Source: Bacillus sp. 123MFChir2 (GTDB lineage Bacteria > Bacillota > Bacilli > Bacillales > Bacillaceae_G). From it: a DNA stretch of 64,000 bases. The stretch is taken from the NCBI RefSeq assembly GCF_000383235.1, contig NZ_KB910928.1, forward strand, positions 78,198 through 142,197, written 5' to 3'. A program made the position numbers and the translations under genes. This document shows, piece by piece, positions 1 through 64,000 of the stretch. The notes beneath the pieces were generated by a model. That model had not been told where the DNA came from. It made no database searches and saw only the letters and a program-made list of their open reading frames with translations. Numbering within the stretch: the stretch's first letter is position 1; each line of letters starts with the position of its first letter.

Positions 1-45
1 CTTCTATGCATAGCCAGTCCCTCTCGCCCACTCAAAAAGAAAAGG
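1..45 (+). repeat. Partial copy of the dispersed intergenic repeat, cut by the window edge
   Basis: The first 45 bases carry the repeat's right half: a CTATGCATAGCCAG-type core, a CTCTCGCCCA block and a run of A and G. The same block recurs at 181-240, 4441-4490 and 58610-58660. The left part lies outside the window. Two copies in the same orientation within 250 bp suggest a tandem or double insertion downstream of sdhB. Confidence 0.6.
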
Positions 46-61
46 ATATGATTCTAGTGAA

Positions 62-278
62 GATATGTCTCTCTACTACTTATAAATTCATTTTTGGGCA
101 TATAGACTGCTGTCATGCAAACAAGGCAAGGGCCTGTACTTATTTGTCTACTTTTGTTTTAAAACATCGCACGCGGCAGGAAAAGGCCCTGACCGACTCT
201 ATGCATCGCCAGTTGCTCTCGCCCACCGAAAAAGAAAAGGGTTTTTATGTTAGTTTTTCAATTCGCATCTATATATAC
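62..278 (+). repeat. Dispersed intergenic repeat, near full-length copy
   Basis: This stretch shares an ordered series of blocks with 4330-4535, 31795-31980 and 58485-58685. The blocks are a TTTTGTTTTAA-type segment, a GCACG(C/T)GG(C/T)AGGAAAAGG segment, CTGACCG followed by a GCCAG arm, CTCTCGCCCAC, an A-rich stretch, and a GTTTTTATGT to TATATATA tail. The CTGACC and GGCCAG-like arms could form a short hairpin. It lies downstream of sdhB, just outside its terminator. It resembles the bcr-type repeats of the B. cereus group, but I cannot assign a class. Confidence 0.75.
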
Positions 279-313
279 AAAAATTGCCTCTTCAAACTGA
301 AGAGGCAATTTAA
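279..313 (-). terminator. Terminator of the sdhCAB operon
   Basis: A 14-bp inverted repeat (AAATTGCCTCTTCA and its complement) with a 3-4 base loop lies immediately after the sdhB stop codon. It is followed by U-rich sequence in the minus-strand direction. Confidence 0.8.
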
Positions 314-314
314 A

Positions 315-1076
315 TTAATAGTTATTGTCACTACCAAAGAAATCTTTAAAGGATTGAATCGTTGTATCACGGTTTAATGCAGCAATCGATGTCGTTAATG
401 GAATTCCTTTTGGACAAGATTGTACACAGTTTTGTGAGTTACCGCAGTTTGCAAGTCCTCCATCACCCATCATTGCACGTAAGCGATCCGCTTTATGCAT
501 TTCACCCGTTGGATGCGCATTGAATAAACGCGCTTGTGAAAGCGGCGCTGGACCGATAAAGTCAGATTTGCTGTTTACGTTTGGACATGACTCTAAACAT
601 ACACCGCAAGTCATACATTTTGATAATTCATATGCCCACTGACGCTTCTTCTCTGGCATTCTTGGCCCTGGACCTAAGTCATACGTACCATCAATCGGAA
701 TCCATGCTTTTACACGCTTTAACGCGTTAAACATGCGGCTACGGTCTACTTGCAAGTCACGAATAACCGGGAATGTTTTCATCGGTTTTAAGCGAATTGG
801 TTGTTCTAGTTTATCAATAAGTGCTGTACATGATTGACGTGGTTTTCCGTTGATTATCATCGAACAAGCACCGCAAACTTCTTCTAAACAGTTCATATCC
901 CAAGCGATAGGTGTTGTCTTGTTTCCTTTCGCATCAACAGGATTACGACGAATTTCCATTAATGCCGAAATAATATTCATATTTGGACGATATGGAATTT
1001 CAAATTCTTGATCATACTCCTGGGAGTTTTGACCGTCCTGTCTTGTAATAATAAGGCGGATTGTTTTCTCAGACAT
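315..1076 (-). CDS. sdhB: Succinate dehydrogenase iron-sulfur subunit SdhB
   Basis: This is the electron-transfer subunit of complex II. It passes electrons from the SdhA flavin to menaquinone at the cytochrome b558 subunit on the inner face of the membrane. The 253-residue length is normal for Bacillus. The N-terminal ferredoxin domain has the [2Fe-2S] cysteines at C63, C68, C71 and C83. The C-terminal domain carries CMTCGVCLESCP (about 154-165) and CGNSQNCVQSCP (about 211-222), which supply ligands for the [4Fe-4S] and [3Fe-4S] clusters. It is the last gene of sdhCAB. Its start overlaps the end of sdhA by 8 bp, which suggests translational coupling. Confidence 0.97.
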   Translation of the reverse strand: MSEKTIRLIITRQDGQNSQEYDQEFEIPYRPNMNIISALMEIRRNPVDAKGNKTTPIAWDMNCLEEVCGACSMIINGKPRQSCTALIDKLEQPIRLKPMKTFPVIRDLQVDRSRMFNALKRVKAWIPIDGTYDLGPGPRMPEKKRQWAYELSKCMTCGVCLESCPNVNSKSDFIGPAPLSQARLFNAHPTGEMHKADRLRAMMGDGGLANCGNSQNCVQSCPKGIPLTTSIAALNRDTTIQSFKDFFGSDNNY

Positions 1077-2862
1077 GTTGCTTATCCCCCTTTTCTTCTC
1101 CCTTAGCAGCTACTTCATGTTTTGAAGAATAATCGCGCTTACGTGGTTGGATTAACGAAATATCAACGTCTTCGTAATGGAATGCCGGGGCATTTCCTGC
1201 TCCCTCAAACTTCGCCATTGTTGTTTTTAAGAAGTTCTCATCATCACGATCTGGGAATTCTGGCTTATAATGTGCACCGCGACTTTCATTACGATTATAT
1301 GCACCAATTGTAATAACACGAGCTAATTCAAGCATGTTTGCTAGTTGACGTGTAAACGAAGCACCTTGGTTGCTCCATTTCGCTGTATCGTTAATGTTAA
1401 TGCGTTTATAACGCTCCATTAACTCTACGATTTTCGCATCTGTTTCTAATAATTTTTTATTTTCACGAACTACTGTTACGTTATCTGTCATCCATTCTCC
1501 AAGCTCTTTATGAAGAACATATGCATTTTCATTACCATCTAACGTTAAAATGTTGTTGAATTTTTCTGTTTCGATTAATTCATTTTGCTCATATACAGAA
1601 GATGAAACAGCATCTGATGATTTCGACAGACCCTTCATATATTCAATTGCATTCGGTCCTGCTACCATACCACCGTAAATCGCTGATAATAGTGAGTTAG
1701 CACCTAGTCGGTTACCACCGTGCATAGAGTAGTCACACTCACCTGCTGCAAATAATCCTGGAATATTTGTCATTTGCTTATAGTCAACCCATAATCCACC
1801 CATTGAATAGTGAACCGCTGGGAAGATTTTCATCGGTACTTTACGTGGATCATCACCCATGAATTTTTCATAGATTTCAATGATTCCACCAAGTTTAATA
1901 TCAAGCTCTTTCGGATCTTTATGAGAAAGATCAAGATATACCATGTTTTCACCGTTAATACCAAGTTTTTGCTCAACGCACACATCGAAAATTTCACGCG
2001 TTGCAATATCACGAGGTACAAGGTTTCCGTATGCAGGATATTTCTCTTCAAGGAAATACCACGGTTTTCCGTCTTTATACGTCCAAACACGACCACCTTC
2101 ACCACGTGCCGATTCACTCATCAGGCGTAATTTATCATCGCCTGGAATTGCTGTTGGGTGGATTTGGATGAACTCACCGTTTGCATAATGTGCACCTTGC
2201 TGATATACAGCAGATGCTGCTGTACCTGTATTAATAATAGAGTTAGTAGATTTTCCAAAAATGATACCAGGGCCCCCTGTTGCCATAATCACGGCATCAG
2301 CTGGAAAACTTTTAATCTCCATAGATTGTAAATCTTGTGCTACGATTCCGCGGCATACGCCTTCGTCATCTACAATAGCGCGTAAGAAATCCCAACCCTC
2401 ATATTTCGTAACAAGACCTGCTACTTCATGACGGCGTACTTGCTCATCTAACGCATATAATAATTGCTGTCCTGTTGTTGCACCAGCGAATGCTGTGCGG
2501 TGATGCTGCGTTCCACCGAAGCGGCGGAAGTCTAGTAATCCTTCTTCCGTACGGTTAAACATAACACCCATGCGATCCATTAAATGAATAATGCCAGGTG
2601 CTGCATCGCACATCGCCTTTACAGGAGGTTGGTTCGCTAAGAAGTCCCCTCCATAAATTGTATCGTCAAAGTGAATCCACGGAGAATCCCCTTCACCTTT
2701 TGTATTTACAGCACCGTTAATGCCGCCTTGTGCGCATACAGAGTGAGAACGTTTCACTGGTACTAAAGAAAATAGTTCTACATTCACGCCTGCTTCCGCT
2801 GCTTTAATCGTTGCCATTAAGCCGGCTAATCCACCGCCAACTACGATAAGTTTCCCTTTCAT
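1069..2862 (-). CDS. sdhA: Succinate dehydrogenase flavoprotein subunit SdhA
   Basis: This catalytic subunit of complex II oxidises succinate to fumarate with covalently bound FAD. It links the TCA cycle to the respiratory chain. The 597 residues begin with the dinucleotide-binding fold VVGGGLAGL. The HSVCAQGGINGA segment belongs to the flavin-attachment region. The succinate-site signatures HPTAIPGD and RGEGG are present, and the C-terminal FAD contact GGNRLGANSLL follows. The gene lies 13 bp after sdhC and overlaps sdhB by 8 bp, so the three subunits share one transcript. No irregularity is seen. Confidence 0.97.
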   Translation of the reverse strand: MKGKLIVVGGGLAGLMATIKAAEAGVNVELFSLVPVKRSHSVCAQGGINGAVNTKGEGDSPWIHFDDTIYGGDFLANQPPVKAMCDAAPGIIHLMDRMGVMFNRTEEGLLDFRRFGGTQHHRTAFAGATTGQQLLYALDEQVRRHEVAGLVTKYEGWDFLRAIVDDEGVCRGIVAQDLQSMEIKSFPADAVIMATGGPGIIFGKSTNSIINTGTAASAVYQQGAHYANGEFIQIHPTAIPGDDKLRLMSESARGEGGRVWTYKDGKPWYFLEEKYPAYGNLVPRDIATREIFDVCVEQKLGINGENMVYLDLSHKDPKELDIKLGGIIEIYEKFMGDDPRKVPMKIFPAVHYSMGGLWVDYKQMTNIPGLFAAGECDYSMHGGNRLGANSLLSAIYGGMVAGPNAIEYMKGLSKSSDAVSSSVYEQNELIETEKFNNILTLDGNENAYVLHKELGEWMTDNVTVVRENKKLLETDAKIVELMERYKRININDTAKWSNQGASFTRQLANMLELARVITIGAYNRNESRGAHYKPEFPDRDDENFLKTTMAKFEGAGNAPAFHYEDVDISLIQPRKRDYSSKHEVAAKGEEKGDKQHV

Positions 2863-2875
2863 GCTCTCCCACTCC

Positions 2876-3502
2876 TTACAAGTTTGCTAGATTTGGATTA
2901 ATGAACGCAAATAACGCGCTCACTCCTACGTATGATAATGCTAAGAAAATTGCTAATGTTACATACGTAGAAATACGCTGTGAACGTGGTGACACTGTGA
3001 TACCCCAGCTAATAAAGAATGTCCATAATCCATTTGCAAAGTGGAAAATAGCTGATACAACCCCAACTAAATAGAAGCCAAACATAAATGGATTGCTTAA
3101 AATAGCTGCCATCATATCATAGTTTACCGTTTGTCCGAGCGCAGCTTGAATGCGAGTTTCCCAAATATGCCAAGATAGGAATATAAGTGTAATTACTCCG
3201 GTAAATCGTTGCAAAACGAACATCCAGTTGCGGAAATAGCTATACGATGTTGCATTGTTCTTTGCTGTAAATGCGATATATAAACCATATACAGCATGGT
3301 ACAAAATCGGTAAGAAAATCACAAAGATTTCTAATGCGTACCGAAACGGAAGCATTTCCATGAAATGAGCAGCACTATTAAACGCCTCTGCTCCTCTTGT
3401 TGCAAAATTGTTAATTACTAAATGTTGCGTCATAAAGACGCCAATTGGAATGACACCCAGTAACGAGTGCCACTTGCGAAATGTATACTCGCGGCCTTTC
3501 AT
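2876..3502 (-). CDS. sdhC: Succinate dehydrogenase cytochrome b558 subunit SdhC
   Basis: This membrane anchor of complex II carries haem b and hands electrons to menaquinone. The 208 residues contain about five hydrophobic segments, roughly at 15-35, 55-80, 90-115, 135-160 and 180-200. Histidines within or next to them are candidate haem ligands (for example KWHSLLG, TQHLVIN, LSWHIWE). This is the single five-helix type-B anchor typical of Bacillus. It is the first gene of the operon. A good AAGGGGGT ribosome site precedes the ATG. Two candidate promoters and a perfect inverted repeat lie upstream. Confidence 0.95.
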   Translation of the reverse strand: MKGREYTFRKWHSLLGVIPIGVFMTQHLVINNFATRGAEAFNSAAHFMEMLPFRYALEIFVIFLPILYHAVYGLYIAFTAKNNATSYSYFRNWMFVLQRFTGVITLIFLSWHIWETRIQAALGQTVNYDMMAAILSNPFMFGFYLVGVVSAIFHFANGLWTFFISWGITVSPRSQRISTYVTLAIFLALSYVGVSALFAFINPNLANL

Positions 3503-3549
3503 GTCCCCATTACCCCCTTGAATGTTTGACTAGTGTTTGTCGCATTACT

Positions 3550-3583
3550 TTATAACAATAGCATTTTACCACTATTGTTATAA
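3550..3583. promoter_or_regulatory. Perfect 12-bp inverted repeat upstream of sdhC
   Basis: Arms TTATAACAATAG and CTATTGTTATAA flank a 10-base spacer. Read on the minus strand, the spacer holds TGGTAAAAT, an extended -10-like motif. It lies 48-81 bp before sdhC. It could be an operator over a promoter, or a leader hairpin if transcription starts at the upstream promoter near 3637-3666. The repeat is seen; either function is inferred. Confidence 0.5.
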
Positions 3584-3636
3584 GAAAAACTGAAAAAATT
3601 ATTCGCAATATTTCAGCATAATTTGATAACATGTTC

Positions 3637-3666
3637 ATTTTACTCCTATTTTTGTCGAAGCGTCAA
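3637..3666 (-). promoter_or_regulatory. Candidate sigma-A promoter of sdhCAB
   Basis: On the minus strand TTGACG (3661-3666) is followed after 18 bp by TAAAAT (3637-3642). Transcription from here would give a leader of about 125 nt containing the inverted repeat at 3550-3583. Confidence 0.5.
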
Positions 3667-3765
3667 GAAAACGTATACATAATCAGTATATAATTTTTAT
3701 ATTCTGTTTTTCATTCTCTACATCAGATTTTCCCCAAAGAAATAGCTGTGTTTATATATATAAAA

Positions 3766-3776
3766 TGGTATATAAT
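3766..3776 (+). promoter_or_regulatory. Candidate -10 element for yslB
   Basis: A TATAAT hexamer lies at 3771-3776, about 29 bp before the yslB start, with a TG a few bases upstream. No convincing -35 is visible at the right distance, so this is a weak call. Confidence 0.35.
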
Positions 3777-3804
3777 ATTGACAGTATAGAAAGTGGGGAA
3801 TATT

Positions 3805-4254
3805 GTGAGTACAAAAAAAATCGAGAGCGAATCTTTACAAAATATTTCAATCAATGCCTTTGCCTATGAATTGCTTCGTGAAGAATTACTCCCTGATTTA
3901 ATAGGGAAAGAACTAGATGCCATTTTATATTGGGCCGGCAGAAATTTAGCACGAAAATACCCGTTAGAAACAATTGATGAGGTCATCCAATTTTTCACAA
4001 CAGCTGGTTGGGGCGACTTAACAATCATTGAACATAAACGTCGTGAAATGCAATTTAAACTAACAGGTGCTCTTATTGAAGAACGTGAGCAACAAAAAAG
4101 ACATTCTTCTTACCAATTAGAAGCTGGTTTTATCGCTGAACAAATTCAAAAGCAACGCAGTGTGATTGCGGAATCTTACGAAAAACAGAAAAAGCGCTCT
4201 AGCTCTGTTACATTTCTTGTACAGTGGGATGTAAAAGATTCTGTCGAAGTATAA
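3805..4254 (+). CDS. yslB: YslB family protein (DUF2507)
   Basis: This is a cytosolic protein of unknown biochemical role that is conserved in Bacillales. The product is 149 residues from a GTG start (VSTKKIESES). That start is preferred because GTGGGGA lies 4-10 bases before it; an in-frame GTG at 3793 would lie inside the ribosome site. The segment FAYELLREELLPDLIGKELD is the recognisable family block. The C-terminal third is rich in Gln, Lys and Arg and probably helical. The position between sdhC and uvrC matches B. subtilis synteny. The gene is transcribed away from sdhCAB and ends in its own terminator. Confidence 0.85.
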   Translation: MSTKKIESESLQNISINAFAYELLREELLPDLIGKELDAILYWAGRNLARKYPLETIDEVIQFFTTAGWGDLTIIEHKRREMQFKLTGALIEEREQQKRHSSYQLEAGFIAEQIQKQRSVIAESYEKQKKRSSSVTFLVQWDVKDSVEV

Positions 4255-4266
4255 TGCTCATTCATT

Positions 4267-4301
4267 AGTCAACTAGACATGACGTCCAGTTGACTTTTTT
4301 T
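4267..4301 (+). terminator. Terminator of yslB
   Basis: The arms AGTCAACTAGAC and GTCCAGTTGACT form a 12-bp stem with one mismatch and a short loop. Seven T residues follow. Confidence 0.85.
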
Positions 4302-4329
4302 ATTCCTTTATTTGTGGGCGATGGAAGTT

Positions 4330-4540
4330 TCACTTTCTCTATAATATATAAATACAAGTTGACTTTTTAACATCTAAGTCGCTGCTACTTGCTGTCTATC
4401 TTTGTTTTAAACTTTTCACGTGGAAGGAAAAGGAACTGACCACCTCTATGCATGGCCAGTTCCTCTCGTCTTCTCCCCTAAAAAATTGGTTTTTATGTCA
4501 TTTTTTCAATTTGTATTTATATATAAACAGTGACATTCTT
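4330..4540 (+). repeat. Dispersed intergenic repeat, near full-length copy
   Basis: This copy has the same ordered blocks as 62-278, including CACGTGGAAGGAAAAGG, CTGACC with a GGCCAG arm, CCCCTAAAAAA and TTTTTATGTCATTTTTTCAA. It fills the space between the convergent yslB and uvrC genes, with a terminator on each side. Its 3' end is the mirror of the inverted copy at 30205-30345. Confidence 0.7.
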
Positions 4541-4547
4541 GGATTAC

Positions 4548-4581
4548 AAAAAAAGAAGACATTTCCAATTACAATGTCTTC
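4548..4581 (-). terminator. Terminator of uvrC
   Basis: GAAGACATT and AATGTCTTC pair around a 9-base loop and are followed by seven U on the minus strand. The uvrC stop codon lies in the loop. Confidence 0.8.
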
Positions 4582-6350
4582 CCTGTTAAATACGTATGAA
4601 TGGTTTCAGCTATTTTTTGCGGCATTCCAGCTTCTATAATATCTGCAACAGACGCTTCTTTCATTTTCTTAAGAGAGCCAAAATGTTTTAAAAGTGTTTT
4701 CTTCCGTTTTTCTCCAACACCTGGTATATCATCCAATGCCGATTGAATGACAGATTTCCCGTGAATTTGACGATGAAATGTAATCGCAAAGCGGTGTACT
4801 TCGTCTTGAATACGTTGTAATAAGTAAAACTCCTGGCTGTTACGCTCTAATAAAACTGGTTCCGGCGGTTCACCAATTATTAAATGTGACGTGCGATGTT
4901 TATCATCTTTCACAAGCCCTGCTGTTGGAATAGAAAGACCGAGTTCATTTTCTAACACATCACATACTGCAGCGAGATGACCTTTCCCGCCATCAATTAC
5001 AATTAAATCTGGAAGTGGTAAGCTTTCTTTTAAAACACGTGTATAACGACGGCGCACAACTTCACGCATCGATTCATAATCATCAGGTCCTTGCACCGTT
5101 TTAATTTTATATTTACGGTACTCTTTTTTGGCAGGTTTTCCATCGTTAAAGACAATCATCGCGGAAACCGGATTTGTTCCTTGAATGTTAGAATTATCAA
5201 ATGCTTCAATTCTATGCGGCGTTTCTATCCCTAGCTGTTCTCCTAATTTTTCGACCGCCTTAATGGAGCGTTCTTCATCGCGTTCAATTAAATAAAATTT
5301 TTCATGCAGTGCAATTGTAGCATTCTTACTCGCTAAGTCGACAAGTTCCTTTTTCTGGCCCCGTTTTGGCTGCGTTGCTTCTACGTCTAAAAACTTTCCA
5401 ATCAATTCATGATCAATGCTGCTTGGTACAACAACTTCTTTCGGTTTAAAGTGATTATTTTGTTCATAAAATTGTCCGATAAACGTTAGGAATCCTTCTT
5501 CCGTATCATCATAAATCGGAAACATCGAAACATCCCGTTCAATCAACTTTCCTTTTCGAACGAAAAATACTTGCACGCACATCCAACCTTTATCAACCGC
5601 ATAACCAAACACATCGCGGTCGACTAAGTCACTCATAATCATCTTCTGCTTTTCCATTATTGCATCCATATGAGCAATTTGATCTCGCAATTCTTTCGCT
5701 CGTTCAAACTCTAATTTTTCTGATGCTTCATACATTTTCGCTTCCAATTCCGAACGAATTTCTTTATGTCCACCATTTAAAAACTTTATAATTCCATCGA
5801 CAATTTCTTTATTTTGTTTATCGGTTACCTCTTGTACACAAGGCGCTAAGCATTGTCCCATATGATAATACAAGCAAACTTTATCTGGTATATTTGTACA
5901 TTTCCGAAGCGGATACATACGATCTAACAACTTTTTCGTTTCATGAGCTGACTGTGAATTTGGATATGGACCAAAATATTTCCCTTTATCCTTTTTTACA
6001 TTTCTCGTAATAAGCAAACGCGGCTCTTTTTCAGCTGTAATTTTAATAAATGGGTATGTTTTATCATCTTTTAATTGGATATTATACTTTGGGTCATATT
6101 TTTTAATTAAATTTAGCTCTAAAATGAGAGCCTCCAAGTTCGAGGAGGTGACAATATATTCAAAATCAACAATTTCCCCAACAAGACGGAGTGTCTTTCC
6201 ATCGTGTGAACCAGTAAAATATGAGCGCACACGATTTTTTAACACTTTCGCTTTTCCAACGTAAATAACTATCCCTTGTTTGTCTTTCATTAAATAACAA
6301 CCAGGCTGATCTGGTAAAATTGCTAATTTTTCTTTTAAATGATCGTGCAC
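4569..6350 (-). CDS. uvrC: Excinuclease ABC subunit C (UvrC)
   Basis: UvrC is the nuclease of nucleotide excision repair. With UvrB it cuts 3' and then 5' of a DNA lesion. The 593-residue length is normal. In order it has a GIY-YIG nuclease domain (about 12-90, with [19 protein letters not shown]), a UVR UvrB-binding helix pair (about 200-235), an RNase H-like nuclease domain (about 380-540, with AFDNSNIQG and [11 protein letters not shown]) and a C-terminal helix-hairpin-helix ([17 protein letters not shown]). The start is a GTG (VHDHLKEK), preceded by an AAAGGGGAAG ribosome site. The gene ends inside its terminator. Confidence 0.97.
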
Positions 6351-6365
6351 GCGACTTCCCCTTTC

Positions 6366-7775
6366 TTACTTCTTCCACTCGTATAAAATTATTTTATTAT
6401 AAACAGGATCAAATAACGGGTTAGAGCGAAAGACGGCAACTTCTTCTACCTGTCCTTTTATATCGATCCCTTGTTTTTGAAACCCTTCAATTAAATGATT
6501 CGTAACGTATATTGTAGCATCTTTATAATATTTTTTATCTTGTAAAAAATAGTCATATGTGTAAAACCGTTTATGTTCATATGGCACATGTAAATATTCC
6601 ATAACCCGTGTCTCTTCCCATGTGTATATAATGAACGGCTGCTGTTTTTCTTGTAAATACGATGCCAACTGATACGTTGCAGGTACAGCTTCTTTTTGTT
6701 CTTGCATAAGAGGTATACTAACAACAAGTTGAAACGTTGCAAATAACAAAAGTAAAATTCCGCTATGTCTTTTTAACCATGAAATAGCAAGTACGAAAAG
6801 TACTATCGCTACAATTGGATAAGAATGACGCGGCTTATCAATATTTTGTCCAAGTAAATTCCAAAGAAAATATACACTACCAAGCGCTATAAATAATTTC
6901 GGATAGCAACGTATGTTCTTCCATTGTAAAACAAAAAGAAGTAAAAAGAAAAGAAAGAAACCTGCAAGAACGTACGAATGAACACCGATTCCTGCAAATA
7001 CAATATTCTCCAAAAGCAAACGAAATAGACGTGATATAAGCGGTTCACTCGTTTCTGTAACCGCACCGCCCCATTCCGTAAAATGCCCCTCTACAAATCC
7101 GAACGAAATTTCCCATAATCCCGCCAGGCCGCCGATATTCCAAATAAGTGCTCCAATCCACACAATTTGCGAAAGAACAGCTGTGCAGCATATGATGATA
7201 AATCGCCATTTTTCTTCATGCCATTGCTGCCATACTAATACAATAAGCGCTATTCCAAACGGCGCATAGGATACACGTATCCCCATCAATACGGCGAAGA
7301 AAATGACTGGCCAAAATTGAGCTCGAAATTCATTCGTCCGAAATGCTCGATCTACACTCCACATATACCACCATAACACTGCTAATGCTGCTCCTTCTGA
7401 CATTGGCTGCGTTACTAAAATGGAGAAATAACCGCTCGTTTGCAGTGTAGCTACAACAATAAGGGCACTCGTTTTACTTACATAACGACGTGCAATCCAA
7501 TACATTGGAAAAGCCGCAGTAAGTGCCATAACTGCATTGAAAATCCCTAACGATTGCACAGGGTTTTCTATAAAAAGATGCGTCATCATTCCTCCTAAAA
7601 TAAAAAACGGATAACCCGGGAAATGAGGTTGCATCGCTAATATGTCATATTGCTTTAGCGCAAGCGAAAAGTCTACTTCATCCCACGTTGCAGCAAATGG
7701 ACTTGCATAAAAAAATCGGATAACAATCGTACTCGAAAACAGAAGAATTGCCCATATACATAATACTCGTTTCAT
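6366..7775 (-). CDS. Polytopic membrane glycosyltransferase, GT-C / GT39-like
   Basis: This is a predicted integral-membrane sugar transferase of 469 residues with about ten hydrophobic segments. The first external loop carries ATWDEVDFSLAL, an acidic Asp-Glu motif at the place where GT-C enzymes bind metal or the lipid-phosphate sugar donor. HFPGYPFF follows, as in the PMT/ArnT group. GT-C enzymes typically move a sugar from a polyprenyl-phosphate carrier to an acceptor outside the membrane. A GT2 enzyme of the kind that makes such carriers lies at 9566-10312, which supports that role. The ATG at 7775 is preferred over a TTG at 7793 because GAAAGGA sits just before it. The sugar and acceptor are unknown. 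Confidence 0.65.
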   Translation of the reverse strand: MKRVLCIWAILLFSSTIVIRFFYASPFAATWDEVDFSLALKQYDILAMQPHFPGYPFFILGGMMTHLFIENPVQSLGIFNAVMALTAAFPMYWIARRYVSKTSALIVVATLQTSGYFSILVTQPMSEGAALAVLWWYMWSVDRAFRTNEFRAQFWPVIFFAVLMGIRVSYAPFGIALIVLVWQQWHEEKWRFIIICCTAVLSQIVWIGALIWNIGGLAGLWEISFGFVEGHFTEWGGAVTETSEPLISRLFRLLLENIVFAGIGVHSYVLAGFFLFFLLLFVLQWKNIRCYPKLFIALGSVYFLWNLLGQNIDKPRHSYPIVAIVLFVLAISWLKRHSGILLLLFATFQLVVSIPLMQEQKEAVPATYQLASYLQEKQQPFIIYTWEETRVMEYLHVPYEHKRFYTYDYFLQDKKYYKDATIYVTNHLIEGFQKQGIDIKGQVEEVAVFRSNPLFDPVYNKIILYEWKK

Positions 7776-7795
7776 CTCATTTCCTTTCTGCAAAA

Positions 7796-7825
7796 AAAGT
7801 ACAAGGAATATTCCTTGTACTTTTA
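7796..7825 (-). terminator. 30-bp perfect palindrome, terminator of the FTR1 unit
   Basis: Each half reads AAAAGTACAAGGAAT (7796-7810) followed directly by its complement, with no spacer. It supplies its own A/T runs on both sides, so it can act in either direction. The FTR1 stop codon is inside the right half. Confidence 0.75.
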
Positions 7826-8728
7826 GCTTACTGATTTATTTGCTTCGACTACTGTTCCCTTTTTTTTAACAGGCTTTTTAAAGACAATTAACATATACAG
7901 GACAACAAAATAACCGATATATGCAAGGATTTCTTCAAGCGATGGCATCGAGGAATATCCTAAAAATGCTTTTAAGAAAATACCGATATCACCGGAAAGA
8001 AGCGGTGCAGTACCGTGATCACGCAAGTAATGAGCATAATCAATCGGATGCTCTGGAAGTAGCCACGTAATATCGTATACGTGCGGCATCACACTTCCAA
8101 GTATTTTTAAATCTTGCATCATAGAAATACCTTGCACAAGAAGTCCCGCTGCAATAAAGACAATAAATACTCCCGTTACTTTAAAGAATACTTTTAGTGA
8201 AATACGCATCGTTCTCTTAAAGAATAAGTAGCTGACAAGAGCTGCAACAAGCACTCCTGAAATTGCTCCCCAACCTTGCAGTGCCGCTTCAATATTTCCA
8301 CCTGTAATCGCAGCAAAGAAGAACACCGTTTCAACGCCTTCCCGCAGCACAACAAGGAAGGAGTGTACGACCATTCCAATTATGTTTCCAGCCGTAATAT
8401 ATTTGCTCATTTTATTTTCCATGTTGGCTTTCATATTCTTACTATGTTCAGCCATCCAAAATACCATTTGCGTAAGCAAAATAGCGGAAATAAACATAAT
8501 TGATATTTTTAAATACATCTCACTTCCCATTGCAGCAAAGCCAGTAAACACAACTTGGAAGACAAGAGCAACAATATAACTTGCTACAACCGCAAGGCCT
8601 GCTCCTACCCAAACATATTTCACATACTGTTTATTATCCGTACGTTTTAAATATGTAGTAATAATTCCAACAATGAGCAATGCTTCTAATACTTCACGAA
8701 ATGTAATGAGAAATGCCTGTAACTGCAT
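7823..8728 (-). CDS. FTR1-family high-affinity iron permease
   Basis: This is a multi-pass membrane iron transporter of the FTR1/EfeU family, 301 residues with about seven hydrophobic segments. It has the two family motifs built on Arg-Glu-x-x-Glu: REVLEALLIVG in helix 1 and REGVETVFF in helix 4. B. subtilis EfeU (YwbL) joins an extracellular domain to the permease; here the permease lacks that part and a separate secreted protein is encoded directly upstream (8747-9502). A GGAGGAAG ribosome site precedes the ATG. The Fur-box-like site at 9523-9537 suggests induction by low iron. No EfeB-like peroxidase is in the window. Confidence 0.85.
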   Translation of the reverse strand: MQLQAFLITFREVLEALLIVGIITTYLKRTDNKQYVKYVWVGAGLAVVASYIVALVFQVVFTGFAAMGSEMYLKISIMFISAILLTQMVFWMAEHSKNMKANMENKMSKYITAGNIIGMVVHSFLVVLREGVETVFFFAAITGGNIEAALQGWGAISGVLVAALVSYLFFKRTMRISLKVFFKVTGVFIVFIAAGLLVQGISMMQDLKILGSVMPHVYDITWLLPEHPIDYAHYLRDHGTAPLLSGDIGIFLKAFLGYSSMPSLEEILAYIGYFVVLYMLIVFKKPVKKKGTVVEANKSVS

Positions 8729-8746
8729 CGCTCTTCCTCCTCATTC

Positions 8747-9502
8747 TTACTTACGTTTTCGTACTGCGTATATAATAACCCCAACAAGTATGAGTACAAT
8801 CACCACAATTGGAGCCCAGTTTTTCCATTTACTTAAATCTGTCCATTCTGTTTTGCCTGTGCTTTTTGAAGCTTCTTCTTTTCCGCTCGCATCAAAATGG
8901 CCAACTTTGAAATCTTTAATTTTAAATTCTTTTTGTAAACTTGTTAAAATAACATCTTTACTTTTCTTGAAAGCATCTTGATTTGCTTCCTTTTGTCCTA
9001 CTCCAAATAATCCTGGATTCCCAAGAGACTCTAGCGCTTTATTAAACTCATCTTTTAATTTTGTATCTAACTCTTTATTATGCTGTGCAACAACTGGTGA
9101 TAACGCTTCATATGTTGCAAATGCTTTTGCTAATAAACGTTTACTTGTATCATAATCTTTAAATTGTTCATCAACATTTGTTAAACGACGATTAATATTA
9201 AGAGCAAGAATTTTTTGCATATCAGCAATAAGATCTTCTTTATTTTTCTTATCAAAATCGTTCATGATTGCTTTCGTTGGTTCTTTACCCATGTGCTGAT
9301 CAATTTCTTCTCGCACATTTTCATATGATTTCTTAGCTTCTGTAAAGTTTGGCGGATTTTCATCTAATTTCGTGACCATTTGCTTATATGTCTCTGCAAC
9401 CTTTTCTTCGTTCGGATTTCCGTACGAATAAGCAAATGCACTTGTATGTACCGAAAATAGCAAGAAAATACCGACAAATAATGAAGTAATTATTTTTTTC
9501 AT
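8747..9502 (-). CDS. Secreted, membrane-anchored partner of the FTR1 permease
   Basis: The 251-residue protein begins with a signal peptide (KKIITSLFVGIFLLFSVHTS, likely cut near AFA-YS). A long Lys/Glu-rich helical domain (about 30-210) follows, then one C-terminal membrane helix (WAPIVVIVLILVGVIIYAV) with a basic cytoplasmic tail. It sits 18 bp upstream of the FTR1 gene in one transcript. I infer that it is the detached extracellular iron-handling domain found fused in some FTR1 proteins. The ATG at 9502 is chosen because GGAGGAG precedes it; the longer frame to 9550 would run through the promoter. Confidence 0.65.
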   Translation of the reverse strand: MKKIITSLFVGIFLLFSVHTSAFAYSYGNPNEEKVAETYKQMVTKLDENPPNFTEAKKSYENVREEIDQHMGKEPTKAIMNDFDKKNKEDLIADMQKILALNINRRLTNVDEQFKDYDTSKRLLAKAFATYEALSPVVAQHNKELDTKLKDEFNKALESLGNPGLFGVGQKEANQDAFKKSKDVILTSLQKEFKIKDFKVGHFDASGKEEASKSTGKTEWTDLSKWKNWAPIVVIVLILVGVIIYAVRKRK

Positions 9503-9521
9503 AAATGCTCCTCCTAAAGAG

Positions 9522-9550
9522 ATGATAATAATTATCACTTTCAATGTCAA
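9522..9550 (-). promoter_or_regulatory. Sigma-A promoter of the FTR1 unit with overlapping Fur box
   Basis: On the minus strand TTGACA (9545-9550) is followed after exactly 17 bp by TATCAT (9522-9527). The spacer and -10 contain TGATAATAATTATCA (9523-9537), a perfect 7-1-7 inverted repeat that matches the Bacillus Fur/PerR-family operator core. The location and low-iron transporter context favour Fur. Confidence 0.8.
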
Positions 9551-9565
9551 GAAAAGAAATACTCA

Positions 9566-10312
9566 CTATGAGCATTTCTTTTCTCCTACTAACACATGCG
9601 CGTCATAATCAATCCTAACTTTCTCTACGGGACGTCCCATCTCTTTCCAAATCGCAGGCAAAACGCGCGTCATATACTTACGAAACGAAATAAACGACTC
9701 CCCTGTTTCACGTACTTTATACGTAATTGGTACTTCTTGAACGCGAAATCCCTTTCGCACTAAGTTTAGTGTAATCACTTGTGCATAATTGTAATCGTGC
9801 ACAATTTCTCCGTGTTCCATCGCTTGCCTTGAAAAAGCACGCATTCCTGATTGACCATCACGAATCCATTTACGCAGCAAGATACATTGCAGCACCGTAA
9901 AACAATAGTTTCCAAGCCGCCTATGTAGTCTCATACCGCTAATGGTGCCGCGAAAACGCGACCCCATTGTATAATCTGCTTTTCCTTCCAATATGGGCTG
10001 CAATACATTTGGAATTTCATCTGCTGGATATTCATCATCCGCATCAATCATCACACTAATATCAGCTCCCAATCGATAGCTCTCCTTGAGGCCTGCTCGA
10101 ACAGCTGCACCTAAACCGCTATTTTTTGCAAACGAAACGATATGATCCGCTCCTGCTTCTTTCGCAACTTCTACCGTTCTGTCTGTTGAACCGTCATCAA
10201 TGACAAGAACTTCTACTTTTATACTCGGATGAAAATGACGCGGTACTTTTCGAATAACATGCGCAATGGAGTCTTCTTCATTTAGAGCTGGTATAAACAC
10301 AATTACTTTCAT
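9566..10312 (-). CDS. Family 2 glycosyltransferase, dolichol-phosphate mannosyltransferase-like
   Basis: This cytosolic GT-A enzyme of 248 residues probably transfers a sugar from a nucleotide donor to a polyprenyl phosphate or another membrane acceptor. It has the family start IPALNEEDSI, the nucleotide-site VIDDGSTDRTVEVA, the metal-binding DADDEYP and a GSRFRG segment. There is no C-terminal membrane helix pair, unlike GtrB-type relatives. Its start overlaps the phosphatase stop in an ATGA arrangement, so the two are coupled. The GT-C enzyme at 6366-7775 is a plausible user of its product. Donor sugar unknown. Confidence 0.8.
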   Translation of the reverse strand: MKVIVFIPALNEEDSIAHVIRKVPRHFHPSIKVEVLVIDDGSTDRTVEVAKEAGADHIVSFAKNSGLGAAVRAGLKESYRLGADISVMIDADDEYPADEIPNVLQPILEGKADYTMGSRFRGTISGMRLHRRLGNYCFTVLQCILLRKWIRDGQSGMRAFSRQAMEHGEIVHDYNYAQVITLNLVRKGFRVQEVPITYKVRETGESFISFRKYMTRVLPAIWKEMGRPVEKVRIDYDAHVLVGEKKCS

Positions 10313-11784
10313 TTCTTTTCCTGCTCCTTTAACGCTTCCACTAACACAGGACCACGGCTATGTGATGGATACGGTGCCCCTAATAAATAAGCAAGTGTTG
10401 GTGCCATAGAAACGAGACTTTTCTTCTCTTCTATTTTCACACCTTGTTTAATATGGGGACCATACATAAAGAATGGCACAAAACGTTCTCCCTCATCTAA
10501 ATGACCATGACCACCAATTCCATCTGCCTGTCCATGATCAGCGCAAATAATAAACGTCGTGTTCTCTGCTTTTCCTGTTTTCTCTAAATGCTCGATAAAA
10601 TGTTTTACATGCTGGTCTGCTTCATAAATTTTTTGTAAATACTCATCATATAATACGCCGCGACTATGCCCCGTTTGATCTGTTGAAATGAGCTGCACGA
10701 TAAAAAGATCTGGGTCTTGCTCATCCATAATTTGTTTCGCCTTTTCCATAATCTTTCCATCCACAACATCATTTTTCATAACAGCTGTAAATGTCTCAAC
10801 ATCTTCACCAAACGCGTCGACTAAATGCGCAACGGCTAGCATTTTTCCTGTTTTATCTACTTTTCGAAGCGAATCAAAAATACTTTCTACATTCACACCA
10901 TGCTTCCAAACCATGTTCGATTTAATACCATGCTCAAACGAATATGTCCCTGTAAACATAGATGAGAAACATACAACAGTACGAGCTGGATACACCGTTT
11001 CCATGTTTAAAAACTCCGTCCCTTTTTTTCGAAGATAATCTAAATACGGTGTATGCGCTGCTTCAAAACGATCTTTACGCATACCGTCAATCACAATGAC
11101 AACTACTTTTTCATTCAGTGCTTCTTTATTTTCAGGCACATTTTCCGTATAAGTTGGAATTGCTTTTGGCTGCCAATCAAATAAATTACGATGTAAGATA
11201 ATTGTATACAGGGCAAGAGCACCGTAAAACGTAAGAATTGTTTTCCAATCTACTGTACCTAACGTACCGCCTTCTTGGAAGAAAAGATAATAATAATACC
11301 AAAGCGATAACAATAGTAAAAACTTTGGCATTTGCTCCTGAGCATTGCCACTTGTAGAATCGCTATTCTTTAACACGAGTTTCCAAAAGCGTGTAAAGTT
11401 TAGCCAAGACGTTCCAATACGCAAATGATAATATAACGTTCCCCAAAATAGGATTGTAAAGAAAAAATATAATCCTAATGCAAATAATAGTAACGGTATA
11501 TGTACCATTTTAAAAACGATTAAATAGACAATGAACGGTAGCCATAAGTAATTTCGTAAAAACAACGGAAAATCAAACAAATAATATAAAACGAGCAACG
11601 GAACAATGAATAAAAAACTACTAAAAAAAGCTGGGACAAAATCCGGTTGTCCAAACTGTGAAATGGAAAACAATAAAAATGTGCCGAATACAAAAATCGG
11701 TGTAAATGGTTTCCCTTCATTTAGTAGGTTCCAACAGCGTGCCGCTACTTTTTCAAATTTCGACGCTTTCTTTACTTCTTCCAA
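10309..11784 (-). CDS. Membrane-anchored alkaline-phosphatase-superfamily phosphodiesterase/phosphatase
   Basis: The protein has 491 residues: about five N-terminal hydrophobic segments (to about 190) and a C-terminal domain of the alkaline phosphatase superfamily. Metal- and nucleophile-site motifs are visible: VVIVIDGMRKDRF, VYPARTVVCFSSMFTG (candidate Thr nucleophile), STDQTGHSRG and CADHGQADGIGGHGH. This resembles type I phosphodiesterases or enzymes that modify membrane-linked polymers. I choose the TTG at 11784, which has AGAAGGGAG upstream and overlaps the previous gene by 13 bp. The longer frame to 11904 would run far into that gene. Substrate unknown; the glycan neighbours suggest cell-envelope polymer work. 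Confidence 0.7.
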   Translation of the reverse strand: MEEVKKASKFEKVAARCWNLLNEGKPFTPIFVFGTFLLFSISQFGQPDFVPAFFSSFLFIVPLLVLYYLFDFPLFLRNYLWLPFIVYLIVFKMVHIPLLLFALGLYFFFTILFWGTLYYHLRIGTSWLNFTRFWKLVLKNSDSTSGNAQEQMPKFLLLLSLWYYYYLFFQEGGTLGTVDWKTILTFYGALALYTIILHRNLFDWQPKAIPTYTENVPENKEALNEKVVVIVIDGMRKDRFEAAHTPYLDYLRKKGTEFLNMETVYPARTVVCFSSMFTGTYSFEHGIKSNMVWKHGVNVESIFDSLRKVDKTGKMLAVAHLVDAFGEDVETFTAVMKNDVVDGKIMEKAKQIMDEQDPDLFIVQLISTDQTGHSRGVLYDEYLQKIYEADQHVKHFIEHLEKTGKAENTTFIICADHGQADGIGGHGHLDEGERFVPFFMYGPHIKQGVKIEEKKSLVSMAPTLAYLLGAPYPSHSRGPVLVEALKEQEKK

Positions 11785-12674
11785 TGAATTTTTTCTCCCT
11801 TCTGACTGAAAAATGAGCGTAATTCTATCGGATACAATAGTAATAGCATTCCGCCCACACCATAAGAAAATATAAATTTGAAACCATGACTCATTAACGA
11901 CCATTGATAGGCATCAGATTGCTTAACTCCTACTGCTTGCAATGCAAATGTCATAACAGTCTCATATGTACCAATTCCGCCTGGTGTTAGTTGAAACACT
12001 TGTCCAGCAATGGTCACGCTATTTACCCATACCGCTTGCAAAAATGAGAGAGGCTTAGCAATTTCATAAATGACAAAGGCCTCACAAATCCAGCTCAGCA
12101 TAATAAGAAAAACAATGATTCCGCCTTGTAGTGTAAATAGTGAATCTTTCAATTGCTTCCACTGCTTTTCTACAAATCGAGGTACTTTCTTATATAAGAG
12201 AAATAACAGCACGCTTCCCATACATATACACGCAAGAATAACAGGAACATTAAGTAAAATATTTTTCCATAATAGTAACATTCCCGCCGCCCCAAACAAA
12301 CCGAGAATAAACAAATCTAGTATACGAAGTACAACGACAGATTGCGTCGCCTCTCCTAATGTTACTTTCTTCTCTTTTGTAATCGTTGCAATGCGAACAG
12401 CATCTCCCACTTTTAACGGAGAAACATGATTAATGAATAAACTGTACAACAGTCCATATAGTGCTTCTTTCATCGTAATGCGATGATGAAGGTACAATTT
12501 CCATGCATAAGCACGAAACAAAAAAGCGATGCTGTACATCATAACGAGAAGCATAATAGTGTACGGCTGTCTCCATAAATATTGAAAATATTTCCATAAT
12601 GAGGATAATTCAAACGAACGCCATGACAAAAGAAAAAAGATACATAACAAAAAAACACCGCAAATATTAAACAA
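11772..12674 (-). CDS. UPF0104 / lysylphosphatidylglycerol-synthase-TM-like membrane protein
   Basis: This is a hydrophobic protein of about 300 residues with seven to eight predicted membrane helices, of the YbhN/UPF0104 group (the membrane half of MprF-type proteins). Family-like blocks include SLFINHVSPLKVGDAVR and FQLTPGGIGTYETVM. Members occur in glycolipid and envelope loci and are often proposed as lipid flippases; that role is inferred here. The start is uncertain. A TTG at 12674 overlaps the epimerase stop. A TTG at 12749 gives 25 more residues but lacks a ribosome site. Confidence 0.65.
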   Translation of the reverse strand: MFNICGVFLLCIFFLLSWRSFELSSLWKYFQYLWRQPYTIMLLVMMYSIAFLFRAYAWKLYLHHRITMKEALYGLLYSLFINHVSPLKVGDAVRIATITKEKKVTLGEATQSVVVLRILDLFILGLFGAAGMLLLWKNILLNVPVILACICMGSVLLFLLYKKVPRFVEKQWKQLKDSLFTLQGGIIVFLIMLSWICEAFVIYEIAKPLSFLQAVWVNSVTIAGQVFQLTPGGIGTYETVMTFALQAVGVKQSDAYQWSLMSHGFKFIFSYGVGGMLLLLYPIELRSFFSQKGEKIHWKK

Positions 12675-13614
12675 TATCCGAATATTGCTTCGCCCACGCA
12701 ACGGTTCGTTCCAACCCTTCTGCAAAAGATACACGCGGCTTATATCCAAGTTGTTCTTGCGCTTTAGAAATATCTGCCCACGTTGATGTTACGTCCCCTT
12801 TTCTATGCGCTTCTTGCCTTACACGCATAAACGGGAAATGTGTTTCTAACTGCGCGAGTAATTCTGTCATTAAAATAGGCGCGTTAGATCCAAGATTATA
12901 TACATCACTATGATGTGATTGTAATGTAAGAGCGATTCCTTCTGTAATATCATCAATATACGTATAATCACGGCCTGTCCCTGTTCCGTACACAACAATC
13001 TCTTCCTCATTTAATAACTTTCGAATGAAGCTTGCAACTGCCATATCCGGACGTCCCCACGGTCCATATACAGTAAAGAATCGTAAAATATTCATTTGAA
13101 ATCCGTACATATATTGATACGCATGACAAAGAGATTCTGCTCCGTATTTGGATGCAGCATACGGCGAAAGAACACGACCATTTGCCACTTCCTCTCGCAA
13201 AGGCATCCCTGTCTGCTCCCCATATACAGAAGAAGACGATGCAAAAATAACGTGTTTCACATTTTCTTCGCCGGCACAAGTTAATACGTTGCTTGTCCCT
13301 TTTATATTAATATCAACATAAGAACCTGGTATTTCAAGCGATGGTCTTACGCCTGGAAAACCTGCTAAATGAACCACCGCATCGATTTTCTCTTGCTGCA
13401 TCACAGCTTTCACATCATCTTTTTGTAAAATATCACATTCATAAAATGGAACGTTCCCAGCTCTCTGGACTTGTTCTAATTGAAAAAGCTTTCTAGATTT
13501 CGCATAGTAAGAGTGAAAATTATCAAGAAGCACAACTTGTTTACCTTGCTCTAGTAATTTCAACGCAAGATGACTTCCGATAAAACCCGCTCCTCCAGTA
13601 ATTAATACCTTCAT
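12667..13614 (-). CDS. NAD-dependent sugar-nucleotide epimerase/dehydratase (extended SDR)
   Basis: This is a cytosolic 315-residue enzyme of the GalE / UDP-glucuronate epimerase type that makes a nucleotide sugar. It has the Rossmann motif TGGAGFIGSHLA, the Asp of LLDNF for the adenosine ribose, the conserved serines in FASSSSVYGE and the catalytic YAASK. FTVYGPWGRPDMA and YTYIDDITEGI are typical of the nucleotide-sugar epimerase branch. The ATG at 13614 is preceded by AAGGTGGTGA. It leads the four-gene glycan operon (13614 to 9566) and probably provides its sugar donor. The exact substrate cannot be told. Confidence 0.8.
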   Translation of the reverse strand: MKVLITGGAGFIGSHLALKLLEQGKQVVLLDNFHSYYAKSRKLFQLEQVQRAGNVPFYECDILQKDDVKAVMQQEKIDAVVHLAGFPGVRPSLEIPGSYVDINIKGTSNVLTCAGEENVKHVIFASSSSVYGEQTGMPLREEVANGRVLSPYAASKYGAESLCHAYQYMYGFQMNILRFFTVYGPWGRPDMAVASFIRKLLNEEEIVVYGTGTGRDYTYIDDITEGIALTLQSHHSDVYNLGSNAPILMTELLAQLETHFPFMRVRQEAHRKGDVTSTWADISKAQEQLGYKPRVSFAEGLERTVAWAKQYSDIV

Positions 13615-13647
13615 TTTGTTCACCACCTTCTACAACCCTATGCAAAA

Positions 13648-13677
13648 GAAGAAACCTTGTCAAGGCAAGGTTTCTTC
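13648..13677 (-). terminator. Terminator after the Fur-controlled lipoprotein gene
   Basis: The arms GAAGAAACCTTG and CAAGGTTTCTTC form a perfect 12-bp stem. Several U residues follow on the minus strand. It separates the lipoprotein unit from the glycan operon. Confidence 0.75.
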
Positions 13678-13700
13678 AAAAGAATATAGACGTTTCGGGT

Positions 13701-14873
13701 TTATTTCGCTGTTTCCACAACTTTATTTAACATGGATTCAATTTGCGGCAATAACTTGTCTGCTTCTTCTTTCTTCTTCGCTTTTACTGCATCTAAATAA
13801 GATTGTGCTGTTTTTGTTAACTCTGCTGTTTGCTGCTCGCCAAGTACAGTTTTTAAATCATTTTCAATCATGTTAATGAACAATGCACCTTCTAATGCTG
13901 TAATAGGGCCTTTGTCTTTTCCGAAATTTTCTTGACTCTCTTTATACTCACCTAATGCAACTTTTGCAAATCCACGTACAAACGCTTTATTTACCGCTTT
14001 TGCATCAACTGTTTTCACATCAGTTTTTAAATCAAATTGTTTTAAAATAAAGTCTGCTTCTTCAGGAGCCGCTTTTTTCACATATGGATAGACAGCTTGA
14101 TAAAATGCCCATCCCTCCGCTTGCTCAACTTTTGCATTTTTCTCATCTTTCTTTGCTTCTGCTACCATTTTTGTAGCATAACCGTGCGGCTCAGCGCCCG
14201 TTGCAAAGTAAAATGTTTTCATTAACGTTTTATCTACAACTTGCTTGCCAAGAGAAAACGCAAGTTTGTCACCTTTATCAATTGCTGCGTTCATTTCATC
14301 AAAGCCGCCTTTAATTGTAGAAGCCATTTGTGTTCCGTATGCCGTATCACGCTTTCCAACTGTACCTTCTACGCCTTTATAAAACGCAAGTGCTTCTTCC
14401 ATTTCTTTTTTCACTTCATCTTTTTGGCCCCATTTTGTATCAATCTCTTTAAAATCATGGCGCATAGATTGGAAGAATTCTTTTTGCATTAATTTATCAA
14501 ATAGTTGTTTTACAACCATTGGTTCCATTTCTTTCTTTTTCCCTGCTTCTAATGCAGCTGTAATTGTTTGATCAATTTGCTCGTTAAATTCTCCATCACG
14601 TTGTTGAACAAGAGGTTGTAATTTTTCTTTATATAACTTTGTTACTTTATCAAAGTCAACCTCTTTGCCGTTTTTTGCTTTTTCAAGCTCCGCTACTCCA
14701 TCTTTGTAAGCTTGTACAAAATCTGCTTCTTGTTGTTTTGTTTCTTCTTTTTTCACAGATTGTTCTGTCTTTTTCTCTTGTGCTTCAGACTTTTTCGTTT
14801 CCTCTTTCGCACAACCTGCAAAAAGTAAAGTTGTTACGGCTGCTGCAGATAATACTTTTAACTTTAACGTCAT
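13701..14873 (-). CDS. Iron-regulated lipoprotein with two related helical domains
   Basis: This is a 390-residue exported lipoprotein with a signal peptide and lipobox LLFAGC (Cys at about 21), followed by a Lys/Glu-rich linker. The mature part seems to contain two related modules: EALAFYKGVEGTVG (about 145-158) and EGWAFYQAVYPYV (about 240-252) each begin a similar stretch. The E-x-x-A-F-Y pattern and helical composition recall domains found beside FTR1 permeases. The promoter has a Fur-like site over its start region. I infer an iron-binding lipoprotein working with the FTR1 system encoded about 4 kb away. The homology is not certain. Confidence 0.6.
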   Translation of the reverse strand: MTLKLKVLSAAAVTTLLFAGCAKEETKKSEAQEKKTEQSVKKEETKQQEADFVQAYKDGVAELEKAKNGKEVDFDKVTKLYKEKLQPLVQQRDGEFNEQIDQTITAALEAGKKKEMEPMVVKQLFDKLMQKEFFQSMRHDFKEIDTKWGQKDEVKKEMEEALAFYKGVEGTVGKRDTAYGTQMASTIKGGFDEMNAAIDKGDKLAFSLGKQVVDKTLMKTFYFATGAEPHGYATKMVAEAKKDEKNAKVEQAEGWAFYQAVYPYVKKAAPEEADFILKQFDLKTDVKTVDAKAVNKAFVRGFAKVALGEYKESQENFGKDKGPITALEGALFINMIENDLKTVLGEQQTAELTKTAQSYLDAVKAKKKEEADKLLPQIESMLNKVVETAK

Positions 14874-14898
14874 GGATTACGTCCCCCTAAAACTCACT

Positions 14899-14955
14899 GA
14901 TAGTGATTTTCATTATTAATAGCTTGATTATAAAAGCAGAGATAACAAGTGTCAA
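14899..14955 (-). promoter_or_regulatory. Consensus sigma-A promoter with Fur-box-like site for the lipoprotein gene
   Basis: On the minus strand TTGACA (14950-14955), a 17-bp spacer and TATAAT (14927-14932) form a full consensus promoter. Just downstream, 14899-14917 matches the 19-bp Fur consensus at 15 of 19 positions, where it would cover the transcription start. Confidence 0.8.
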
Positions 14956-15007
14956 CAACATTTTTGTATCCGTTGTCATATTTACGCAAGGTAATTTTAA
15001 CCAATAT

Positions 15008-15038
15008 AAAAAGCCCAGCATCATCTGCCGGGCTTTTT
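15008..15038 (-). terminator. Terminator of trxA
   Basis: AAAAAGCCC pairs with GGGCTTTTT around a 13-base loop. A U run follows on the minus strand, just after the trxA stop. Confidence 0.85.
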
Positions 15039-15040
15039 AA

Positions 15041-15355
15041 TTAGAAGTGTTTAGATACTAATTCAGCTAACGCTTCTTTCGGTTTGTAACCTAATGCTTG
15101 CTCAACCACTTGACCATCTTTTAATACGAATAGAGCTGGGATGCTCATTACTTCGAATTTACGAGCCGTTTCTTGGTTTTCATCCACATCTACTTTTACT
15201 ACCTTTACTTTATCGCCTAATTCTGCATCGATTTCTTCTAATACAGGAGCGATCATTTTACAAGGGCCGCACCAAGGTGCCCAAAAATCTACTAATACAA
15301 GACCTTCGCTTGCTTCGACTGCGAAAGTTTGGTCAGTTGCGTTTACAATTGCCAT
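15041..15355 (-). CDS. trxA: Thioredoxin
   Basis: This is a cytosolic 104-residue protein disulfide reductant that serves ribonucleotide reductase, methionine sulfoxide reductase and others. The active site is WCGPC with Cys29 and Cys32 in FWAPWCGPCKM. The cis-proline motif SIPALFVL is present and the length is standard. A strong AAAGGAGG site precedes the ATG. Its place next to etfA matches B. subtilis. It is a single-gene unit with terminators on both sides. Confidence 0.97.
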   Translation of the reverse strand: MAIVNATDQTFAVEASEGLVLVDFWAPWCGPCKMIAPVLEEIDAELGDKVKVVKVDVDENQETARKFEVMSIPALFVLKDGQVVEQALGYKPKEALAELVSKHF

Positions 15356-15485
15356 GTTATTTCCTCCTTTATGAACCTTTTAACCAAAGTATATCATTAT
15401 CTTATATACGTGGCGAATAATATGTATCGTTAAGTATTTTAACAAATAACTCAAGCTTTATACTAGCTAAAATTCTTTCGAGCGA

Positions 15486-15516
15486 AAAAGCGAGAAGCAG
15501 GGGACCTCTCGCTTTT
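15486..15516 (-). terminator. Terminator of the fadR-fadB-etfB-etfA unit
   Basis: AAAAGCGAGA pairs with TCTCGCTTTT around an 11-base loop, about 50 bp after the etfA stop. U-rich sequence follows on the minus strand. Confidence 0.75.
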
Positions 15517-15565
15517 CTTTATTTATATAGGGGTAATTACTTACTAGGAACTCATTATACGCAAC

Positions 15566-16543
15566 TTAAGAATGTACTTTTAACTTTTTAAATTCTTCTG
15601 TTAGAAGCGGTAATACTTCGAATAAGTCGCCAACGATGCCATAGTCAGCTACTTTAAAAATATTCGCTTCTGGATCTTTGTTAATTGCTACAATAATTTT
15701 TGAGTTAGACATACCAGCTAAATGTTGAATCGCACCAGAAATACCGCATGCAATATACAAATCTGGCGTTACAACTTTACCTGTTTGTCCAATTTGCAGT
15801 GAATAGTCGCAGTACTCTGCATCACAAGCTCCGCGAGACGCACCAACTGCTCCGCCAAGCACATCTGCTAGTTCTTTTAACGGTTTAAAACCATCTTCAC
15901 TTTTCACACCGCGTCCGCCCGCAATAATTACTTTTGCTTCGGAAAGATCGACGCCTTCTGCTGTTTTACGAACAACTTCTTTAATGACTGTACGTAAATC
16001 TTTTACATCGACTGTCATAGAAGAAACATCACCTGTACGCGCTTCATCTTTTTCAAGCGGTGTAATGTTATTTGGACGAATTGTCGCAAATAAGACACCA
16101 TCTGTTACAACCTTCTTCTCAAATGCTTTACCAGAATAAATTGGACGTGTGAATACAACATTACCACCAGCCACTTCTAACGCTGTCACGTCAGAAACAA
16201 GACCTGCCTCTAATTTCGCTGCAAGTTTTGGTGATAAATCTTTTCCCAATGCTGTATGTCCAAACACAATTCCTTCTGGTTTTTCTTCTTCATACACTGC
16301 TAGAAATGCTTGCGCATATCCATCAGATGTATACGAAGCTAATTTATCGCTTTCAACTGTCACAACGCGATCTGCACCGTAAGAAATGAGTTCTTGTGCG
16401 AATGAAGCGACGCTTTCACCTAGTAAAAAACCGACAACTTCTCCGCCTTCTGCAATTGTTTTTGCGGCTGCTACTGCCTCAAATGAAACGTTACGTAAAG
16501 AACCGTCACGAACTTCTCCCATTACTAATACTTTACGAGCCAT
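15566..16543 (-). CDS. etfA: Electron transfer flavoprotein alpha subunit
   Basis: EtfA pairs with EtfB to take electrons from acyl-CoA dehydrogenases and pass them toward the quinone pool. The 325 residues include the C-terminal FAD-binding domain with GRGVKS, GAVGASRGACD, QIGQTGKVV and ACGISGAIQHLAGM, plus the final AINKDPEANIF block. It is the last gene of the FadR regulon unit, 31 bp after etfB, as in B. subtilis. Confidence 0.96.
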   Translation of the reverse strand: MARKVLVMGEVRDGSLRNVSFEAVAAAKTIAEGGEVVGFLLGESVASFAQELISYGADRVVTVESDKLASYTSDGYAQAFLAVYEEEKPEGIVFGHTALGKDLSPKLAAKLEAGLVSDVTALEVAGGNVVFTRPIYSGKAFEKKVVTDGVLFATIRPNNITPLEKDEARTGDVSSMTVDVKDLRTVIKEVVRKTAEGVDLSEAKVIIAGGRGVKSEDGFKPLKELADVLGGAVGASRGACDAEYCDYSLQIGQTGKVVTPDLYIACGISGAIQHLAGMSNSKIIVAINKDPEANIFKVADYGIVGDLFEVLPLLTEEFKKLKVHS

Positions 16544-16574
16544 ATGTTTTCCCTCCTGGATATCCTAGTATTTT

Positions 16575-17348
16575 TTAAACTACTTTCGCTTCTGTATGCA
16601 ATAGCGATACAAGTTCTTTTACTTGATCTTGCAGTTCGCCTTGTAACACTTTTCCAGCATCTTTCTTAGGAGGTAAATAGATTTCAATTGTTTTTGTTTT
16701 CGCTTCTACATCATCTTCATCTAAATCTAAATCATCTAATTCTAAAGTTTCTAGCGGCTTTTTCTTCGCTTTCATAATACCTGGAAGCGATGGATAACGC
16801 GGTTCATTTAAACCTTGTTGCGCTGTTGCTAAAAGAGGTAAAGATGTTTCGATGACTTCTGTATCCCCTTCTACATCACGCTCGATCTTTACGTTTGTAC
16901 CGTCAATTTCAAGCTTTGTAATTGTTGTTACATATGGAATATTCAGCGCTTCCGCTACACGTGGTCCAACTTGTCCAGATGCACCGTCAATCGCTACGTT
17001 ACCAGCTAAAATTAAGTCAACATCCTTCTCTTTTAAGTACTCAACAAGCACTTTTGCTGTTGTATATTGATCAATATTTTCAACATCATCTTCAATGTTG
17101 ATCAATACCGCTTTATCACAGCCCATCGCAAGTGCTGTACGAAGTTCCTTTTCACTATCTTCACCGCCAACAGTAACGACTGTCACTTCACCGCCTTGTG
17201 CATCTCTTACTTGAATTGCTTCTTCAATCGCATATTCATCGTAAGGGTTGATGATGAATTCCGCTTCGCCATCGTAAATTGCACCGTTTTTAATTGCGAT
17301 TTTTTCTTCTGTATCAAATGTTCGTTTCATGAGTACGTAGATGTTCAT
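16575..17348 (-). CDS. etfB: Electron transfer flavoprotein beta subunit
   Basis: EtfB binds AMP and forms the ETF heterodimer with EtfA. The 257 residues begin MNIYVLMKRTFDTEEKI and have a nucleotide-binding-fold segment VTVGGEDSEKELRTALAMG and the ETF-beta signature region around VAEALNIPYVTTITKLE. GGGGGT precedes the ATG. The cytosolic flavoprotein works in fatty-acid beta-oxidation, in line with fadB and fadR upstream. Confidence 0.96.
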   Translation of the reverse strand: MNIYVLMKRTFDTEEKIAIKNGAIYDGEAEFIINPYDEYAIEEAIQVRDAQGGEVTVVTVGGEDSEKELRTALAMGCDKAVLINIEDDVENIDQYTTAKVLVEYLKEKDVDLILAGNVAIDGASGQVGPRVAEALNIPYVTTITKLEIDGTNVKIERDVEGDTEVIETSLPLLATAQQGLNEPRYPSLPGIMKAKKKPLETLELDDLDLDEDDVEAKTKTIEIYLPPKKDAGKVLQGELQDQVKELVSLLHTEAKVV

Positions 17349-17429
17349 TCTATTTACCCCCTTGTTTTTTTAAAAGGAAAATTTGGTTAATCCTAATATT
17401 CTGTTAATTTGTATTAAAAAAATAGAGAA

Positions 17430-18203
17430 CTATCTGCCGCTAAAAGAAGGCTTTCGTTTTTCTAAGAACGCTGCTACTCCTTCTCTTCCATCTGCGCTAG
17501 TGAACACTTCACCAAATAACTGCGCTTCATGTTGTACTCCTTCATAATAATGAGAAGACTTCATTGTTTGTAGCAACTCCAATACAGCGCGGACAGATGC
17601 TGCGCTTTTTCCAGCAATCTTTTTCGCTACTTTTAGCGCCTCTTCTAATAATACTTCTTCAGGGAATGCTCGGTTTGCAAGCCCAATCTCAGTTGCTTCC
17701 ACACCTGAAATCGGATCGCTTGTTAACATCATTTCACAAGCCTTCGCTTTTCCAACATAGCGCGGTAAGCGCTGCGTCCCCGCAAATCCTGGAATCAATC
17801 CTAGCGTTAGCTCCGGCAAACCAATTTTTGCAGTCTCACTTACAAAGCGCATATGGCAAGACATCGCAAGTTCTAATCCCCCGCCAAGCGCTGCGCCATG
17901 AATTGCCGCAATAATTGGCTTTGAGAATTTTTCAACGCGTTCAAAGATTACTTGTCCATGTTGCGATAATTTCGTTGCCTCTTTTGCTTCTTCAACAGCA
18001 GTGAACTCTTTAATATCCGCTCCCGCTGAGAAAAATCGGCCTTCTCCATGAACAAGTACAACGCGTACATTCTCATCCGTTTCCACTGCATCAAGTAATT
18101 CACCAACTTCACTAATAACTTGTAAAGACATCGCATTTGCTGGCGGATGATTAATCTTTACAATTGCTATGTAATCCTCCACCGTTACAGATAGGAAATT
18201 CAA
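17430..18203 (-). CDS. fadB: Enoyl-CoA hydratase, fatty-acid degradation
   Basis: This crotonase-fold enzyme hydrates trans-2-enoyl-CoA in beta-oxidation. The product is 257 residues from a TTG ([11 protein letters not shown]) with GGGGAGG about 8 bp upstream. That start is chosen because a longer frame to 18236 would overlap the end of fadR. The oxyanion-hole segments are [10 protein letters not shown] and [34 protein letters not shown] carries the region with the catalytic Glu. The order fadR-fadB-etfB-etfA is that of the B. subtilis operon. Confidence 0.92.
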
Positions 18204-18219
18204 ATGTACTCCCTCCCCA

Positions 18220-18807
18220 TTAATTGCGGTAACCACAAGCTGCTACTAATAGCTCATGCACCGTTTTTGAAATTGCGACCAAATCATATTTATGATCGCT
18301 CATTACCCAGTTGGTGACAACTTCATCTACTGTTCCGAAAATCATTTGTCTTGCCACGCGGACATTTAAATCCGTACGAAATTCTTCTTGCTTGATGCCA
18401 ATTTCTAAAATTTCATCAATGACTTGCAAGTACCCTTTCAACACTTCATTAATTTTGAGGCGTAAGTCTTGGTTGGATTGGCGAAGTTCTAGTTGCGTAA
18501 CGATAGCAAGAGCGTCATTTTGCGAAAGTAAAGAGAAGTGTGTTTCTACCAACATAAATAACTTCTCTACAGCGCTTTCAATTCCTGCTGTTTTTTGCCG
18601 AATTGTTTCGATAAATTCTCCCATCTTTTCCTGGAATAAAGATATCAATATATCTTCTTTATTTTTGAAATATAAATATATCGTTCCATCGGCAACACCA
18701 GCTTGCTTTGCTATTTTGGAAACTTGGGCTTGGTGATATCCATTTTCTGCGATGACAATCACCGCTGCATCAATAATTTGGTTATATTTAGGTCGATTCT
18801 TTTTCAC
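18220..18807 (-). CDS. fadR: TetR-family fatty-acid degradation repressor FadR
   Basis: This repressor of beta-oxidation genes is released by long-chain acyl-CoA. The 195-residue product starts at a GTG ([15 protein letters not shown]) with AAGGGG upstream, which gives the same length as B. subtilis FadR. The helix-turn-helix is [19 protein letters not shown], followed by [10 protein letters not shown]. The ligand domain contains [15 protein letters not shown] FadR-type palindrome lies 27-44 bp upstream, so it probably represses itself and the genes behind it. Confidence 0.93.
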
Positions 18808-18833
18808 AGTACTATCCCCTTCAAGAAGATGAC

Positions 18834-18887
18834 TGAATGATGATTCATTCACATTTTAATAATACTGACTATTTCAAATATTGTCAA
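18834..18887 (-). promoter_or_regulatory. fadR promoter with FadR operator
   Basis: On the minus strand TTGACA (18882-18887), 17 bp and TATTAT (18859-18864) form a promoter. Just downstream lies TGAATGATGATTCATTCA (18834-18851), a near-perfect palindrome matching the known Bacillus FadR box (TGAATGA, spacer, TCATTCA). Confidence 0.88.
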
Positions 18888-18899
18888 TGCTATTCACTC

Positions 18900-18925
18900 A
18901 AAAAAAAGAAAGGGCATTAGCCCGT
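18900..18925 (-). terminator. Weak hairpin at the 3' end of lcfA
   Basis: GGGC-TAAT-GCCC forms a short stem that includes the lcfA stop codon and is followed by a U-rich run on the minus strand. It may partly separate lcfA from fadR, which has its own promoter. Confidence 0.4.
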
Positions 18926-20602
18926 TTGCTCATCATCTTCCTTTTGCAATTCCTCCTCAACTAGCACGCGACGCAAAATCTTCCCAACAGTTGTTTTCGG
19001 TAATTCTTTTCGAAACTCATATACTCTCGGCACCTTATATGCTGCTAAATATTTGCGAGCAAACGTATTTAATTCTTCTTCTGAACATGTTACACCATCT
19101 TTCACAACAACGAACGCTTTTACCGTTTCACCGCGATACGGGTCAGGCACACCAAGAACAACCACTTCTTGCACCTTTTCATGTTCATATAATACTTCTT
19201 CTACTTCACGCGGATATACGTTAAACCCACTTGCCACTATCATATCTTTCTTTCGATCTTTCACATAAAAAAAGCCGTCTTCATCCATATAGCCAACATC
19301 ACCCGTATACAGCCATCCATCTTTCAGCACCGCTGCTGTTTCCTCCGGCTTATTCCAGTAACCTTTCATCACTTGTGGGCCTTTCACAACAATTTCGCCA
19401 ACCTCACCTACCGGCAGCGGTTCACCTGTTTCTAGTGAAAGAATACGCGCATCTGTACTCGGCCACGGCACACCAATACTTCCGGGTACTCGCTTTGTCC
19501 ATAAAAAGTTACCATGTGTAACTGGAGACGATTCTGTTAAACCATATCCTTCTACGAGCTTGCCACCTGTTACACGTTCAAACTGTTCTTGCACTTCAAC
19601 CGGAAGAGCAGCTGATCCGCTAATACATGCGCTAATAGAAGAAACATCATATTTGTGGAGTTCAGGGTAGTTTAACAGCGCAATATAAATAGTCGGAGCA
19701 CCAGGAAATAATGTAACGCGATGTTTTTTAATTGCCTCTAATACCATTTTAATATCAAATTTTGGAATGAGGACCATTTTATACGCTTCCATAATTGATA
19801 GATTCATAACAGCTGTCATCCCATATACATGAAAAAACGGCAATACTCCGAGAATAACCTCTTCACCTGCCCGGCAATTATAAAGCCAATGCATTCCCAT
19901 CCTTGTATTAGATACAAGATTTTTATGAGTAAGCATAACACCCTTTGGAAATCCAGTCGTCCCGCCTGTATATTGCAGAAGAGCTAAGTCTTCTTCAGGA
20001 TCACACGGCACATCTACCGCTATATCCTCTGCACGTTCAATAGACTTCCAAACGTGAATATTCTCACTTTCATTTACATGAACAACGAGATTTGTTTGTT
20101 TTTTCTGTACAAATGGATACAATAAATTTTTTGGGAATGGTAAATAATCGGCGATGCGTGTCACAATGACATGTTCGATATTCGCTCTAGACTGCACATT
20201 GCTGACTTTCGGAAATACAATATCGAGACAAAGAATAACTTTCGCACCTGAGTCATGAAGCTGGTATTCAAGCTCCCGTTCTGTATAAAGTGGATTCGTT
20301 TGCACGACAACACCACCAGCTAATAGTGTTCCGTAATAACCGATAACACTTTGCGGGCAGTTTGGCAGCATAATCGCAACTCGATCTCCTTTTTCTAGCC
20401 CAAGCCTCTGAAGATAATTGGCAAATTGTCTAACCTTACGATCTAGCTCTGCGAACGTAATATCTTTCCCTAAGAAATGAAGCGCTTTCTTTTCTGGATA
20501 TTGTAAAGCAGCTTCCTGCAAATACACGTGAAGAGGCTTCATATCAAAGGAAATCGTGTGCGGAATTTCCTTTGGATAACTTTGCAGCCATGGTTTTTCC
20601 AA
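18917..20602 (-). CDS. lcfA: Long-chain acyl-CoA synthetase
   Basis: This AMP-forming ligase activates fatty acids to acyl-CoA for beta-oxidation and acts at the membrane face. The 561 residues contain the adenylate-forming P-loop YTGGTTGFPKGVMLTH, the A5 motif VEGYGLTESSPVTH, the hinge YTGDVGYMDEDGFFYVKDR and the C-terminal catalytic Lys region PKTTVGKILRR. The start is a TTG with AAGGGGGAG before it. It heads the FadR regulon block, with a FadR-like site just after its -10. Confidence 0.95.
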   Translation of the reverse strand: MEKPWLQSYPKEIPHTISFDMKPLHVYLQEAALQYPEKKALHFLGKDITFAELDRKVRQFANYLQRLGLEKGDRVAIMLPNCPQSVIGYYGTLLAGGVVVQTNPLYTERELEYQLHDSGAKVILCLDIVFPKVSNVQSRANIEHVIVTRIADYLPFPKNLLYPFVQKKQTNLVVHVNESENIHVWKSIERAEDIAVDVPCDPEEDLALLQYTGGTTGFPKGVMLTHKNLVSNTRMGMHWLYNCRAGEEVILGVLPFFHVYGMTAVMNLSIMEAYKMVLIPKFDIKMVLEAIKKHRVTLFPGAPTIYIALLNYPELHKYDVSSISACISGSAALPVEVQEQFERVTGGKLVEGYGLTESSPVTHGNFLWTKRVPGSIGVPWPSTDARILSLETGEPLPVGEVGEIVVKGPQVMKGYWNKPEETAAVLKDGWLYTGDVGYMDEDGFFYVKDRKKDMIVASGFNVYPREVEEVLYEHEKVQEVVVLGVPDPYRGETVKAFVVVKDGVTCSEEELNTFARKYLAAYKVPRVYEFRKELPKTTVGKILRRVLVEEELQKEDDEQTG

Positions 20603-20669
20603 TTCTAACTCCCCCTTCTCGACATTATAAAAACATAACTTCTCTGTGGTACGCCCGTTCTAACATAAA

Positions 20670-20726
20670 TGAATGTGTATTCATGTTGCTTATTTTCATT
20701 ATAGTATAGGGATTGCTCCGTTACAA
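20670..20726 (-). promoter_or_regulatory. lcfA promoter with FadR-like operator
   Basis: On the minus strand TTGTAA (20721-20726), 17 bp and TATAAT (20698-20703) form a promoter. Downstream, TGAATGTGTATTCATG at 20670-20685 keeps the inner inverted halves of the FadR box, while the outer bases differ. Confidence 0.75.
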
Positions 20727-20754
20727 TCATAATATTCAGACTATTGCAATCCTA

Positions 20755-20994
20755 TTACCACCCTACAAATATTCTCCAGCACACAAGTGTCATTACTCCC
20801 GTTAATAACGAAAATACAACTTGCCTTTTCCATACGCCTACACCAAATGCTACAATCCCTGCAACTATATACTCAGGACTCCATGATCCCCCCTTTTCAT
20901 GAAACAGAACAAGTGGGATTGTTAATGAAGCAAAAATACCAAAAATGAGTCCATCGACAACACTTGCAGAGGCAATCGGTAAAATGTGCTTCAT
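20755..20994 (-). pseudogene. AzlC/AzlD-like remnant, 79 codons
   Basis: This small, very hydrophobic product has at least two membrane segments. Its C-terminal half (IVAGIVAFGVGVWKRQVVFS, then LLTGVMTLVCW) looks like the end of an AzlD branched-chain amino-acid export subunit. The start, with GMKHILPIASAS and LIFGIFAS, recalls the start of AzlC. The frame stays open upstream for 18 codons (with RQEFLKG) but has no start codon there. I infer either an in-frame deletion that joined the start of azlC to the end of azlD, or a truncated AzlD. It may still be translated, as CAGGAG lies upstream. Confidence 0.4.
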
Positions 20995-21086
20995 TCCTTT
21001 TAAAAACTCCTGCCGCTTATCATGTACTACGATTTTTTCTTTCTCTATCCCATCTTATCTCCCCATTCTTTCCCTTTGCATAAGAA

Positions 21087-21116
21087 AAAGATGTGGGGTA
21101 TGAACCACACATCTTT
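21087..21116 (-). terminator. Terminator of the sigma/anti-sigma unit
   Basis: AAAGATGTG pairs with CACATCTTT around a 12-base loop, followed by U-rich sequence on the minus strand. Confidence 0.75.
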
Positions 21117-21141
21117 CTTTATAACTATAGCTTCAAGATGT

Positions 21142-22305
21142 TTATGATATTTCCTTCTTCAAATTAATCTCAATATCTTTTCCATTCTCATCTTTCAAAA
21201 TCACCTTGAAATCTCCTACTTCATCAAAAGAAGTAATATCAAATGTTTTTACCTTAATGATCTTCCCATTATTTAAAGCTTTTGAATATCCCTTCCGTGT
21301 TGATTGATGCTCTTTTCCTTTATGATCAACTAAAGTAATACTATCAATTGTCTTGAGTAGTTGTTTTCTCTTTTCAACATCCTCTACAAAATCAAATTCA
21401 AACGTGATATTCATCCCTGTTGGCAACAATTCGGCAGAAGAAATTTTTAACGATTCCAGTTTTTGTTGAGGAACATATTTGATATCATGAATTTTATTAA
21501 ATTTATTATCGACCGTGATACTATTTTCCCATTTCCCAAGAATTTCTTTATTTAATTGCATGCCATTTTTATGAAATGCAAAAATATTTTCTTTCTTGAT
21601 ATTAGATTTTGTTTCTGCTTCTGTCATAAATGTAGGATCTTGATTTTCTAATGGTGAAAATAACTGGATTGATTGTATATTGAAATTTAGACTCTCAATA
21701 TCAGCAATCGGATTCATTGGATATAAAACAAAATTACCTGTCAGTTCACCATGCTCTGCATCTACTTGTATACTTTGTTCTCCGTTTGCTAATATTTCTC
21801 CATTCTCCTCCGTTAAACCAGTTGTTGTATCAGCTTTTTCTATATATCTTCCTTTATTGTCAGTTAAATCGTATACCATATTTAATTCAGAAACTTTCTG
21901 CAACACACTTTTATCATCAAATTTATACCGTAATGAAAATACGATTTTTGATTTATCATACGCTATGTCTTTTACTTGAATGGTAACACCACTATCTTTC
22001 ATACTATTATTTTTCTCTACTTTTTGCATATATCCGTTATCCGTAGCCTTTTGTACCCCTCGATCTTTTGTAAGGAAGATTTCTTTTACCATCGCCATAG
22101 GAGCCTCACCATACAAAGCGAGACCAGCAATAGATAAACCTGTAATAACAGCAGCAATTTGTTTTTTATATGAAAACCGTTTTTTCGTTTTTTTACTGTT
22201 TCTGATTTGCTCAAAAGCAAGTTCTTTCTTTTCTATAACACTTTTAGGGATTAAAATATCTTTATTTAATGATTCTTCTAACTGCTTCTCAAAGTTAAGA
22301 TTCAT
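21142..22305 (-). CDS. Membrane anti-sigma factor with DUF4179-like domain
   Basis: The 387-residue, single-pass membrane protein probably holds the ECF sigma factor encoded directly upstream. The cytoplasmic N-terminus (to about 45) would be the sigma-binding part. One membrane helix (IAAVITGLSIAGLALYG) follows, then a large extracellular beta-rich domain with VTIQVKDIAYDKSKIVFSLR, typical of DUF4179 proteins. The ATG at 22305 follows GGAGGAG and overlaps the sigma gene by 11 bp, so translation is coupled. The inducing signal is unknown. Confidence 0.78.
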   Translation of the reverse strand: MNLNFEKQLEESLNKDILIPKSVIEKKELAFEQIRNSKKTKKRFSYKKQIAAVITGLSIAGLALYGEAPMAMVKEIFLTKDRGVQKATDNGYMQKVEKNNSMKDSGVTIQVKDIAYDKSKIVFSLRYKFDDKSVLQKVSELNMVYDLTDNKGRYIEKADTTTGLTEENGEILANGEQSIQVDAEHGELTGNFVLYPMNPIADIESLNFNIQSIQLFSPLENQDPTFMTEAETKSNIKKENIFAFHKNGMQLNKEILGKWENSITVDNKFNKIHDIKYVPQQKLESLKISSAELLPTGMNITFEFDFVEDVEKRKQLLKTIDSITLVDHKGKEHQSTRKGYSKALNNGKIIKVKTFDITSFDEVGDFKVILKDENGKDIEINLKKEIS

Positions 22306-22840
22306 TTGAACTCCTCCCATTACTTAATATTTTGTCTTCTTGCAAGTAGTATGTTTTTAACTGCTGCCTTGCTCTACTTAATCTCGATTTTATCGTTCCT
22401 TCTTTTTCACTTAAAATTTCACTTATTTCTTTTGTCGTAAATTTATTTACATAAAATAAAACAATTACTAATCTGTACTCAGCACTTAAATAACTTAAAG
22501 TACTTTCGAAATCTAATTTTTGTTCTATCTTTTCATTCATCGCATGCTGACTCGGAACTTGCTCATAATCTTCGACATATACAATTTTATTTTTTCTTAT
22601 TATATCGTTACACTTATTCATTAATATTTTCACAATCCATGTTTTAAAATAGCGCGGTTCTTTTAATTTCTTCAAATTGCTAAACGCTGCAAGAATAGTT
22701 TCCTGCACAGCATCACCTATATCTTCTTCATTTTTGAGACGTACTTTTGCGACCTTATACATTTGCGGCATTATGATATCAATTGCCTCAATAAAGGCTT
22801 CTTCATCACCCTTTTGCGCTCGCTTTAAGAGTAACTCCAT
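22295..22840 (-). CDS. ECF-type RNA polymerase sigma factor
   Basis: The 181-residue sigma-70 factor has region 2 (LKNEEDIGDAVQETILAAFS, then YFKTWIVKILMNKCND) and region 4 (LSAEYRLVIVLFYVNKFT, then EISEILSEKEGTIKSRLSRA). It belongs to the SigV/SigM-like group of extracytoplasmic-function factors. It precedes and overlaps its anti-sigma gene. An ECF-type promoter about 52 bp upstream suggests that it drives its own unit. GGGGGAGC precedes the ATG. The regulon is not visible here. Confidence 0.88.
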   Translation of the reverse strand: MELLLKRAQKGDEEAFIEAIDIIMPQMYKVAKVRLKNEEDIGDAVQETILAAFSNLKKLKEPRYFKTWIVKILMNKCNDIIRKNKIVYVEDYEQVPSQHAMNEKIEQKLDFESTLSYLSAEYRLVIVLFYVNKFTTKEISEILSEKEGTIKSRLSRARQQLKTYYLQEDKILSNGRSSNES

Positions 22841-22891
22841 ATAGCTCCCCCTTTAAAAGATTTATATACGTATATATCTTTGTACACCTAT

Positions 22892-22920
22892 TAGACTATA
22901 TAGAGATTCAAATGGTTGCA
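22892..22920 (-). promoter_or_regulatory. Candidate autoregulated ECF promoter
   Basis: On the minus strand TGCAACC (22914-22920) and AGTCTA (22892-22897) stand 17 bp apart counted from TGCAAC. They resemble ECF elements of the TGAAAC / CGTCTA type, each with one change. Confidence 0.55.
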
Positions 22921-22944
22921 TTTTATAGGATTTTTTTCAAATAC

Positions 22945-23062
22945 TATATAAAGCCATTTTAATTTTCCGACATATAAGTCACTGCTATGCACGACCAGAT
23001 GCTCTCATTCTCCCTAAAAGAAAGGGATTTTCATGTCGTTTTTCAACTTAAATATAACTCCT
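22945..23062 (+). repeat. Dispersed intergenic repeat, internally deleted copy
   Basis: The left block (TTCCGACATATAAGTCACTG) is followed directly by the GACCAGATGCTCTCATTC and CCTAAAAGAAAGGG blocks and the TTTTTCAACTT tail. The middle section with GGAAAAGGCACTGACC is missing compared with 31795-31980. The join lies in the core hairpin. Confidence 0.65.
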
Positions 23063-23180
23063 TCTATCATATATCTTTCTATAACTCTGATAAAATTCTC
23101 TCGTAAATCTAAAAACTAGAAGGAAACTACAAAACTTTCACGAATTTACCATTTGAATCTAAATCATAGGAGGTTTTTCT

Positions 23181-23684
23181 ATGTTCCAAACTGTAGAAGG
23201 TTTTTTAATGGCGTGGAAATACGAAGCAGATTCAACACAAAGAGTATTAGATATGCTAACTGATGAATCATTAACACAAGAAATCACACCAGACAACTGG
23301 ACGTTAGGACGCATTGCGTGGCATATTGTAACGACTATTCCTGTCATTACATCCCGTACAGGTTTAAAATTCGAAGGAGAAACGAAAGATTACCCTGTCC
23401 CAACTTCCGCGCAATATATCGCGGACAGTTATCGTCAAATGAATGAAGCATTTACTAAAGCATTACAAACACAATGGACAGATCAAGATTTAGAGACAAT
23501 AAATGATTTCTTTGGAAAACCAATGCCAAATTCAATCTTTTTAATGACTGTCATTAATCATCAAAACCACCACCGCGGACAAATGACAGTACTCATGCGC
23601 CAAGCAGGATTAAAAGTTCCTGGCATTTACGGACCGGCAAAAGAAGAGTGGGCTCTAGCTGGAATGGAAGCTCCGAAGATGTAA
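23181..23684 (+). CDS. DinB/YfiT-like metal-dependent four-helix protein
   Basis: This cytosolic 167-residue member of the DinB superfamily has four-helix bundles that bind a divalent metal through three histidines. Candidate ligands are His49 in RIAWHIV and the pair in NHQNHHRGQM. Relatives include bacillithiol-dependent transferases and thiol-linked detoxification proteins, but many members have no known activity. AGGAGG precedes the ATG. It stands alone with its own terminator. Confidence 0.8.
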   Translation: MFQTVEGFLMAWKYEADSTQRVLDMLTDESLTQEITPDNWTLGRIAWHIVTTIPVITSRTGLKFEGETKDYPVPTSAQYIADSYRQMNEAFTKALQTQWTDQDLETINDFFGKPMPNSIFLMTVINHQNHHRGQMTVLMRQAGLKVPGIYGPAKEEWALAGMEAPKM

Positions 23685-23700
23685 TATGTGCTTATGAAAT

Positions 23701-23738
23701 GAAAACGAGGTTCCTCTTTTTTGAGGAACCTTGTTTTC
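23701..23738 (+). terminator. Terminator hairpin of the DinB-like gene
   Basis: GAAAACGAGGTTCCTC pairs with GAGGAACCTTGTTTTC (one mismatch) around a T-rich loop of six. Confidence 0.7.
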
Positions 23739-23811
23739 GTTCTATGAGAACAAAACAAATTTCTTTGGTATCATTTATAATGGATGTAAATGAATATTGG
23801 AGCTGAAACGC

Positions 23812-24270
23812 ATGGATTATATAAGTTATTTACGAAATATGATTGGACATGAAAAAGTAATTATGGTAGTCGCAGGTTGTTTTGTATTGAATGAAAAGAA
23901 TGAAGTGCTTCTGCAATTACGATCTGATAATGGAAAGTGGGGGCAGCCTGGCGGATTTATGGAATTTGGCGAGACAGTTGAAGATACAGCAAGAAGAGAA
24001 GTGTTTGAAGAAACTGGTTTGAAATTAGGCAAACTAGAATTCTTTAATGTATATTCTGGAAAGAAATACGAAAGAACGCTATCTAATGGTGATCAAGTTG
24101 CCTTAGTGAAATTGACTTATATTTGTCGAGATTTTCAAGGAACATTACATACTGATAACGAAGAAAGCTTGCAGCTACAATTTTTCCCATTAGATAACTT
24201 ACCTGAACTATGGCAGAATCAACAAGAAGTTTTTGACGATTTGTTAGAACTGATGAAAATAGAAAACTAA
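23812..24270 (+). CDS. Nudix hydrolase
   Basis: This cytosolic pyrophosphohydrolase of 152 residues probably cleaves a nucleoside-diphosphate-linked substrate or damaged nucleotide. The full Nudix box spans about 48-70, with GGFMEFGE, then RREVFEETGL containing the metal-binding Glu pair. The ATG at 23812 is chosen over a TTG at 23797, which overlaps the GGAG ribosome site. The C-terminal part (DNEESLQLQFFPLDNLPELW) matches the branch annotated as MutT-like in Bacillus. Substrate unknown. Confidence 0.88.
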   Translation: MDYISYLRNMIGHEKVIMVVAGCFVLNEKNEVLLQLRSDNGKWGQPGGFMEFGETVEDTARREVFEETGLKLGKLEFFNVYSGKKYERTLSNGDQVALVKLTYICRDFQGTLHTDNEESLQLQFFPLDNLPELWQNQQEVFDDLLELMKIEN

Positions 24271-24308
24271 TGTTTCCTATCAAGTAGATGAAAGATTTAT
24301 ATGGTTAC

Positions 24309-24357
24309 ACACACACCTGCGTTCGATATTCTATCAAACACAGGTGTGTGCGTTTTT
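24309..24357 (+). terminator. Terminator of the Nudix gene
   Basis: CACACACCTG pairs with CAGGTGTGTG around a loop of about 21 bases. CGTTTTT follows. Confidence 0.75.
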
Positions 24358-24381
24358 CTTGCAATCGTTCTAAATCCTCAC

Positions 24382-24540
24382 CTATTTTAAAAGCATTCTA
24401 ATTCCAGTTATAACTATACTTGCCATCCCTATCCCTACTAAAATGAAATAAAACTTCTTCTCTGGATTTCTGTAATATAAAAATCCTCCTATTAAAAGCG
24501 CTATAAGCCCACCTACTAGATTAAGTACAAGTAAATCCAT
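24382..24540 (-). CDS. Small hydrophobic protein, 52 residues
   Basis: This short gene is opened by an ATG with GGGAGGAAC ahead of it. The product starts MDLLVLNLVGGLIALLIGGF, has a polar turn (YYRNPEKKF) and a second membrane helix (YFILVGIGMASIVITGIRML). Two helices with a Lys/Arg-rich loop suggest a membrane hairpin protein. I do not recognise the family. It lies upstream of an ABC-2 exporter on the same strand, but there is a gap on both sides. Confidence 0.7.
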   Translation of the reverse strand: MDLLVLNLVGGLIALLIGGFLYYRNPEKKFYFILVGIGMASIVITGIRMLLK

Positions 24541-24675
24541 AATCGTTCCTCCCTAAATAGATCTTCGAGATATAAGCCTTTGCTATACAAGATACAACAT
24601 GATCGCAACTTGCTTTCCCCCTTTCGCATGTGGCAAAAAAGGGAGGTATATTACTCTTTTAACTTGTCTGTCAAA

Positions 24676-25368
24676 CTAAACCGCATCCTTTTTTTCAATA
24701 TCTCGAATTGATAAGTAAGCAATTATAATTCCAACAGCTGCAAAGGCAAGTTGAATGGGAATAGTCATGACCACTGAGAATCCTGGATTATAAGAACAAG
24801 CGAATGAAACAACAAGCAATGATGATACAATTGTGATGGGAACAGAATGCTTACGCATCCCGAAATATAGCGGAATTAAACTTGTACCTGCAGCAGCAAT
24901 TGCAAATGGAATCATATTAATCGATTGCTGCATCCAGTCAGTAAATGTAATAGAGTATGACATAAACGAAAAATATCTATGTAAAACAAAGACAGCACCT
25001 GTAACAACCGTATGAGATAACCAAATTGTTATAAATGTCAGTATAGCTATAATGGCTAATTTACTCGTAATAATTTTCTTCCGCTTAATCGGATAAGAGA
25101 ACATGAGCATGATTGTCTTATTTTTATATTCTTCAATCACTAATTGCGCAAGTAATACTGCTGCAAATACAATAAACGTTGCCCGCACCATTGCCCCTAT
25201 CAATAAAAATGCATCCTCAGCATTCGTCATAATTACATCCTTTTCCACTTCCTGTATATAGTTCATGAAAATGAATAAGGCTATAATAATGATGTTGGCA
25301 ACGAGCGCTCCTTTTACATACCAACCAAAGTTTAATTTTTTCATTTCTAGCTTCATGAGGTGTAGCAT
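24676..25368 (-). CDS. ABC-2 type permease subunit (second)
   Basis: This 230-residue integral membrane protein has about six hydrophobic segments. It is related to the gene at 25398-26078: both start M-L-x-L-x-(K/R)-L-E and share an EYKNKTIMLMFSYPIKRKKI-type block (EFKEKTMTVMFMYPINRKKM in the other). It forms the exporter with the ATPase at 26071-26994. Paired permeases of this kind occur in bacitracin and lantibiotic self-protection and antibiotic-export systems. AGGGGAAGAG lies before the ATG. Substrate unknown. Confidence 0.8.
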   Translation of the reverse strand: MLHLMKLEMKKLNFGWYVKGALVANIIIIALFIFMNYIQEVEKDVIMTNAEDAFLLIGAMVRATFIVFAAVLLAQLVIEEYKNKTIMLMFSYPIKRKKIITSKLAIIAILTFITIWLSHTVVTGAVFVLHRYFSFMSYSITFTDWMQQSINMIPFAIAAAGTSLIPLYFGMRKHSVPITIVSSLLVVSFACSYNPGFSVVMTIPIQLAFAAVGIIIAYLSIRDIEKKDAV

Positions 25369-25397
25369 AATGGACTCTTCCCCCTAGTACGCTTAAT

Positions 25398-26078
25398 TTA
25401 CTTAAACAAATCCACTTTCTCTATTTTCCTTACAGTCATATAGGCAATCAATAATCCAACACAAGCTAATGTAATAGGAATGAAAACAATATCGTACAAT
25501 GAAGAATTACCACTTAAGCTAGAGGTTAGTAATGACATAATAATAACCCCGGATACAATCGTTGTCCGCACGGAATACTTTTTCATGCCAAAATATAAGG
25601 GAATCAAGCTAATTCCAGTTGCCGCAATAGCATTCATTAATAATTTAGATGCATTTTGCATAAGAATTATCATCGTTAATGGCTCTGCTATGACTGAATA
25701 ATATATATTTACTATATAAAAGAAACTAAAAATGACAATGTCACAAATAACAATCGAAAGAAATGTAAAGATCATAATAATGAACAATTTTGCAATCATC
25801 ATTTTTTTCCGATTAATCGGATACATAAACATGACTGTCATTGTCTTTTCTTTAAATTCTTGAATAATAAATTTAGCAATTAAGCTTGCCCCAAATATCA
25901 TAAATGTTGCTTTCACAAAAATATCAATAAACCGAAAAGCATCATCATAACTTTTAAATTCTCCATCAAGCATGATTAATGTAACAAACCCTAACATAAT
26001 AAGAAGCGCTATAAAGGCCCCTTTAATGACTGGCCATAATTTGAATTTAACAAGTTCTAACCTTATTAAATTAAGCAT
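25398..26078 (-). CDS. ABC-2 type permease subunit (first)
   Basis: The 226-residue membrane protein has about six helices and is paralogous to the next gene. The ATG at 26078 is chosen because GAGAGGGA precedes it; it overlaps the ATPase gene by 8 bp. The conserved cytoplasmic block EFKEKTMTVMFMYPINRKKM sits after the second helix. It probably pairs with the other permease as a heterodimeric channel driven by the upstream ATPase. Confidence 0.82.
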   Translation of the reverse strand: MLNLIRLELVKFKLWPVIKGAFIALLIMLGFVTLIMLDGEFKSYDDAFRFIDIFVKATFMIFGASLIAKFIIQEFKEKTMTVMFMYPINRKKMMIAKLFIIMIFTFLSIVICDIVIFSFFYIVNIYYSVIAEPLTMIILMQNASKLLMNAIAATGISLIPLYFGMKKYSVRTTIVSGVIIMSLLTSSLSGNSSLYDIVFIPITLACVGLLIAYMTVRKIEKVDLFK

Positions 26079-26994
26079 GGATTCCCTCTCCATTCATAAG
26101 ATTTAAGAAATACTCTTCCAATGAACTATTCTTTTTATTGATACTCTCAATTTCTATATCATTCATAATCAATGTTTTCGAAATGGCTTGTTGCGTTGCT
26201 GACGTGTCATAAATGCGAATTATATTTTCACTCATAATTTTATAATTTGTCAGGTGCAGTCTATTTTCTAACAGATAAGCTGCTTGTTTCACATCTTGAA
26301 CAGTGACTTCAATATACTCCGTTTGTTGCCCATTAATACTTTTCATCGAAACTTCTTTTATTAACTTCCCATTTTGAATGACACCAATTGTATCTGCCAT
26401 TTGTTCCATTTCACCTAAAATGTGGCTAGACACTAACAGCGTAATTCCATATTCTTTACAAAGTATTTTAAATAATTCACGTAACTCTTTAATGCCGATT
26501 GGATCTAAACCGTTAATCGGTTCATCTAAAATTAACAACTCTGGTTTTGTTGTAATCGCTCTAGCAATCCCTAATCGCTGTTTCATCCCAAGTGAAAAAT
26601 CTTTTACTTGCTTATCATCAACATTGTGTAAATTAACAAGATCTAACGCTCGGTCAATTGCTTTCTTGTCATAATACCCCATATATTCGCAGTGTAAATT
26701 CAAATTCTCTTTAGCTGTTAGTTTTTCATAAAAAATTGGATATTCGATAATTGTCCCCATTCGCTTTAACACTTCATATGAAGTATTCGTTAATTTCTCA
26801 CCGAAAATCTCAATTTCACCGCTCGTCGGTTTAATTAAATTCGTAATCATTTTCATAATTGTTGTTTTACCAGCACCGTTCGGTCCTAAAAATCCATATA
26901 TTTCGCCTTGTTTCACGTGCATATTCACGTTAGAAATCACTTCTTTACCTTGAAACACTTTCGTTAATTGATTCGTTTTCAATACGTACGTCAT
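26071..26994 (-). CDS. ABC transporter ATP-binding protein, BcrA-like
   Basis: The 307-residue ATPase energises the two permeases that follow. It has Walker A GPNGAGKTT (37-45), the signature SLGMKQRLGIARA, Walker B LLILDEPINGLDP and a switch His in LLVSSHILGEMEQMADT. The C-terminal 80 residues are the extra domain seen in drug and bacteriocin exporters of the BcrA type. A two-component system lies just upstream on the same strand, which suggests induction by a cell-envelope-active compound; this is inferred. Confidence 0.9.
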   Translation of the reverse strand: MTYVLKTNQLTKVFQGKEVISNVNMHVKQGEIYGFLGPNGAGKTTIMKMITNLIKPTSGEIEIFGEKLTNTSYEVLKRMGTIIEYPIFYEKLTAKENLNLHCEYMGYYDKKAIDRALDLVNLHNVDDKQVKDFSLGMKQRLGIARAITTKPELLILDEPINGLDPIGIKELRELFKILCKEYGITLLVSSHILGEMEQMADTIGVIQNGKLIKEVSMKSINGQQTEYIEVTVQDVKQAAYLLENRLHLTNYKIMSENIIRIYDTSATQQAISKTLIMNDIEIESINKKNSSLEEYFLNLMNGEGIHA

Positions 26995-27091
26995 CTTTCA
27001 TGCCCCTTTCGCTTCCGTTCTATATTTATATAATAAGCAATGAAATTCTCTTTTTTCTTACCTATTCCTTACAAATTTCTTAAGATAAAAA

Positions 27092-27120
27092 AGCTTGTAG
27101 AATTGCTCTCTCTACAAGCT
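27092..27120 (-). terminator. Terminator after the histidine kinase gene
   Basis: AGCTTGTAGA pairs with TCTACAAGCT around nine bases. A U6 run follows on the minus strand. It overlaps the kinase stop codon and separates the two-component genes from the exporter. Confidence 0.8.
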
Positions 27121-28054
27121 AAAAATTGATTCTTCTTAACATAACCGTAAACACAGTTTTTTCATAGGGCGTACTAGATAGGTGAATTTCTCCCCCTAAT
27201 GCTTCTACAAGACGCTTTGTAATCGTAAGTCCAAGTCCGCTGCCTTGATACAATCGATTTCGTGAATCTTCTAATGTGTACATCCGTTCAAATACTTTAT
27301 CGATATGAGATTCAGATATTCCTTTTCCTTTATCCCATATGTCCACGTACACAAATTGCTCATCACTTCGCAGTGTAATCCCTAATGTTTTTCCGTCTCC
27401 TCCGTAGGCAATTGCGTTTGAAATTAAGTTATTCATAATTCTTCCGATAACTTCTGTATTCCCGTGCGCATATATCGGCGTTTCCGGTATATCAATACGA
27501 ACGTCAAATCCTTGTGTGGTTAATAAATCATAAAATGACAGTATATGTTCCTGACAAATTTCATTCATATAGACCCGTGTCATTACAATCTCTTTATCGC
27601 CAGATTCTAATTTGGCAAGATCGAAAAATTTACGAATAAGATCGAGCACTTCTAATGTTTTTGTATGAACTTTTTCTAGTAATACCTTCCGATTGTCTTC
27701 ACTTATCGTTTTATCTACAGCTAAAATTTCTACATAACCAAGAATAACAGTAAGCGGCGTCTTTAAATCATGCGAAATGTTAGAAAGCATCTTTCTCATA
27801 GAAATTTCTAGTTTCGAATGCTTCGCAATTGTTTTTTTCTTTTCATCTAACAAATAATTAATCGCCACTAATAATGACTTCAATTCTTTATCATCCGTCA
27901 CTACTAATAAATTTTCACTCGTTTGCTTTTCCAAAATCATTTGCAGTTTTTCATATATATAAAGTAAATTCGCACTTCGATTTTTTCCCGTGCGATATTG
28001 AAAATAAATGATACAAAGTAATACAAAAATAATTGCTGTTAAAAATGTAACCAT
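27119..28054 (-). CDS. Sensor histidine kinase with a single membrane helix
   Basis: This 311-residue kinase has one N-terminal membrane helix (about 2-20) and almost no extracellular domain. It may sense within the membrane or through the exporter. The H-box is SNISHDLKTPLTV (His95). The N-box NNLISNAIAYG and the G-boxes DKGKGIS and GSGLGLTITKRL are intact. It starts one base after the response-regulator stop. The small input domain resembles intramembrane-sensing kinases that respond to envelope antibiotics; this is inferred. Confidence 0.9.
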   Translation of the reverse strand: MVTFLTAIIFVLLCIIYFQYRTGKNRSANLLYIYEKLQMILEKQTSENLLVVTDDKELKSLLVAINYLLDEKKKTIAKHSKLEISMRKMLSNISHDLKTPLTVILGYVEILAVDKTISEDNRKVLLEKVHTKTLEVLDLIRKFFDLAKLESGDKEIVMTRVYMNEICQEHILSFYDLLTTQGFDVRIDIPETPIYAHGNTEVIGRIMNNLISNAIAYGGDGKTLGITLRSDEQFVYVDIWDKGKGISESHIDKVFERMYTLEDSRNRLYQGSGLGLTITKRLVEALGGEIHLSSTPYEKTVFTVMLRRINF

Positions 28055-28055
28055 T

Positions 28056-28751
28056 CTATATCACTTCCAACTTATAACCGATACCCCATAATGTCTTAAT
28101 GTACTGCGGCTGAGAAGGGTCGTCCTCAATTTTTTCTCGCAGCCTTCTCATATGTACATTAATGACATTCTCATCACCGTAATATTCTTCATTCCAAATT
28201 AAGCTATAAATTTGCGCCTTCGTAAACACGCGATTTTGATTGGTCGCAAATAGCTTTAATAGCTCGAACTCTTTCGATGTAAGCTTAATAGTTTCGTCGT
28301 TTTTTTGAACAGTAAAATTAGCCGTATCAACTTTCAAATTTCCAATCACAATCATGTCATCTTGTACTTGCTGCGGAGCGGAATACGTAGTTGACCGGCG
28401 AATTCCAGCCTTCACTCGTGCCGATAACTCAATCATAGAAAACGGCTTACAAATATAATCATCAGCACCAAGCCCAAGTCCTAATGCTTTATCCAAATCC
28501 GTATCCTTTGCTGACATAATTAAAATCGGAACAGAGCTCTTTTTCCGAATCCTATTCATCACTTCTAAGCCATCTATTTTAGGCATCATAATATCAAGAA
28601 TAACTAAATCAAACTGATCTTGTGAAAATTTAGTAAGCCCTTCCTCTCCATCTGAAGCTACCGCTACAACAAACCCCTCTTTCGTTAAATACCCATTCAC
28701 CATTTCTTGAATAGATATATCGTCTTCTACTAATAAAATTTTATGTTGCAC
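28056..28751 (-). CDS. OmpR-family response regulator
   Basis: This DNA-binding regulator of 231 residues has a receiver domain with acidic D10/D11 and phospho-acceptor D53 in VILDIMMPKIDG, a switch Ser/Lys in ILIMSAKD, and a C-terminal winged helix (about 130-231) with SKEFELLKLFATN and VINVHMRRLREKIE. It is the first gene of the pair with the kinase at 27119-28054. Likely targets are its own unit and the exporter, but no clear repeat was found. Confidence 0.92.
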   Translation of the reverse strand: MQHKILLVEDDISIQEMVNGYLTKEGFVVAVASDGEEGLTKFSQDQFDLVILDIMMPKIDGLEVMNRIRKKSSVPILIMSAKDTDLDKALGLGLGADDYICKPFSMIELSARVKAGIRRSTTYSAPQQVQDDMIVIGNLKVDTANFTVQKNDETIKLTSKEFELLKLFATNQNRVFTKAQIYSLIWNEEYYGDENVINVHMRRLREKIEDDPSQPQYIKTLWGIGYKLEVI

Positions 28752-29048
28752 ACCATCACCCGTTTTCTTGAAAATTTATACTTATATTGTAATATGATGG
28801 TTGAATTCGGTAAACAAAATATACTGAGTCGCTCACATATAACCATGCCCATTCTTTTATACCGATTAGCATGTAGCATCGTTCCTCGTTTCAATTCCTC
28901 ATATACGAATACAATTACCTTCAAATGGACTTTATTTCTAATAAAATATAATATTCAATAATCTTATCAATCGGACAAGCATACAAGCAAAATAGACACA
29001 ATGGCATATAATTAAATTACATCCTAAAAGAAAGGAGTTTTATTATTT

Positions 29049-29633
29049 TTGTCAGCAAAACACTTTAATTCTTATGGGCATCCTGCTCCGACCCCAAAAT
29101 ATCCAAGGGAATCCACTTTATTTACAACAGGAGCTATATGGAGAAACCCCAATACTGATGTCGTGATCGTCACGCTTTTAAATGAGGATTACAACATGCC
29201 TCAAACCGTCACTGTATCCGTGTTAGATTGGCAAAACACGTGTAATCCGGCCGAAGTTGCCAAGTCTGCATATTTATGTGGACAAGTCGTCACTCCAACT
29301 TTAAACACCACACAAATGATTCAATCTCAGCAAGGAAACAACGTTCAACCGATTCTCACACCGTTCACGTTTACAATTCCTCCTCGTAATCTTCTCGTGA
29401 TTCACGCAGTTCTCCCAAATTCTTTTCAGCAACCAAGCCCTTTCTACGAAGTACTTGTGACTTCTCAACACGGACCTTCCAAAAGTGTCATCACGAACAC
29501 ATTTGGAATCAATGCTGCGGGTGTTCCGCAAGAAGGAAATACAGTCTTGCATAATCAATTTTCACCTACTCCTGTCACCTCATATGGTCTCCCGCACTAT
29601 CCTTACGCTCCTCTTAGCCCTGTCACACCATAA
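29049..29633 (+). CDS. Uncharacterised 194-residue protein, possibly spore- or surface-associated
   Basis: I do not recognise a characterised family. The product is rich in Pro, Thr, Asn and Val, has no signal peptide or membrane helix, and looks beta-rich (VVIVTLLNEDYN, VTVSVLDW, FTFTIPPRNLLVIHAVLPN). The Pro-rich ends (YGHPAPTPKYPRES and HYPYAPLSPVTP) recall spore-coat or exosporium proteins; this is inferred. The start is a TTG about 10 bp after AAAGGAG. A CATATAATTA element upstream weakly resembles a late mother-cell -10. It ends in a good terminator. Confidence 0.6.
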   Translation: MSAKHFNSYGHPAPTPKYPRESTLFTTGAIWRNPNTDVVIVTLLNEDYNMPQTVTVSVLDWQNTCNPAEVAKSAYLCGQVVTPTLNTTQMIQSQQGNNVQPILTPFTFTIPPRNLLVIHAVLPNSFQQPSPFYEVLVTSQHGPSKSVITNTFGINAAGVPQEGNTVLHNQFSPTPVTSYGLPHYPYAPLSPVTP

Positions 29634-29676
29634 GGGAACAGATTATTACAGATCCACAATTTAGAGATACGAGTGA

Positions 29677-29712
29677 AAAGCCCCTTCAGTTTATACACTG
29701 AAGAGGCTTTTT
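29677..29712. terminator. Terminator, usable in both directions
   Basis: AAAAGCC(C)CTTCAGT pairs with ACTGAAG(A)GGCTTTT around a short loop, with A and T runs on the two sides. Confidence 0.8.
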
Positions 29713-29726
29713 AATAAATACATCGA

Positions 29727-29889
29727 CTACCAATTCGTTTTAACATATTTCCACAATAATTCCTTTACGACAACTTTTCCGCTCTCATATCCCAGTTTCA
29801 TTTCTTCCCTCAACAATAATATGTTGAAAGGCCTTTTGGTCACCAGCAACCATTCTCTCTAGCCATTCCTGCCATTCTGTTTTGTCCAC
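29727..29889 (-). pseudogene. Frameshifted gene remnant, possibly ECF sigma-like at the N-terminus
   Basis: A GTG at 29889 opens VDKTEWQEWLERMVAGDQKA and 14 more codons, then hits TGA at 29785. The start, with ERMVAGDQKAFQHI, resembles the first helix of ECF sigma factors. A second frame, open from about 29850 to a TAG at 29727, encodes REEMKLGYESGKVVVKELLW and a basic tail. Joining the two frames needs one shift within about 30 bp. I infer a decayed or internally deleted gene. Two independent tiny peptides are the alternative. Confidence 0.3.
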
Positions 29890-30200
29890 GGTTAGAACCC
29901 CCTCTGTCTCTCGTAAAATAGTCTATATTTCTAGATTCGCTCCATACCTCTTTCTAAGGGGTGTATAACTTCCTACTGTATATAGCGCCATTTTACAAAT
30001 TCATTACAATCTAATGTTATGTCATCTTGCTATCCATCCCTTTCATAATACCAGCCTTTCCACCATCAATAGATTCAAGATTTTTGTAAATCTTTTCCCT
30101 TAAAGTAGTTTTCACTCTTATATTCGCTCTTTTCTGTAAAAAGGTTCAGAATTTTTTCGCGAATATAAAAAATAATGTAAATACTCAATCACTCTATGAA
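29890..30200. other. AT-rich intergenic stretch, no gene seen
   Basis: I find no reading frame with a ribosome site, no clear promoter and no strong hairpin. Stop codons are frequent in all frames. Decayed sequence is likely between the remnant at 29727-29889 and the inverted repeat copy. Confidence 0.5.
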
Positions 30201-30204
30201 AAAA

Positions 30205-30345
30205 GACAGCAATCTATATAAATACAAATTGAAAAAATGACATAAAAACCAATTTTTTAGGGGAGGAGACCAGAGCAACTAGCCATGCATAGAGGCAATC
30301 AGGGCCTTTTCCTGCCACACGCAAAATTTAAGAACTAAGAAAGGC
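30205..30345 (-). repeat. Dispersed intergenic repeat, inverted partial copy
   Basis: On the minus strand this reads GGAAAAGGCCCTGATTGCC, TATGCATGGC, then CCCTAAAAAATTGG and a TTTTTATGTCATTTTTTCAA tail. The tail matches the copy at 4330-4540 almost exactly. The left blocks have drifted. Opposite orientation to neighbours shows that the element is mobile or was mobilised. Confidence 0.65.
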
Positions 30346-30449
30346 ACCAATCTATATGCTGAAAAACGATAGCATAACAAGGTTTTTGGAAATATTTGTA
30401 GAATAATAGTCTGTAATGAAAGAAAAAAGCAGAAAGGAAAATAATTTGA

Positions 30450-31073
30450 ATGGATAAATTGGATTATTTAAAGCAACAAATAAAAGAAAAGTACAAAAAG
30501 CATAATGGAGATAGACCCTTTATTCTTGCGATAGATGGTTTAAGTGGTGCTGGGAAAACGACATTCGTACAGCACCTAAAAAATGACTTCGATAATGTAG
30601 TCATTATCCATATAGATGACCATATTGTTGAGCGAGCTAAAAGATATCATACAGGGCACGATGAATGGTTTGAATATTATCAGTTACAATGGGATACTAC
30701 TTATCTAAAAGAACACTTATACGACAAATTGTATCAAAACAAAAAGTATCTATCTTTGCCATTTTACAACAAGGAAAAAGATACATTTACATAGAGAACC
30801 ATAAATATATCACCTAAAAGTATTGTAATCATTGAAGGTATTTTTCTTTTGCGGGAAGAATGGAAAACATTTTATGATTACGTAGTATTCTTAGATTGCC
30901 CTAGAGAGATAAGATACGAGCGTGTACTTCATCGTGATACATACATAGGGAATTTGGAAGAGCGATTAAAGAAATACCAAAATAGATATTGGGTAGCAGA
31001 AGATTATTATTTAAAAAAGCAAAAGCCTTTAGAACTTGCTCATTACGTTCAACAACTAGATGGGGCTAATTAA
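30450..31073 (+). pseudogene. Uridine-kinase-like P-loop kinase broken by an in-frame TAG
   Basis: The frame encodes a small-molecule kinase-like P-loop protein: Walker A GLSGAGKTT (30-38), then IIHIDDHIV, and after the break IVIIEGIFLLREEW and VVFLDCPREIRYERVLHRD, the lid region. Codon 115 (30792-30794) is TAG. The same frame then stays open to the TAA at 31071-31073, 208 codons in all, so a single point change explains the break. The second half alone lacks the P-loop. The start ATG follows AGAAAGGA. A hairpin terminator follows. Substrate unknown; a sequencing error is possible. Confidence 0.8.
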
Positions 31074-31094
31074 TAATGATTTGCTACTCTAAAA

Positions 31095-31132
31095 AATAAG
31101 CGTATTCGAGTTTTATTTCGAATACGCTTATT
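31095..31132 (+). terminator. Terminator of the broken kinase gene
   Basis: A perfect 15-bp stem (AATAAGCGTATTCGA and its complement) with an eight-base T-rich loop. Confidence 0.75.
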
Positions 31133-31199
31133 AATTTGAAGAAAATAAAAAAACAAGTTGAACAGAGCCAAAAAATTTAAAAATGGTGGGAGGTTTTTC

Positions 31200-31268
31200 A
31201 TGGACTATCTTCAACCAAACCTGTCGTCGCTCTCCCCTGTTTATTACGCTATTAAAGGTCCACCCTAA
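31200..31268 (+). CDS. Possible 22-residue peptide
   Basis: An ATG with GTGGGAGG 6-13 bp upstream opens a short frame (MDYLQPNLSSLSPVYYAIKG, then two Pro). The strong ribosome site is the only support. It could be a leader peptide, a remnant or chance. Confidence 0.3.
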   Translation: MDYLQPNLSSLSPVYYAIKGPP

Positions 31269-31380
31269 ATCCCTATAGAACTTCTTATTTACCTATAAGC
31301 TTCATTTCTACACTCAACAATGATATGATGGAGTTCACTATGAATGTTTACAATTCAATGTATATAAAAGGAGATTTCAT

Positions 31381-31554
31381 ATGTCAGAAAATAAAAAAGT
31401 AAGCCTAGCAGATGTAATGCGCGAACAACTTGCGAAGAAAAAGCAAGGAAACGGAAATGGAGCAACTGCTAAAAATCAAAATCAAGCAACGAAGAAGTTA
31501 CAAAATCAACAAACAAAGAAACCAAACAATCAACGTAGACGCACAGGTGTATAA
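31381..31554 (+). CDS. Small basic protein encoded upstream of ywbE
   Basis: The 57-residue product has a helical start (SENKKVSLADVMREQLAKKK) and then a low-complexity tail rich in Asn, Gln, Lys and Arg ending QRRRTGV. This resembles RNA-binding or disordered proteins. AAAGGAG precedes the ATG. Its stop codon abuts the ywbE start, so the two genes are co-transcribed and coupled. I do not recognise a characterised family. Confidence 0.75.
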   Translation: MSENKKVSLADVMREQLAKKKQGNGNGATAKNQNQATKKLQNQQTKKPNNQRRRTGV

Positions 31555-31746
31555 ATGAACGGACAAAAACGCGCAAATATATCGCCTGGTCTCGAAGTTG
31601 ACATTGTTCTAAAGCAAGATCAGCGTACGGGGAAATTAACACGAGGGATTGTGAAAGACATTTTGACAAACTCACCGTCCCATCCGCACGGCATCAAAGT
31701 ACGTTTACAAGACGGACAAGTTGGTCGAGTGCAGCACATTGTGTAA
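31555..31746 (+). CDS. ywbE: YwbE family protein
   Basis: This conserved 63-residue protein of unknown function (DUF2196) has a compact beta fold resembling KOW/SH3 nucleic-acid binders: GLEVDIVLKQDQRTGKLTRG, then IVKDILTNSPSHPHGIKV and GQVGRVQHIV. It follows the small basic gene with no gap. The neighbouring ywbD is also its neighbour in B. subtilis, here in convergent orientation. Confidence 0.88.
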   Translation: MNGQKRANISPGLEVDIVLKQDQRTGKLTRGIVKDILTNSPSHPHGIKVRLQDGQVGRVQHIV

Positions 31747-31750
31747 TAAG

Positions 31751-31786
31751 AAAAGGAGCTCCTTTTATAACTGAGCTCCTTTTTTG
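31751..31786 (+). terminator. Terminator of the ywbE unit
   Basis: AAAAGGAGCTC pairs with GAGCTCCTTTT around 11 bases, followed by T residues. Confidence 0.85.
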
Positions 31787-31794
31787 ATGTCTTC

Positions 31795-31980
31795 TATTAC
31801 TAATTTATAAATCCATTTTAACTTTTCAACGTATAAGTCACTGCTAGCCAAAACAAAAAGTGATCTCCACTTATTTTCTCTCTTTGTTTTAACATTGCAC
31901 GTGGTAGGAAAAGGCACTGACCGCTTCTACACACGGCCAGATGCTCTCATCCACCTAAAAAGAAAGCGGTTTTTATTTTA
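31795..31980 (+). repeat. Dispersed intergenic repeat, full-length copy
   Basis: All blocks are present in order: TTTTCAACGTATAAGTCACTG, an AAAAAGTGATC segment, TTTGTTTTAACATTGCACGT, GGTAGGAAAAGGCACTGACC, an ACACGGCCAG arm, CCACCTAAAAAGAAAG and GGTTTTTATTTTA. Its right end supplies the stop codon region of ywbD (31973-31975), so insertion may have reset the end of that gene. It lies between convergent genes. Confidence 0.75.
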
Positions 31981-33169
31981 TCTTCTTAATAAACACAACT
32001 TTTAAATAATCACCTTCTGGAAACTGCGAAATAGTCCGGAAGTCCTCTGGTAATGAATGTTCTTCTAACACTTTATACTTGCCATTCATTTCTTTAAATG
32101 CTGTATCAATGAAGCCTTTGAACTTTTTCATACCGAAAGTACTGCAATTAGTAGAAGCTACAATAATACCGTTATTTTCTGTAATCGCAATGGCTTCTTT
32201 TAGTAGGTTTTTATAATCTTTTGCAGCGCTAAATGTATATTTTTTTGAACGCGCAAAGCTTGGTGGGTCCAGAATGACCATATCAAACTTCAGAGCTTTC
32301 TTTACTGCATATTTGAAATAGTGAAATACATCTTCTACGATAATATCTTGCGCTTCGTAATCAACACCGTTTACGCTAAATTGCTCAATTGTTTTACTTA
32401 AGCTGCGGTTCGCAAGGTCCACACTTGTCGTCTTTACCGCTCCGCCAAGTGCTGCAAAGACAGAAAACGCACCTGTGTAGGAGAACATATTCAAGACCGT
32501 CTTTTCAGCTGCATATTTGTCGCGAATTTGCTTTCTTACATTACGTTGATCTAAAAAGACACCAACCATTGCTCCGTCATTTAAATATACCGCAAAGTTG
32601 ACCCCATTCTCTTTGACGATAATCGGAAATTCTCCGCGTTCTCCTGTTACAAAATCGTCTTCTTCAATATATTGTCCCTTAGTATCAAAGCGCTTTTTCT
32701 GATAGATCGCTTTAAATGTAGTCACATTCTGTAAGGAATCGATAATCTCTTTACTAAATTGATAAATGCCTTCACTGTACCAGCTAATCACGTAATACCC
32801 ATCATAGTAATCAATGATTAAGCCGCCGATTCCATCACCTTCACCGTTGAACACGCGAAATGCGGTTGTATCTGAATCCTCATAAAAGCTTTTACGTTTA
32901 CTTAAAGCAGATTTAATCTTCTTTTCAAAGAAGGCTTGGTCGATTTGTTCTTGTTCTTTTCTTGTTAGAAGCCAGCCATATCCTTTATTTTGCTTTCCAT
33001 AATATCCTGTACCAATAAACTTATTTTTGTCGTCTACAAGTTTTACGATTGTACCTTCTACATTTACATCCTGTAAATTTATAATCGCTTCTTTCGCAAT
33101 AAGTGGATAGCCACTTTTTAATTCGTTTATGTATTTCGTCTTAACCTTTAAAGTAACTTCTGTTTTCAT
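31973..33169 (-). CDS. ywbD: Class I SAM-dependent rRNA cytosine methyltransferase, RlmI/YwbD-like
   Basis: The 398-residue protein starts with a PUA-like RNA-binding domain (about 1-90), followed by a Rossmann methyltransferase domain with motif I VLNMFSYTGAFSVFAALGG and motif IV MVILDPPSFARSK, as in 23S rRNA m5C1962 methyltransferases. Activity on rRNA is inferred by family. The gene lies next to ywbE in convergent orientation. Its stop codon falls in the edge of the repeat copy at 31795-31980. Confidence 0.88.
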   Translation of the reverse strand: MKTEVTLKVKTKYINELKSGYPLIAKEAIINLQDVNVEGTIVKLVDDKNKFIGTGYYGKQNKGYGWLLTRKEQEQIDQAFFEKKIKSALSKRKSFYEDSDTTAFRVFNGEGDGIGGLIIDYYDGYYVISWYSEGIYQFSKEIIDSLQNVTTFKAIYQKKRFDTKGQYIEEDDFVTGERGEFPIIVKENGVNFAVYLNDGAMVGVFLDQRNVRKQIRDKYAAEKTVLNMFSYTGAFSVFAALGGAVKTTSVDLANRSLSKTIEQFSVNGVDYEAQDIIVEDVFHYFKYAVKKALKFDMVILDPPSFARSKKYTFSAAKDYKNLLKEAIAITENNGIIVASTNCSTFGMKKFKGFIDTAFKEMNGKYKVLEEHSLPEDFRTISQFPEGDYLKVVFIKKIK

Positions 33170-33370
33170 TACCTATCCTACCTTTCCATTTCAATGCTTT
33201 CTAGCTATTAAGAAAGGCCCTATACGAAGTCAGAAGTTTTGTCACAATCTATCTTATGTATGAAACCACTCTATGTTAGAAGCATAAAACAGGGCCGCTT
33301 ATATAAGTATCACCAATAAACGGTCCCTTCTAACTATACCACGTTATTCTTTTACCCACACAACAAGCTT

Positions 33371-34447
33371 TTACCCTTTTTTATGAAAAAAATTAGGCGT
33401 AAGTACTTGGTTTGGATAAGGCTTATGATAAATGTGCGTTGCTGCAGGAGATACAGGCGGAATTAACCATACCCAGTTCCCTGTTACTAAACGGCCGCAT
33501 GCTGCTTCTTGCTTTTCAAACTGACTAAACTGTTGCGCTGCAGTATGATGGTCCACAATGGTTACTCCTTGTTTTTTGAAAGAGTGTAAAACAGCTACAT
33601 TTAACTCAATTAGTGCTTTGTCTTTCCAAAGTGTACTGTTTCTCGACATATCTAATCCCATCATCTCGGCAATAGCTGGAAGCAGATTATAGCGATCATG
33701 ATCAGCTAAATTGCGTGCACCGATTTCTGTTCCCATATACCAGCCGTTAAACGGAGCAGCCGTATAGGAGATGCCGCCAATTTCTAAACGCATGTCAGAG
33801 ATCATCGGAACACCGTACCATTTTGCTTCTAAAGAGGAAAATGGATATTCTGGATGCTCTAACGTCACTTCTTTTACATATTCTTCTGGGATTGACTTAT
33901 ACACTGGATCGTTTCCATCAATTGAAAATAAGAGCGGCAGCACATCAAAATGTGTTCCTTTCCCTCTCCAGCCAAGTTCTTGACAAAATGATGAAAATGA
34001 TAGGGAATGAGAATCGCCGATAATACCTTGCTCAGTTTCATATCCCGCATAGCGGATTAATTGATGGTTATAAATTCGAATTTGATTTTTCTCATTTTGA
34101 TATTGTTTAAAAATAGTAATCGTAGGTAGGATTTTTCCGTCGTTTGTCGCATATTGAATATGATGAAGCAGCGCCTCATATATCCCTTCTGCATCATTTA
34201 CATCGCGCGCATCTAATACATGAAGCTTATTCCAAAACAGACGACCGATGCAGCGATTACTATTTCTCCACGCCATTCGCGCCCCGTGAACAAGCTCCTC
34301 AAAAGTATGTTCATACGTTCCTGTCATTTGTATTTCAGATTCAATTTGTGATACTCTATTTTGAATTTCATGAGATTTTTCTAGTTCGTTGTAGCAATCT
34401 GTAATAAAATTAGTTGCTTCCTCTAGCAGTTTTTTTGTTGTATTCAT
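33371..34447 (-). CDS. nos: Bacterial nitric oxide synthase, oxygenase domain
   Basis: This haem enzyme makes NO and citrulline from arginine. It has no reductase domain and uses cellular flavodoxins or reductases. The 358 residues have the haem ligand Cys66 in RNSNRCIGR, the arginine-binding Glu241 in GWYMGTEIGARNLADHDRY, and a C-terminal pterin-site region (NWVWLIPPVSPAATHIYH). The ATG at 34447 follows AGAAGGAGAC; the frame is open further upstream but without support. NO in Bacillus is linked to oxidative-stress and antibiotic protection. Confidence 0.97.
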   Translation of the reverse strand: MNTTKKLLEEATNFITDCYNELEKSHEIQNRVSQIESEIQMTGTYEHTFEELVHGARMAWRNSNRCIGRLFWNKLHVLDARDVNDAEGIYEALLHHIQYATNDGKILPTITIFKQYQNEKNQIRIYNHQLIRYAGYETEQGIIGDSHSLSFSSFCQELGWRGKGTHFDVLPLLFSIDGNDPVYKSIPEEYVKEVTLEHPEYPFSSLEAKWYGVPMISDMRLEIGGISYTAAPFNGWYMGTEIGARNLADHDRYNLLPAIAEMMGLDMSRNSTLWKDKALIELNVAVLHSFKKQGVTIVDHHTAAQQFSQFEKQEAACGRLVTGNWVWLIPPVSPAATHIYHKPYPNQVLTPNFFHKKG

Positions 34448-34528
34448 AGTGTCTCCTTCTATTCCTGTAAACATCTCTATTATACAAAACATCTTCTACC
34501 CGTGCCTAGAAAACAGACAATGAAAAAG

Positions 34529-34546
34529 AACACCAAAAACGGTGTC
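34529..34546 (-). terminator. Terminator of the small membrane protein gene
   Basis: On the minus strand GACACC pairs with GGTGTT around six bases and is followed by CUUUUUC. It lies just after the stop codon at 34554. Confidence 0.65.
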
Positions 34547-34553
34547 CTCTTCC

Positions 34554-34646
34554 TTATTTTGCAAAAAACAGCAAATATATAACCCCAATAATAAAAAACG
34601 TTCCGCAACAAGCTAACAATACTTTTGCAAGTTTGTCCATAAACAT
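34554..34646 (-). CDS. Single-helix membrane peptide, 30 residues
   Basis: An ATG preceded by AAAGGGGAA opens a short gene between mutS2 and nos. The product has a short basic start (MFMDKLAK), then a hydrophobic helix (VLLACCGTFFIIGVIYLLFF) and ends AK. A terminator follows. No function is assigned. The ribosome site and terminator make it a likely real gene. Confidence 0.65.
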   Translation of the reverse strand: MFMDKLAKVLLACCGTFFIIGVIYLLFFAK

Positions 34647-34671
34647 AGCCGTTTCCCCTTTGCTTCGTTTC

Positions 34672-37032
34672 CTATTTCAGTTCTACAACTGTAACACCAA
34701 GGCCGCCTTCGCCCATATCACCATAACGGAAGCTTTTCACGCCGCGATGTTTTTTCAAATAATCTTGTACACCTTGACGCAGTGCTCCGGTTCCTTTTCC
34801 ATGAATAATTGAAACGCGCGGATAGCTCGCAAGCTGTGCATCATCTAAATACTTTTCTACACGTGCTAGCGCATTTTCAAAACGTTCGCCGCGAAGATCA
34901 AGTTCTAATGAAACGTGATAGTCTCTTCCTTTTACTGCTGTCACGGCTTTTTTCTCAACAGGGTTTGGCGTATTAATGTATTCCATATCGGACTCTTTCA
35001 CTTTCATCTTCAAAATTCCGATCTGGACGTTCCATTCATTGTCACTTACTTTTTTCAGAAGCTGACCTTTTTGGCCGAACGTTAACACTTTTACTTCATC
35101 GCCTGGTCTTAACACTTGTTTTGGCGCTGTGTTTTTCACTTTTGTTTTTTGTTTTTTTACAAGCTCCGGCGCTGCCCCGGCCAGGCGGCTTTTCGCTTCA
35201 ATGAGCTCATGATCTTTAATATCAGCAAGCTTTGCTTTTCGCAATTGACGAAGTTCACGAATAATTTCTTCCGCTTCTTTGTTCGCCAATTCGACTTTTT
35301 CTTCGCCTTCTTTTTGTGCTTTTAGTAATCTTTCATCACGTTCTTCGTTAAATTCGATAATTTGACGTTGCAGTTCTTTATGAAGTTTTTCAGATTGCTT
35401 ACGAAGCTCTGCTGCTTCATTCCATTCACGCTCAGCGTTCTTTTGGCTTTCTTCCAGCTTCGCTATCATATTTTCTACTTTATTTGATTCTGTACTAATA
35501 TGACCACGAGCACGGTCAATTACACGATCAGATAATCCAAGCCGTTTTGAAATTTCAAATGCGTTGCTTCGCCCTGGCACACCGATTAACAATTTGTACG
35601 TTGGGCTTAATGTGTTTACATCAAACTCCACACTCGCATTAATGACTTGTTCACGATTATAGCCGTATGCTTTTAACTCTGGGTAATGCGTCGTTGCTAC
35701 AACACGCGCACCGCGGTTATATACTTCATCTAAAATGGAAATGGCAAGTGCAGCCCCTTCTTGCGGATCTGTTCCTGCTCCTAATTCATCAAACAATACT
35801 AAACTTTCAAAGTCAGCTTGTTCTAAAATATCAACAATGTTTACCATATGAGATGAGAATGTACTTAAGCTTTGCTCAATCGATTGCTCATCTCCGATAT
35901 CGGCAAACACATTTTTAAACACACAAATTTCGGACTCATCTAAAACAGGAATATGCAAACCAGATTGCGCCATTAAAATACAAATCCCTACCGTTTTTAA
36001 TGTAACGGTTTTACCCCCTGTATTCGGTCCGGTAATAACAATTGTTGTAAAGTCTTTTCCAAGCACAATATCGTTTGGCACAACAACTTTCGGATCAATA
36101 AGCGGATGACGCGCTTGGCGTAAGTTCATATAACGCTCATTATTCAAAATTGGCTTTGTTGCTTTTACTCGTTTTGCATAGAAAGCTTTTGCGAAAATGA
36201 AATCAAGCTCTGCCACAACATCAACGTTCTCTAAGATAATATCAGCTTCAACTGCTACTTCTTCTGTTAACATCATTAAAATGCGTTCCACTTCTTGTTT
36301 CTCTTTCACGCGCGCTTCTTGCAGTGCGTTATTCAGTTCTACAATGACTTGCGGCTCGATAAATAACGTTTGACCAGAAGCAGATTGGTCATGAACGATA
36401 CCACCATATACACCGCGGTATTCTTGTTTAACTGGAATTACATAGCGATCGTTACGAATCGTTACAATTGCATCTGACAACATCTTCTGTGCGTTTGAAG
36501 AGCGCGTCATGTTTTCCAACTTTTCACGAATGCGACTTTCCGCTGTGCGAATTTGCTGGCGGATACCACGTAGTTTTTCACTCGCACTATCCACTACTTC
36601 TCCGCCGTCGCTAATACAATTTGTAATTTTCTTTTCTAAATTATATAAAGATACAATGCGTGCTACATACGTATCTAAAATCGGCAGTTCCACACCATTT
36701 TCAATCATATCTTCAATAAATCGTTTCATCTGGCGACTGCCATACATCGTACTTGCAATATCTAAAAGTTCATGCGGACTTAGCATACTCCCAATTTTCG
36801 CACGCTTTACATTTGGACGAACATCAAAAATCCCGCCAAGCGGCACATGTCCTTTTAAACGGATGACTTTCGCAGCCTCATCTGTTGTTTCCTGCATCTC
36901 TACCACTTCTTCGTAATCTGTGCTTGGCACAAGCCCTTTTACTTTATCTCGTCCAAGTGAAGAAGCAACGTGTTCAAGTAATTGTTCTTTTACTTTTTCA
37001 TATTCTAATACACGCAACGTTCGTTCTAACAT
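34672..37032 (-). CDS. mutS2: MutS2 ATPase with Smr domain
   Basis: The 786-residue MutS-fold ATPase was first linked to recombination control and was later shown in B. subtilis to split collided ribosomes. It has a core/lever region, Walker [18 protein letters not shown] (about 331-347), Walker [13 protein letters not shown], a long coiled coil (about 510-630), a KOW-like part ([16 protein letters not shown]) and a C-terminal Smr domain (about 710-786) with LDLRGER and HGKGTGALR. The mismatch-binding domain of MutS is absent, as expected. It follows polX directly. Confidence 0.96.
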
Positions 37033-37052
37033 AGTTGCCCGTCCCCCTTGTA

Positions 37053-38771
37053 TTACTTATTACGCTTAATATAATCTAATAAACGTTCAATATCCCACGT
37101 GTTAATAACTGTATCTTTTTGAATCCAACCTTTGCGCGCAGCTGCAGTACCAATTTCCATATCCTCTAGCATTTCAAGCGTATGAGCATCTGTATTAATG
37201 GCGATTTTCACACCCGCGTCTTGCGCTTGCTTTAGCAAATTCGCACTTAAGTCTAAACGGTTTGGATTTGCATTTAATTCAAGTACAGTATTTGTTTCTT
37301 TCGCAAGCTCAATTAATAGGTCTGTATCGACATCATAGCCTTCGCGGCGACCAATTAAGCGGCCTGTTGGATGCGCAATCATTGTTACATGATGATTTTC
37401 AATTGCAGCGCGCAGACGCTTCATAATTGTTTCACGGTCTTGTGAAAAACTAGAATGAATGGCCCCGATCACATAATCAAGCTCTGCTAATACGTCATCA
37501 TCAAAATCAAGTGTTGCATCTGGTAAAATGTCCATTTCAATGCCTCGTAAAATAGTGATGTCTAGATACTTTGCATTCAGACGTTCAATTTCTTTTCCTT
37601 GTTCACGAAGGCGCTCTTTCGTTAATCCATTGGCCACTTTCAAGTACTGAGAATGATCCGTAATCGCCATATACTTATAGCCACGAGCGCGGCATGCTTG
37701 TACCATTTCTTCAATAGAAAAAGCACCATCACTCCACGTTGTATGCATATGTAAATCACCTTGAATATGAGAGAACTGCACGAAATTCGGATACTGCTTG
37801 GTTAGATCAATCTCTTTTCCATCTTCACGTACTTCTGGCGGGATAAATGGAAGTCCAAAGTGTGCAAAAAACGCTTCTTCTGTTTCGAATGTCTGCACTT
37901 CTCCTGTTTCTAAGTTTTCCACGCCGTATTCACTAATTTTCTCGCCTTTATCTTTGGCAATTTGGCGCATTCTTACATTATGGTCTTTTGAACCCGTGAA
38001 ATGGTGAAGCGTAGTAATAAATTCTTCCGGCTTCACAAGACGGAAATCAATTGAAATATCATACTCATACTGAAGGCGTACAGAAACCTTTGTATCACCA
38101 CTTGCAATCACTTCAATCATATTATTAAACTGCAGCAAATGCTCGCGTACCTTTTCTGGTTCTGTTGTCGCAATAATAAAATCCAAATCTTTCACTGTTT
38201 CACGAACGCGGCGCAAACTTCCCGCACGAGAATAGCGAATAATTTCTGGTATATTCGACAATTTCTTCTCTATTTCCCCGGCAATAGGAATCACCATTGC
38301 TATCGGAAGACGTTCTGGCCTTGAACCAACTTGCGCAATAGCCTCTAGTATTTTCTCTTCCGTTTTTTTACCGAACCCAGCAAGTGCTTGCACTTGCTTT
38401 TCCTCGCAAGCTTTCTTTAATGTTTCCATATCTACAACGCCAAGTTCTTTATATAACTTCGCGACTTTTTTTCCGCCAAGACCTGGTAATTTCAAAAGCG
38501 GTAATAAGCTGCTCGGCACTTCTTTTTCAAGCTCTGTAAGCACTTCTGATGTCCCAACTTCAATATATTCTGCAATAACGGCTGCTGTTCCTTTTCCGAT
38601 TCCTGGTATTTTCTTGAAATCTTCAATTTCCGAAAGGCTGCGATCATCGCTTTCTAACGCTGCTGCCGCTTTACGAAATGCTGATATTTTAAAAGGATTT
38701 TCGCCTTTTAGTTCCATGAAAAGCGCAATCGTCTCAAGTAGTTTAATCACTTGTTTTTTATTTACTTTCAT
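37053..38771 (-). CDS. polX: DNA polymerase X family with PHP exonuclease domain
   Basis: This gap-filling DNA polymerase with 3'-5' exonuclease acts in base excision repair. The 572 residues have N-terminal helix-hairpin-helix motifs ([18 protein letters not shown] and [17 protein letters not shown]), the Pol X palm with AGSLRR and DLDFIIA acidic residues, and a C-terminal PHP domain with metal-binding [11 protein letters not shown] (about 338) and NANPNRLD. It lies 20 bp upstream of mutS2, as in B. subtilis, where the two are co-transcribed. Confidence 0.95.
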
Positions 38772-38825
38772 TCTTCTCCCGCCTTCCCATCATAGAAAAA
38801 AACTTCTCTTTCTAAAGAAGAGAAG

Positions 38826-39365
38826 TTATACTTTGCTGCCTGTCTGCCATAATTCCTTAACTTTTTCAGAAAGAATCGGTGTATCATTTACAATTACTTT
38901 GCTTATTGTTGATGTATTAAGCGACGTTTGTACTTGTTGAACCGGAAGTACCGTACCGATCACAATTAATACAAACAATATAATATACACTTCTAAAAAA
39001 CCTAAAATCGCTCCGCCTAATGCGTTAACCTGTTTTACAACAGGGATTTCTGTAAACATATTTAACAGTTGTCCAATCAACGTTAACGCAATTTTTGTAA
39101 TAATAAATAATGCGATAAACGCAATGGCTTGGTAAAAAACTGTTTCCATGCTATTTGCATCGATCCAATTCGGCACATTTACTTCTTGCTTAAATGGATA
39201 CGGAATAATTTTTTGCAATGCAGGTGCTAAATCTTTGCAATACCAATATGCTACAAGATAGGCAATAATAAAACTTGCTAATTTTACAAGTTGTAGTACT
39301 AGACCTCTTCTTAAACCAAGAAGAAATCCCATAACAAGCAGTAAAATGATTATAATATCAACCAT
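38826..39365 (-). CDS. CvpA family membrane protein
   Basis: This 179-residue inner-membrane protein has four hydrophobic segments (about 1-20, 25-43, 75-100 and 112-135). The start VDIIIILLLVMGFLLGLRRG and the G-x-x-x-G-rich later helices are typical of CvpA/YshB. The role in Bacillus is unknown; E. coli CvpA supports colicin V production and envelope resistance. It starts one base before the end of zapA and forms a unit with it. Confidence 0.85.
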   Translation of the reverse strand: MVDIIIILLLVMGFLLGLRRGLVLQLVKLASFIIAYLVAYWYCKDLAPALQKIIPYPFKQEVNVPNWIDANSMETVFYQAIAFIALFIITKIALTLIGQLLNMFTEIPVVKQVNALGGAILGFLEVYIILFVLIVIGTVLPVQQVQTSLNTSTISKVIVNDTPILSEKVKELWQTGSKV

Positions 39366-39366
39366 G

Positions 39367-39636
39367 TTATTCCATTCCTTTTTGTCTCATTCTTTCTTTC
39401 AGCTTTTCATTTTCTTCTTTTAATTTTATATAATCATGCACGACATTGACTGCTGTCAACACCGCCAATCGATTTGTGTCAAGCGAAGGATTCTTAGCAT
39501 TCAGTTCGCGCATTTTATCATCCACAATCGCCGCGACAATGCGTATATGACTTGTGCTTTCATCGCCAACAACTGAATATTGTTGACCGTAAATTTCTAC
39601 ATTAATTCGACTTCGTTTTCCCTTTTGTTGTGACAA
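39367..39636 (-). CDS. zapA: Cell division protein ZapA
   Basis: ZapA bundles FtsZ filaments and helps Z-ring formation. The 89-residue product starts at a TTG ([20 protein letters not shown]). A TTG 15 bp upstream contains the GGAGG ribosome site and is rejected. The body has the beta start [16 protein letters not shown] and a C-terminal coiled coil ([16 protein letters not shown]). It is the first gene before cvpA, polX and mutS2, as in B. subtilis. Confidence 0.93.
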
Positions 39637-39760
39637 CTTACTGTCCTCCAATCCCGTACAGAATCCTACAGATTATCATACCATGAAAAAACATCATATG
39701 GAAACAGAAACAATAATTCGATATGATAAAAATATAAATAATGAAAAAGGAGCAACCATT

Positions 39761-40699
39761 TTGTCAAATTCTATTGTTATTCAAGTAAGCCTTGCGGTTA
39801 TAGAAGACATGAAATCAAAGTACGCACAAGCCGTGCAGCCAAAAATTCCTCAAGGCGGCGTCTTCATGGCAAAGGTTCCATCTTGTACAATTACAGCCTA
39901 TAAATCAGGAAAAGTCATGTTTCAAGGTGGACGGGCGACAGAAGAAGCGAGTCAATGGCAAGCAAATGCCGCGCCGCCAAAAACTTCTATCAAAAAAATT
40001 GTGGACAGCCATGACTACGCACCGCCAGCTTCTATCGCTACTATGTCTATTCTTGGTTCAGACGAAGTCGGAACAGGAGACTATTTTGGACCGATGACAG
40101 TTGTTGCAGTATACGTCGATGCGGCGCAAATTCCATTATTAAAAGAACTCGGCGTCAAGGACTCAAAAAACTTAAACGATACACAAATTTGTGAAATTGC
40201 AAAACAACTACTAACAGTTGTCCCTTACAGCTCTCTTGTTCTTCATAACGAAAAATATAACGAAATGTTTGAGAAAGGCCATAATCAAGGACAACTAAAA
40301 GCACTGCTTCATAATAAAGCTATTACAAACTTATTGGCTAAAATGGCACCAACAAAACCAGAAGGCATCTTAATTGATCAGTTCACACAACCGACTACAT
40401 ATTATAAATATTTAGCCAAACGAAAAAACGTTCAGCGCGAAAATGTCTATTTCGCTACAAAAGGCGAAAGTGTACATATCGCTGTTGCAGCGGCTTCCAT
40501 TTTAGCCCGTTACTCATTTGTGAAACAGTTTGATGAACTAAGCAAAAAAGCAGGCATGCCACTTCCAAAAGGCGCTGGGAAACAAGTCGATATTGCCGCA
40601 GCGAAGTTGATTCAAAAGCTTGGAAAAGAAAGATTACCTGAGTTTGTGAAATTACATTTTGCGAATACAGAAAAGGCGTTTCGATTGTTGAAAAAATAG
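39761..40699 (+). CDS. rnhC: Ribonuclease HIII
   Basis: This RNase removes the RNA strand of RNA-DNA hybrids. The 312 residues start with a TBP-like substrate-binding domain (about 1-80). The catalytic RNase H fold follows with GSDEVGTGDYFGPM, VKDSKNL and LIDQF acidic residues, and a HIAVAAASILARY block. The TTG at 39761 is chosen because AAAGGAG lies eight bases upstream, and the length then fits the B. subtilis protein. It is divergent from zapA. Confidence 0.95.
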   Translation: MSNSIVIQVSLAVIEDMKSKYAQAVQPKIPQGGVFMAKVPSCTITAYKSGKVMFQGGRATEEASQWQANAAPPKTSIKKIVDSHDYAPPASIATMSILGSDEVGTGDYFGPMTVVAVYVDAAQIPLLKELGVKDSKNLNDTQICEIAKQLLTVVPYSSLVLHNEKYNEMFEKGHNQGQLKALLHNKAITNLLAKMAPTKPEGILIDQFTQPTTYYKYLAKRKNVQRENVYFATKGESVHIAVAAASILARYSFVKQFDELSKKAGMPLPKGAGKQVDIAAAKLIQKLGKERLPEFVKLHFANTEKAFRLLKK

Positions 40700-40784
40700 T
40701 TATTTTCCAGTATGGACAGGATATATACAGACTAAACAAGGGACTCACTCAATATATCGGCGCAATCGCATCATTTATCGGCGC

Positions 40785-40858
40785 TTCAACACGATTTAAA
40801 GATTCTTCGGTAATTTTCGACATACAAGTGATCGATCTGCTAACCAAAAAGTGAAAGG
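40785..40858 (+). repeat. Truncated copy of the dispersed repeat
   Basis: TTTTCGACATACAAGTGATC with CTAACCAAAAAGTGAAAGG matches only the left blocks of the repeat (compare TTCCAACATACAAATCACCG and AAAAAGTGACC at 58520-58552). The right half is lost and abuts the terminator at 40855. Two TCGGCGC motifs upstream are unexplained. Confidence 0.5.
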
Positions 40859-40884
40859 AGCTGACTAAAATTAGTCAGCTCCTT
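40855..40884. terminator. Terminator shared by rnhC and the convergent lipoprotein gene
   Basis: AAGGAGCTGACTAA pairs with TTAGTCAGCTCCTT around two bases, a perfect 14-bp stem. Confidence 0.8.
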
Positions 40885-40888
40885 CGTT

Positions 40889-41362
40889 TTACCACTCTGC
40901 TTTAAACGTCTCTGCAACTTTTTTTGAGACTTCTTTTAAATCATAAAACTCAACACGTTCTTTCTCTGGCGTATCTTTATGCCCAATTACAATGTCTCCG
41001 TCAGCTTCTACCCAAACAAAGTATTTTCCAATTGATCCATCACTATAATCAATAGACATATTGTAATGAATAGCCGATTTAGTCTCTTCATCTAATGATA
41101 ATGTTTTCGGCTCATCACCGTTTTCCGCCAATCCAACCTGCTCCATCGCAGATACAAGTTGTTTCATGTCTTCTGCTTTTTTCAATACTTTCGTCCCTTT
41201 TGGTTTCGTAGATGTCAGCTGAATTTCCTTTATCTCTTTTCCTTGAAACGTAACAACCTCTGCCTCTTGTGATGTTGGAACTACTTTTTCTTGCTTCTCA
41301 TTTCCACATGCACTTAAACTGATTAGCATGATTGCTAAGAAATACATCATTCTTTTTTTCAT
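40889..41362 (-). CDS. Small lipoprotein of unknown function
   Basis: This exported lipoprotein of 157 residues has the signal KKRMMYFLAIMLISLSAC, with the lipobox Cys at about 20. The mature part is a small mixed domain (VVTFQGKEIKEIQLTSTKP, then KSAIHYNMSIDYSDGSIGKY and WVEADGDIVIGH). No characterised family is recognised; the pattern resembles other small Bacillus envelope lipoproteins. The ATG at 41362 has AAAGGAG upstream; the longer frame to 41479 reads through the asnS terminator. Confidence 0.7.
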   Translation of the reverse strand: MKKRMMYFLAIMLISLSACGNEKQEKVVPTSQEAEVVTFQGKEIKEIQLTSTKPKGTKVLKKAEDMKQLVSAMEQVGLAENGDEPKTLSLDEETKSAIHYNMSIDYSDGSIGKYFVWVEADGDIVIGHKDTPEKERVEFYDLKEVSKKVAETFKAEW

Positions 41363-41430
41363 AAATTCAGCTCCTTTCCCTTCTACGTAATGTTTCTTCT
41401 TATCCTGTATCTCTCCCTGCTCAAAAAAAT

Positions 41431-41476
41431 AAAAAGGCATATCAATCAGCTGAATTGCTGTTAATATACCTTTTTT
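41431..41476 (-). terminator. Terminator of asnS
   Basis: On the minus strand AAAAAGGTATATTAACAGC pairs imperfectly with CAGCTGATTGATATGCC around a small loop, followed by U residues, just after the asnS stop. Confidence 0.7.
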
Positions 41477-41481
41477 CAATC

Positions 41482-42873
41482 TTAAAACTCCGCAGAACCT
41501 GGTGTTCTTGGGAATGGGATTACATCACGAATGTTTGCCATACCAGTGATGTACATTAAGAAACGTTCGAAACCTAGACCAAATCCAGCATGTTTTGTAC
41601 CGCCGTATTTTCTAAGCTCTAAGTACCACCAGTAATCTTCTTCGTTCATGCCTAGTTCTTTAATTCTCTCTACTAAAACATCCATTCTTTCTTCACGTTG
41701 ACTTCCGCCGATTAATTCGCCGATACCAGGAACAAGTAAGTCTGTTGCAGCTACTGTTTTGCCATCGTCGTTTAAGCGCATGTAGAATGCTTTAATATCT
41801 TTTGGATAGTCTGTTACGAATACAGGGCGTTTAAAGATTTCTTCTGATAAGTATCTTTCGTGCTCTGTTTGTAAGTCAATTCCCCATTCTACTGGGTATT
41901 TGAAGTCTGCACCTGATTTTTGAAGCACTTCAATTGCTTCTGTGTATGTGATGCGTCCGAAATCAGAGTTGATTACGTTGTTCATGCGCTCAAGAACTGT
42001 TTTATCGACAAAGCTGTTGAAGAATTCCATTTCTTCTGGTGCATGCTCTAATACGTATTTCATTGCATATTTCAGCATATCTTCTGTAAGGTTCATTACA
42101 TCACCTAATTCAGCGAATGCAATCTCAGGCTCAACCATCCAGAACTCAGCTGCGTGGCGAGTTGTGTTTGAGTTTTCAGCACGGAACGTTGGACCAAATG
42201 TGTATACATCGCGGAACGCTAATGCATAAGCTTCAGCATTCAGCTGTCCACTTACCGTTAAGTTTGTTTCTTTACCGAAGAAGTCTTTTGATTCGTCAAC
42301 TTGTCCGTCTTCACCTTTTGGTACATTGTTTAAATCTTGCGTTGTTACGCGGAACATTTCGCCTGCACCTTCCGTATCACTTCCTGTAATAATTGGTGTA
42401 TGAACGTGTACGAATCCACGCTCTTGGAAGAACTGATGAATCGCAAACGCTGCGATAGAACGCACGCGGAACGTTGCTGAGAATGCATTTGTTCTTGGGC
42501 GTAAATGAGCGATTGTACGTAAATATTCAAACGTATGACGTTTCTTTTGTAATGGGTAATCAGAATCTGATAATCCCTCGACTTCGATTTTATCCGCTTT
42601 AATTTCAAACGGCTGCTTTGCAGTTGGCGTTGCGACTAATGTTCCCTCTACTTTAATAGAAGAGCTTAATGGAAGCTTCGTAATTTCAGTAAAGTTATCT
42701 AATTCTGTATCGAAAACGATTTGAACGCCTTTAAAGAAGCTACCATCGTTTAATTCGATAAAACCAAATACTTTTGAATCACGTAAGTTACGGATCCACC
42801 CTGATACTTGTACTTTTTGGTCTACATATTTATCAGTTTCTCTATATAGACTTTTTACTAATGTGTTTTCCAT
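41482..42873 (-). CDS. asnS: Asparaginyl-tRNA synthetase
   Basis: This class IIb synthetase charges tRNA-Asn. The 463 residues have an OB-fold anticodon domain (about 1-110, [20 protein letters not shown]) and a catalytic domain with motif 1 ([16 protein letters not shown]), motif 2 ([20 protein letters not shown]) and motif 3 ([15 protein letters not shown]). Motif 2 reads E-N-S-N-T-x-R-H, as in AsnRS rather than AspRS. It is preceded by a T-box leader with an AAC specifier. Confidence 0.96.
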
Positions 42874-42904
42874 ATTGAAATTCTCCTTTACATATATTTA
42901 AATA

Positions 42905-43172
42905 CAAAAAAACCTTCCATCCATAAAGGGACGAAAGGTTAAACTTCGCGGTACCACCCAATTTGTCATAAAGACCAACTCTAACTCGTATGTATTACAT
43001 ACTTCCCGGTTTGTAACAGGCCGGATTCCCGTCTAAGTCTACTCTTGAATACACAATTCAATTTCGGTTAGCAACTCCAAGGTGTTCTTCACATATACCG
43101 CCTCATCAGGCTCGCACCGTCCCTGACTCGCTTTGGATTATAGTATATACTACTTTTCCTTATCATCGTCTT
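42905..43172 (-). promoter_or_regulatory. T-box riboswitch leader of asnS, specifier AAC
   Basis: On the minus strand the order is a stem-I start near GACGATGATAAGGAAAAGTAG, then GTGAAGAACACC (43081-43092) with Asn codon AAC at 43084-43086. The T-box TGGGTGGTACCGCG lies at 42947-42960, followed by the terminator hairpin with AACCTT and GGTTTTTTT (42906-42940). Uncharged tRNA-Asn would favour the antiterminator and expression of asnS. Confidence 0.93.
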
Positions 43173-43237
43173 TCTTTTGTTAAACTAAAATTAATGTACT
43201 ACATTCCTTTGAAAGATGCAAGTTGTCTTTAAAATAC

Positions 43238-44629
43238 TTACACTTTCAAAGAAAATGCCGTCCCCGTATGCGCTTCAATCATCCGAACATGTCCATCTGT
43301 TTTTGAAAACAACGGTACGTAGCAAAGCTCATAGCGTAATGGATTCTGCTCCTTCTCCCACACAAGTTCCATCTCCAAATCACGAACGTAAATAGATTTT
43401 ACTTCTTCCTCAGAGATTATTGGTTCATCGTTTAGCTCATCTAATTCTTTATTAAAACCTGCAACTGCTTGAAACTCTAAAATCTTCCCAGATTGCTGAC
43501 CAACTTGAATGACCATACTGTATGTATCTACTCTTTTACCACGTTGCAGAGGATGGAACCAAAATCCGTACTGCGATTCACAATTTTCATCTTCCCATAC
43601 ACAATGATGCGATGAATGACTTCTCTCTATTAGGAATAGTTCGTCAGCTTTAGGATAACAGGCAAATAAAAATTGAAGCGCACACTCTCTCGCTTCCTCT
43701 TCTGATATAACTTCTTTCTTCCCATCTTTCTGTTCATTATTGATTACACTTATACACTGAAATGTTTCTTGATGAAAGCATACTTGAATGGTATGAAACG
43801 GCGTTCCTTCTTCCACTTCAATGTCATTAGCGTAATCTTGCTTCGACCAAAGTTCCGTTACTTTATCCCCTTTACAGCTCGTATAAACTTTTACATATGT
43901 ATCATCTAAGCCAATTAATTTTAAAATCTCTCCATTTTGTATAGTGCGTTTCTCTAAGTTATAAAACTGCTGAACGAATCTATTATCGTTCTCATATGTA
44001 TGTAGTTCTCCGCTTGCCCCTATATCCATAACGTGATCTTTGGGTGCATAAACGAGGTGATATGCATCATCTCCATTTGCAAACACTTCCGTACTAGCCT
44101 TTGCAAACAACAATTCAAATCGAAGCGCTTCAATGAATTTTTCTATTGCTTCTTCTTTTGGAATAAGCTCTTTTGGATACTGCACTTCACACACTTCTCC
44201 TTCAAAAAGGAAATATTGGAAACGTCCATCCTTTGCAATCTCAAGCATCACACTAGCATCCGGAAAAGATAAGCCATATCGTTCATCACGCAGTTCATAG
44301 GATAGTTGGAACACTTTATCCATTTCTATTAATTCTACAAAATAAATAAATTTAACGATATTAGGAGCAAATACTTGTAAAAAAGATTGTGCAATCTCAT
44401 AAACTTCATCACGGGATAATGATATACACCTTACTTTCTCTAAATCTCGGCACGTTTGAAAATGCTTTAATCCACCTTTTCCATCCGTTTCATAACATGC
44501 TACTAATTCTTCTGTTCGCCGCTCAAACACATTAAACTCATTCTCACCTTCTTCTGAGGCGACCGCAAATAATTGTATGTTTTCATTAATTTTTAAAAAT
44601 AATTTGATTTGTTCAACTATATTCGTCAT
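43238..44629 (-). CDS. Uncharacterised 463-residue protein with repeated YcdB/YcdC-like domains
   Basis: This acidic, soluble protein has no signal peptide. It seems to hold two or three PepSY-like repeats: SLSRDEVYEIAQSFLQVF, then IPKEEAIEKFIEALRFELLF, and later ISEEEARECALQFLFACYPK and ISEEEVKSIYVRDLEMELVW. Each starts a helix-then-sheet module, as in YcdB/YcdC-type proteins of Bacillus. Function unknown. The ATG at 44629 is chosen because TGGGGGTTT lies just before it. It sits alone upstream of the asnS leader. Confidence 0.6.
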   Translation of the reverse strand: MTNIVEQIKLFLKINENIQLFAVASEEGENEFNVFERRTEELVACYETDGKGGLKHFQTCRDLEKVRCISLSRDEVYEIAQSFLQVFAPNIVKFIYFVELIEMDKVFQLSYELRDERYGLSFPDASVMLEIAKDGRFQYFLFEGEVCEVQYPKELIPKEEAIEKFIEALRFELLFAKASTEVFANGDDAYHLVYAPKDHVMDIGASGELHTYENDNRFVQQFYNLEKRTIQNGEILKLIGLDDTYVKVYTSCKGDKVTELWSKQDYANDIEVEEGTPFHTIQVCFHQETFQCISVINNEQKDGKKEVISEEEARECALQFLFACYPKADELFLIERSHSSHHCVWEDENCESQYGFWFHPLQRGKRVDTYSMVIQVGQQSGKILEFQAVAGFNKELDELNDEPIISEEEVKSIYVRDLEMELVWEKEQNPLRYELCYVPLFSKTDGHVRMIEAHTGTAFSLKV

Positions 44630-44682
44630 TTGAAACCCCCACACACCCTTTCTCTTATAACTATTATAAAGTGAAACTTCCA

Positions 44683-44762
44683 TCAGTGGAGAGTTTTTTC
44701 ATCTCCCACCGATGGAAAGCCCTCACCAATCGGGCTTTTACGGGCAGTTAATGCGGGATAAA
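44683..44762. repeat. Structured intergenic element, possibly a second repeat type
   Basis: CCATCAGTGGAGAG and CTCCCACCGATGG form an imperfect inverted pair around six T. AAAGCCC/GGGCTTT forms a second hairpin (44716-44738), and an ACGGGCAGTTAATGCGGG block follows. The density of paired, GC-rich blocks is unlike the flanks. Only one copy is in the window, so the repeat identity is inferred. Confidence 0.4.
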
Positions 44763-44768
44763 AAAAGA

Positions 44769-44804
44769 AAACCTTTCATCCACGATAGAATGAAAGGTTT
44801 TGCT
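44769..44804 (-). terminator. Terminator of the short frame at 44805
   Basis: AAAACCTTTCAT pairs with ATGAAAGGTTTT around ten bases, followed by U residues on the minus strand. Confidence 0.7.
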
Positions 44805-44906
44805 TTATTTCTTTTTTAGCTTTATCTCTCCGAAATTTCTAGTTTTTAGAGTTACACTTTCCATTTCATCGTAAGAAGAGACTGGGAAATTCGCATGAAT
44901 AATCAT
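44805..44906 (-). CDS. Short frame of 33 codons, possible gene fragment
   Basis: ATG at 44906 (with GAAGG four bases before) encodes MIIHANFPVSSYDEMESVTL and a basic end (IKLKKK). The frame continues upstream to a TTG at 44975 through a hydrophobic stretch (TIVIVVLRVVEGK). A terminator follows the stop, so something here was transcribed as a unit. It may be the 3' remnant of a larger gene. Confidence 0.35.
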   Translation of the reverse strand: MIIHANFPVSSYDEMESVTLKTRNFGEIKLKKK

Positions 44907-44994
44907 TTTTCCTTCTACCACTCTTAATACAACTATGACAATAGTTCGTTTTTTGTAATTGATTCTTAAAAACAAGCATCTACAATTTAGAAAA

Positions 44995-45003
44995 CATATT
45001 CTA
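44995..45003 (+). promoter_or_regulatory. Candidate sporulation-type -10 for the SPOCS gene
   Basis: CATATTCTA matches the CATAnnnTA pattern of sigma-E/sigma-K -10 elements and lies 35 bp before the start codon. No clear -35 is seen. Confidence 0.4.
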
Positions 45004-45037
45004 CACTATACACGAATAAAAAAGTGAGGCAGTATAC

Positions 45038-45847
45038 ATGAATCCATATCATGATAAAAAATCCGTTACAAGCACACCCTTTTTTCCCTATGTCGGTTTA
45101 CCAGGACTTCCTGAGATTCAAACATTAGGAAAATCACCAAAATCATCCGAGGCAAAAGCAATGTGCTACAGACAAATTGTAGAACATAAAATCCAGTTAG
45201 TTCCCCCAGCACTTGAAAATACCGTTACCTTTACAAAAACAGTTGAGGCTACGATTGAAAATGTAGTCCCAGAAAAGATTGTCGTTTGTGGCGTCATTCA
45301 TAAAACGCTAACTTACACTGCAATTTTAGAAGACGGTACTCTAGTTCCAGGGTTTCAGATTCACGACGATATTCCTTTCCAGTGCGTCATTGACCGCGAA
45401 GATGCCAATGAAGGTGACATTTTTGAAGTGACTGGCGTGGCGATTCTTGGCGAAGTTTTTGCCCAAGAACAAAATTTCGGAATTATAAACGGACGGCGGG
45501 TTGCTTTTAAATTCAAAGAAAAAGAAATCGTCAAAATTTGTATTAGAAAACTAGCAATTACTAGTATAGAAGTAAATCTTGGGTTCAGTTTGCCAAGTGA
45601 AAATAATAACGCTCCTGCTCCCGATCGGTTATTAGTCAATGGCACCGGGTTTGCAGGTATACCAGTTTTTTTCACAGTATCTGGTTCAGCAAATGTTTCT
45701 CCAACCATGGTTTTTACAGATGCAGATGGGTTCTTTAATACTACTGTCACTGCTTTTGGGCCTGGTGATATAACTCTTACAGCTTTTGGCACTGTAAATG
45801 GCGTTCCTTTTTCCAAAAATGTAACCGCTCCTTCACCGTATGCATAA
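45038..45847 (+). CDS. SPOCS (DUF3794) domain protein, probable spore surface protein
   Basis: The 269-residue protein has a SPOCS-like domain (about 65-180: KIVVCGVIHKTLTYTAILED, HDDIPFQCVIDREDANEGD, EVTGVAILGEVFA). An Ig-like C-terminal module follows (about 200-265: LLVNGTGFAGIPVFFTVSG, DADGFFNTTVTAFGPGDITL). SPOCS domains occur in spore-coat morphogenetic proteins, and the domain combination fits a coat or exosporium protein. The upstream CATATTCTA supports late mother-cell expression. No signal peptide. The exact layer is unknown. Confidence 0.7.
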   Translation: MNPYHDKKSVTSTPFFPYVGLPGLPEIQTLGKSPKSSEAKAMCYRQIVEHKIQLVPPALENTVTFTKTVEATIENVVPEKIVVCGVIHKTLTYTAILEDGTLVPGFQIHDDIPFQCVIDREDANEGDIFEVTGVAILGEVFAQEQNFGIINGRRVAFKFKEKEIVKICIRKLAITSIEVNLGFSLPSENNNAPAPDRLLVNGTGFAGIPVFFTVSGSANVSPTMVFTDADGFFNTTVTAFGPGDITLTAFGTVNGVPFSKNVTAPSPYA

Positions 45848-45884
45848 TCAAGTTTTTAGCGAAATTTCAAATATAAAACGCAAC

Positions 45885-45913
45885 AAAAAAAGCAGCCACA
45901 TGGCTGCTCTTTT
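45885..45913. terminator. Terminator shared by the SPOCS gene and pheT
   Basis: AAAAAAGCAGCC pairs with GGCTGCTCTTTT around ACAT. It works for both convergent genes. Confidence 0.85.
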
Positions 45914-45914
45914 A

Positions 45915-48335
45915 TTATTTACGTAACTCCGCACCAAACTTCTCTTCTACCGCTGCTAATACACGGCTATGTGCTTCTGTTACTTCTTCATCTGTTAATG
46001 TACGTTCTGGGTCGAAGTAGTTCATAGAGAATGCAAGTGATTTTTTGCCTTCTTCCATTTTTTCGCCTTCGTATAAGTCGAATAATGTTACTTCTTTTAG
46101 AAGTTGTCCGCCTGCTTCAGCAATTACTTGCTTCATTTCGCCAGCTTTTACTTCTTTCACTACTACAATTGCCATATCGCGCGTCATAGATGGGAAGCGT
46201 GGAATTGTTGTGTAGTATGTTTCTTCTGCATCTGTTGCAAATACTTTCGCAAGAGATAATTCGAATACGTACGTTTCTTTTACATCTAATTGTTTTTGTG
46301 CTTCTGGATGCAATTGACCAATGAAACCAATGCTTTCGCCGTCAAGTAGGATATCAGCTGTACGGCCTGGGTGCATACCATCACGTTTTGCTGGTACATA
46401 CGTAATAGTCTTCGCAACGCCAAGTACGTCAAATAATCCTTCTAATACACCTTTCATCACGAAGAAGTCAACAACCTTCTTCTCACCTTGCCATTGATGA
46501 TGAAGAGCAAGACCTGTCATTACACCCGCAAGATGTTGTTCTTCTTTTGGAAGTTCGCCTTCAACTGTTGGTAAGAATACAGATCCTACTTCGTATAACG
46601 CAACGTTATCTACTTTACGAGCGTTGTTATATGTTACCGCTTCTAATAATTGTGGTACTAAACTTAAACGAAGCTGGCTACGCTCTTCACTCATTGGAAG
46701 CGCAAGGTTCACAGGTGTTTTTTCGTTTGACTCCACCATATATTGTTTTGCTTTTTCAGCGCTAGTTAATGAATACGTAATGGCTTCATATAAGCCAGCA
46801 CCTTCTAGGTAACGGCGTACTTTACGACGCTTTATTTGCGCTGCTGTTAATTTACCGCGCGTAATTGTACCAGTTGGTAATGTTGAAGGAATATGGTCGT
46901 ATCCGTATAGACGACCTACCTCTTCTACTAAGTCCTCTGGAATTGTAATATCAGGGCGACGTGCTGGTACGTTCACATGGAATGTTCCTTCCACTTCTGT
47001 GAACGGGAACTTTAAGTTTGTGAAAATTGCGCGCACTTCACTCACAGAAACGTCTGTACCTAATACACGGTTAATTTTTTCAACTGTAACAGATACTGTA
47101 CGTTCTTCTACTTGTAAGTGATCAACTTCCACCACGCCTTCTAACGCTTCGCCGCCAGCATATTTTGCCATTAATGCTGCCGCATGTTGAATCGCTTCAA
47201 ATGTACGAGTTGGGTCGATACCTTTTTCAAAACGTGCACTTGATTCACTACGAAGACCTAAGTCTTTTGATGTGCGGCGTACTGTTTGACCTGCGAAATA
47301 TGCAGACTCAATTAATACGTTTACTGTATCGTTATCTACTTCAGAATCCGCTCCGCCCATTACACCTGCAACCGCTAATGGTTTTGTTCCGTTTGTAATC
47401 ACAAGATGATGCGCTTGCAATGTACGCTCTTGATCGTCTAATGTTGTCATTTTCTCGCCTTCCTGTGCAAGACGAACAACGATTTCTTTTGAACCTAATT
47501 TATCATAGTCAAACGCATGTAACGGTTGACCGTATTCAATTAAAATATAGTTTGTAATATCAACTACGTTACTAATTGGACGAATGCCAGCTGCCATTAG
47601 GCGCGTTTGCATCCAGATTGGTGATGGACCAATCTTTACGTTTTTCACCATTTTCGCAATGTACAATGGGTTTTGTTCCGTTGCTTCTACACTTACAGAA
47701 ATATAATCAGATGTTTTTTCTGCGGCTTCTTGTAAGTCTGCTGCTGGAAGTTTTACTTCACGGCCGTAAATTGCCGCTACTTCGTATGCAACACCTAACA
47801 TATTTAAGCAATCTGCACGGTTTGGCGTTAAACCAAGTTCAAGTACTTCATCATGTAAGTTTAAGATTTCAAGTGCATCTGCACCAACTTCCGCATCACT
47901 TGGGAAGATGAAAATACCGTCTGCATATTCTTTCGCAACTAGTTTCCCGTCAATACCAAGCTCTTGAAGTGCACAAACCATACCGTGGGAAGCTTCCCCG
48001 CGTAATTTTGCTTTTTTAATTTTGAAGTTACCAGGAAGAACAGCGCCAACTTTTGCAACTGGTACTTTTAAACCTTTCGCAATGTTAGGCGCACCGCAAA
48101 TGATTTGAACTGGCTCTTCTTCACCGATATCGATTAAACATTTGCTTAACTTATCAGCTTCCGGGTGTTTTTCGCACTCTAATACGTGACCAACTACAAC
48201 ACCTTTTACGCCTTTATTTAATACTTCAACGCCTTCTACTTCAATACCACTTTTCGTGATTTTATCAGCTAATTCTTGTGCTGTTACATCTTTAATATCT
48301 ACATACTCTTGTAACCAACGATATGATACGAACAT
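45915..48335 (-). CDS. pheT: Phenylalanyl-tRNA synthetase beta subunit
   Basis: This is the large subunit of the alpha2-beta2 PheRS, with tRNA-binding and editing domains. The 806 residues have an N-terminal EMAP-like tRNA-binding domain (about 40-150, [19 protein letters not shown]), B3/B4 editing domain (about 210-390), B5 (about 410-480), the catalytic-like core, and a C-terminal anticodon-binding domain ([16 protein letters not shown]). It lies 18 bp after pheS and shares its T-box-controlled transcript. Confidence 0.97.
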
Positions 48336-48353
48336 TCTTTCTCTCTCCTTCCC

Positions 48354-49388
48354 TTACGCTCGTTTGAATTGTTGTAAGAAACGTACATCATTTGTATAGA
48401 AATGACGAATGTCATCAACGCCATACTTTAACATCGCAATACGCTCTGCACCCATACCAAATGCGAAGCCTTGATATTCTTTTGAATCATAGCCAGCCAT
48501 TTCAAGAACATTTGGATGAACCATACCTGCACCTAAAATTTCAATCCAACCCGTTTTTTTACAAGTTCCGCAACCTTTGCCATGACACATCATACAAGAA
48601 ATATCCATTTCAACAGACGGCTCTGTGAATGGGAAGAAACTTGGACGAAGGCGGATTTCACGATCTTCACCGAACATCTTCTTCGCGAATGCTTGTAATG
48701 TGCCTTTTAAATCACTCATACGAATGTTCTTATCGATTACAAGACCTTCAATTTGCATGAACTGATGAGAGTGAGTCGCATCATCGTCATCACGGCGATA
48801 TACTTTACCCGGACAAATAATTTTAATTGGGCCTTTTTCTGTACTCTTCTCCATCGTTCTTGCTTGCACAGACGATGTATGTGTACGAAGCAACATTTCT
48901 TCTGTAATGTAGAAAGAATCTTGCATATCGCGTGCTGGATGGTCTTTCGGTAAGTTTAACGCTTCAAAGTTATAGTAGTCTTTTTCTACTTCTGGACCTT
49001 CCGCAACTTCATATCCCATACCGATGAATAAATCTTCAATTTGTTCCACAACCGCTGTTAACGGATGGTGACAACCTGTATTTACAGGGCGGCCTGGTAA
49101 TGTTACATCAATTGTTTCAGATGCTAATTTCGCTTCAATTACTGCTCTTTCTAAATGATTAATTTTTTCTTCTAAACGCGTTTGAATAGCTTCGCGTACA
49201 TCATTTACTAGCGAACCCATACGTGGACGCTCTTCTGGAGATAATTTCCCCATGCCGCGCAGTACTTCTGTAATCGGTCCTTTTTTTCCTAAATACGCAA
49301 CGCGTACATCGTTTAAGCCTTTTAGCTCTTTCGCTTCTTCAATCAGCTTCAGTGCTTCTTGCTTTAGCTCTTTTAAACGTGCTTCCAT
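48354..49388 (-). CDS. pheS: Phenylalanyl-tRNA synthetase alpha subunit
   Basis: This is the catalytic subunit of PheRS. The 344 residues have an N-terminal coiled coil (about 1-90) that grips the tRNA and a class II catalytic domain with motif 2 ([20 protein letters not shown]) and motif 3 ([17 protein letters not shown]). [13 protein letters not shown] cluster of cysteines lies in a loop, as in many bacterial PheS. GGAGGG precedes the ATG. Expression is under the TTC T-box leader. Confidence 0.97.
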
Positions 49389-49409
49389 TTGGAACCCTCC
49401 TAATTTTAA

Positions 49410-49657
49410 AAATAAAAAAACCTCGCTCCCTAAAAAGGGACGAGGTAAATTCGCGGTACCACCCTAAATTGACAGAACAAGTCTGCCCACTCAATTCGTT
49501 ATAACGGCTTGTTAGACCGGAACGCCTTTACATACAATGGTCCTGGCGTCAACTCCAGAGGTGAATTCACTTCCGTCTACCATAAGAATGCTTTCAGTCT
49601 ATGGCACTCTCTCCCTATATGGCGATTTTGCAAGCTACTCTTCTCTATCATCGTTTT
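49410..49657 (-). promoter_or_regulatory. T-box riboswitch leader of pheST, specifier TTC
   Basis: On the minus strand the stem-I start (AACGATGATAGAGAAGAGTAG) is followed by GTGAATTCACC with Phe codon TTC at 49563-49565. The T-box GGGTGGTACCGCGA lies at 49452-49465 and a terminator (CCTCGTCCC and GGGAGCGAGG then U7) at 49418-49446. Confidence 0.94.
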
Positions 49658-49684
49658 TTAAACTATTTCACTTTTATTGGATGT

Positions 49685-49825
49685 TCAAAATGTCCGGTAA
49701 AGATAGCTGTCATATTTCTTCGTTACGTTGCCACTCCGGTGCTCATGTAGTCCCGCTACACTCCGTTTCCTCGCGGCTTCCGTGCCTCGAACTACTCGGC
49801 TCTCTTTATTCTCCTTTTTGAACAC
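49685..49825 (-). CDS. Possible GC-rich 46-residue basic peptide upstream of the pheS T-box
   Basis: A GTG at 49825, with AGGTGG six bases upstream, opens a 46-codon frame that ends 28 bp before the pheS leader start. It encodes FKKENKESRVVRGTEAARKR and SVAGLHEHRSGNVTKKYDSY followed by LYRTF. The region is far richer in G and C than its surroundings. It may be a real basic peptide or a structured RNA whose open frame is incidental. It lies just after ysgA on the same strand. Confidence 0.4.
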   Translation of the reverse strand: MFKKENKESRVVRGTEAARKRSVAGLHEHRSGNVTKKYDSYLYRTF

Positions 49826-49852
49826 GTACTTCCACCTATTATAAGAAGTTTT

Positions 49853-50617
49853 TTAGCGATTCGCAACCGGAGTTTGTAAATAATACGTTAAAATGCCTGC
49901 AGCAACCGCGACATTTAACGATTCTGCTCCTCCATAAATTGGAATGTATAAGTTTTGATTACATTTCGCAAGAAGCTCTTGGCGAACGCCATTTCCTTCG
50001 TTACCTACAATTAATGCAAAACTTCCTGTCGGCGCTACTTCACCGTATGGAATCCCGTTTTCAAGAGCTGTCCCGTATACAGGAACGTTCTTTTCTGTTA
50101 ACTTATTTACCCATTCCTCTAAGTTTCCTTTTACAATTGGTAAATGGAATACAGAGCCTTGCGTAGAACGTAATACTTTACTATTATATACATCAACGCA
50201 TCCTTCTCCAAGAACAACAGCGTCAAGTCCAGCTGCATCTGCTGTACGAATGATCGTTCCTAAATTACCTGGGTCTTGCAGTCCATCTAATAATAAAAAC
50301 TTCCCATTCGTAAGAGCGATTTCTTTCTCATGTTTCTCACAAACCGCAAATACCCCTTGCGTCGTTTCTGTTTCACGTAACAATTTTACAACCGCTTCAG
50401 ACACAATATACATTTCTACATCAGCAACCGTCCAATCTTTCGGAAGGTCTGTCTGGTCTGAGACAATCAGTTCCATTGCTACTCCTGCTTTTAAAGCTTC
50501 CTCCACTAAATGGAATCCTTCTACAAAAAATAATCCTTTTTGATCGCGTTCTTTTTTCGTTTGCAGCTTCTTCCACTGCTTTACGCGCGGATTTTGTACT
50601 GAATCAATGTTTTTCAT
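49853..50617 (-). CDS. ysgA: SpoU/TrmH-family rRNA ribose methyltransferase
   Basis: This SPOUT-fold enzyme methylates the 2'-OH of ribose in RNA. The 254 residues have an N-terminal substrate-binding domain (about 1-95) and the knotted domain with motif 1 DPGNLGTIIRTADAAGLDAV, motif 2 LIVGNEGNGV and motif 3 LNVAVAAGILTYYL. The ATG at 50617 follows GAGGGAAAT; the longer frame to 50650 has no support. The position between pheS and sspI matches B. subtilis ysgA. The exact RNA target is unknown. Confidence 0.92.
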   Translation of the reverse strand: MKNIDSVQNPRVKQWKKLQTKKERDQKGLFFVEGFHLVEEALKAGVAMELIVSDQTDLPKDWTVADVEMYIVSEAVVKLLRETETTQGVFAVCEKHEKEIALTNGKFLLLDGLQDPGNLGTIIRTADAAGLDAVVLGEGCVDVYNSKVLRSTQGSVFHLPIVKGNLEEWVNKLTEKNVPVYGTALENGIPYGEVAPTGSFALIVGNEGNGVRQELLAKCNQNLYIPIYGGAESLNVAVAAGILTYYLQTPVANR

Positions 50618-50732
50618 AATATGTATTTCCCTCTCTTCTTGTCTTCTCATTATAGCCTATTTTTCATACATATTTACATACAAAAGAACAAAAACTAACG
50701 TCAGTTTCCATTCCTAAAAAGAGGTGAAAGTG

Positions 50733-50942
50733 ATGAACTTTAATTTACGCGGTGCTGTATTAGCCAACGTATCAGGAAATACACAAGACCAATTACAAGA
50801 AACAATTGTCGATGCGATTCAAAGCGGAGAAGAAAAAATGCTTCCAGGTCTTGGTGTGTTATTTGAAGTCATTTGGAAAAATGCTGATGAACAAGAAAAA
50901 CATGAAATGTTAGCGACACTTGAACAAGGTTTAAAAAGATAA
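50733..50942 (+). CDS. sspI: Small acid-soluble spore protein I
   Basis: This is a minor SASP made in the forespore. The 69 residues ([16 protein letters not shown], then [20 protein letters not shown] and [12 protein letters not shown]) closely follow B. subtilis SspI. The ATG at 50733 has GAGGTGA seven bases upstream. It is divergent from ysgA, as in B. subtilis. It is a firm marker of a spore-former. Confidence 0.96.
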
Positions 50943-50994
50943 GTAATTTTCTCAAAGACGGGGATGTTTTTACTCCCTCTCTAATCCTATTTAT

Positions 50995-51031
50995 AAAAAA
51001 TAGCCGTCCGAAGAAAACGGAAGGCTATTTT
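50995..51031. terminator. Terminator shared by sspI and the gene at 51050
   Basis: AAAAATAGCC pairs with GGCTATTTT, with inner TCCG/CGGA pairing. It works in both directions. Confidence 0.8.
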
Positions 51032-51049
51032 CTATACCTATACACCTAT

Positions 51050-51292
51050 TTATTTTTGAGCACTTGGGATATTCGGAACCAAATTTTGAACAGCTTGCAC
51101 AAGGTTATTTGCAATAGCTTGCTGCTCCGCTGTTAATGTTCCCCCACCAGTGAATACTGTAAGACAGATTGGGCAAGCTTCGATATGAATGCCCAATAAA
51201 TTAATAGCAAGTCCACCCGGTATATCCACAGTAAGAATAGGTGTTGAACCCGCAGGAGGCGTACATGTAGTACAGTTAGTAAGAAGGGCCAT
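51050..51292 (-). CDS. Uncharacterised 80-residue cysteine-containing protein
   Basis: I do not recognise the family. The start MALLTNCTTCTPPAGSTP and the later IEACPIC give two Cys-x-x-Cys motifs. A hydrophobic, Gly-rich middle (VDIPGGLAINLLGIH) and a polar C-terminal helix (TAEQQAIANNLVQAVQNLVP) follow. AAAGGAG precedes the ATG. The composition and company of sspI suggest a small spore or exosporium protein; this is a guess. Confidence 0.6.
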   Translation of the reverse strand: MALLTNCTTCTPPAGSTPILTVDIPGGLAINLLGIHIEACPICLTVFTGGGTLTAEQQAIANNLVQAVQNLVPNIPSAQK

Positions 51293-51483
51293 ACATTTAA
51301 CTCCTTTCTTTATAGCGTTACTATATTTATATGATAGAGTAGCTCTCTTTGAAATAGACAGTCGGACAATCTTTCATAAATTTCTTTACTAACACAATAT
51401 GATGGAGTAAAATATTCAAAATATCTTTATAGCTATTATTTTTTCTACCATATACAGCAATGAATAAAAGGAGTGGATACTTT

Positions 51484-52056
51484 ATGCGCCGTGTTACACT
51501 TGAACAAATTTTCAAACATCATATTACACAAAAGTATGTACAACGTGCTGGAATGGTTCACGCGATTGCCGTCGCTTACCATGCGTTTCACTTAGCCAAA
51601 AAGCATCACGCCCCAGTCGATGCGGCAACAAAGGCTGGTTTTCTTCATGATATAGGACATCACACATGGTATCGTAATGGAGAATGGGACTATGAATTAT
51701 ACAAAAAGAATGATATACATGCGATTAAAGGAGCGGAAAGAGCTCATAAATTGCTAATTCGATTAGGAGAACACCCAAAACAAGCAAAGGAAATTTCCGT
51801 TGCCATTCTCCTGCACACCGATTCTTTTCTACTAGAACAAACTCTTGAGAGAACACCTCTCCAAAATATTATTAAATGGGCAGACGAAGCCGATGAAGAA
51901 CCGGGCGGGGCACATCACTATCGAACAATTTCTTATGAAAAAGCATTGCAAGCAATCCAGCGATTAGATGAGATGGTAGATCGTGAATTACAAGTCCAAC
52001 AATCAGCGTCCCATGCTCATATTTCTACCAATAAAAAAGCAGAGAAAATCTGTTAA
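51484..52056 (+). CDS. HD-domain phosphohydrolase
   Basis: This cytosolic 190-residue protein has the HD signature FLHDIGHH (His55-Asp56) and further His residues (VHAIAVAYHAF; LLHTD), which together form a metal site for phosphoester or nucleotide hydrolysis. The ATG at 51484 follows AAAGGAGTGG. Substrate unknown. It stands alone with its own terminator. Confidence 0.82.
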   Translation: MRRVTLEQIFKHHITQKYVQRAGMVHAIAVAYHAFHLAKKHHAPVDAATKAGFLHDIGHHTWYRNGEWDYELYKKNDIHAIKGAERAHKLLIRLGEHPKQAKEISVAILLHTDSFLLEQTLERTPLQNIIKWADEADEEPGGAHHYRTISYEKALQAIQRLDEMVDRELQVQQSASHAHISTNKKAEKIC

Positions 52057-52073
52057 TCAATAACTATACACAG

Positions 52074-52103
52074 ATCACCTTAGTAAATGCTAAGGTGATT
52101 TTT
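52074..52103 (+). terminator. Terminator of the HD-domain gene
   Basis: ATCACCTTA pairs with TAAGGTGAT around eight bases, then TTTT. Confidence 0.8.
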
Positions 52104-52206
52104 ACTTTGATTGCGAAGTTTCGAACTATTATGTAACATTATCTCCTGGAACATTTCATCCAAATATGTATAATTTTATATATAAACAATAGAAAGGATT
52201 CGATAT

Positions 52207-52920
52207 ATGCAACATTCTGTACAACTTACATACGATCAAAATCATTCTTTATCATGGGGAAAATTTATTGGTTCTGTTTTATTTGCTTTTTTTGGGACGA
52301 ATATCATAAGCGGCTTATTTATAGCTCTTCCGTTTATGATTTACAGCGAAAGTATTTCAGACAAAAAGACAAGTGCCCTATATAGCTCACTTGGAACAAC
52401 CGGAAGTGCTTTATTACAACTGCTCATTTTATTATTGTTTATTTTTAAATATGAGCCCTTAAAAAAACTATTATTACCTATTTTTAACTTTCAAGCGCTC
52501 CGAAAAGTTCATACATATATATACTTATTTCTTTTCTTTGGACTTAGCATTGTTATTAATGTATTAATAATTTCTAAGATATTTCCTCATGCAATACAAG
52601 AACAAGATTTAGCCTTAAACTTAGAAACTTTAAATCAATATAAAATTCTATTAATTTTAGGAAGTGCAATTTTCATCCCAATTCTTGAAGAACTTATTTT
52701 TCGCGGAATCATTCTTCAATTTTTCCAGCAGCGTTTTCCATTTTGGATAGCAGCAATTAGCTCAAGCTCTATTTTCGGAATTGCCCATACATATTCTCTA
52801 GGTGTTATGGTGAGTGCTTTTATGACGGGCATGTTTATGGCTGTATTATGTAAAAAAACGAATTCTATTATGCCAGCTATATTATTTCATATGATGAATA
52901 ATACGCTTGCGTTTTTATAA
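52207..52920 (+). CDS. CPBP (Abi) family intramembrane metalloprotease
   Basis: The 237-residue membrane protein has about seven hydrophobic segments and the CPBP motifs EELIFRG (Glu161-Glu162, Arg166), FGIAHTYSLG and a final MMNNTLAF. The family includes Rce1-like proteases and bacteriocin self-immunity proteins. The Asn in NNTLA matches the usual last motif. It is preceded by GAAAGGA. The target in this organism is unknown. Confidence 0.88.
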   Translation: MQHSVQLTYDQNHSLSWGKFIGSVLFAFFGTNIISGLFIALPFMIYSESISDKKTSALYSSLGTTGSALLQLLILLLFIFKYEPLKKLLLPIFNFQALRKVHTYIYLFLFFGLSIVINVLIISKIFPHAIQEQDLALNLETLNQYKILLILGSAIFIPILEELIFRGIILQFFQQRFPFWIAAISSSSIFGIAHTYSLGVMVSAFMTGMFMAVLCKKTNSIMPAILFHMMNNTLAFL

Positions 52921-52959
52921 TAAACAAGAGGTACACAAAGTCAAATTACTATTATTAAA

Positions 52960-53061
52960 AAGGAGCACAACTTTGCTGGTGCACGTAGCCAAATGAGTAG
53001 CATCCGAAATACTGGCGGGTTAATTTGCGCAACCGCTCTAGTCGGTATTTTTATCTTTTAA
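52960..53061 (+). pseudogene. Possible 3' fragment of a lost gene
   Basis: A frame without a good start ends at TAA 53059-53061 and encodes FAGARSQMSSIRNTGGLICA and TALVGIFIF. An ATG lies inside (MSSIRNTGG, 22 codons) but has no ribosome site at the right distance; AAAGGAG lies about 30 bases upstream. The end resembles a hydrophobic C-terminus. It could be a remnant or chance. Confidence 0.25.
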
Positions 53062-53074
53062 TGTAGTAAACAAG

Positions 53075-53106
53075 CAAAAAAGCAGAGATTATCTCTCTGC
53101 TTTTTT
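53075..53106. terminator. Terminator of the DHA2 exporter unit
   Basis: AAAAAAGCAGAGA pairs with TCTCTGCTTTTTT around six bases. It overlaps the end of the exporter gene and works in both directions. Confidence 0.85.
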
Positions 53107-54852
53107 GTTCGCCTTATTTCCTGGTTGTAAGAAAAACGATAAGACTAATGCAATTGCCGTTAAGATTGTTGCAATCCAGAATGCATCATTAATTCCGTTA
53201 ATAACGGATAACTTCGAAACTTGCCCAAATAGCATTTGTGAGCCTAATGCGTTTCCTGCCTGCGCTGATCCTGTCATTGTAGCCATTTGCGATAGTTTGT
53301 TTACGATAATTGGATTCGTTGTTGTAATTGCATTTGCATAGTCTGCCATATGATTTGTCGTTTGCTGCGTCATAATTGTAATTAATAACGCAGTTCCAAT
53401 GGAGCCCGCAACTTGTCTTGATGTATTTTGCGTTGCTGTTCCATGAGAAATAAGTTTCATTGGCAGAGCATTCATCCCCGCTGTCATGATTGGCATCATG
53501 ATAAACGACATCCCAAACGAACGAATAATATAGTCTCTCATAATTTCACTATAAGGTGTCTCTAATGTTAAATGTGTAAATTGATATGTTGCATATGTTG
53601 TAAGGATTAATCCAAAAATAGCAAGTGGTCGAATGCCGTATCTATCAAATAATTTCCCGGCAAATGGCCCCATCATTCCCATGATTAAAGATCCTGGCAG
53701 AAGGAGTAACCCTGAATCAATTGGTGTAAATCCACGGATGTTTTGTAAATATACAGGAAGCAATATCATCCCGCCGTATAATGCCATCGTAACAACTACA
53801 TTGATTAAAAGCGTTGAAGTAAATGCCGAATAGCTGAATACACGCAGGTCTAACATTTTATTGTCAGTCGTTAACTGTCTCCAGACGAATAGACTGATTC
53901 CGATAATACCAATCACCATCGTAATGATAACTTCCGCGCTGCTCCAACCTTTATTCCCTGCCTCACTAAAACCATAAAGTAAGCTTCCAAGTCCGATACT
54001 AGAAGCAACTACACCGAAAGTATCTAGTGTTGCCTTCGTCACAGGCTGTTTCAATGTAAAATATTTTAGTGCTAATACGATAATAAGTAATCCAATGATA
54101 AACATGGCATAGAACATAACATTCCATGTGTAGTTTTGAATAATCCAGCCTGTAAGTGTTGGTCCAATGGCAGGTCCTAAAATCATCGCAATACCAAGCA
54201 GTCCCATCGCAGCCCCGCGCTTATGAGGCGGGAAGATAGTCATGAAAATATTCATTCCAACCGGCATTAAAATACCAGCACCTACTGCTTGAATAACACG
54301 CCCTGTCATCATCATCGTAAAGCTTCCAGATATCGCACAAATCATCGAACCTGCCGTAAAGAACAGCATAGCCGCTAGAAATAAGTTTCGATACGTAAAC
54401 CGTGAAACTAAAAATGCACTAATTGGCACTAATACCCCGTTCACCAACATAAATCCTGTTGTAAGCCACTGTGCGGTAGATGTTGATACATTAAATTCAT
54501 TCATTAATGCTGGCAAAGCAACGTTAATTAATGTTTGATTTAAAATTGAGACGAACATCCCGAAAATAAGAACAGCTAAGACGACTTTTACATTAAATTC
54601 AGGAAGCACCGTTTGAGAACGAGAAGCTTTCGGCTCCGTATCTTCCGCTTTTTGTTCTTGTTTTTCACCTGTTTCTTCTTCCGTAACTTTCGGTATTTCT
54701 TGTGTTCTTACTGCCTCTTTTTTATGATCTGAAACCCCTTGTGCTTGAACTGGTTCTTCTATCTCTTTTCCTTTTTTTCTAAATACACGATTTACAATAA
54801 TGAACACGACGATACATAAAAGAGCGTATCCTGCAATAAAGATCGAGGACAT
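53089..54852 (-). CDS. DHA2-family (EmrB/QacA) multidrug exporter with N-terminal extension
   Basis: This 587-residue, 14-helix MFS proton-drug antiporter has motif FVSILNQTLINVALPALMNE in helix 1, TAQWLTTGFMLVNGVLVP, and GRVIQAVGAGILMPVGMNIF (motif B/C). The usual start would lie near residue 85. Before it is an extra membrane helix (IFIAGYALLCIVVFIIVNRV) and a charged, Glu/Lys/Gln-rich linker (about 25-80), which is unusual for EmrB. The gene lies 13 bp after the HlyD gene, which supplies the periplasm-side adaptor. Confidence 0.9.
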   Translation of the reverse strand: MSSIFIAGYALLCIVVFIIVNRVFRKKGKEIEEPVQAQGVSDHKKEAVRTQEIPKVTEEETGEKQEQKAEDTEPKASRSQTVLPEFNVKVVLAVLIFGMFVSILNQTLINVALPALMNEFNVSTSTAQWLTTGFMLVNGVLVPISAFLVSRFTYRNLFLAAMLFFTAGSMICAISGSFTMMMTGRVIQAVGAGILMPVGMNIFMTIFPPHKRGAAMGLLGIAMILGPAIGPTLTGWIIQNYTWNVMFYAMFIIGLLIIVLALKYFTLKQPVTKATLDTFGVVASSIGLGSLLYGFSEAGNKGWSSAEVIITMVIGIIGISLFVWRQLTTDNKMLDLRVFSYSAFTSTLLINVVVTMALYGGMILLPVYLQNIRGFTPIDSGLLLLPGSLIMGMMGPFAGKLFDRYGIRPLAIFGLILTTYATYQFTHLTLETPYSEIMRDYIIRSFGMSFIMMPIMTAGMNALPMKLISHGTATQNTSRQVAGSIGTALLITIMTQQTTNHMADYANAITTTNPIIVNKLSQMATMTGSAQAGNALGSQMLFGQVSKLSVINGINDAFWIATILTAIALVLSFFLQPGNKANKKAER

Positions 54853-54865
54853 ATTTCATTCCCCC

Positions 54866-55519
54866 TTACTTATGAATCCGAACTGTGACATTCATGCCTG
54901 GAACAATATTTAATGATTTACTATGATCTAATGAAATCTTAACAGGAATAACTTGTGTTACTTTCGTATAGTTCGCTGTTGCGTTGCTAGATGGTAACAT
55001 AGAGAATGTATTTGCTGTAGTTAAGCCAATTTGTTCTACTTTTCCTGTTAATGTCGTATCAGGATATGCATCTACATATACATCTACTTCTTGCCCTTTT
55101 TGGATCTCATCTACGTCTGTTTCTTTAATATTTGCCGTTACCCATAAATCACTCATATTGCAGGCATATGCAAGCGGTGTTCCCGGTGCAATATATGAAT
55201 CTTGCGTTGCATTCGATTGAACAAGCGTTGCATTTGCTGGAACTGTAATATCTACTTCTTGTGCAGCATTACCAGCGTTACTCATTACAGAACCTACTTT
55301 ATCACCAGCGTTATAATTTTTTCCTATTTCTGCCTTCCAACCTGTTAACTTCCCTGCGACTGGAGATGCAATAGGTACAACTTTTCCATCAATTTTTGCA
55401 TTATCCGTTTTTAAATAATTTGTTGATTGATTGTAATAATAATAACCAGCAAATCCGCCGCCAACTAATACAATCAACGTAACAATATTAATGATAATCA
55501 TTCTCCGAATTTGACTCAT
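54866..55519 (-). CDS. HlyD/EmrA-like membrane fusion protein
   Basis: The 217-residue adaptor has one N-terminal membrane helix (IIINIVTLIVLVGGGFAGYY) and a short biotinyl-lipoyl/barrel domain: KIDGKVVPIASPVAGKLTGW, then VTANIKETDVDEIQKGQEVD and VPGMNVTVRIHK. The long coiled-coil hairpin of EmrA is missing, as usual in Gram-positive members without an outer membrane. It is the first gene of the exporter unit, next to the divergent TetR gene. Confidence 0.88.
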   Translation of the reverse strand: MSQIRRMIIINIVTLIVLVGGGFAGYYYYNQSTNYLKTDNAKIDGKVVPIASPVAGKLTGWKAEIGKNYNAGDKVGSVMSNAGNAAQEVDITVPANATLVQSNATQDSYIAPGTPLAYACNMSDLWVTANIKETDVDEIQKGQEVDVYVDAYPDTTLTGKVEQIGLTTANTFSMLPSSNATANYTKVTQVIPVKISLDHSKSLNIVPGMNVTVRIHK

Positions 55520-55806
55520 TGTTTCCCTCTCCTTAGTTTTAATATTAATTGAATTTCTAATAAGTCCATCTCTCTTTTTAATTAATAAAGTTTACCATTC
55601 ACTTTGTTAAGGACTAATTTAAAAAAGACCCTTTGTCCACGCACAAAATCCCCTCCTTATCTTGTGCTAAGAAAAAGAATATCGTTTATAATTATAAATA
55701 ATTCGGTTCGAATGACAATCGACAATTTAATTCAATATGTTGTTTTTCCGACATTCCCATATATATATGTTGAAAAAATATAAAAAAACAAGCAAGGAGA
55801 ACGAAA
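55520..55806. promoter_or_regulatory. Divergent control region, hlyD and tetR
   Basis: Both genes read away from this AT-rich region, so their promoters and the TetR operator should lie here. I see AT-rich partial palindromes (for example ATTAATTGAATT near 55545) but no convincing 15-20 bp operator. The start codons have AGGAGAGG (hlyD side) and AAGGAG (tetR side) ribosome sites. Confidence 0.4.
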
Positions 55807-56418
55807 ATGTCTATTAAAAACTCAAACGATCCTCGCGTAAAACGAACGAGACAGGCAATACGTGATGCCCTTATATCTTTAATACATGAAAAAAGTTTCA
55901 ATAGCATTACCGTTCAGGATATTGCTGAAAAGGCAACTGTAAACCGTGCAACCTTTTATAGCCATTATTATGACAAATATGATCTACTAGACAAAAGCAT
56001 TGAAGAAATGCTAACAACATTAGCAGACATTCTCAAACCAAAAAAATTAGATAAGAATGAGTTTAAACTTACCCTCGATACTCCTCATCCTGTCTTTCTA
56101 TCTTTGTTTAGTCATATTGCTGAGAATGTTTTCTTTTATCAAGTGATGCTTGGGGCGAATGGGATTCCGAAGTTTTCCTCTCGAATGATGAAAGCAATTC
56201 AAACGAATTTACTTCTTAGCCTTTCTATTTCACAACCAAATGACGAGAAATTAGTTGTACCGCGTGATATCCTCATTAGTTATGTATCAGGTGCACATTT
56301 AGGAATGGTCATTTCTTGGCTCAAACAAAATATGCCATATACACCTCATTATATGGCCTTACAGCTAGCTCGTTTAATCATTTTAGGTCCGTATACAGCG
56401 GCTGGATTAGAGCAATGA
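55807..56418 (+). CDS. TetR/AcrR-family repressor
   Basis: The 203-residue regulator has an N-terminal helix-turn-helix: TRQAIRDALISLIHEKSFNS, then TVQDIAEKATVNRATFYSHY and DKYDLLDKSIEEML. The C-terminal part is a DUF-type ligand domain (LARLIILGPYTAAGLEQ). It is divergent from the hlyD/emrB-like exporter and is its likely repressor. Inducers are unknown. AAGGAG precedes the ATG. Confidence 0.88.
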   Translation: MSIKNSNDPRVKRTRQAIRDALISLIHEKSFNSITVQDIAEKATVNRATFYSHYYDKYDLLDKSIEEMLTTLADILKPKKLDKNEFKLTLDTPHPVFLSLFSHIAENVFFYQVMLGANGIPKFSSRMMKAIQTNLLLSLSISQPNDEKLVVPRDILISYVSGAHLGMVISWLKQNMPYTPHYMALQLARLIILGPYTAAGLEQ

Positions 56419-56452
56419 AAAGAGCGAAAGGAATGCCCTCTCGCTCTTTTTT
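56418..56452. terminator. Terminator shared by tetR and ysdC
   Basis: AAAAGAGCGA pairs with TCGCTCTTTT around 13 bases. Both convergent genes can use it. Confidence 0.8.
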
Positions 56453-56455
56453 CTA

Positions 56456-57541
56456 TTAATCAAATGTAATGTTATGTACAGCTTCATTATCAAGACGTTT
56501 CACAACTTCTACAATTAACTTCACTGTATTTTCATAATCATCGCGATGTAACATTGCCGCATGGGAATGAATATAGCGAGTTGCAATGGTAATTGCCATT
56601 GCTGGAATACCGTCTACAGAAATATGAATTGCTCCTGCATCCGTTCCGCCGCCAGGAAGAGCATCATATTGATACGGAATATTTAATTCATCTGCTACGC
56701 CAACAACAAAGTCACGAAGACCTTTATGCCCAACGATAGATGCATCGTATAAAATAATTTGTGGGCCATCACCCATTTTTCCTTGTGCTTCTTTTTCGCT
56801 TACTCCTGGTGTATCACCAGCGATTCCAACATCTACTGCAAATGCGATATCTGGTTGAATATAATGTGCAGATGTTTTCGCCCCGCGAAGACCTACTTCT
56901 TCTTGTACTGTTCCAACACCGTATACAATGTTTGGATGCTTTTCATCTTTTAATTGTTTTAAAACATCGATTGCAATTGCGCAGCCAATACGGTTGTCCC
57001 AAGCTTTTGCAAGTAACATTTTTTCATTTTTCATTACTTGGAATTCGAAATATGGTACAACTTGATCTCCTGGACGCACGCCCCATTCCAATGCTTCTTC
57101 TTTACTAGAAGCACCAATATCAATAAACATATCTTTAATATCAACTGGTTTTTTACGAACTTCCACTGGTAAAATGTGCGGTGGTTTTGAACCAATGACA
57201 CCCGTTACATCACCTTTGCTCGTAACAATTGTTACGCGCTGTGCTAACATAACTTGTGACCACCAGCCGCCAACTGTTTGAAAGCGTAAGAAACCTTTAT
57301 CATCAATTTGCGTAATCATAAAACCAACTTCATCTAAATGACCGGCTACCATAATTTTTGGACCATTGCCGTCACCAATTTTTTTCGCAACTAAGCTTCC
57401 TAAGTTATCTGTTGATACTTCATCAGCAAACGGTGCGATATATTTCTTCATTACTTCACGAGGCTCGCGTTCGTTTCCAGCAATCCCGCGTGCATCTGTT
57501 AGTTCTTTTAGCATCGTCAAGGTCGCATCTAGTTTTGTCAT
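56456..57541 (-). CDS. ysdC: M42-family metallo-aminopeptidase
   Basis: This cytosolic two-metal aminopeptidase of 361 residues has metal-ligand motifs [12 protein letters not shown] (first His and Asp), [12 protein letters not shown] (bridging Asp), [14 protein letters not shown] (catalytic Glu pair), [12 protein letters not shown] and the last His in [10 protein letters not shown]. The peptide-trimming role is inferred from the glutamyl-aminopeptidase/TET family. The position near rplT matches B. subtilis ysdC. Confidence 0.92.
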
Positions 57542-57612
57542 TGGACAATGTCCTCCTTTTTCTTCATCTCTTCAATTATACAAGAGCGGAAAAGAATGTT
57601 CAAAAAATTCCA

Positions 57613-58104
57613 TCAATACCCTTCTGTTTGACGTTGATGATTTACTTCATTTTTATCTACATATGCTTTCTCAATCTCTTCTTGTTCAAAATCAAGCGCT
57701 TGTCCTAAACGAAGATAGCTCGTAAACAATTCAATGTAATTTGTAATAGATGGCTGTTCATTAAAGCGAATTGCTTTCGCATATACATCTAAGAAAATTT
57801 CTACTTGCGTTTTATTTGTTAGTGCACATTTATAAAACAAGAAGTTTTTATCAATTCCTAAATCGATTCCAATAGATAAAATAAAATGCAGCCCATCTAC
57901 GTATTCTTCTAGTACAACTTGACGCTCAGATGCTGGCTTGTTACTCCAATATTTAAAGCAGCGTGTTTCATTTGCAAGTTCACCAATTTCTACAAGAAGT
58001 GCTAGCATTTTTTCTTTTAATAATTTTTTCGGTTCTAAATTATGTTCTTTCGTAATACGATCATCTAATTCTTTTTGTAGTTTAAATAATTGTAGTAAAT
58101 CCAA
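57613..58104 (-). CDS. Dimeric all-alpha dUTP diphosphatase
   Basis: This cytosolic 163-residue enzyme hydrolyses dUTP (or dUDP) to dUMP, lowering uracil in DNA. It has the MazG-type metal motifs E-x-x-E in LLVEIGELANETR and E-x-x-D in LEEYVDGLHFIL, and a KELDDRI start region. The TTG at 58104 is chosen because AAGGAGGAG lies eight bases upstream; the longer frame to 58122 would include the ribosome site. Confidence 0.85.
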   Translation of the reverse strand: MDLLQLFKLQKELDDRITKEHNLEPKKLLKEKMLALLVEIGELANETRCFKYWSNKPASERQVVLEEYVDGLHFILSIGIDLGIDKNFLFYKCALTNKTQVEIFLDVYAKAIRFNEQPSITNYIELFTSYLRLGQALDFEQEEIEKAYVDKNEVNHQRQTEGY

Positions 58105-58289
58105 AACGTACTCCTCCTTCAATATCGTATAAGCTTACTCGATATTGCTCCATTCTAATGGTAAATATAAACAAATAACCTAGTTATATTCTTACATTAT
58201 AACAGCGCTAGTTTCGTGTGGAAAGACAAGATTGTCTGAAGTCAAGCACCCTATTCACAGCATATTTCATATATATCTATCGTGACCAC

Positions 58290-58406
58290 TCAGTCACTTT
58301 ATAAAAAACAACGACAGAAAAGCATTTTTCAAATGGTCCTGAGGGGCTGGCCATGTACAGGAGCGGTCAGGAGGTTTTATGTAAGGCTTTTAACTCGTAT
58401 ATATAA
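58290..58406 (-). repeat. Dispersed intergenic repeat, inverted divergent copy
   Basis: On the minus strand this has a TATATATACGAG end, a CTCCTGACCGCTCCTGTACA segment and ATGGCCAGCCCCTCAGG. It keeps the core hairpin (CTGACC with GGCCAG) but the flanks are strongly changed. It faces the copy at 58485-58685. Confidence 0.5.
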
Positions 58407-58452
58407 ATAAACATAAAAATCCAGAGAATCTCTCCGATTTTTCATGTTTATT
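58407..58452. other. Long hairpin between two repeat copies
   Basis: AATAAACAT pairs with ATGTTTATT, with inner AAAATC/GATTTT and AGAGA/TCTCT pairing. It may stop read-through from either side. No T run makes it a firm terminator. Confidence 0.45.
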
Positions 58453-58484
58453 CTTCTATATTATTGAAACTTTTATGCTTACTT

Positions 58485-58685
58485 TGTCATAGCTATAAGC
58501 CCAACTTGGCTTTCCAACATACAAATCACCGCCACGCTGATCAAAAAGTGACCTACCACTTTCTTTCTCCCTTTGTTTGAACATCGCACGTGGCAGAAAT
58601 AGGCACTGACCGCTTCTACGCATAGCCAGACACTCTCGACCAACAAAAAAGAAAAGGGCTTTTGGGTTTTAACTTGGATTTATCT
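58485..58685 (+). repeat. Dispersed intergenic repeat, near full-length copy
   Basis: It has TTTCCAACATACAAATCACC, an AAAAAGTGACC segment, TTTGTTTGAACATCGCACGT, GGCAGAAATAGGCACTGACC, GCTTCTACGCATAGCCAG, CTCTCGACCAAC and an A/G-rich block. It lies after the rplT terminator, in the same relation to a 3' end as the copies after sdhB and uvrC. Confidence 0.7.
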
Positions 58686-58687
58686 AT

Positions 58688-58722
58688 AAAAAAATCCTTA
58701 GGAACAATGTCCTAAGGATTTT
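58688..58722 (-). terminator. Terminator of infC-rpmI-rplT
   Basis: AAAAATCCTTAG pairs with CTAAGGATTTTT (one offset) around eight bases, with U residues following on the minus strand. Confidence 0.85.
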
Positions 58723-58729
58723 TGATCAA

Positions 58730-59089
58730 TTACTTGTTTAAAGCAGTTTTAGCAGCTGTTGCTAATTCAGCGAAAGCTTTTTCGTCATAAACAGCTAGGT
58801 CAGCAAGCATTTTGCGGTTTACTTCGATACCAGCAAGCTTAAGACCATTCATTAAACGGCTGTAAGAAAGACCGTTCATACGAGCAGCTGCGTTAATACG
58901 AGTGATCCATAATTTACGGAAGTCACGTTTCTTTTGACGACGGTCACGGAACGCATACATTAAAGATTTCATTACTTGTTGGTTAGCAACTTTGTATAAT
59001 GTATGTTTAGAACCGTAGTAACCTTTTGCTAATTTAATAATTTTTTTACGACGTTGACGAGTAACCGTACCACCTTTTACTCTTGGCAT
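58730..59089 (-). CDS. rplT: 50S ribosomal protein L20
   Basis: This 119-residue rRNA-binding protein is needed for early 50S assembly. It has the basic N-terminal tail [19 protein letters not shown] and the globular domain [20 protein letters not shown]. It is the last gene of infC-rpmI-rplT. L20 also represses this operon by binding its leader in Bacillus. GGAGGGAA precedes the ATG. Confidence 0.98.
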
Positions 59090-59129
59090 ATTATTTCCCT
59101 CCTAGATATCTATCTGAACAAAATATGAA

Positions 59130-59327
59130 TTACATGTTGTCAAGCATTTGACGAATACGTTTGAAGTCACCAGCGCTTACTACACCAGCTTTACGTAATT
59201 TACGTTTAGCTTTTGTAGATTTGTTAGCGAATAAGTGGCTTGTGTAAGCGTGAGAACGCTTTAGTTTACCAGATCCTGTTTTTTTGAAACGCTTTGCAGC
59301 GCCGCGGTGAGTTTTCTGTTTAGGCAT
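59130..59327 (-). CDS. rpmI: 50S ribosomal protein L35
   Basis: This small basic 65-residue protein of the large ribosomal subunit has the family start [20 protein letters not shown] and the [20 protein letters not shown] block. AGGAGG precedes the ATG. It lies between infC and rplT, as in all Bacillus. Confidence 0.98.
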
Positions 59328-59348
59328 AGTGATTTCCTCCTCTATTTA

Positions 59349-59864
59349 TTACTTATCATTTTTCGGTGCTAAAACTAAGAACATACTGCGTCCTTCCATT
59401 TTCGGCTTAGATTCAATTGTACTAACTTCAGCACAAGCTTCAGAGAAGCGATCTAAAACACGTTGACCGATTTCTTTATGAGTAATGGCACGACCCTTAA
59501 AGCGAATAGATGCTTTAACTTTGTCGCCTTTCTCCAAGAATTTAATAGCATTACGAAGTTTTGTGTTAAAGTCATGTTCATCAATTGTTGGACTTAAACG
59601 TACTTCTTTCATACTAATGATCTTTTGATTTTTGCGCTGCTCTTTTTCTTTCTTTTGTTGCTCAAAGCGGAATTTTCCGTAGTCCATAATACGGCATACT
59701 GGTGGTTTCGCATTTGGAGCAACTAATACTAGATCAAGATTTACGTTTGCAGCCATATCTAATGCTTCTTGACGAGACTTAATTCCAAGTTGATCACCAT
59801 TTGCACCAACTAAACGTACTTCACGTGCACGAATTTGCTCGTTAATCATCATGTCCTTGCTAAT
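59349..59864 (-). CDS. infC: Translation initiation factor IF-3, AUU start
   Basis: IF-3 binds the 30S subunit and checks start codons. The 171-residue product begins at ATT ([18 protein letters not shown]), seven bases after GGAGGTGG. AUU starts are a known infC feature that lets IF-3 regulate itself, and no ATG or GTG with a ribosome site exists nearby. The N-domain ([20 protein letters not shown]) and C-domain ([17 protein letters not shown]) are complete. The longer frame to 59948 runs into the attenuator hairpin. Confidence 0.96.
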
Positions 59865-59879
59865 AGTAAGCCACCTCCA

Positions 59880-60067
59880 AGGTTTTATGGGAATACGTTT
59901 TGGGAAGGAAGAACCCAAACAAAAAGTGCGGGCACACAGGGCACCCACACTTATAATATCTCTAGTAAGAAATACTTACCTGCCAACTGCTTTCGCGTCA
60001 ATCAGGTGAGAAGCGGGTGCTTCTACTTGTTCCACAAATCCGTATTCTATTATCCTTGATGATTTTA
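59880..60067 (-). promoter_or_regulatory. infC operon leader with attenuator (L20-type leader)
   Basis: The leader of about 190 nt is GC-rich and structured. Near its end, AAGTGTGGGTGC and GCACCGCACTT-like arms (59924-59935 with 59941-59952, one mismatch) form a stem with a five-base loop and a following U5, an intrinsic terminator before the infC ribosome site. In Bacillus, L20 is known to bind such a leader and cause early termination. The L20 site itself is not proven here. Confidence 0.8.
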
Positions 60068-60090
60068 TCATAGGACATAATGCATGTCAA
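60062..60090 (-). promoter_or_regulatory. Sigma-A promoter of infC-rpmI-rplT
   Basis: TTGACA (60085-60090), exactly 17 bp, TAAAAT (60062-60067) on the minus strand. Predicted start near 60055. Confidence 0.8.
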
Positions 60091-60203
60091 GAAGCTCTAC
60101 TTCTTAAGTAACAACAAAAAATATTGTAACAAACAAAATGAATACATGCAACATTTTTTTACACAAAGCAGCCTTTGGTTCTTATTACCAACTATAAGCG
60201 TAC

Positions 60204-60233
60204 AAAAAAGCCGCGGACGAACCGCGACTTTTT
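60204..60233 (-). terminator. Terminator of thrS
   Basis: AAAAAGCCGCGG pairs with CCGCGACTTTTT (one mismatch) around five bases. U residues follow on the minus strand. Confidence 0.85.
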
Positions 60234-60234
60234 C

Positions 60235-62166
60235 TTATCTTTTTCCTTCAACTTTAATTAAGTCGATGAAAGCATCTAATGAGATTGTTTCTGATTTTTG
60301 TTCACCATATTTACGTACGTTTACACCAGTTTCAGCAACTTCATTGTCACCTACTACAAGCATATACGGAATTTTTTGCATTTGTGCCTCGCGGATTTTG
60401 TAACCAATTTTCTCGTCACGAGTATCCACTTCAACACGAATGCCAACACGTTGCAATTCTTCTTGCACTTTCTTCGCATAGTCTAAATGTACTTGCGGAG
60501 AAACTGGAATTACTTGTACTTGAACCGGCGCTAACCATGTTGGGAATGCCCCTTTGTACTCTTCAATTAAGAAGGCAACAAAGCGTTCCATAGTTGATAC
60601 AACACCGCGGTGAATAACAACTGGGCGATGATGCTTACCGTCTTCACCGATGTAAGTTAACTCAAAGCGTTCTGGAAGTAAGAAGTCTAATTGTACAGTT
60701 GAAAGTGTTTCGTCTTTTCCAAGCGCAGTGCGAACTTGTACGTCAAGTTTCGGACCGTAGAATGCCGCTTCACCTTCTGCTTCATAGTACTCAAGACCCA
60801 TTTCATCCATAGCCTCTTTTAACATTGATTGTGCTTTTTCCCACATTTCATCGTCATCATAATACTTTTTAGTATCTTCTGGATCACGGTAAGATAAACG
60901 GAATGAATAATTTTCTAAATCGAAATCCTTGTATACTTCTAGAGTTAAGTTTACAACGCGTTTTAACTCTTCTTTAATTTGATCTGGACGAACGAAAATG
61001 TGCGCATCATTTAAAGTCATCCCGCGGACACGTTGTAAGCCAGATAGCGCACCAGACATTTCATAACGGTGCATTGTTCCAAGCTCCGCAATACGAATTG
61101 GTAATTCACGATAGCTGTGGATATCGTTTCTATATACCATCATATGGTGAGGGCAGTTCATCGGACGAAGTACTAATTCTTCATTATCCATTTCCATTGA
61201 TGGGAACATGCCATCTCGGTAGTGATTCCAGTGACCAGAAGTTTCATAAAGCTCTCGGCTTCCTAGTACCGGAGTATATACGTGGTCATACCCTAAGCTT
61301 ACTTCTTTATCAACAATGTAACGCTCGATAATACGGCGGATTGTTGCACCTTTTGGTAACCAAAGTGGTAAGCCTTGTCCTACTTTTTGGCTATTTGTAA
61401 ATAGTTTTAATTCTTTACCTAATTTACGATGGTCACGCTCTTTCGCTTCTTCAAGCATACGTAAGTGCTCATCTAATTCTGCTTTTTTCACGAATGCAGT
61501 GCCGTAAATACGTTGTAACATTTTGTTGTTGCTATCTCCGCGCCAGTAAGCACCTGCCACGCTTAACAATTTAAATACTTTAATTTTCCCTGTAGACGGA
61601 AGATGAATACCGCGGCAAAGGTCGAAGAATTCGCCTTGTTCATAAATTGAAATAACCGCATCTTCTGGAAGATCGTTAATTAATTCTAATTTTAGTTCAT
61701 CCCCATTTTCTTCATAACGACGAAGTGCTTCCGCACGCGGTACTTCATGACGAACGATTTCTAAGTTCTCGTTCACAATCTTTTGCATTTCTTTTTCGAT
61801 TTTTGGGAAATCTTCAACTGTAATCGCGTATTCCATATCGATATCATAGTAGAAGCCATTTTCAATTACAGGCCCAATTCCAAGCTTCACATCTTTATAT
61901 AAACGCTTTAATGCTTGCGCTAATAAGTGAGCTGTTGAGTGGCGTAAAATATATAGCCCTTCTTCAGAATCTAATGTAATGATAGAAATTGCACCATCTT
62001 GCTCAATTGGTGTAAGTAAGTCTACCATTTCCTCATTTAATTTCCCTGCAATCGCTTTTTTCTTTAAGCCAGGGCTAATAGAAGCAGCAATGTCTTCAGT
62101 TGTTGTTCCTTTTGGAAATTCCTTCACAGCTCCGTCTGGAAATGTGATTTTTACTACATCTGCCAT
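60235..62166 (-). CDS. thrS: Threonyl-tRNA synthetase
   Basis: This class II synthetase charges tRNA-Thr. The 643 residues have a TGS domain (about 1-62), the editing domain with [15 protein letters not shown] and a Cys-containing [13 protein letters not shown], the catalytic core with [11 protein letters not shown] (zinc Cys and His), motif 2 [20 protein letters not shown] and motif 3 [19 protein letters not shown], and a C-terminal anticodon domain. The gene is full length and controlled by an ACC T-box leader. Confidence 0.98.
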
Positions 62167-62189
62167 CTTTAGTCACTCCTTTTTCATAG

Positions 62190-62445
62190 TCAAAATAAAA
62201 AACACCCATCCCTATAAAAAGGGACGAGTGTTGAATTCGCGGTTCCACCCTTGTTCCAGCCAACACATTGTTAACTGCTCAAGTACATGATAACGGCACT
62301 TGCCGTCAGCAATTACTAGACATTCGTTCACTGCTGAAGTTTAGAGGTGGTAAGTAATAATCTCGTATTAAGAAGCTCACAGCCTAAGGCTTCTCTCTCT
62401 GAGAATCGTAGATAACTACTCATGTCCTCATCGTAACATTTCGAT
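62190..62445 (-). promoter_or_regulatory. T-box riboswitch leader of thrS, specifier ACC
   Basis: On the minus strand the stem-I start (TTACGATGAGGACATGAGTAG) is followed by ATTACTTACCACCTC with Thr codon ACC at 62349-62351. The T-box GGGTGGAACCGCG lies at 62238-62250. The terminator pairs ACACTCGTCCC with GGGATGGGTGT, then U6 (62198-62232). Confidence 0.94.
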
Positions 62446-62475
62446 GTATTTTCGTGTATGTACGTAATTATATGC

Positions 62476-63357
62476 TCAAAAATTTAGAAAATCAAGGGCG
62501 TTCCCTTTATTTTTAAATTTTGTCACATTCTTTTCAAATTCATGAAGCGCATATAACTGCACTCTCTCTTGAAATACATTTTGAATCGTTACAATCATAT
62601 TATGATCTTGTTCTTTCGCATACAGATGAATTTTGTTAGGCGCGATCGACAGAAGCGGTGCCATAACATTCGGATCAACGTATAAACCTTTTTGAGAAAG
62701 TACTTCTTCTTCTATATACTGAACAAGTTTTTCTTGTTTTAAACGTCGCCCTTTTTCATCATAAAAAATACAACTATCATTAAACACGAGATGCAAGCAA
62801 GATAAACGTGATTTTCGGCCGCTTACTTGTTGGCGAAGTGTTTCTACGAACATTTGATACTCTTGTTCTAACTTATATTCATCAATCGCCATCTCCGCCG
62901 TTCGATATAAAAATTCATTGTACTTTCTCAAACGAAAACGAATATATGCTCCAAACGAAAAAGACATTGTATCATGCATCCAGCCTTGTAAAGAAGAAAG
63001 CACCAATTCTTTCCCTCTTTCCTTTGAAGGTGCATCTATTAATCCCTTTCGTTTCCCTTTTAAAATAGAATGAGCCATATGTAAAATTTGGTTTCGTTCT
63101 TCTCGCTCTTCATAATAAAATTTATCTTTTAAAACCGCACTTATCCATTCATCTTGTTTTGTATTGATAATATATTGCATAAATACAGGAATAACCACTT
63201 TATCAATATATCGCGACTCTTGTATCGGTATATGAACAATTACCGTTTGTTCGTACAAGTAAATGCTTATTTCTTCATATATATAATCTGTCCTTTTTTT
63301 AAGCTCTTTATATATAACAATAGCGTCATTTTTTTCTTCGAAGCAGATTTCAATCAC
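62476..63357 (-). CDS. ytxC: YtxC-like sporulation protein
   Basis: The 293-residue cytosolic protein of the YtxC family is found in spore-formers next to thrS; its role is unknown. I choose the GTG at 63357 (VIEICFEEKNDAIVIYKELK) because AAGGGGGGA lies five bases before it; the frame is open to 63414 without a ribosome site. The body is helical and rich in Glu and Lys (LQGWMHDTMSFSFGAYIRFR, then LYRTAEMAIDEYKLEQEYQM). It lies upstream of the thrS T-box, as in B. subtilis. Confidence 0.85.
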   Translation of the reverse strand: MIEICFEEKNDAIVIYKELKKRTDYIYEEISIYLYEQTVIVHIPIQESRYIDKVVIPVFMQYIINTKQDEWISAVLKDKFYYEEREERNQILHMAHSILKGKRKGLIDAPSKERGKELVLSSLQGWMHDTMSFSFGAYIRFRLRKYNEFLYRTAEMAIDEYKLEQEYQMFVETLRQQVSGRKSRLSCLHLVFNDSCIFYDEKGRRLKQEKLVQYIEEEVLSQKGLYVDPNVMAPLLSIAPNKIHLYAKEQDHNMIVTIQNVFQERVQLYALHEFEKNVTKFKNKGNALDFLNF

Positions 63358-63506
63358 TTTTATCCCCCCTTTTATAATTCTTGCTATTTCCATATATATT
63401 AGGGGGATGGACAAAAAATGATACGAGCTAGTATGAATTTTTCATATTCATAAGTTATTTTTATTGTATAATTTTACTAAAAAGATTTTTAAAGGAGCCA
63501 TACAAT

Positions 63507-63704
63507 ATGTACGAATACAAATTTGTAAAAATCGAACTAAAATCCGGTCTAATGGCATCTAAACCAAAAGAAGATTATCAAACAATCATTACAGAACACG
63601 CAAAAGAAGGTTGGCGCTTCGTACAAGTTTTTGCTCCTAGTACGGTAGGATATGGATCAGCTGCATATTTCGAACTTATTTTTGAACGGAAACAAACTAT
63701 ATAA
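63507..63704 (+). CDS. DUF4177 domain protein
   Basis: The 65-residue cytosolic protein of unknown function has the family start [14 protein letters not shown], then [20 protein letters not shown] and [16 protein letters not shown] precedes the ATG. The gene is complete. The end of an insertion sequence begins about 28 bp after the stop, probably in its terminator region. Confidence 0.85.
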
Positions 63705-63781
63705 TAAAAAAAAGAGCAAGCTCACTGCTGAGGCCACTGAAAAACTCACGTTTTTTCAGCTCAAAAACCGGATGTGAAATT

Positions 63782-63827
63782 AGAAAGGCGACTTTTCGTT
63801 CAAAATGGAACGAAAAGTCGCCTTTCT
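63782..63827 (-). terminator. Strong hairpin after the transposase gene
   Basis: AGAAAGGCGACTTTTCGTT (63782-63800) pairs perfectly with 63809-63827 around eight bases. It lies just after the transposase stop codon inside the IS and can block read-through in either direction. Confidence 0.75.
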
Positions 63828-63840
63828 TTCTATTCTTTTT

Positions 63841-64000
63841 TTACTTTTCTTCCTTTTTTTCCTTCATTAAGGTCATAATTCGTTTTAAATTGACGGCAAA
63901 TATAGCCATCGCACCTTGCATTCGCATACCAATGAGACCCGAGGAAGATGCTACATCATACCCGTGTCTGTGCTTCAGTTCACTATTTTTCGCTTCGATT
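63841..64000 (-). CDS. IS1182-family transposase, C-terminal part
   Basis: This DDE transposase end is cut by the window; 52 codons are seen before the TAA at 63841. The residues IEAKNSELKHRHGYDVASSS, then GLIGMRMQGAMAIFAVNLKR match the C-terminal block of IS1182 transposases: the Glu after the arginine-rich core and the MQ-x-A motif. The upstream catalytic part is outside. The Lys/Glu-rich tail (KEKKEEK) is normal. Whether the gene is intact cannot be seen. Confidence 0.8.
   Translation of the reverse strand, partial: IEAKNSELKHRHGYDVASSSGLIGMRMQGAMAIFAVNLKRIMTLMKEKKEEK

Follow-up and report, generated by a model that had tools for sequence, protein, structure and literature searches.

A paper of 2004 reportedly described bcr1, a repeat of the Bacillus cereus group, as having the characteristics of a mobile element. 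It is assigned to group A (bcr1-bcr3) and is entered with lengths of 147 and 167 nt in the table of PMC2267715. Movement of bcr repeats has been ascribed to a recombination-like process at TTTAT motifs (PMC6542083), and, across all bcr repeats of two B. cereus strains, 84 of 165 and 62 of 155 were found in transcripts, with only bcr3 correlating with decay rate (PMC3446304). The portions of the bcr literature consulted name no enzyme that moves bcr1, and no IS630 link for bcr-type repeats was found in the literature searched, which comprised partial texts and lay apart from the bcr1 papers of 2004 and 2011; PMC10969869 makes no mention of bcr, Bacillus, Tc1 or IS630. For RUP, a repeat of Streptococcus pneumoniae, the transposase of IS630-Spn1 has been proposed as a mobilizer acting in trans, on the basis that RUP ends match those of IS630-Spn1 and that insertion occurs at TA (PMC2229807, PMC3049150). 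A MITE driven by an IS630 transposase is a known kind of element.

We analysed 64,000 nt of Bacillus sp. 123MFChir2 (NZ_KB910928.1, positions 78,198-142,197, forward strand), hereafter the window, which carries a repeat family resembling the bcr1-type repeats of the B. cereus group. The two are likened by description, not by consensus letters: common to both, as far as the sources describe bcr1, is that they are short, dispersed, intergenic, MITE-like, mobile and partly transcribed (PMC2267715, PMC3446304, PMC6542083, PMC3733652). Our best explanation, to which we assign a probability of about 0.86, is that the family consists of non-autonomous MITEs of the IS630/Tc1-mariner type; it is probably the bcr1-like repeat of the B. 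cereus group.

The initial annotation had listed nine segments as members of a single family. Most copies were recovered independently by a repeat search of the window (families D1-D4, inverted pairs I1-I3), and a profile HMM built from elements of the related genome G006 alone matched eight of the nine segments, five at E 8.7e-13 or better, 22982-23043 at E 2.5e-5, 1-47 at E 0.013 and 58369-58304 at E 0.093, compared with a best E of 1.7 in the reversed window. The match to the ninth segment, from 40795, was weak (an HMM trained on five window copies gave E 0.028), although its end ranks seventh in one transposon-end matrix. The nine segments thus form one real family, the last of them weakly attached, and the two that had been called inverted (30205-30345 and 58290-58406) were both matched on the minus strand by the G006 HMM. 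The window-built HMM also found an additional decayed fragment at 24559-24643 (E 3.8e-5). The copies, with refined bounds set by eye from alignments and profile matches, are as follows.

1..47, plus strand: partial copy, truncated by the window edge, that retains the core and some of the 3' side (G006 HMM, E 0.013; window-built HMM, E 2.2e-8).
78..275, plus strand: full-length copy (repeat search, alignment, HMM).
4345..4523, plus strand: full-length copy that lies between convergent ORFs and keeps both terminal inverted repeats (repeat search, ORFs, end matrix, HMM).
22945..23056, plus strand: internal-deletion copy between divergent genes (ORFs, end matrices, HMM).
24559..24643, plus strand: decayed 5' fragment, absent from the earlier list (window-built HMM).
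30215..30395, minus strand: full-length copy with a decayed 5' end (repeat search, end matrix, HMM).
31803..31990, plus strand: copy whose 3' part reaches into a gene end (end matrix, alignment, HMM).
About 40795..40850, plus strand: truncated copy with the left end only, the weakest member (E 0.028, end matrix).
58299..58405, minus strand: short variant, partial (repeat search, HMM).
58492..58686, plus strand: full-length copy adjoining the 3' end of the L20 gene (repeat search, HMM).

The five long copies measure 179-198 nt and look old because their pairwise identity is 61-80%; the window copies are probably immobile by now. Most sites touch the 3' end of a gene, which agrees with the earlier placement of the copies at 3' ends or between convergent genes, but the copy at 22945-23056 lies between divergent genes. 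The copy at 31803-31990 overlaps the end of a 23S rRNA methyltransferase-like gene (31973-33169), and on that side its terminal repeat is unrecognisable. In the copy at 58299-58405 the core and one 3' side match the minus strand and the other edge (58373-58405) bears a weak 3'-end likeness on the plus strand (E 0.11), so that both edges look like 3' ends.

Several neighbouring features were observed. The 3' end of the copy at 78-275 abuts the T-rich tail of a terminator-like hairpin (281-311) that stands after an sdhB-like gene; judged by eye, the copy that ends at 58686 has a similar position beside the L20 gene, where the terminator-hairpin scan listed no hairpin. A 114-aa ORF beside a repeat copy (30450-30794) matches only the first 110 of 193 positions of the kinase family PRK07667 and looks like a truncated gene. 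Rfam identified three T-box leaders (49433-49660, 42924-43175 and, on the minus strand, 62217-62443) upstream of ORFs resembling pheS-pheT, a 463-aa ORF and thrS, names that we assigned from position and length and, for thrS, also from protein comparison, as well as an L20 leader (59914-60034, minus strand) upstream of infC-rpmI-rplT-like genes. At gathering score, Rfam matched no repeat copy.

No repeat copy was found by HMM scans of 126 other loci (best E 0.38), and no repeat match was found in plasmids or phages. A 20-letter core pattern had one match among viral contigs, which was rejected as an unrelated G+C-rich phage-like contig, and a second pattern had none. A coding role was likewise rejected, as open frames are inconsistent among copies: the longest stop-free stretches in the five long copies span 38-66 codons, their frame and strand vary by copy, and shuffled copies are often as long in open frame (4 to 162 of 200). 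The long copies are far too short for a transposase, and no transposase gene lies inside the repeat.

We aligned 21 of the 22 full-length G006 copies with the five long window copies. The repeat has imperfect terminal inverted repeats of ~30 bp that match IS630 ends. The family ends have the form TATATAARTNCA...CGACATA, as in IS630-family (Tc1/mariner) transposons; intact ends start with TATATAA, followed near position 24 by CGACATA, either exact or decayed, and most intact 3' ends read TTTATATA, with TTTAT inside. We examined 13 IS630 loci from other genomes, seven of which supplied 14 ends, chosen for starting with TATATAA or TATATAG, for a scoring matrix. L176, L177 and L182, the ends of which are TATATACATGC or a variant of it, were initially excluded and later added, giving 20 ends from 10 loci; L180 and L186 have no clear end pair, and at L184 only a neighbouring repeat is visible. 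With the 14-end matrix, six repeat ends were the top six of 127,942 window positions, and the 20-end matrix placed the same six on top (22.1 to 17.0 bits; next place 14.3). Taken singly with the 14-end matrix, only the end at 22945 (25.1 bits) scores above the maximum of 30 shuffled windows (19.9); the remaining five, at 13.7 to 15.8 bits, fall within the shuffled-window range. When inner positions were scored across the full window, or when the matrix was trained on the smallest set (5 ends), the repeat ends were not all on top. Among 515 window sites within one mismatch of TATATAA, the eight repeat ends outscore the 507 others at the inner 23 positions, with p values of 8e-7 (20 ends), 9e-7 (14 ends) and 7e-7 (eight ends further chosen for the CGACAT design). 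A reversed matrix reached at most 12.3, and its five best places include no repeat end as defined, one of them (58397-58426) overlapping the edge of a copy; complementing the matrix amounts to repeating this test on the opposite strand.

The left end at 22945-22974, the window's best match to IS630 transposon ends, is like a Parageobacillus IS630 end at 19 of 23 inner positions. The terminal design TATATAARTYC...CGACAT, exact or near, was present at one or both ends of L187 (G020), L185 (G007), L178 (a Priestia flexa plasmid), and L179 and L183 (Parageobacillus plasmids), with Pfam matches to HTH_33 and DDE_3 confirming L187 and L178 as IS630. The Geobacillus/Anoxybacillus elements (L176, L177 and L182) end otherwise, for example in TATATACATGC, so the match of the repeat ends is closest to one IS630 subgroup; the CGACAT design occurred in only one subgroup of the IS630 elements examined. 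By eye, the likeness between the repeat and IS630 is confined to the terminal repeats. All four DDE_3 matches in G006 are partial and represent broken transposase pieces, and two of these four remnant loci keep an outer end of the repeat's design; a G007 protein related to the G006 transposase (137 residues, 78% identity) is a candidate partner.

A pattern for IS630 ends had matches in 19 of 397 genomes, with no match for the control pattern. From 44 listed places, 20 were fetched, L204 (a G006 repeat) and L205 (the query element) being set aside, and at nine of the 18 informative loci, of which L201 and L203 are cut by contig ends, an IS630 transposase faces inward; two of these nine (L198 and L216) are the two ends of one element. 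Among the other nine informative loci, which also include L203, L212 (G059) and L213 (G229) are notable in that a second similar end lies 111 and 242 nt away, respectively, suggesting that other miniature elements of the IS630 type may exist. L226 (G005) consists of 107 nt with paired IS630-type ends and has no match to the repeat core, as is also the case for L212 and L213; all three are possibly other MITE families.

Homologues of the repeat were sought in related genomes. When 19 genomes from a single family were searched at the DNA level (E 1e-4), at least 40 matches were obtained, all in G006, among the best 40 candidates scored, and in a DNA search of 397 genomes of the order, with the best two candidates per genome scored, again only G006 responded. 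Both searches are too blunt to show absence of the repeat, because the 19-genome search missed copies in G004 and G007 that were later found by end pattern. An end pattern gave 91 forward and 89 reverse matches in G006 (control 0+0), and a similar one gave 26+15 in G004, 9+5 in G007, 3+2 in G005 and 1+1 in G020 (controls 0). The G006 copies are 62.5% identical to the window copies and look young because their mean pairwise identity is 93.5% (21 copies); by eye they comprise at least three length variants with common outer ends or core. At L094, L098 and L154 in G006, one variant starts at the 3' end of another, as if composite units had spread, and nested insertions within G006 did not decide the target duplication. 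Nine distinct elements, mostly 182-187 nt long, were obtained from loci in G004, G007 and G005. With the window-built profile, six of them reached E values of 7.2e-5 or lower (for 4 Mb), and five of these six aligned nearly end to end, scoring as much as 34 bits; L217 gave no better than E 5.1, and neither L225 nor L226 was matched. The inner core GGCACTGACCGC is present in three of the nine and in window copies, the inner core TGACCGCTTCTA is common to window and G006 copies, and L203, in G004, is a diverged version of that genome's elements.

A tree built from ThrS, IF-3 and L20 places G006 with G004 and G007 (99/99), apart from the window; two of the four inner branches are weak, and the spread of the family may have been vertical or horizontal. 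ThrS of the window is 87.7%, 86.7% and 87.2% identical to that of G006, G004 and G007, respectively, and we took these three genomes to be outside the B. cereus group from these values. If they do lie outside it, the family extends beyond one species group, which suggests that it has a greater age and a broader range than the B. cereus group. Two window proteins are, by eye, about four fifths identical to their closest homologues of solved structure, 3pea and 3di5, which we take to be proteins of B. anthracis and B. cereus, respectively, and the window therefore probably lies in or near the B. cereus group. For another window protein, the closest counterpart among the 80 loci kept has 80% identity, and the titles of those 80 loci name no B. 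cereus group species.

Duplication of a TA target is a hallmark of the IS630/Tc1-mariner superfamily and was expected under the IS630 hypothesis. The initial annotation had regarded the family as bcr-like and mobile, had proposed that flanking target duplications be looked for, and had named a lack of empty-site alleles in related strains as a possible refutation. Element-free alleles do exist: two were found in comparing G004 with G007. L234 of G004 (186 nt with its outer TAs) is missing from the corresponding position in G007, the filled site reading CCTTC-TA[element]TA-GTTATAAC and the empty site CCTTT-TA-GTTATAAC. Similarly, L270 compared with L291 has CTAC-TA[element]TA-CATATCG when filled and CTAC-TA-CATGTCG when empty. 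Both readable element-free sites (2 of 2) thus have a single TA, compared with a TA on either side of the element when filled, and neither insertion point holds TTTAT or TATA; a TATA duplication, which we had also considered, was dropped since the empty sites carry a single TA. These sites came from two sets of loci. Of the first six, four carried the element in both genomes, one lacked it in the second genome and one was without a counterpart. When 20 further G004 loci were compared with 0.4 Mb of G007, six matched over more than 500 bases, including one clean empty site, two without a size difference and two too rearranged to read, with L269/L292 outside this tally.

These data are consistent with the following sequence of events. 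An IS630-family transposase would bind the repeat ends in trans, and the bound enzyme would then cut the element out and join it to TA sites, which would often be used in the AT-rich DNA beyond gene ends. The inner core, which is kept across genomes, is predicted to form a hairpin on most window copies, stronger on the reverse strand, and this putative hairpin, when transcribed, could perhaps function as a pause or terminator-like element.

Alternatively, the family could be a dispersed structured RNA, kept because a reverse-strand hairpin regulates or stabilizes mRNA, a reading related to the earlier suggestion that the core pairs better on the reverse strand. In the window, the reverse-strand core fold is indeed the more stable in five of six copies (mean -19.5 vs -13.1 kcal/mol), with z near -4.8 and -4.9 in two copies, and whole-element folds of the reverse strand, computed for nine distinct sequences only, gave z values of -1.8 to -2.7 in the four G006 copies sampled. 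Presence of bcr repeats in transcripts (84/165 and 62/155; PMC3446304) would also fit. In G006, however, the reverse strand is the more stable in only six of 21 copies, and neither strand of the core is more stable than shuffled sequence (mean z 0.41 and 0.74). The favoured strand differs by lineage for the eight core pairs as well, the minus strand being preferred in the window (35 vs 30 of 40) and the plus strand in G006 (143 vs 125 of 168). The covariance called for by the initial annotation proved slight: the consensus fold of 26 sequences is weak (-4.89 kcal/mol), with double changes in two of 11 pairs. A correlation with decay rate, moreover, is described for bcr3 only (PMC3446304). The hint of a reverse-strand hairpin is therefore partly supported, in that it holds for most window copies, and a conserved RNA role is not shown by a preference that is found in five of six window copies but in six of 21 G006 copies. 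We consider a structured RNA unlikely as the basis of the family, which the terminal inverted repeats and the IS630 match, features absent from the initial annotation, explain better.

Two further explanations bear on the ends themselves. According to the model stated for bcr repeats in PMC6542083, the repeats would move by a process resembling site-specific recombination at TTTAT motifs, and most intact 3' ends, TTTATATA, do contain TTTAT. This motif is accounted for as part of the repeat terminus, and both readable empty alleles have a single TA with no TTTAT or TATA at the insertion point; the TTTAT model is contradicted in the relatives G004 and G007, and we regard it as highly improbable for this family. 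The IS630 likeness could instead be an accident of base composition in AT-rich intergenic DNA, as the ends are AT-rich and shuffled windows reach scores as high as those of five of the six top ends. Such an accident is hardly credible, because it must be set against p values of 7e-7 to 9e-7 among sites controlled for TATATAA, a reversed matrix that reached 12.3 at most with no repeat end among its five best places, pattern controls that were all 0, a ranking that survived the addition of six IS630 ends, and a TA duplication that was predicted by the IS630 hypothesis and then found.

With mobilization by an IS630-family transposase as the preferred explanation, the IS630-end match and the TA duplication point to a likely enzyme family for bcr-type mobility, and the question of mobility becomes testable in any pair of sequenced strains. 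More tentatively, and with the odds rather against it, bcr1-like repeats could be one branch of a superfamily of IS630-driven MITEs that spans several Bacillaceae lineages and in which the core is kept as a working part. If this were true, the core, which movement itself should not require, might be carried as cargo, for example as a host-factor site for transposition or as a transcription terminator.

Compared with known systems, it is reasonably likely that the element is bcr1 or its close kin. The long window copies (179-198 nt) are longer than the 147 and 167 nt in the published table (PMC2267715), and the nine or ten copies within 64 kb would, were the whole genome alike, amount to a higher density than the 11-130 copies per genome published for bcr1. 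That published count used a 75% identity limit, which decayed copies of the window type would fail, suggesting that counts with such a cut-off miss decayed copies. The family has homologues in G006, G004 and G007 (ThrS 86.7-87.7% identical to that of the window), and its target in these relatives is TA, whereas that in print for bcr repeats is TTTAT (PMC6542083). The repeat has the terminal design TATATAARTYC...CGACAT in common with Bacillaceae IS630 elements (L187, L185, L178, L179 and L183), which are ~1.2 kb long and contain transposase ORFs, whereas the repeat contains no such gene. RUP is 107 bp and has its partner in the same genome, whereas here the partner is seen only in relatives or, in G006, is broken. 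Both RUP (PMC2229807, PMC3049150) and the repeat described here are small intergenic repeats with IS630-like ends, and insertion at TA is described for RUP and was observed for homologues of the repeat in relatives.
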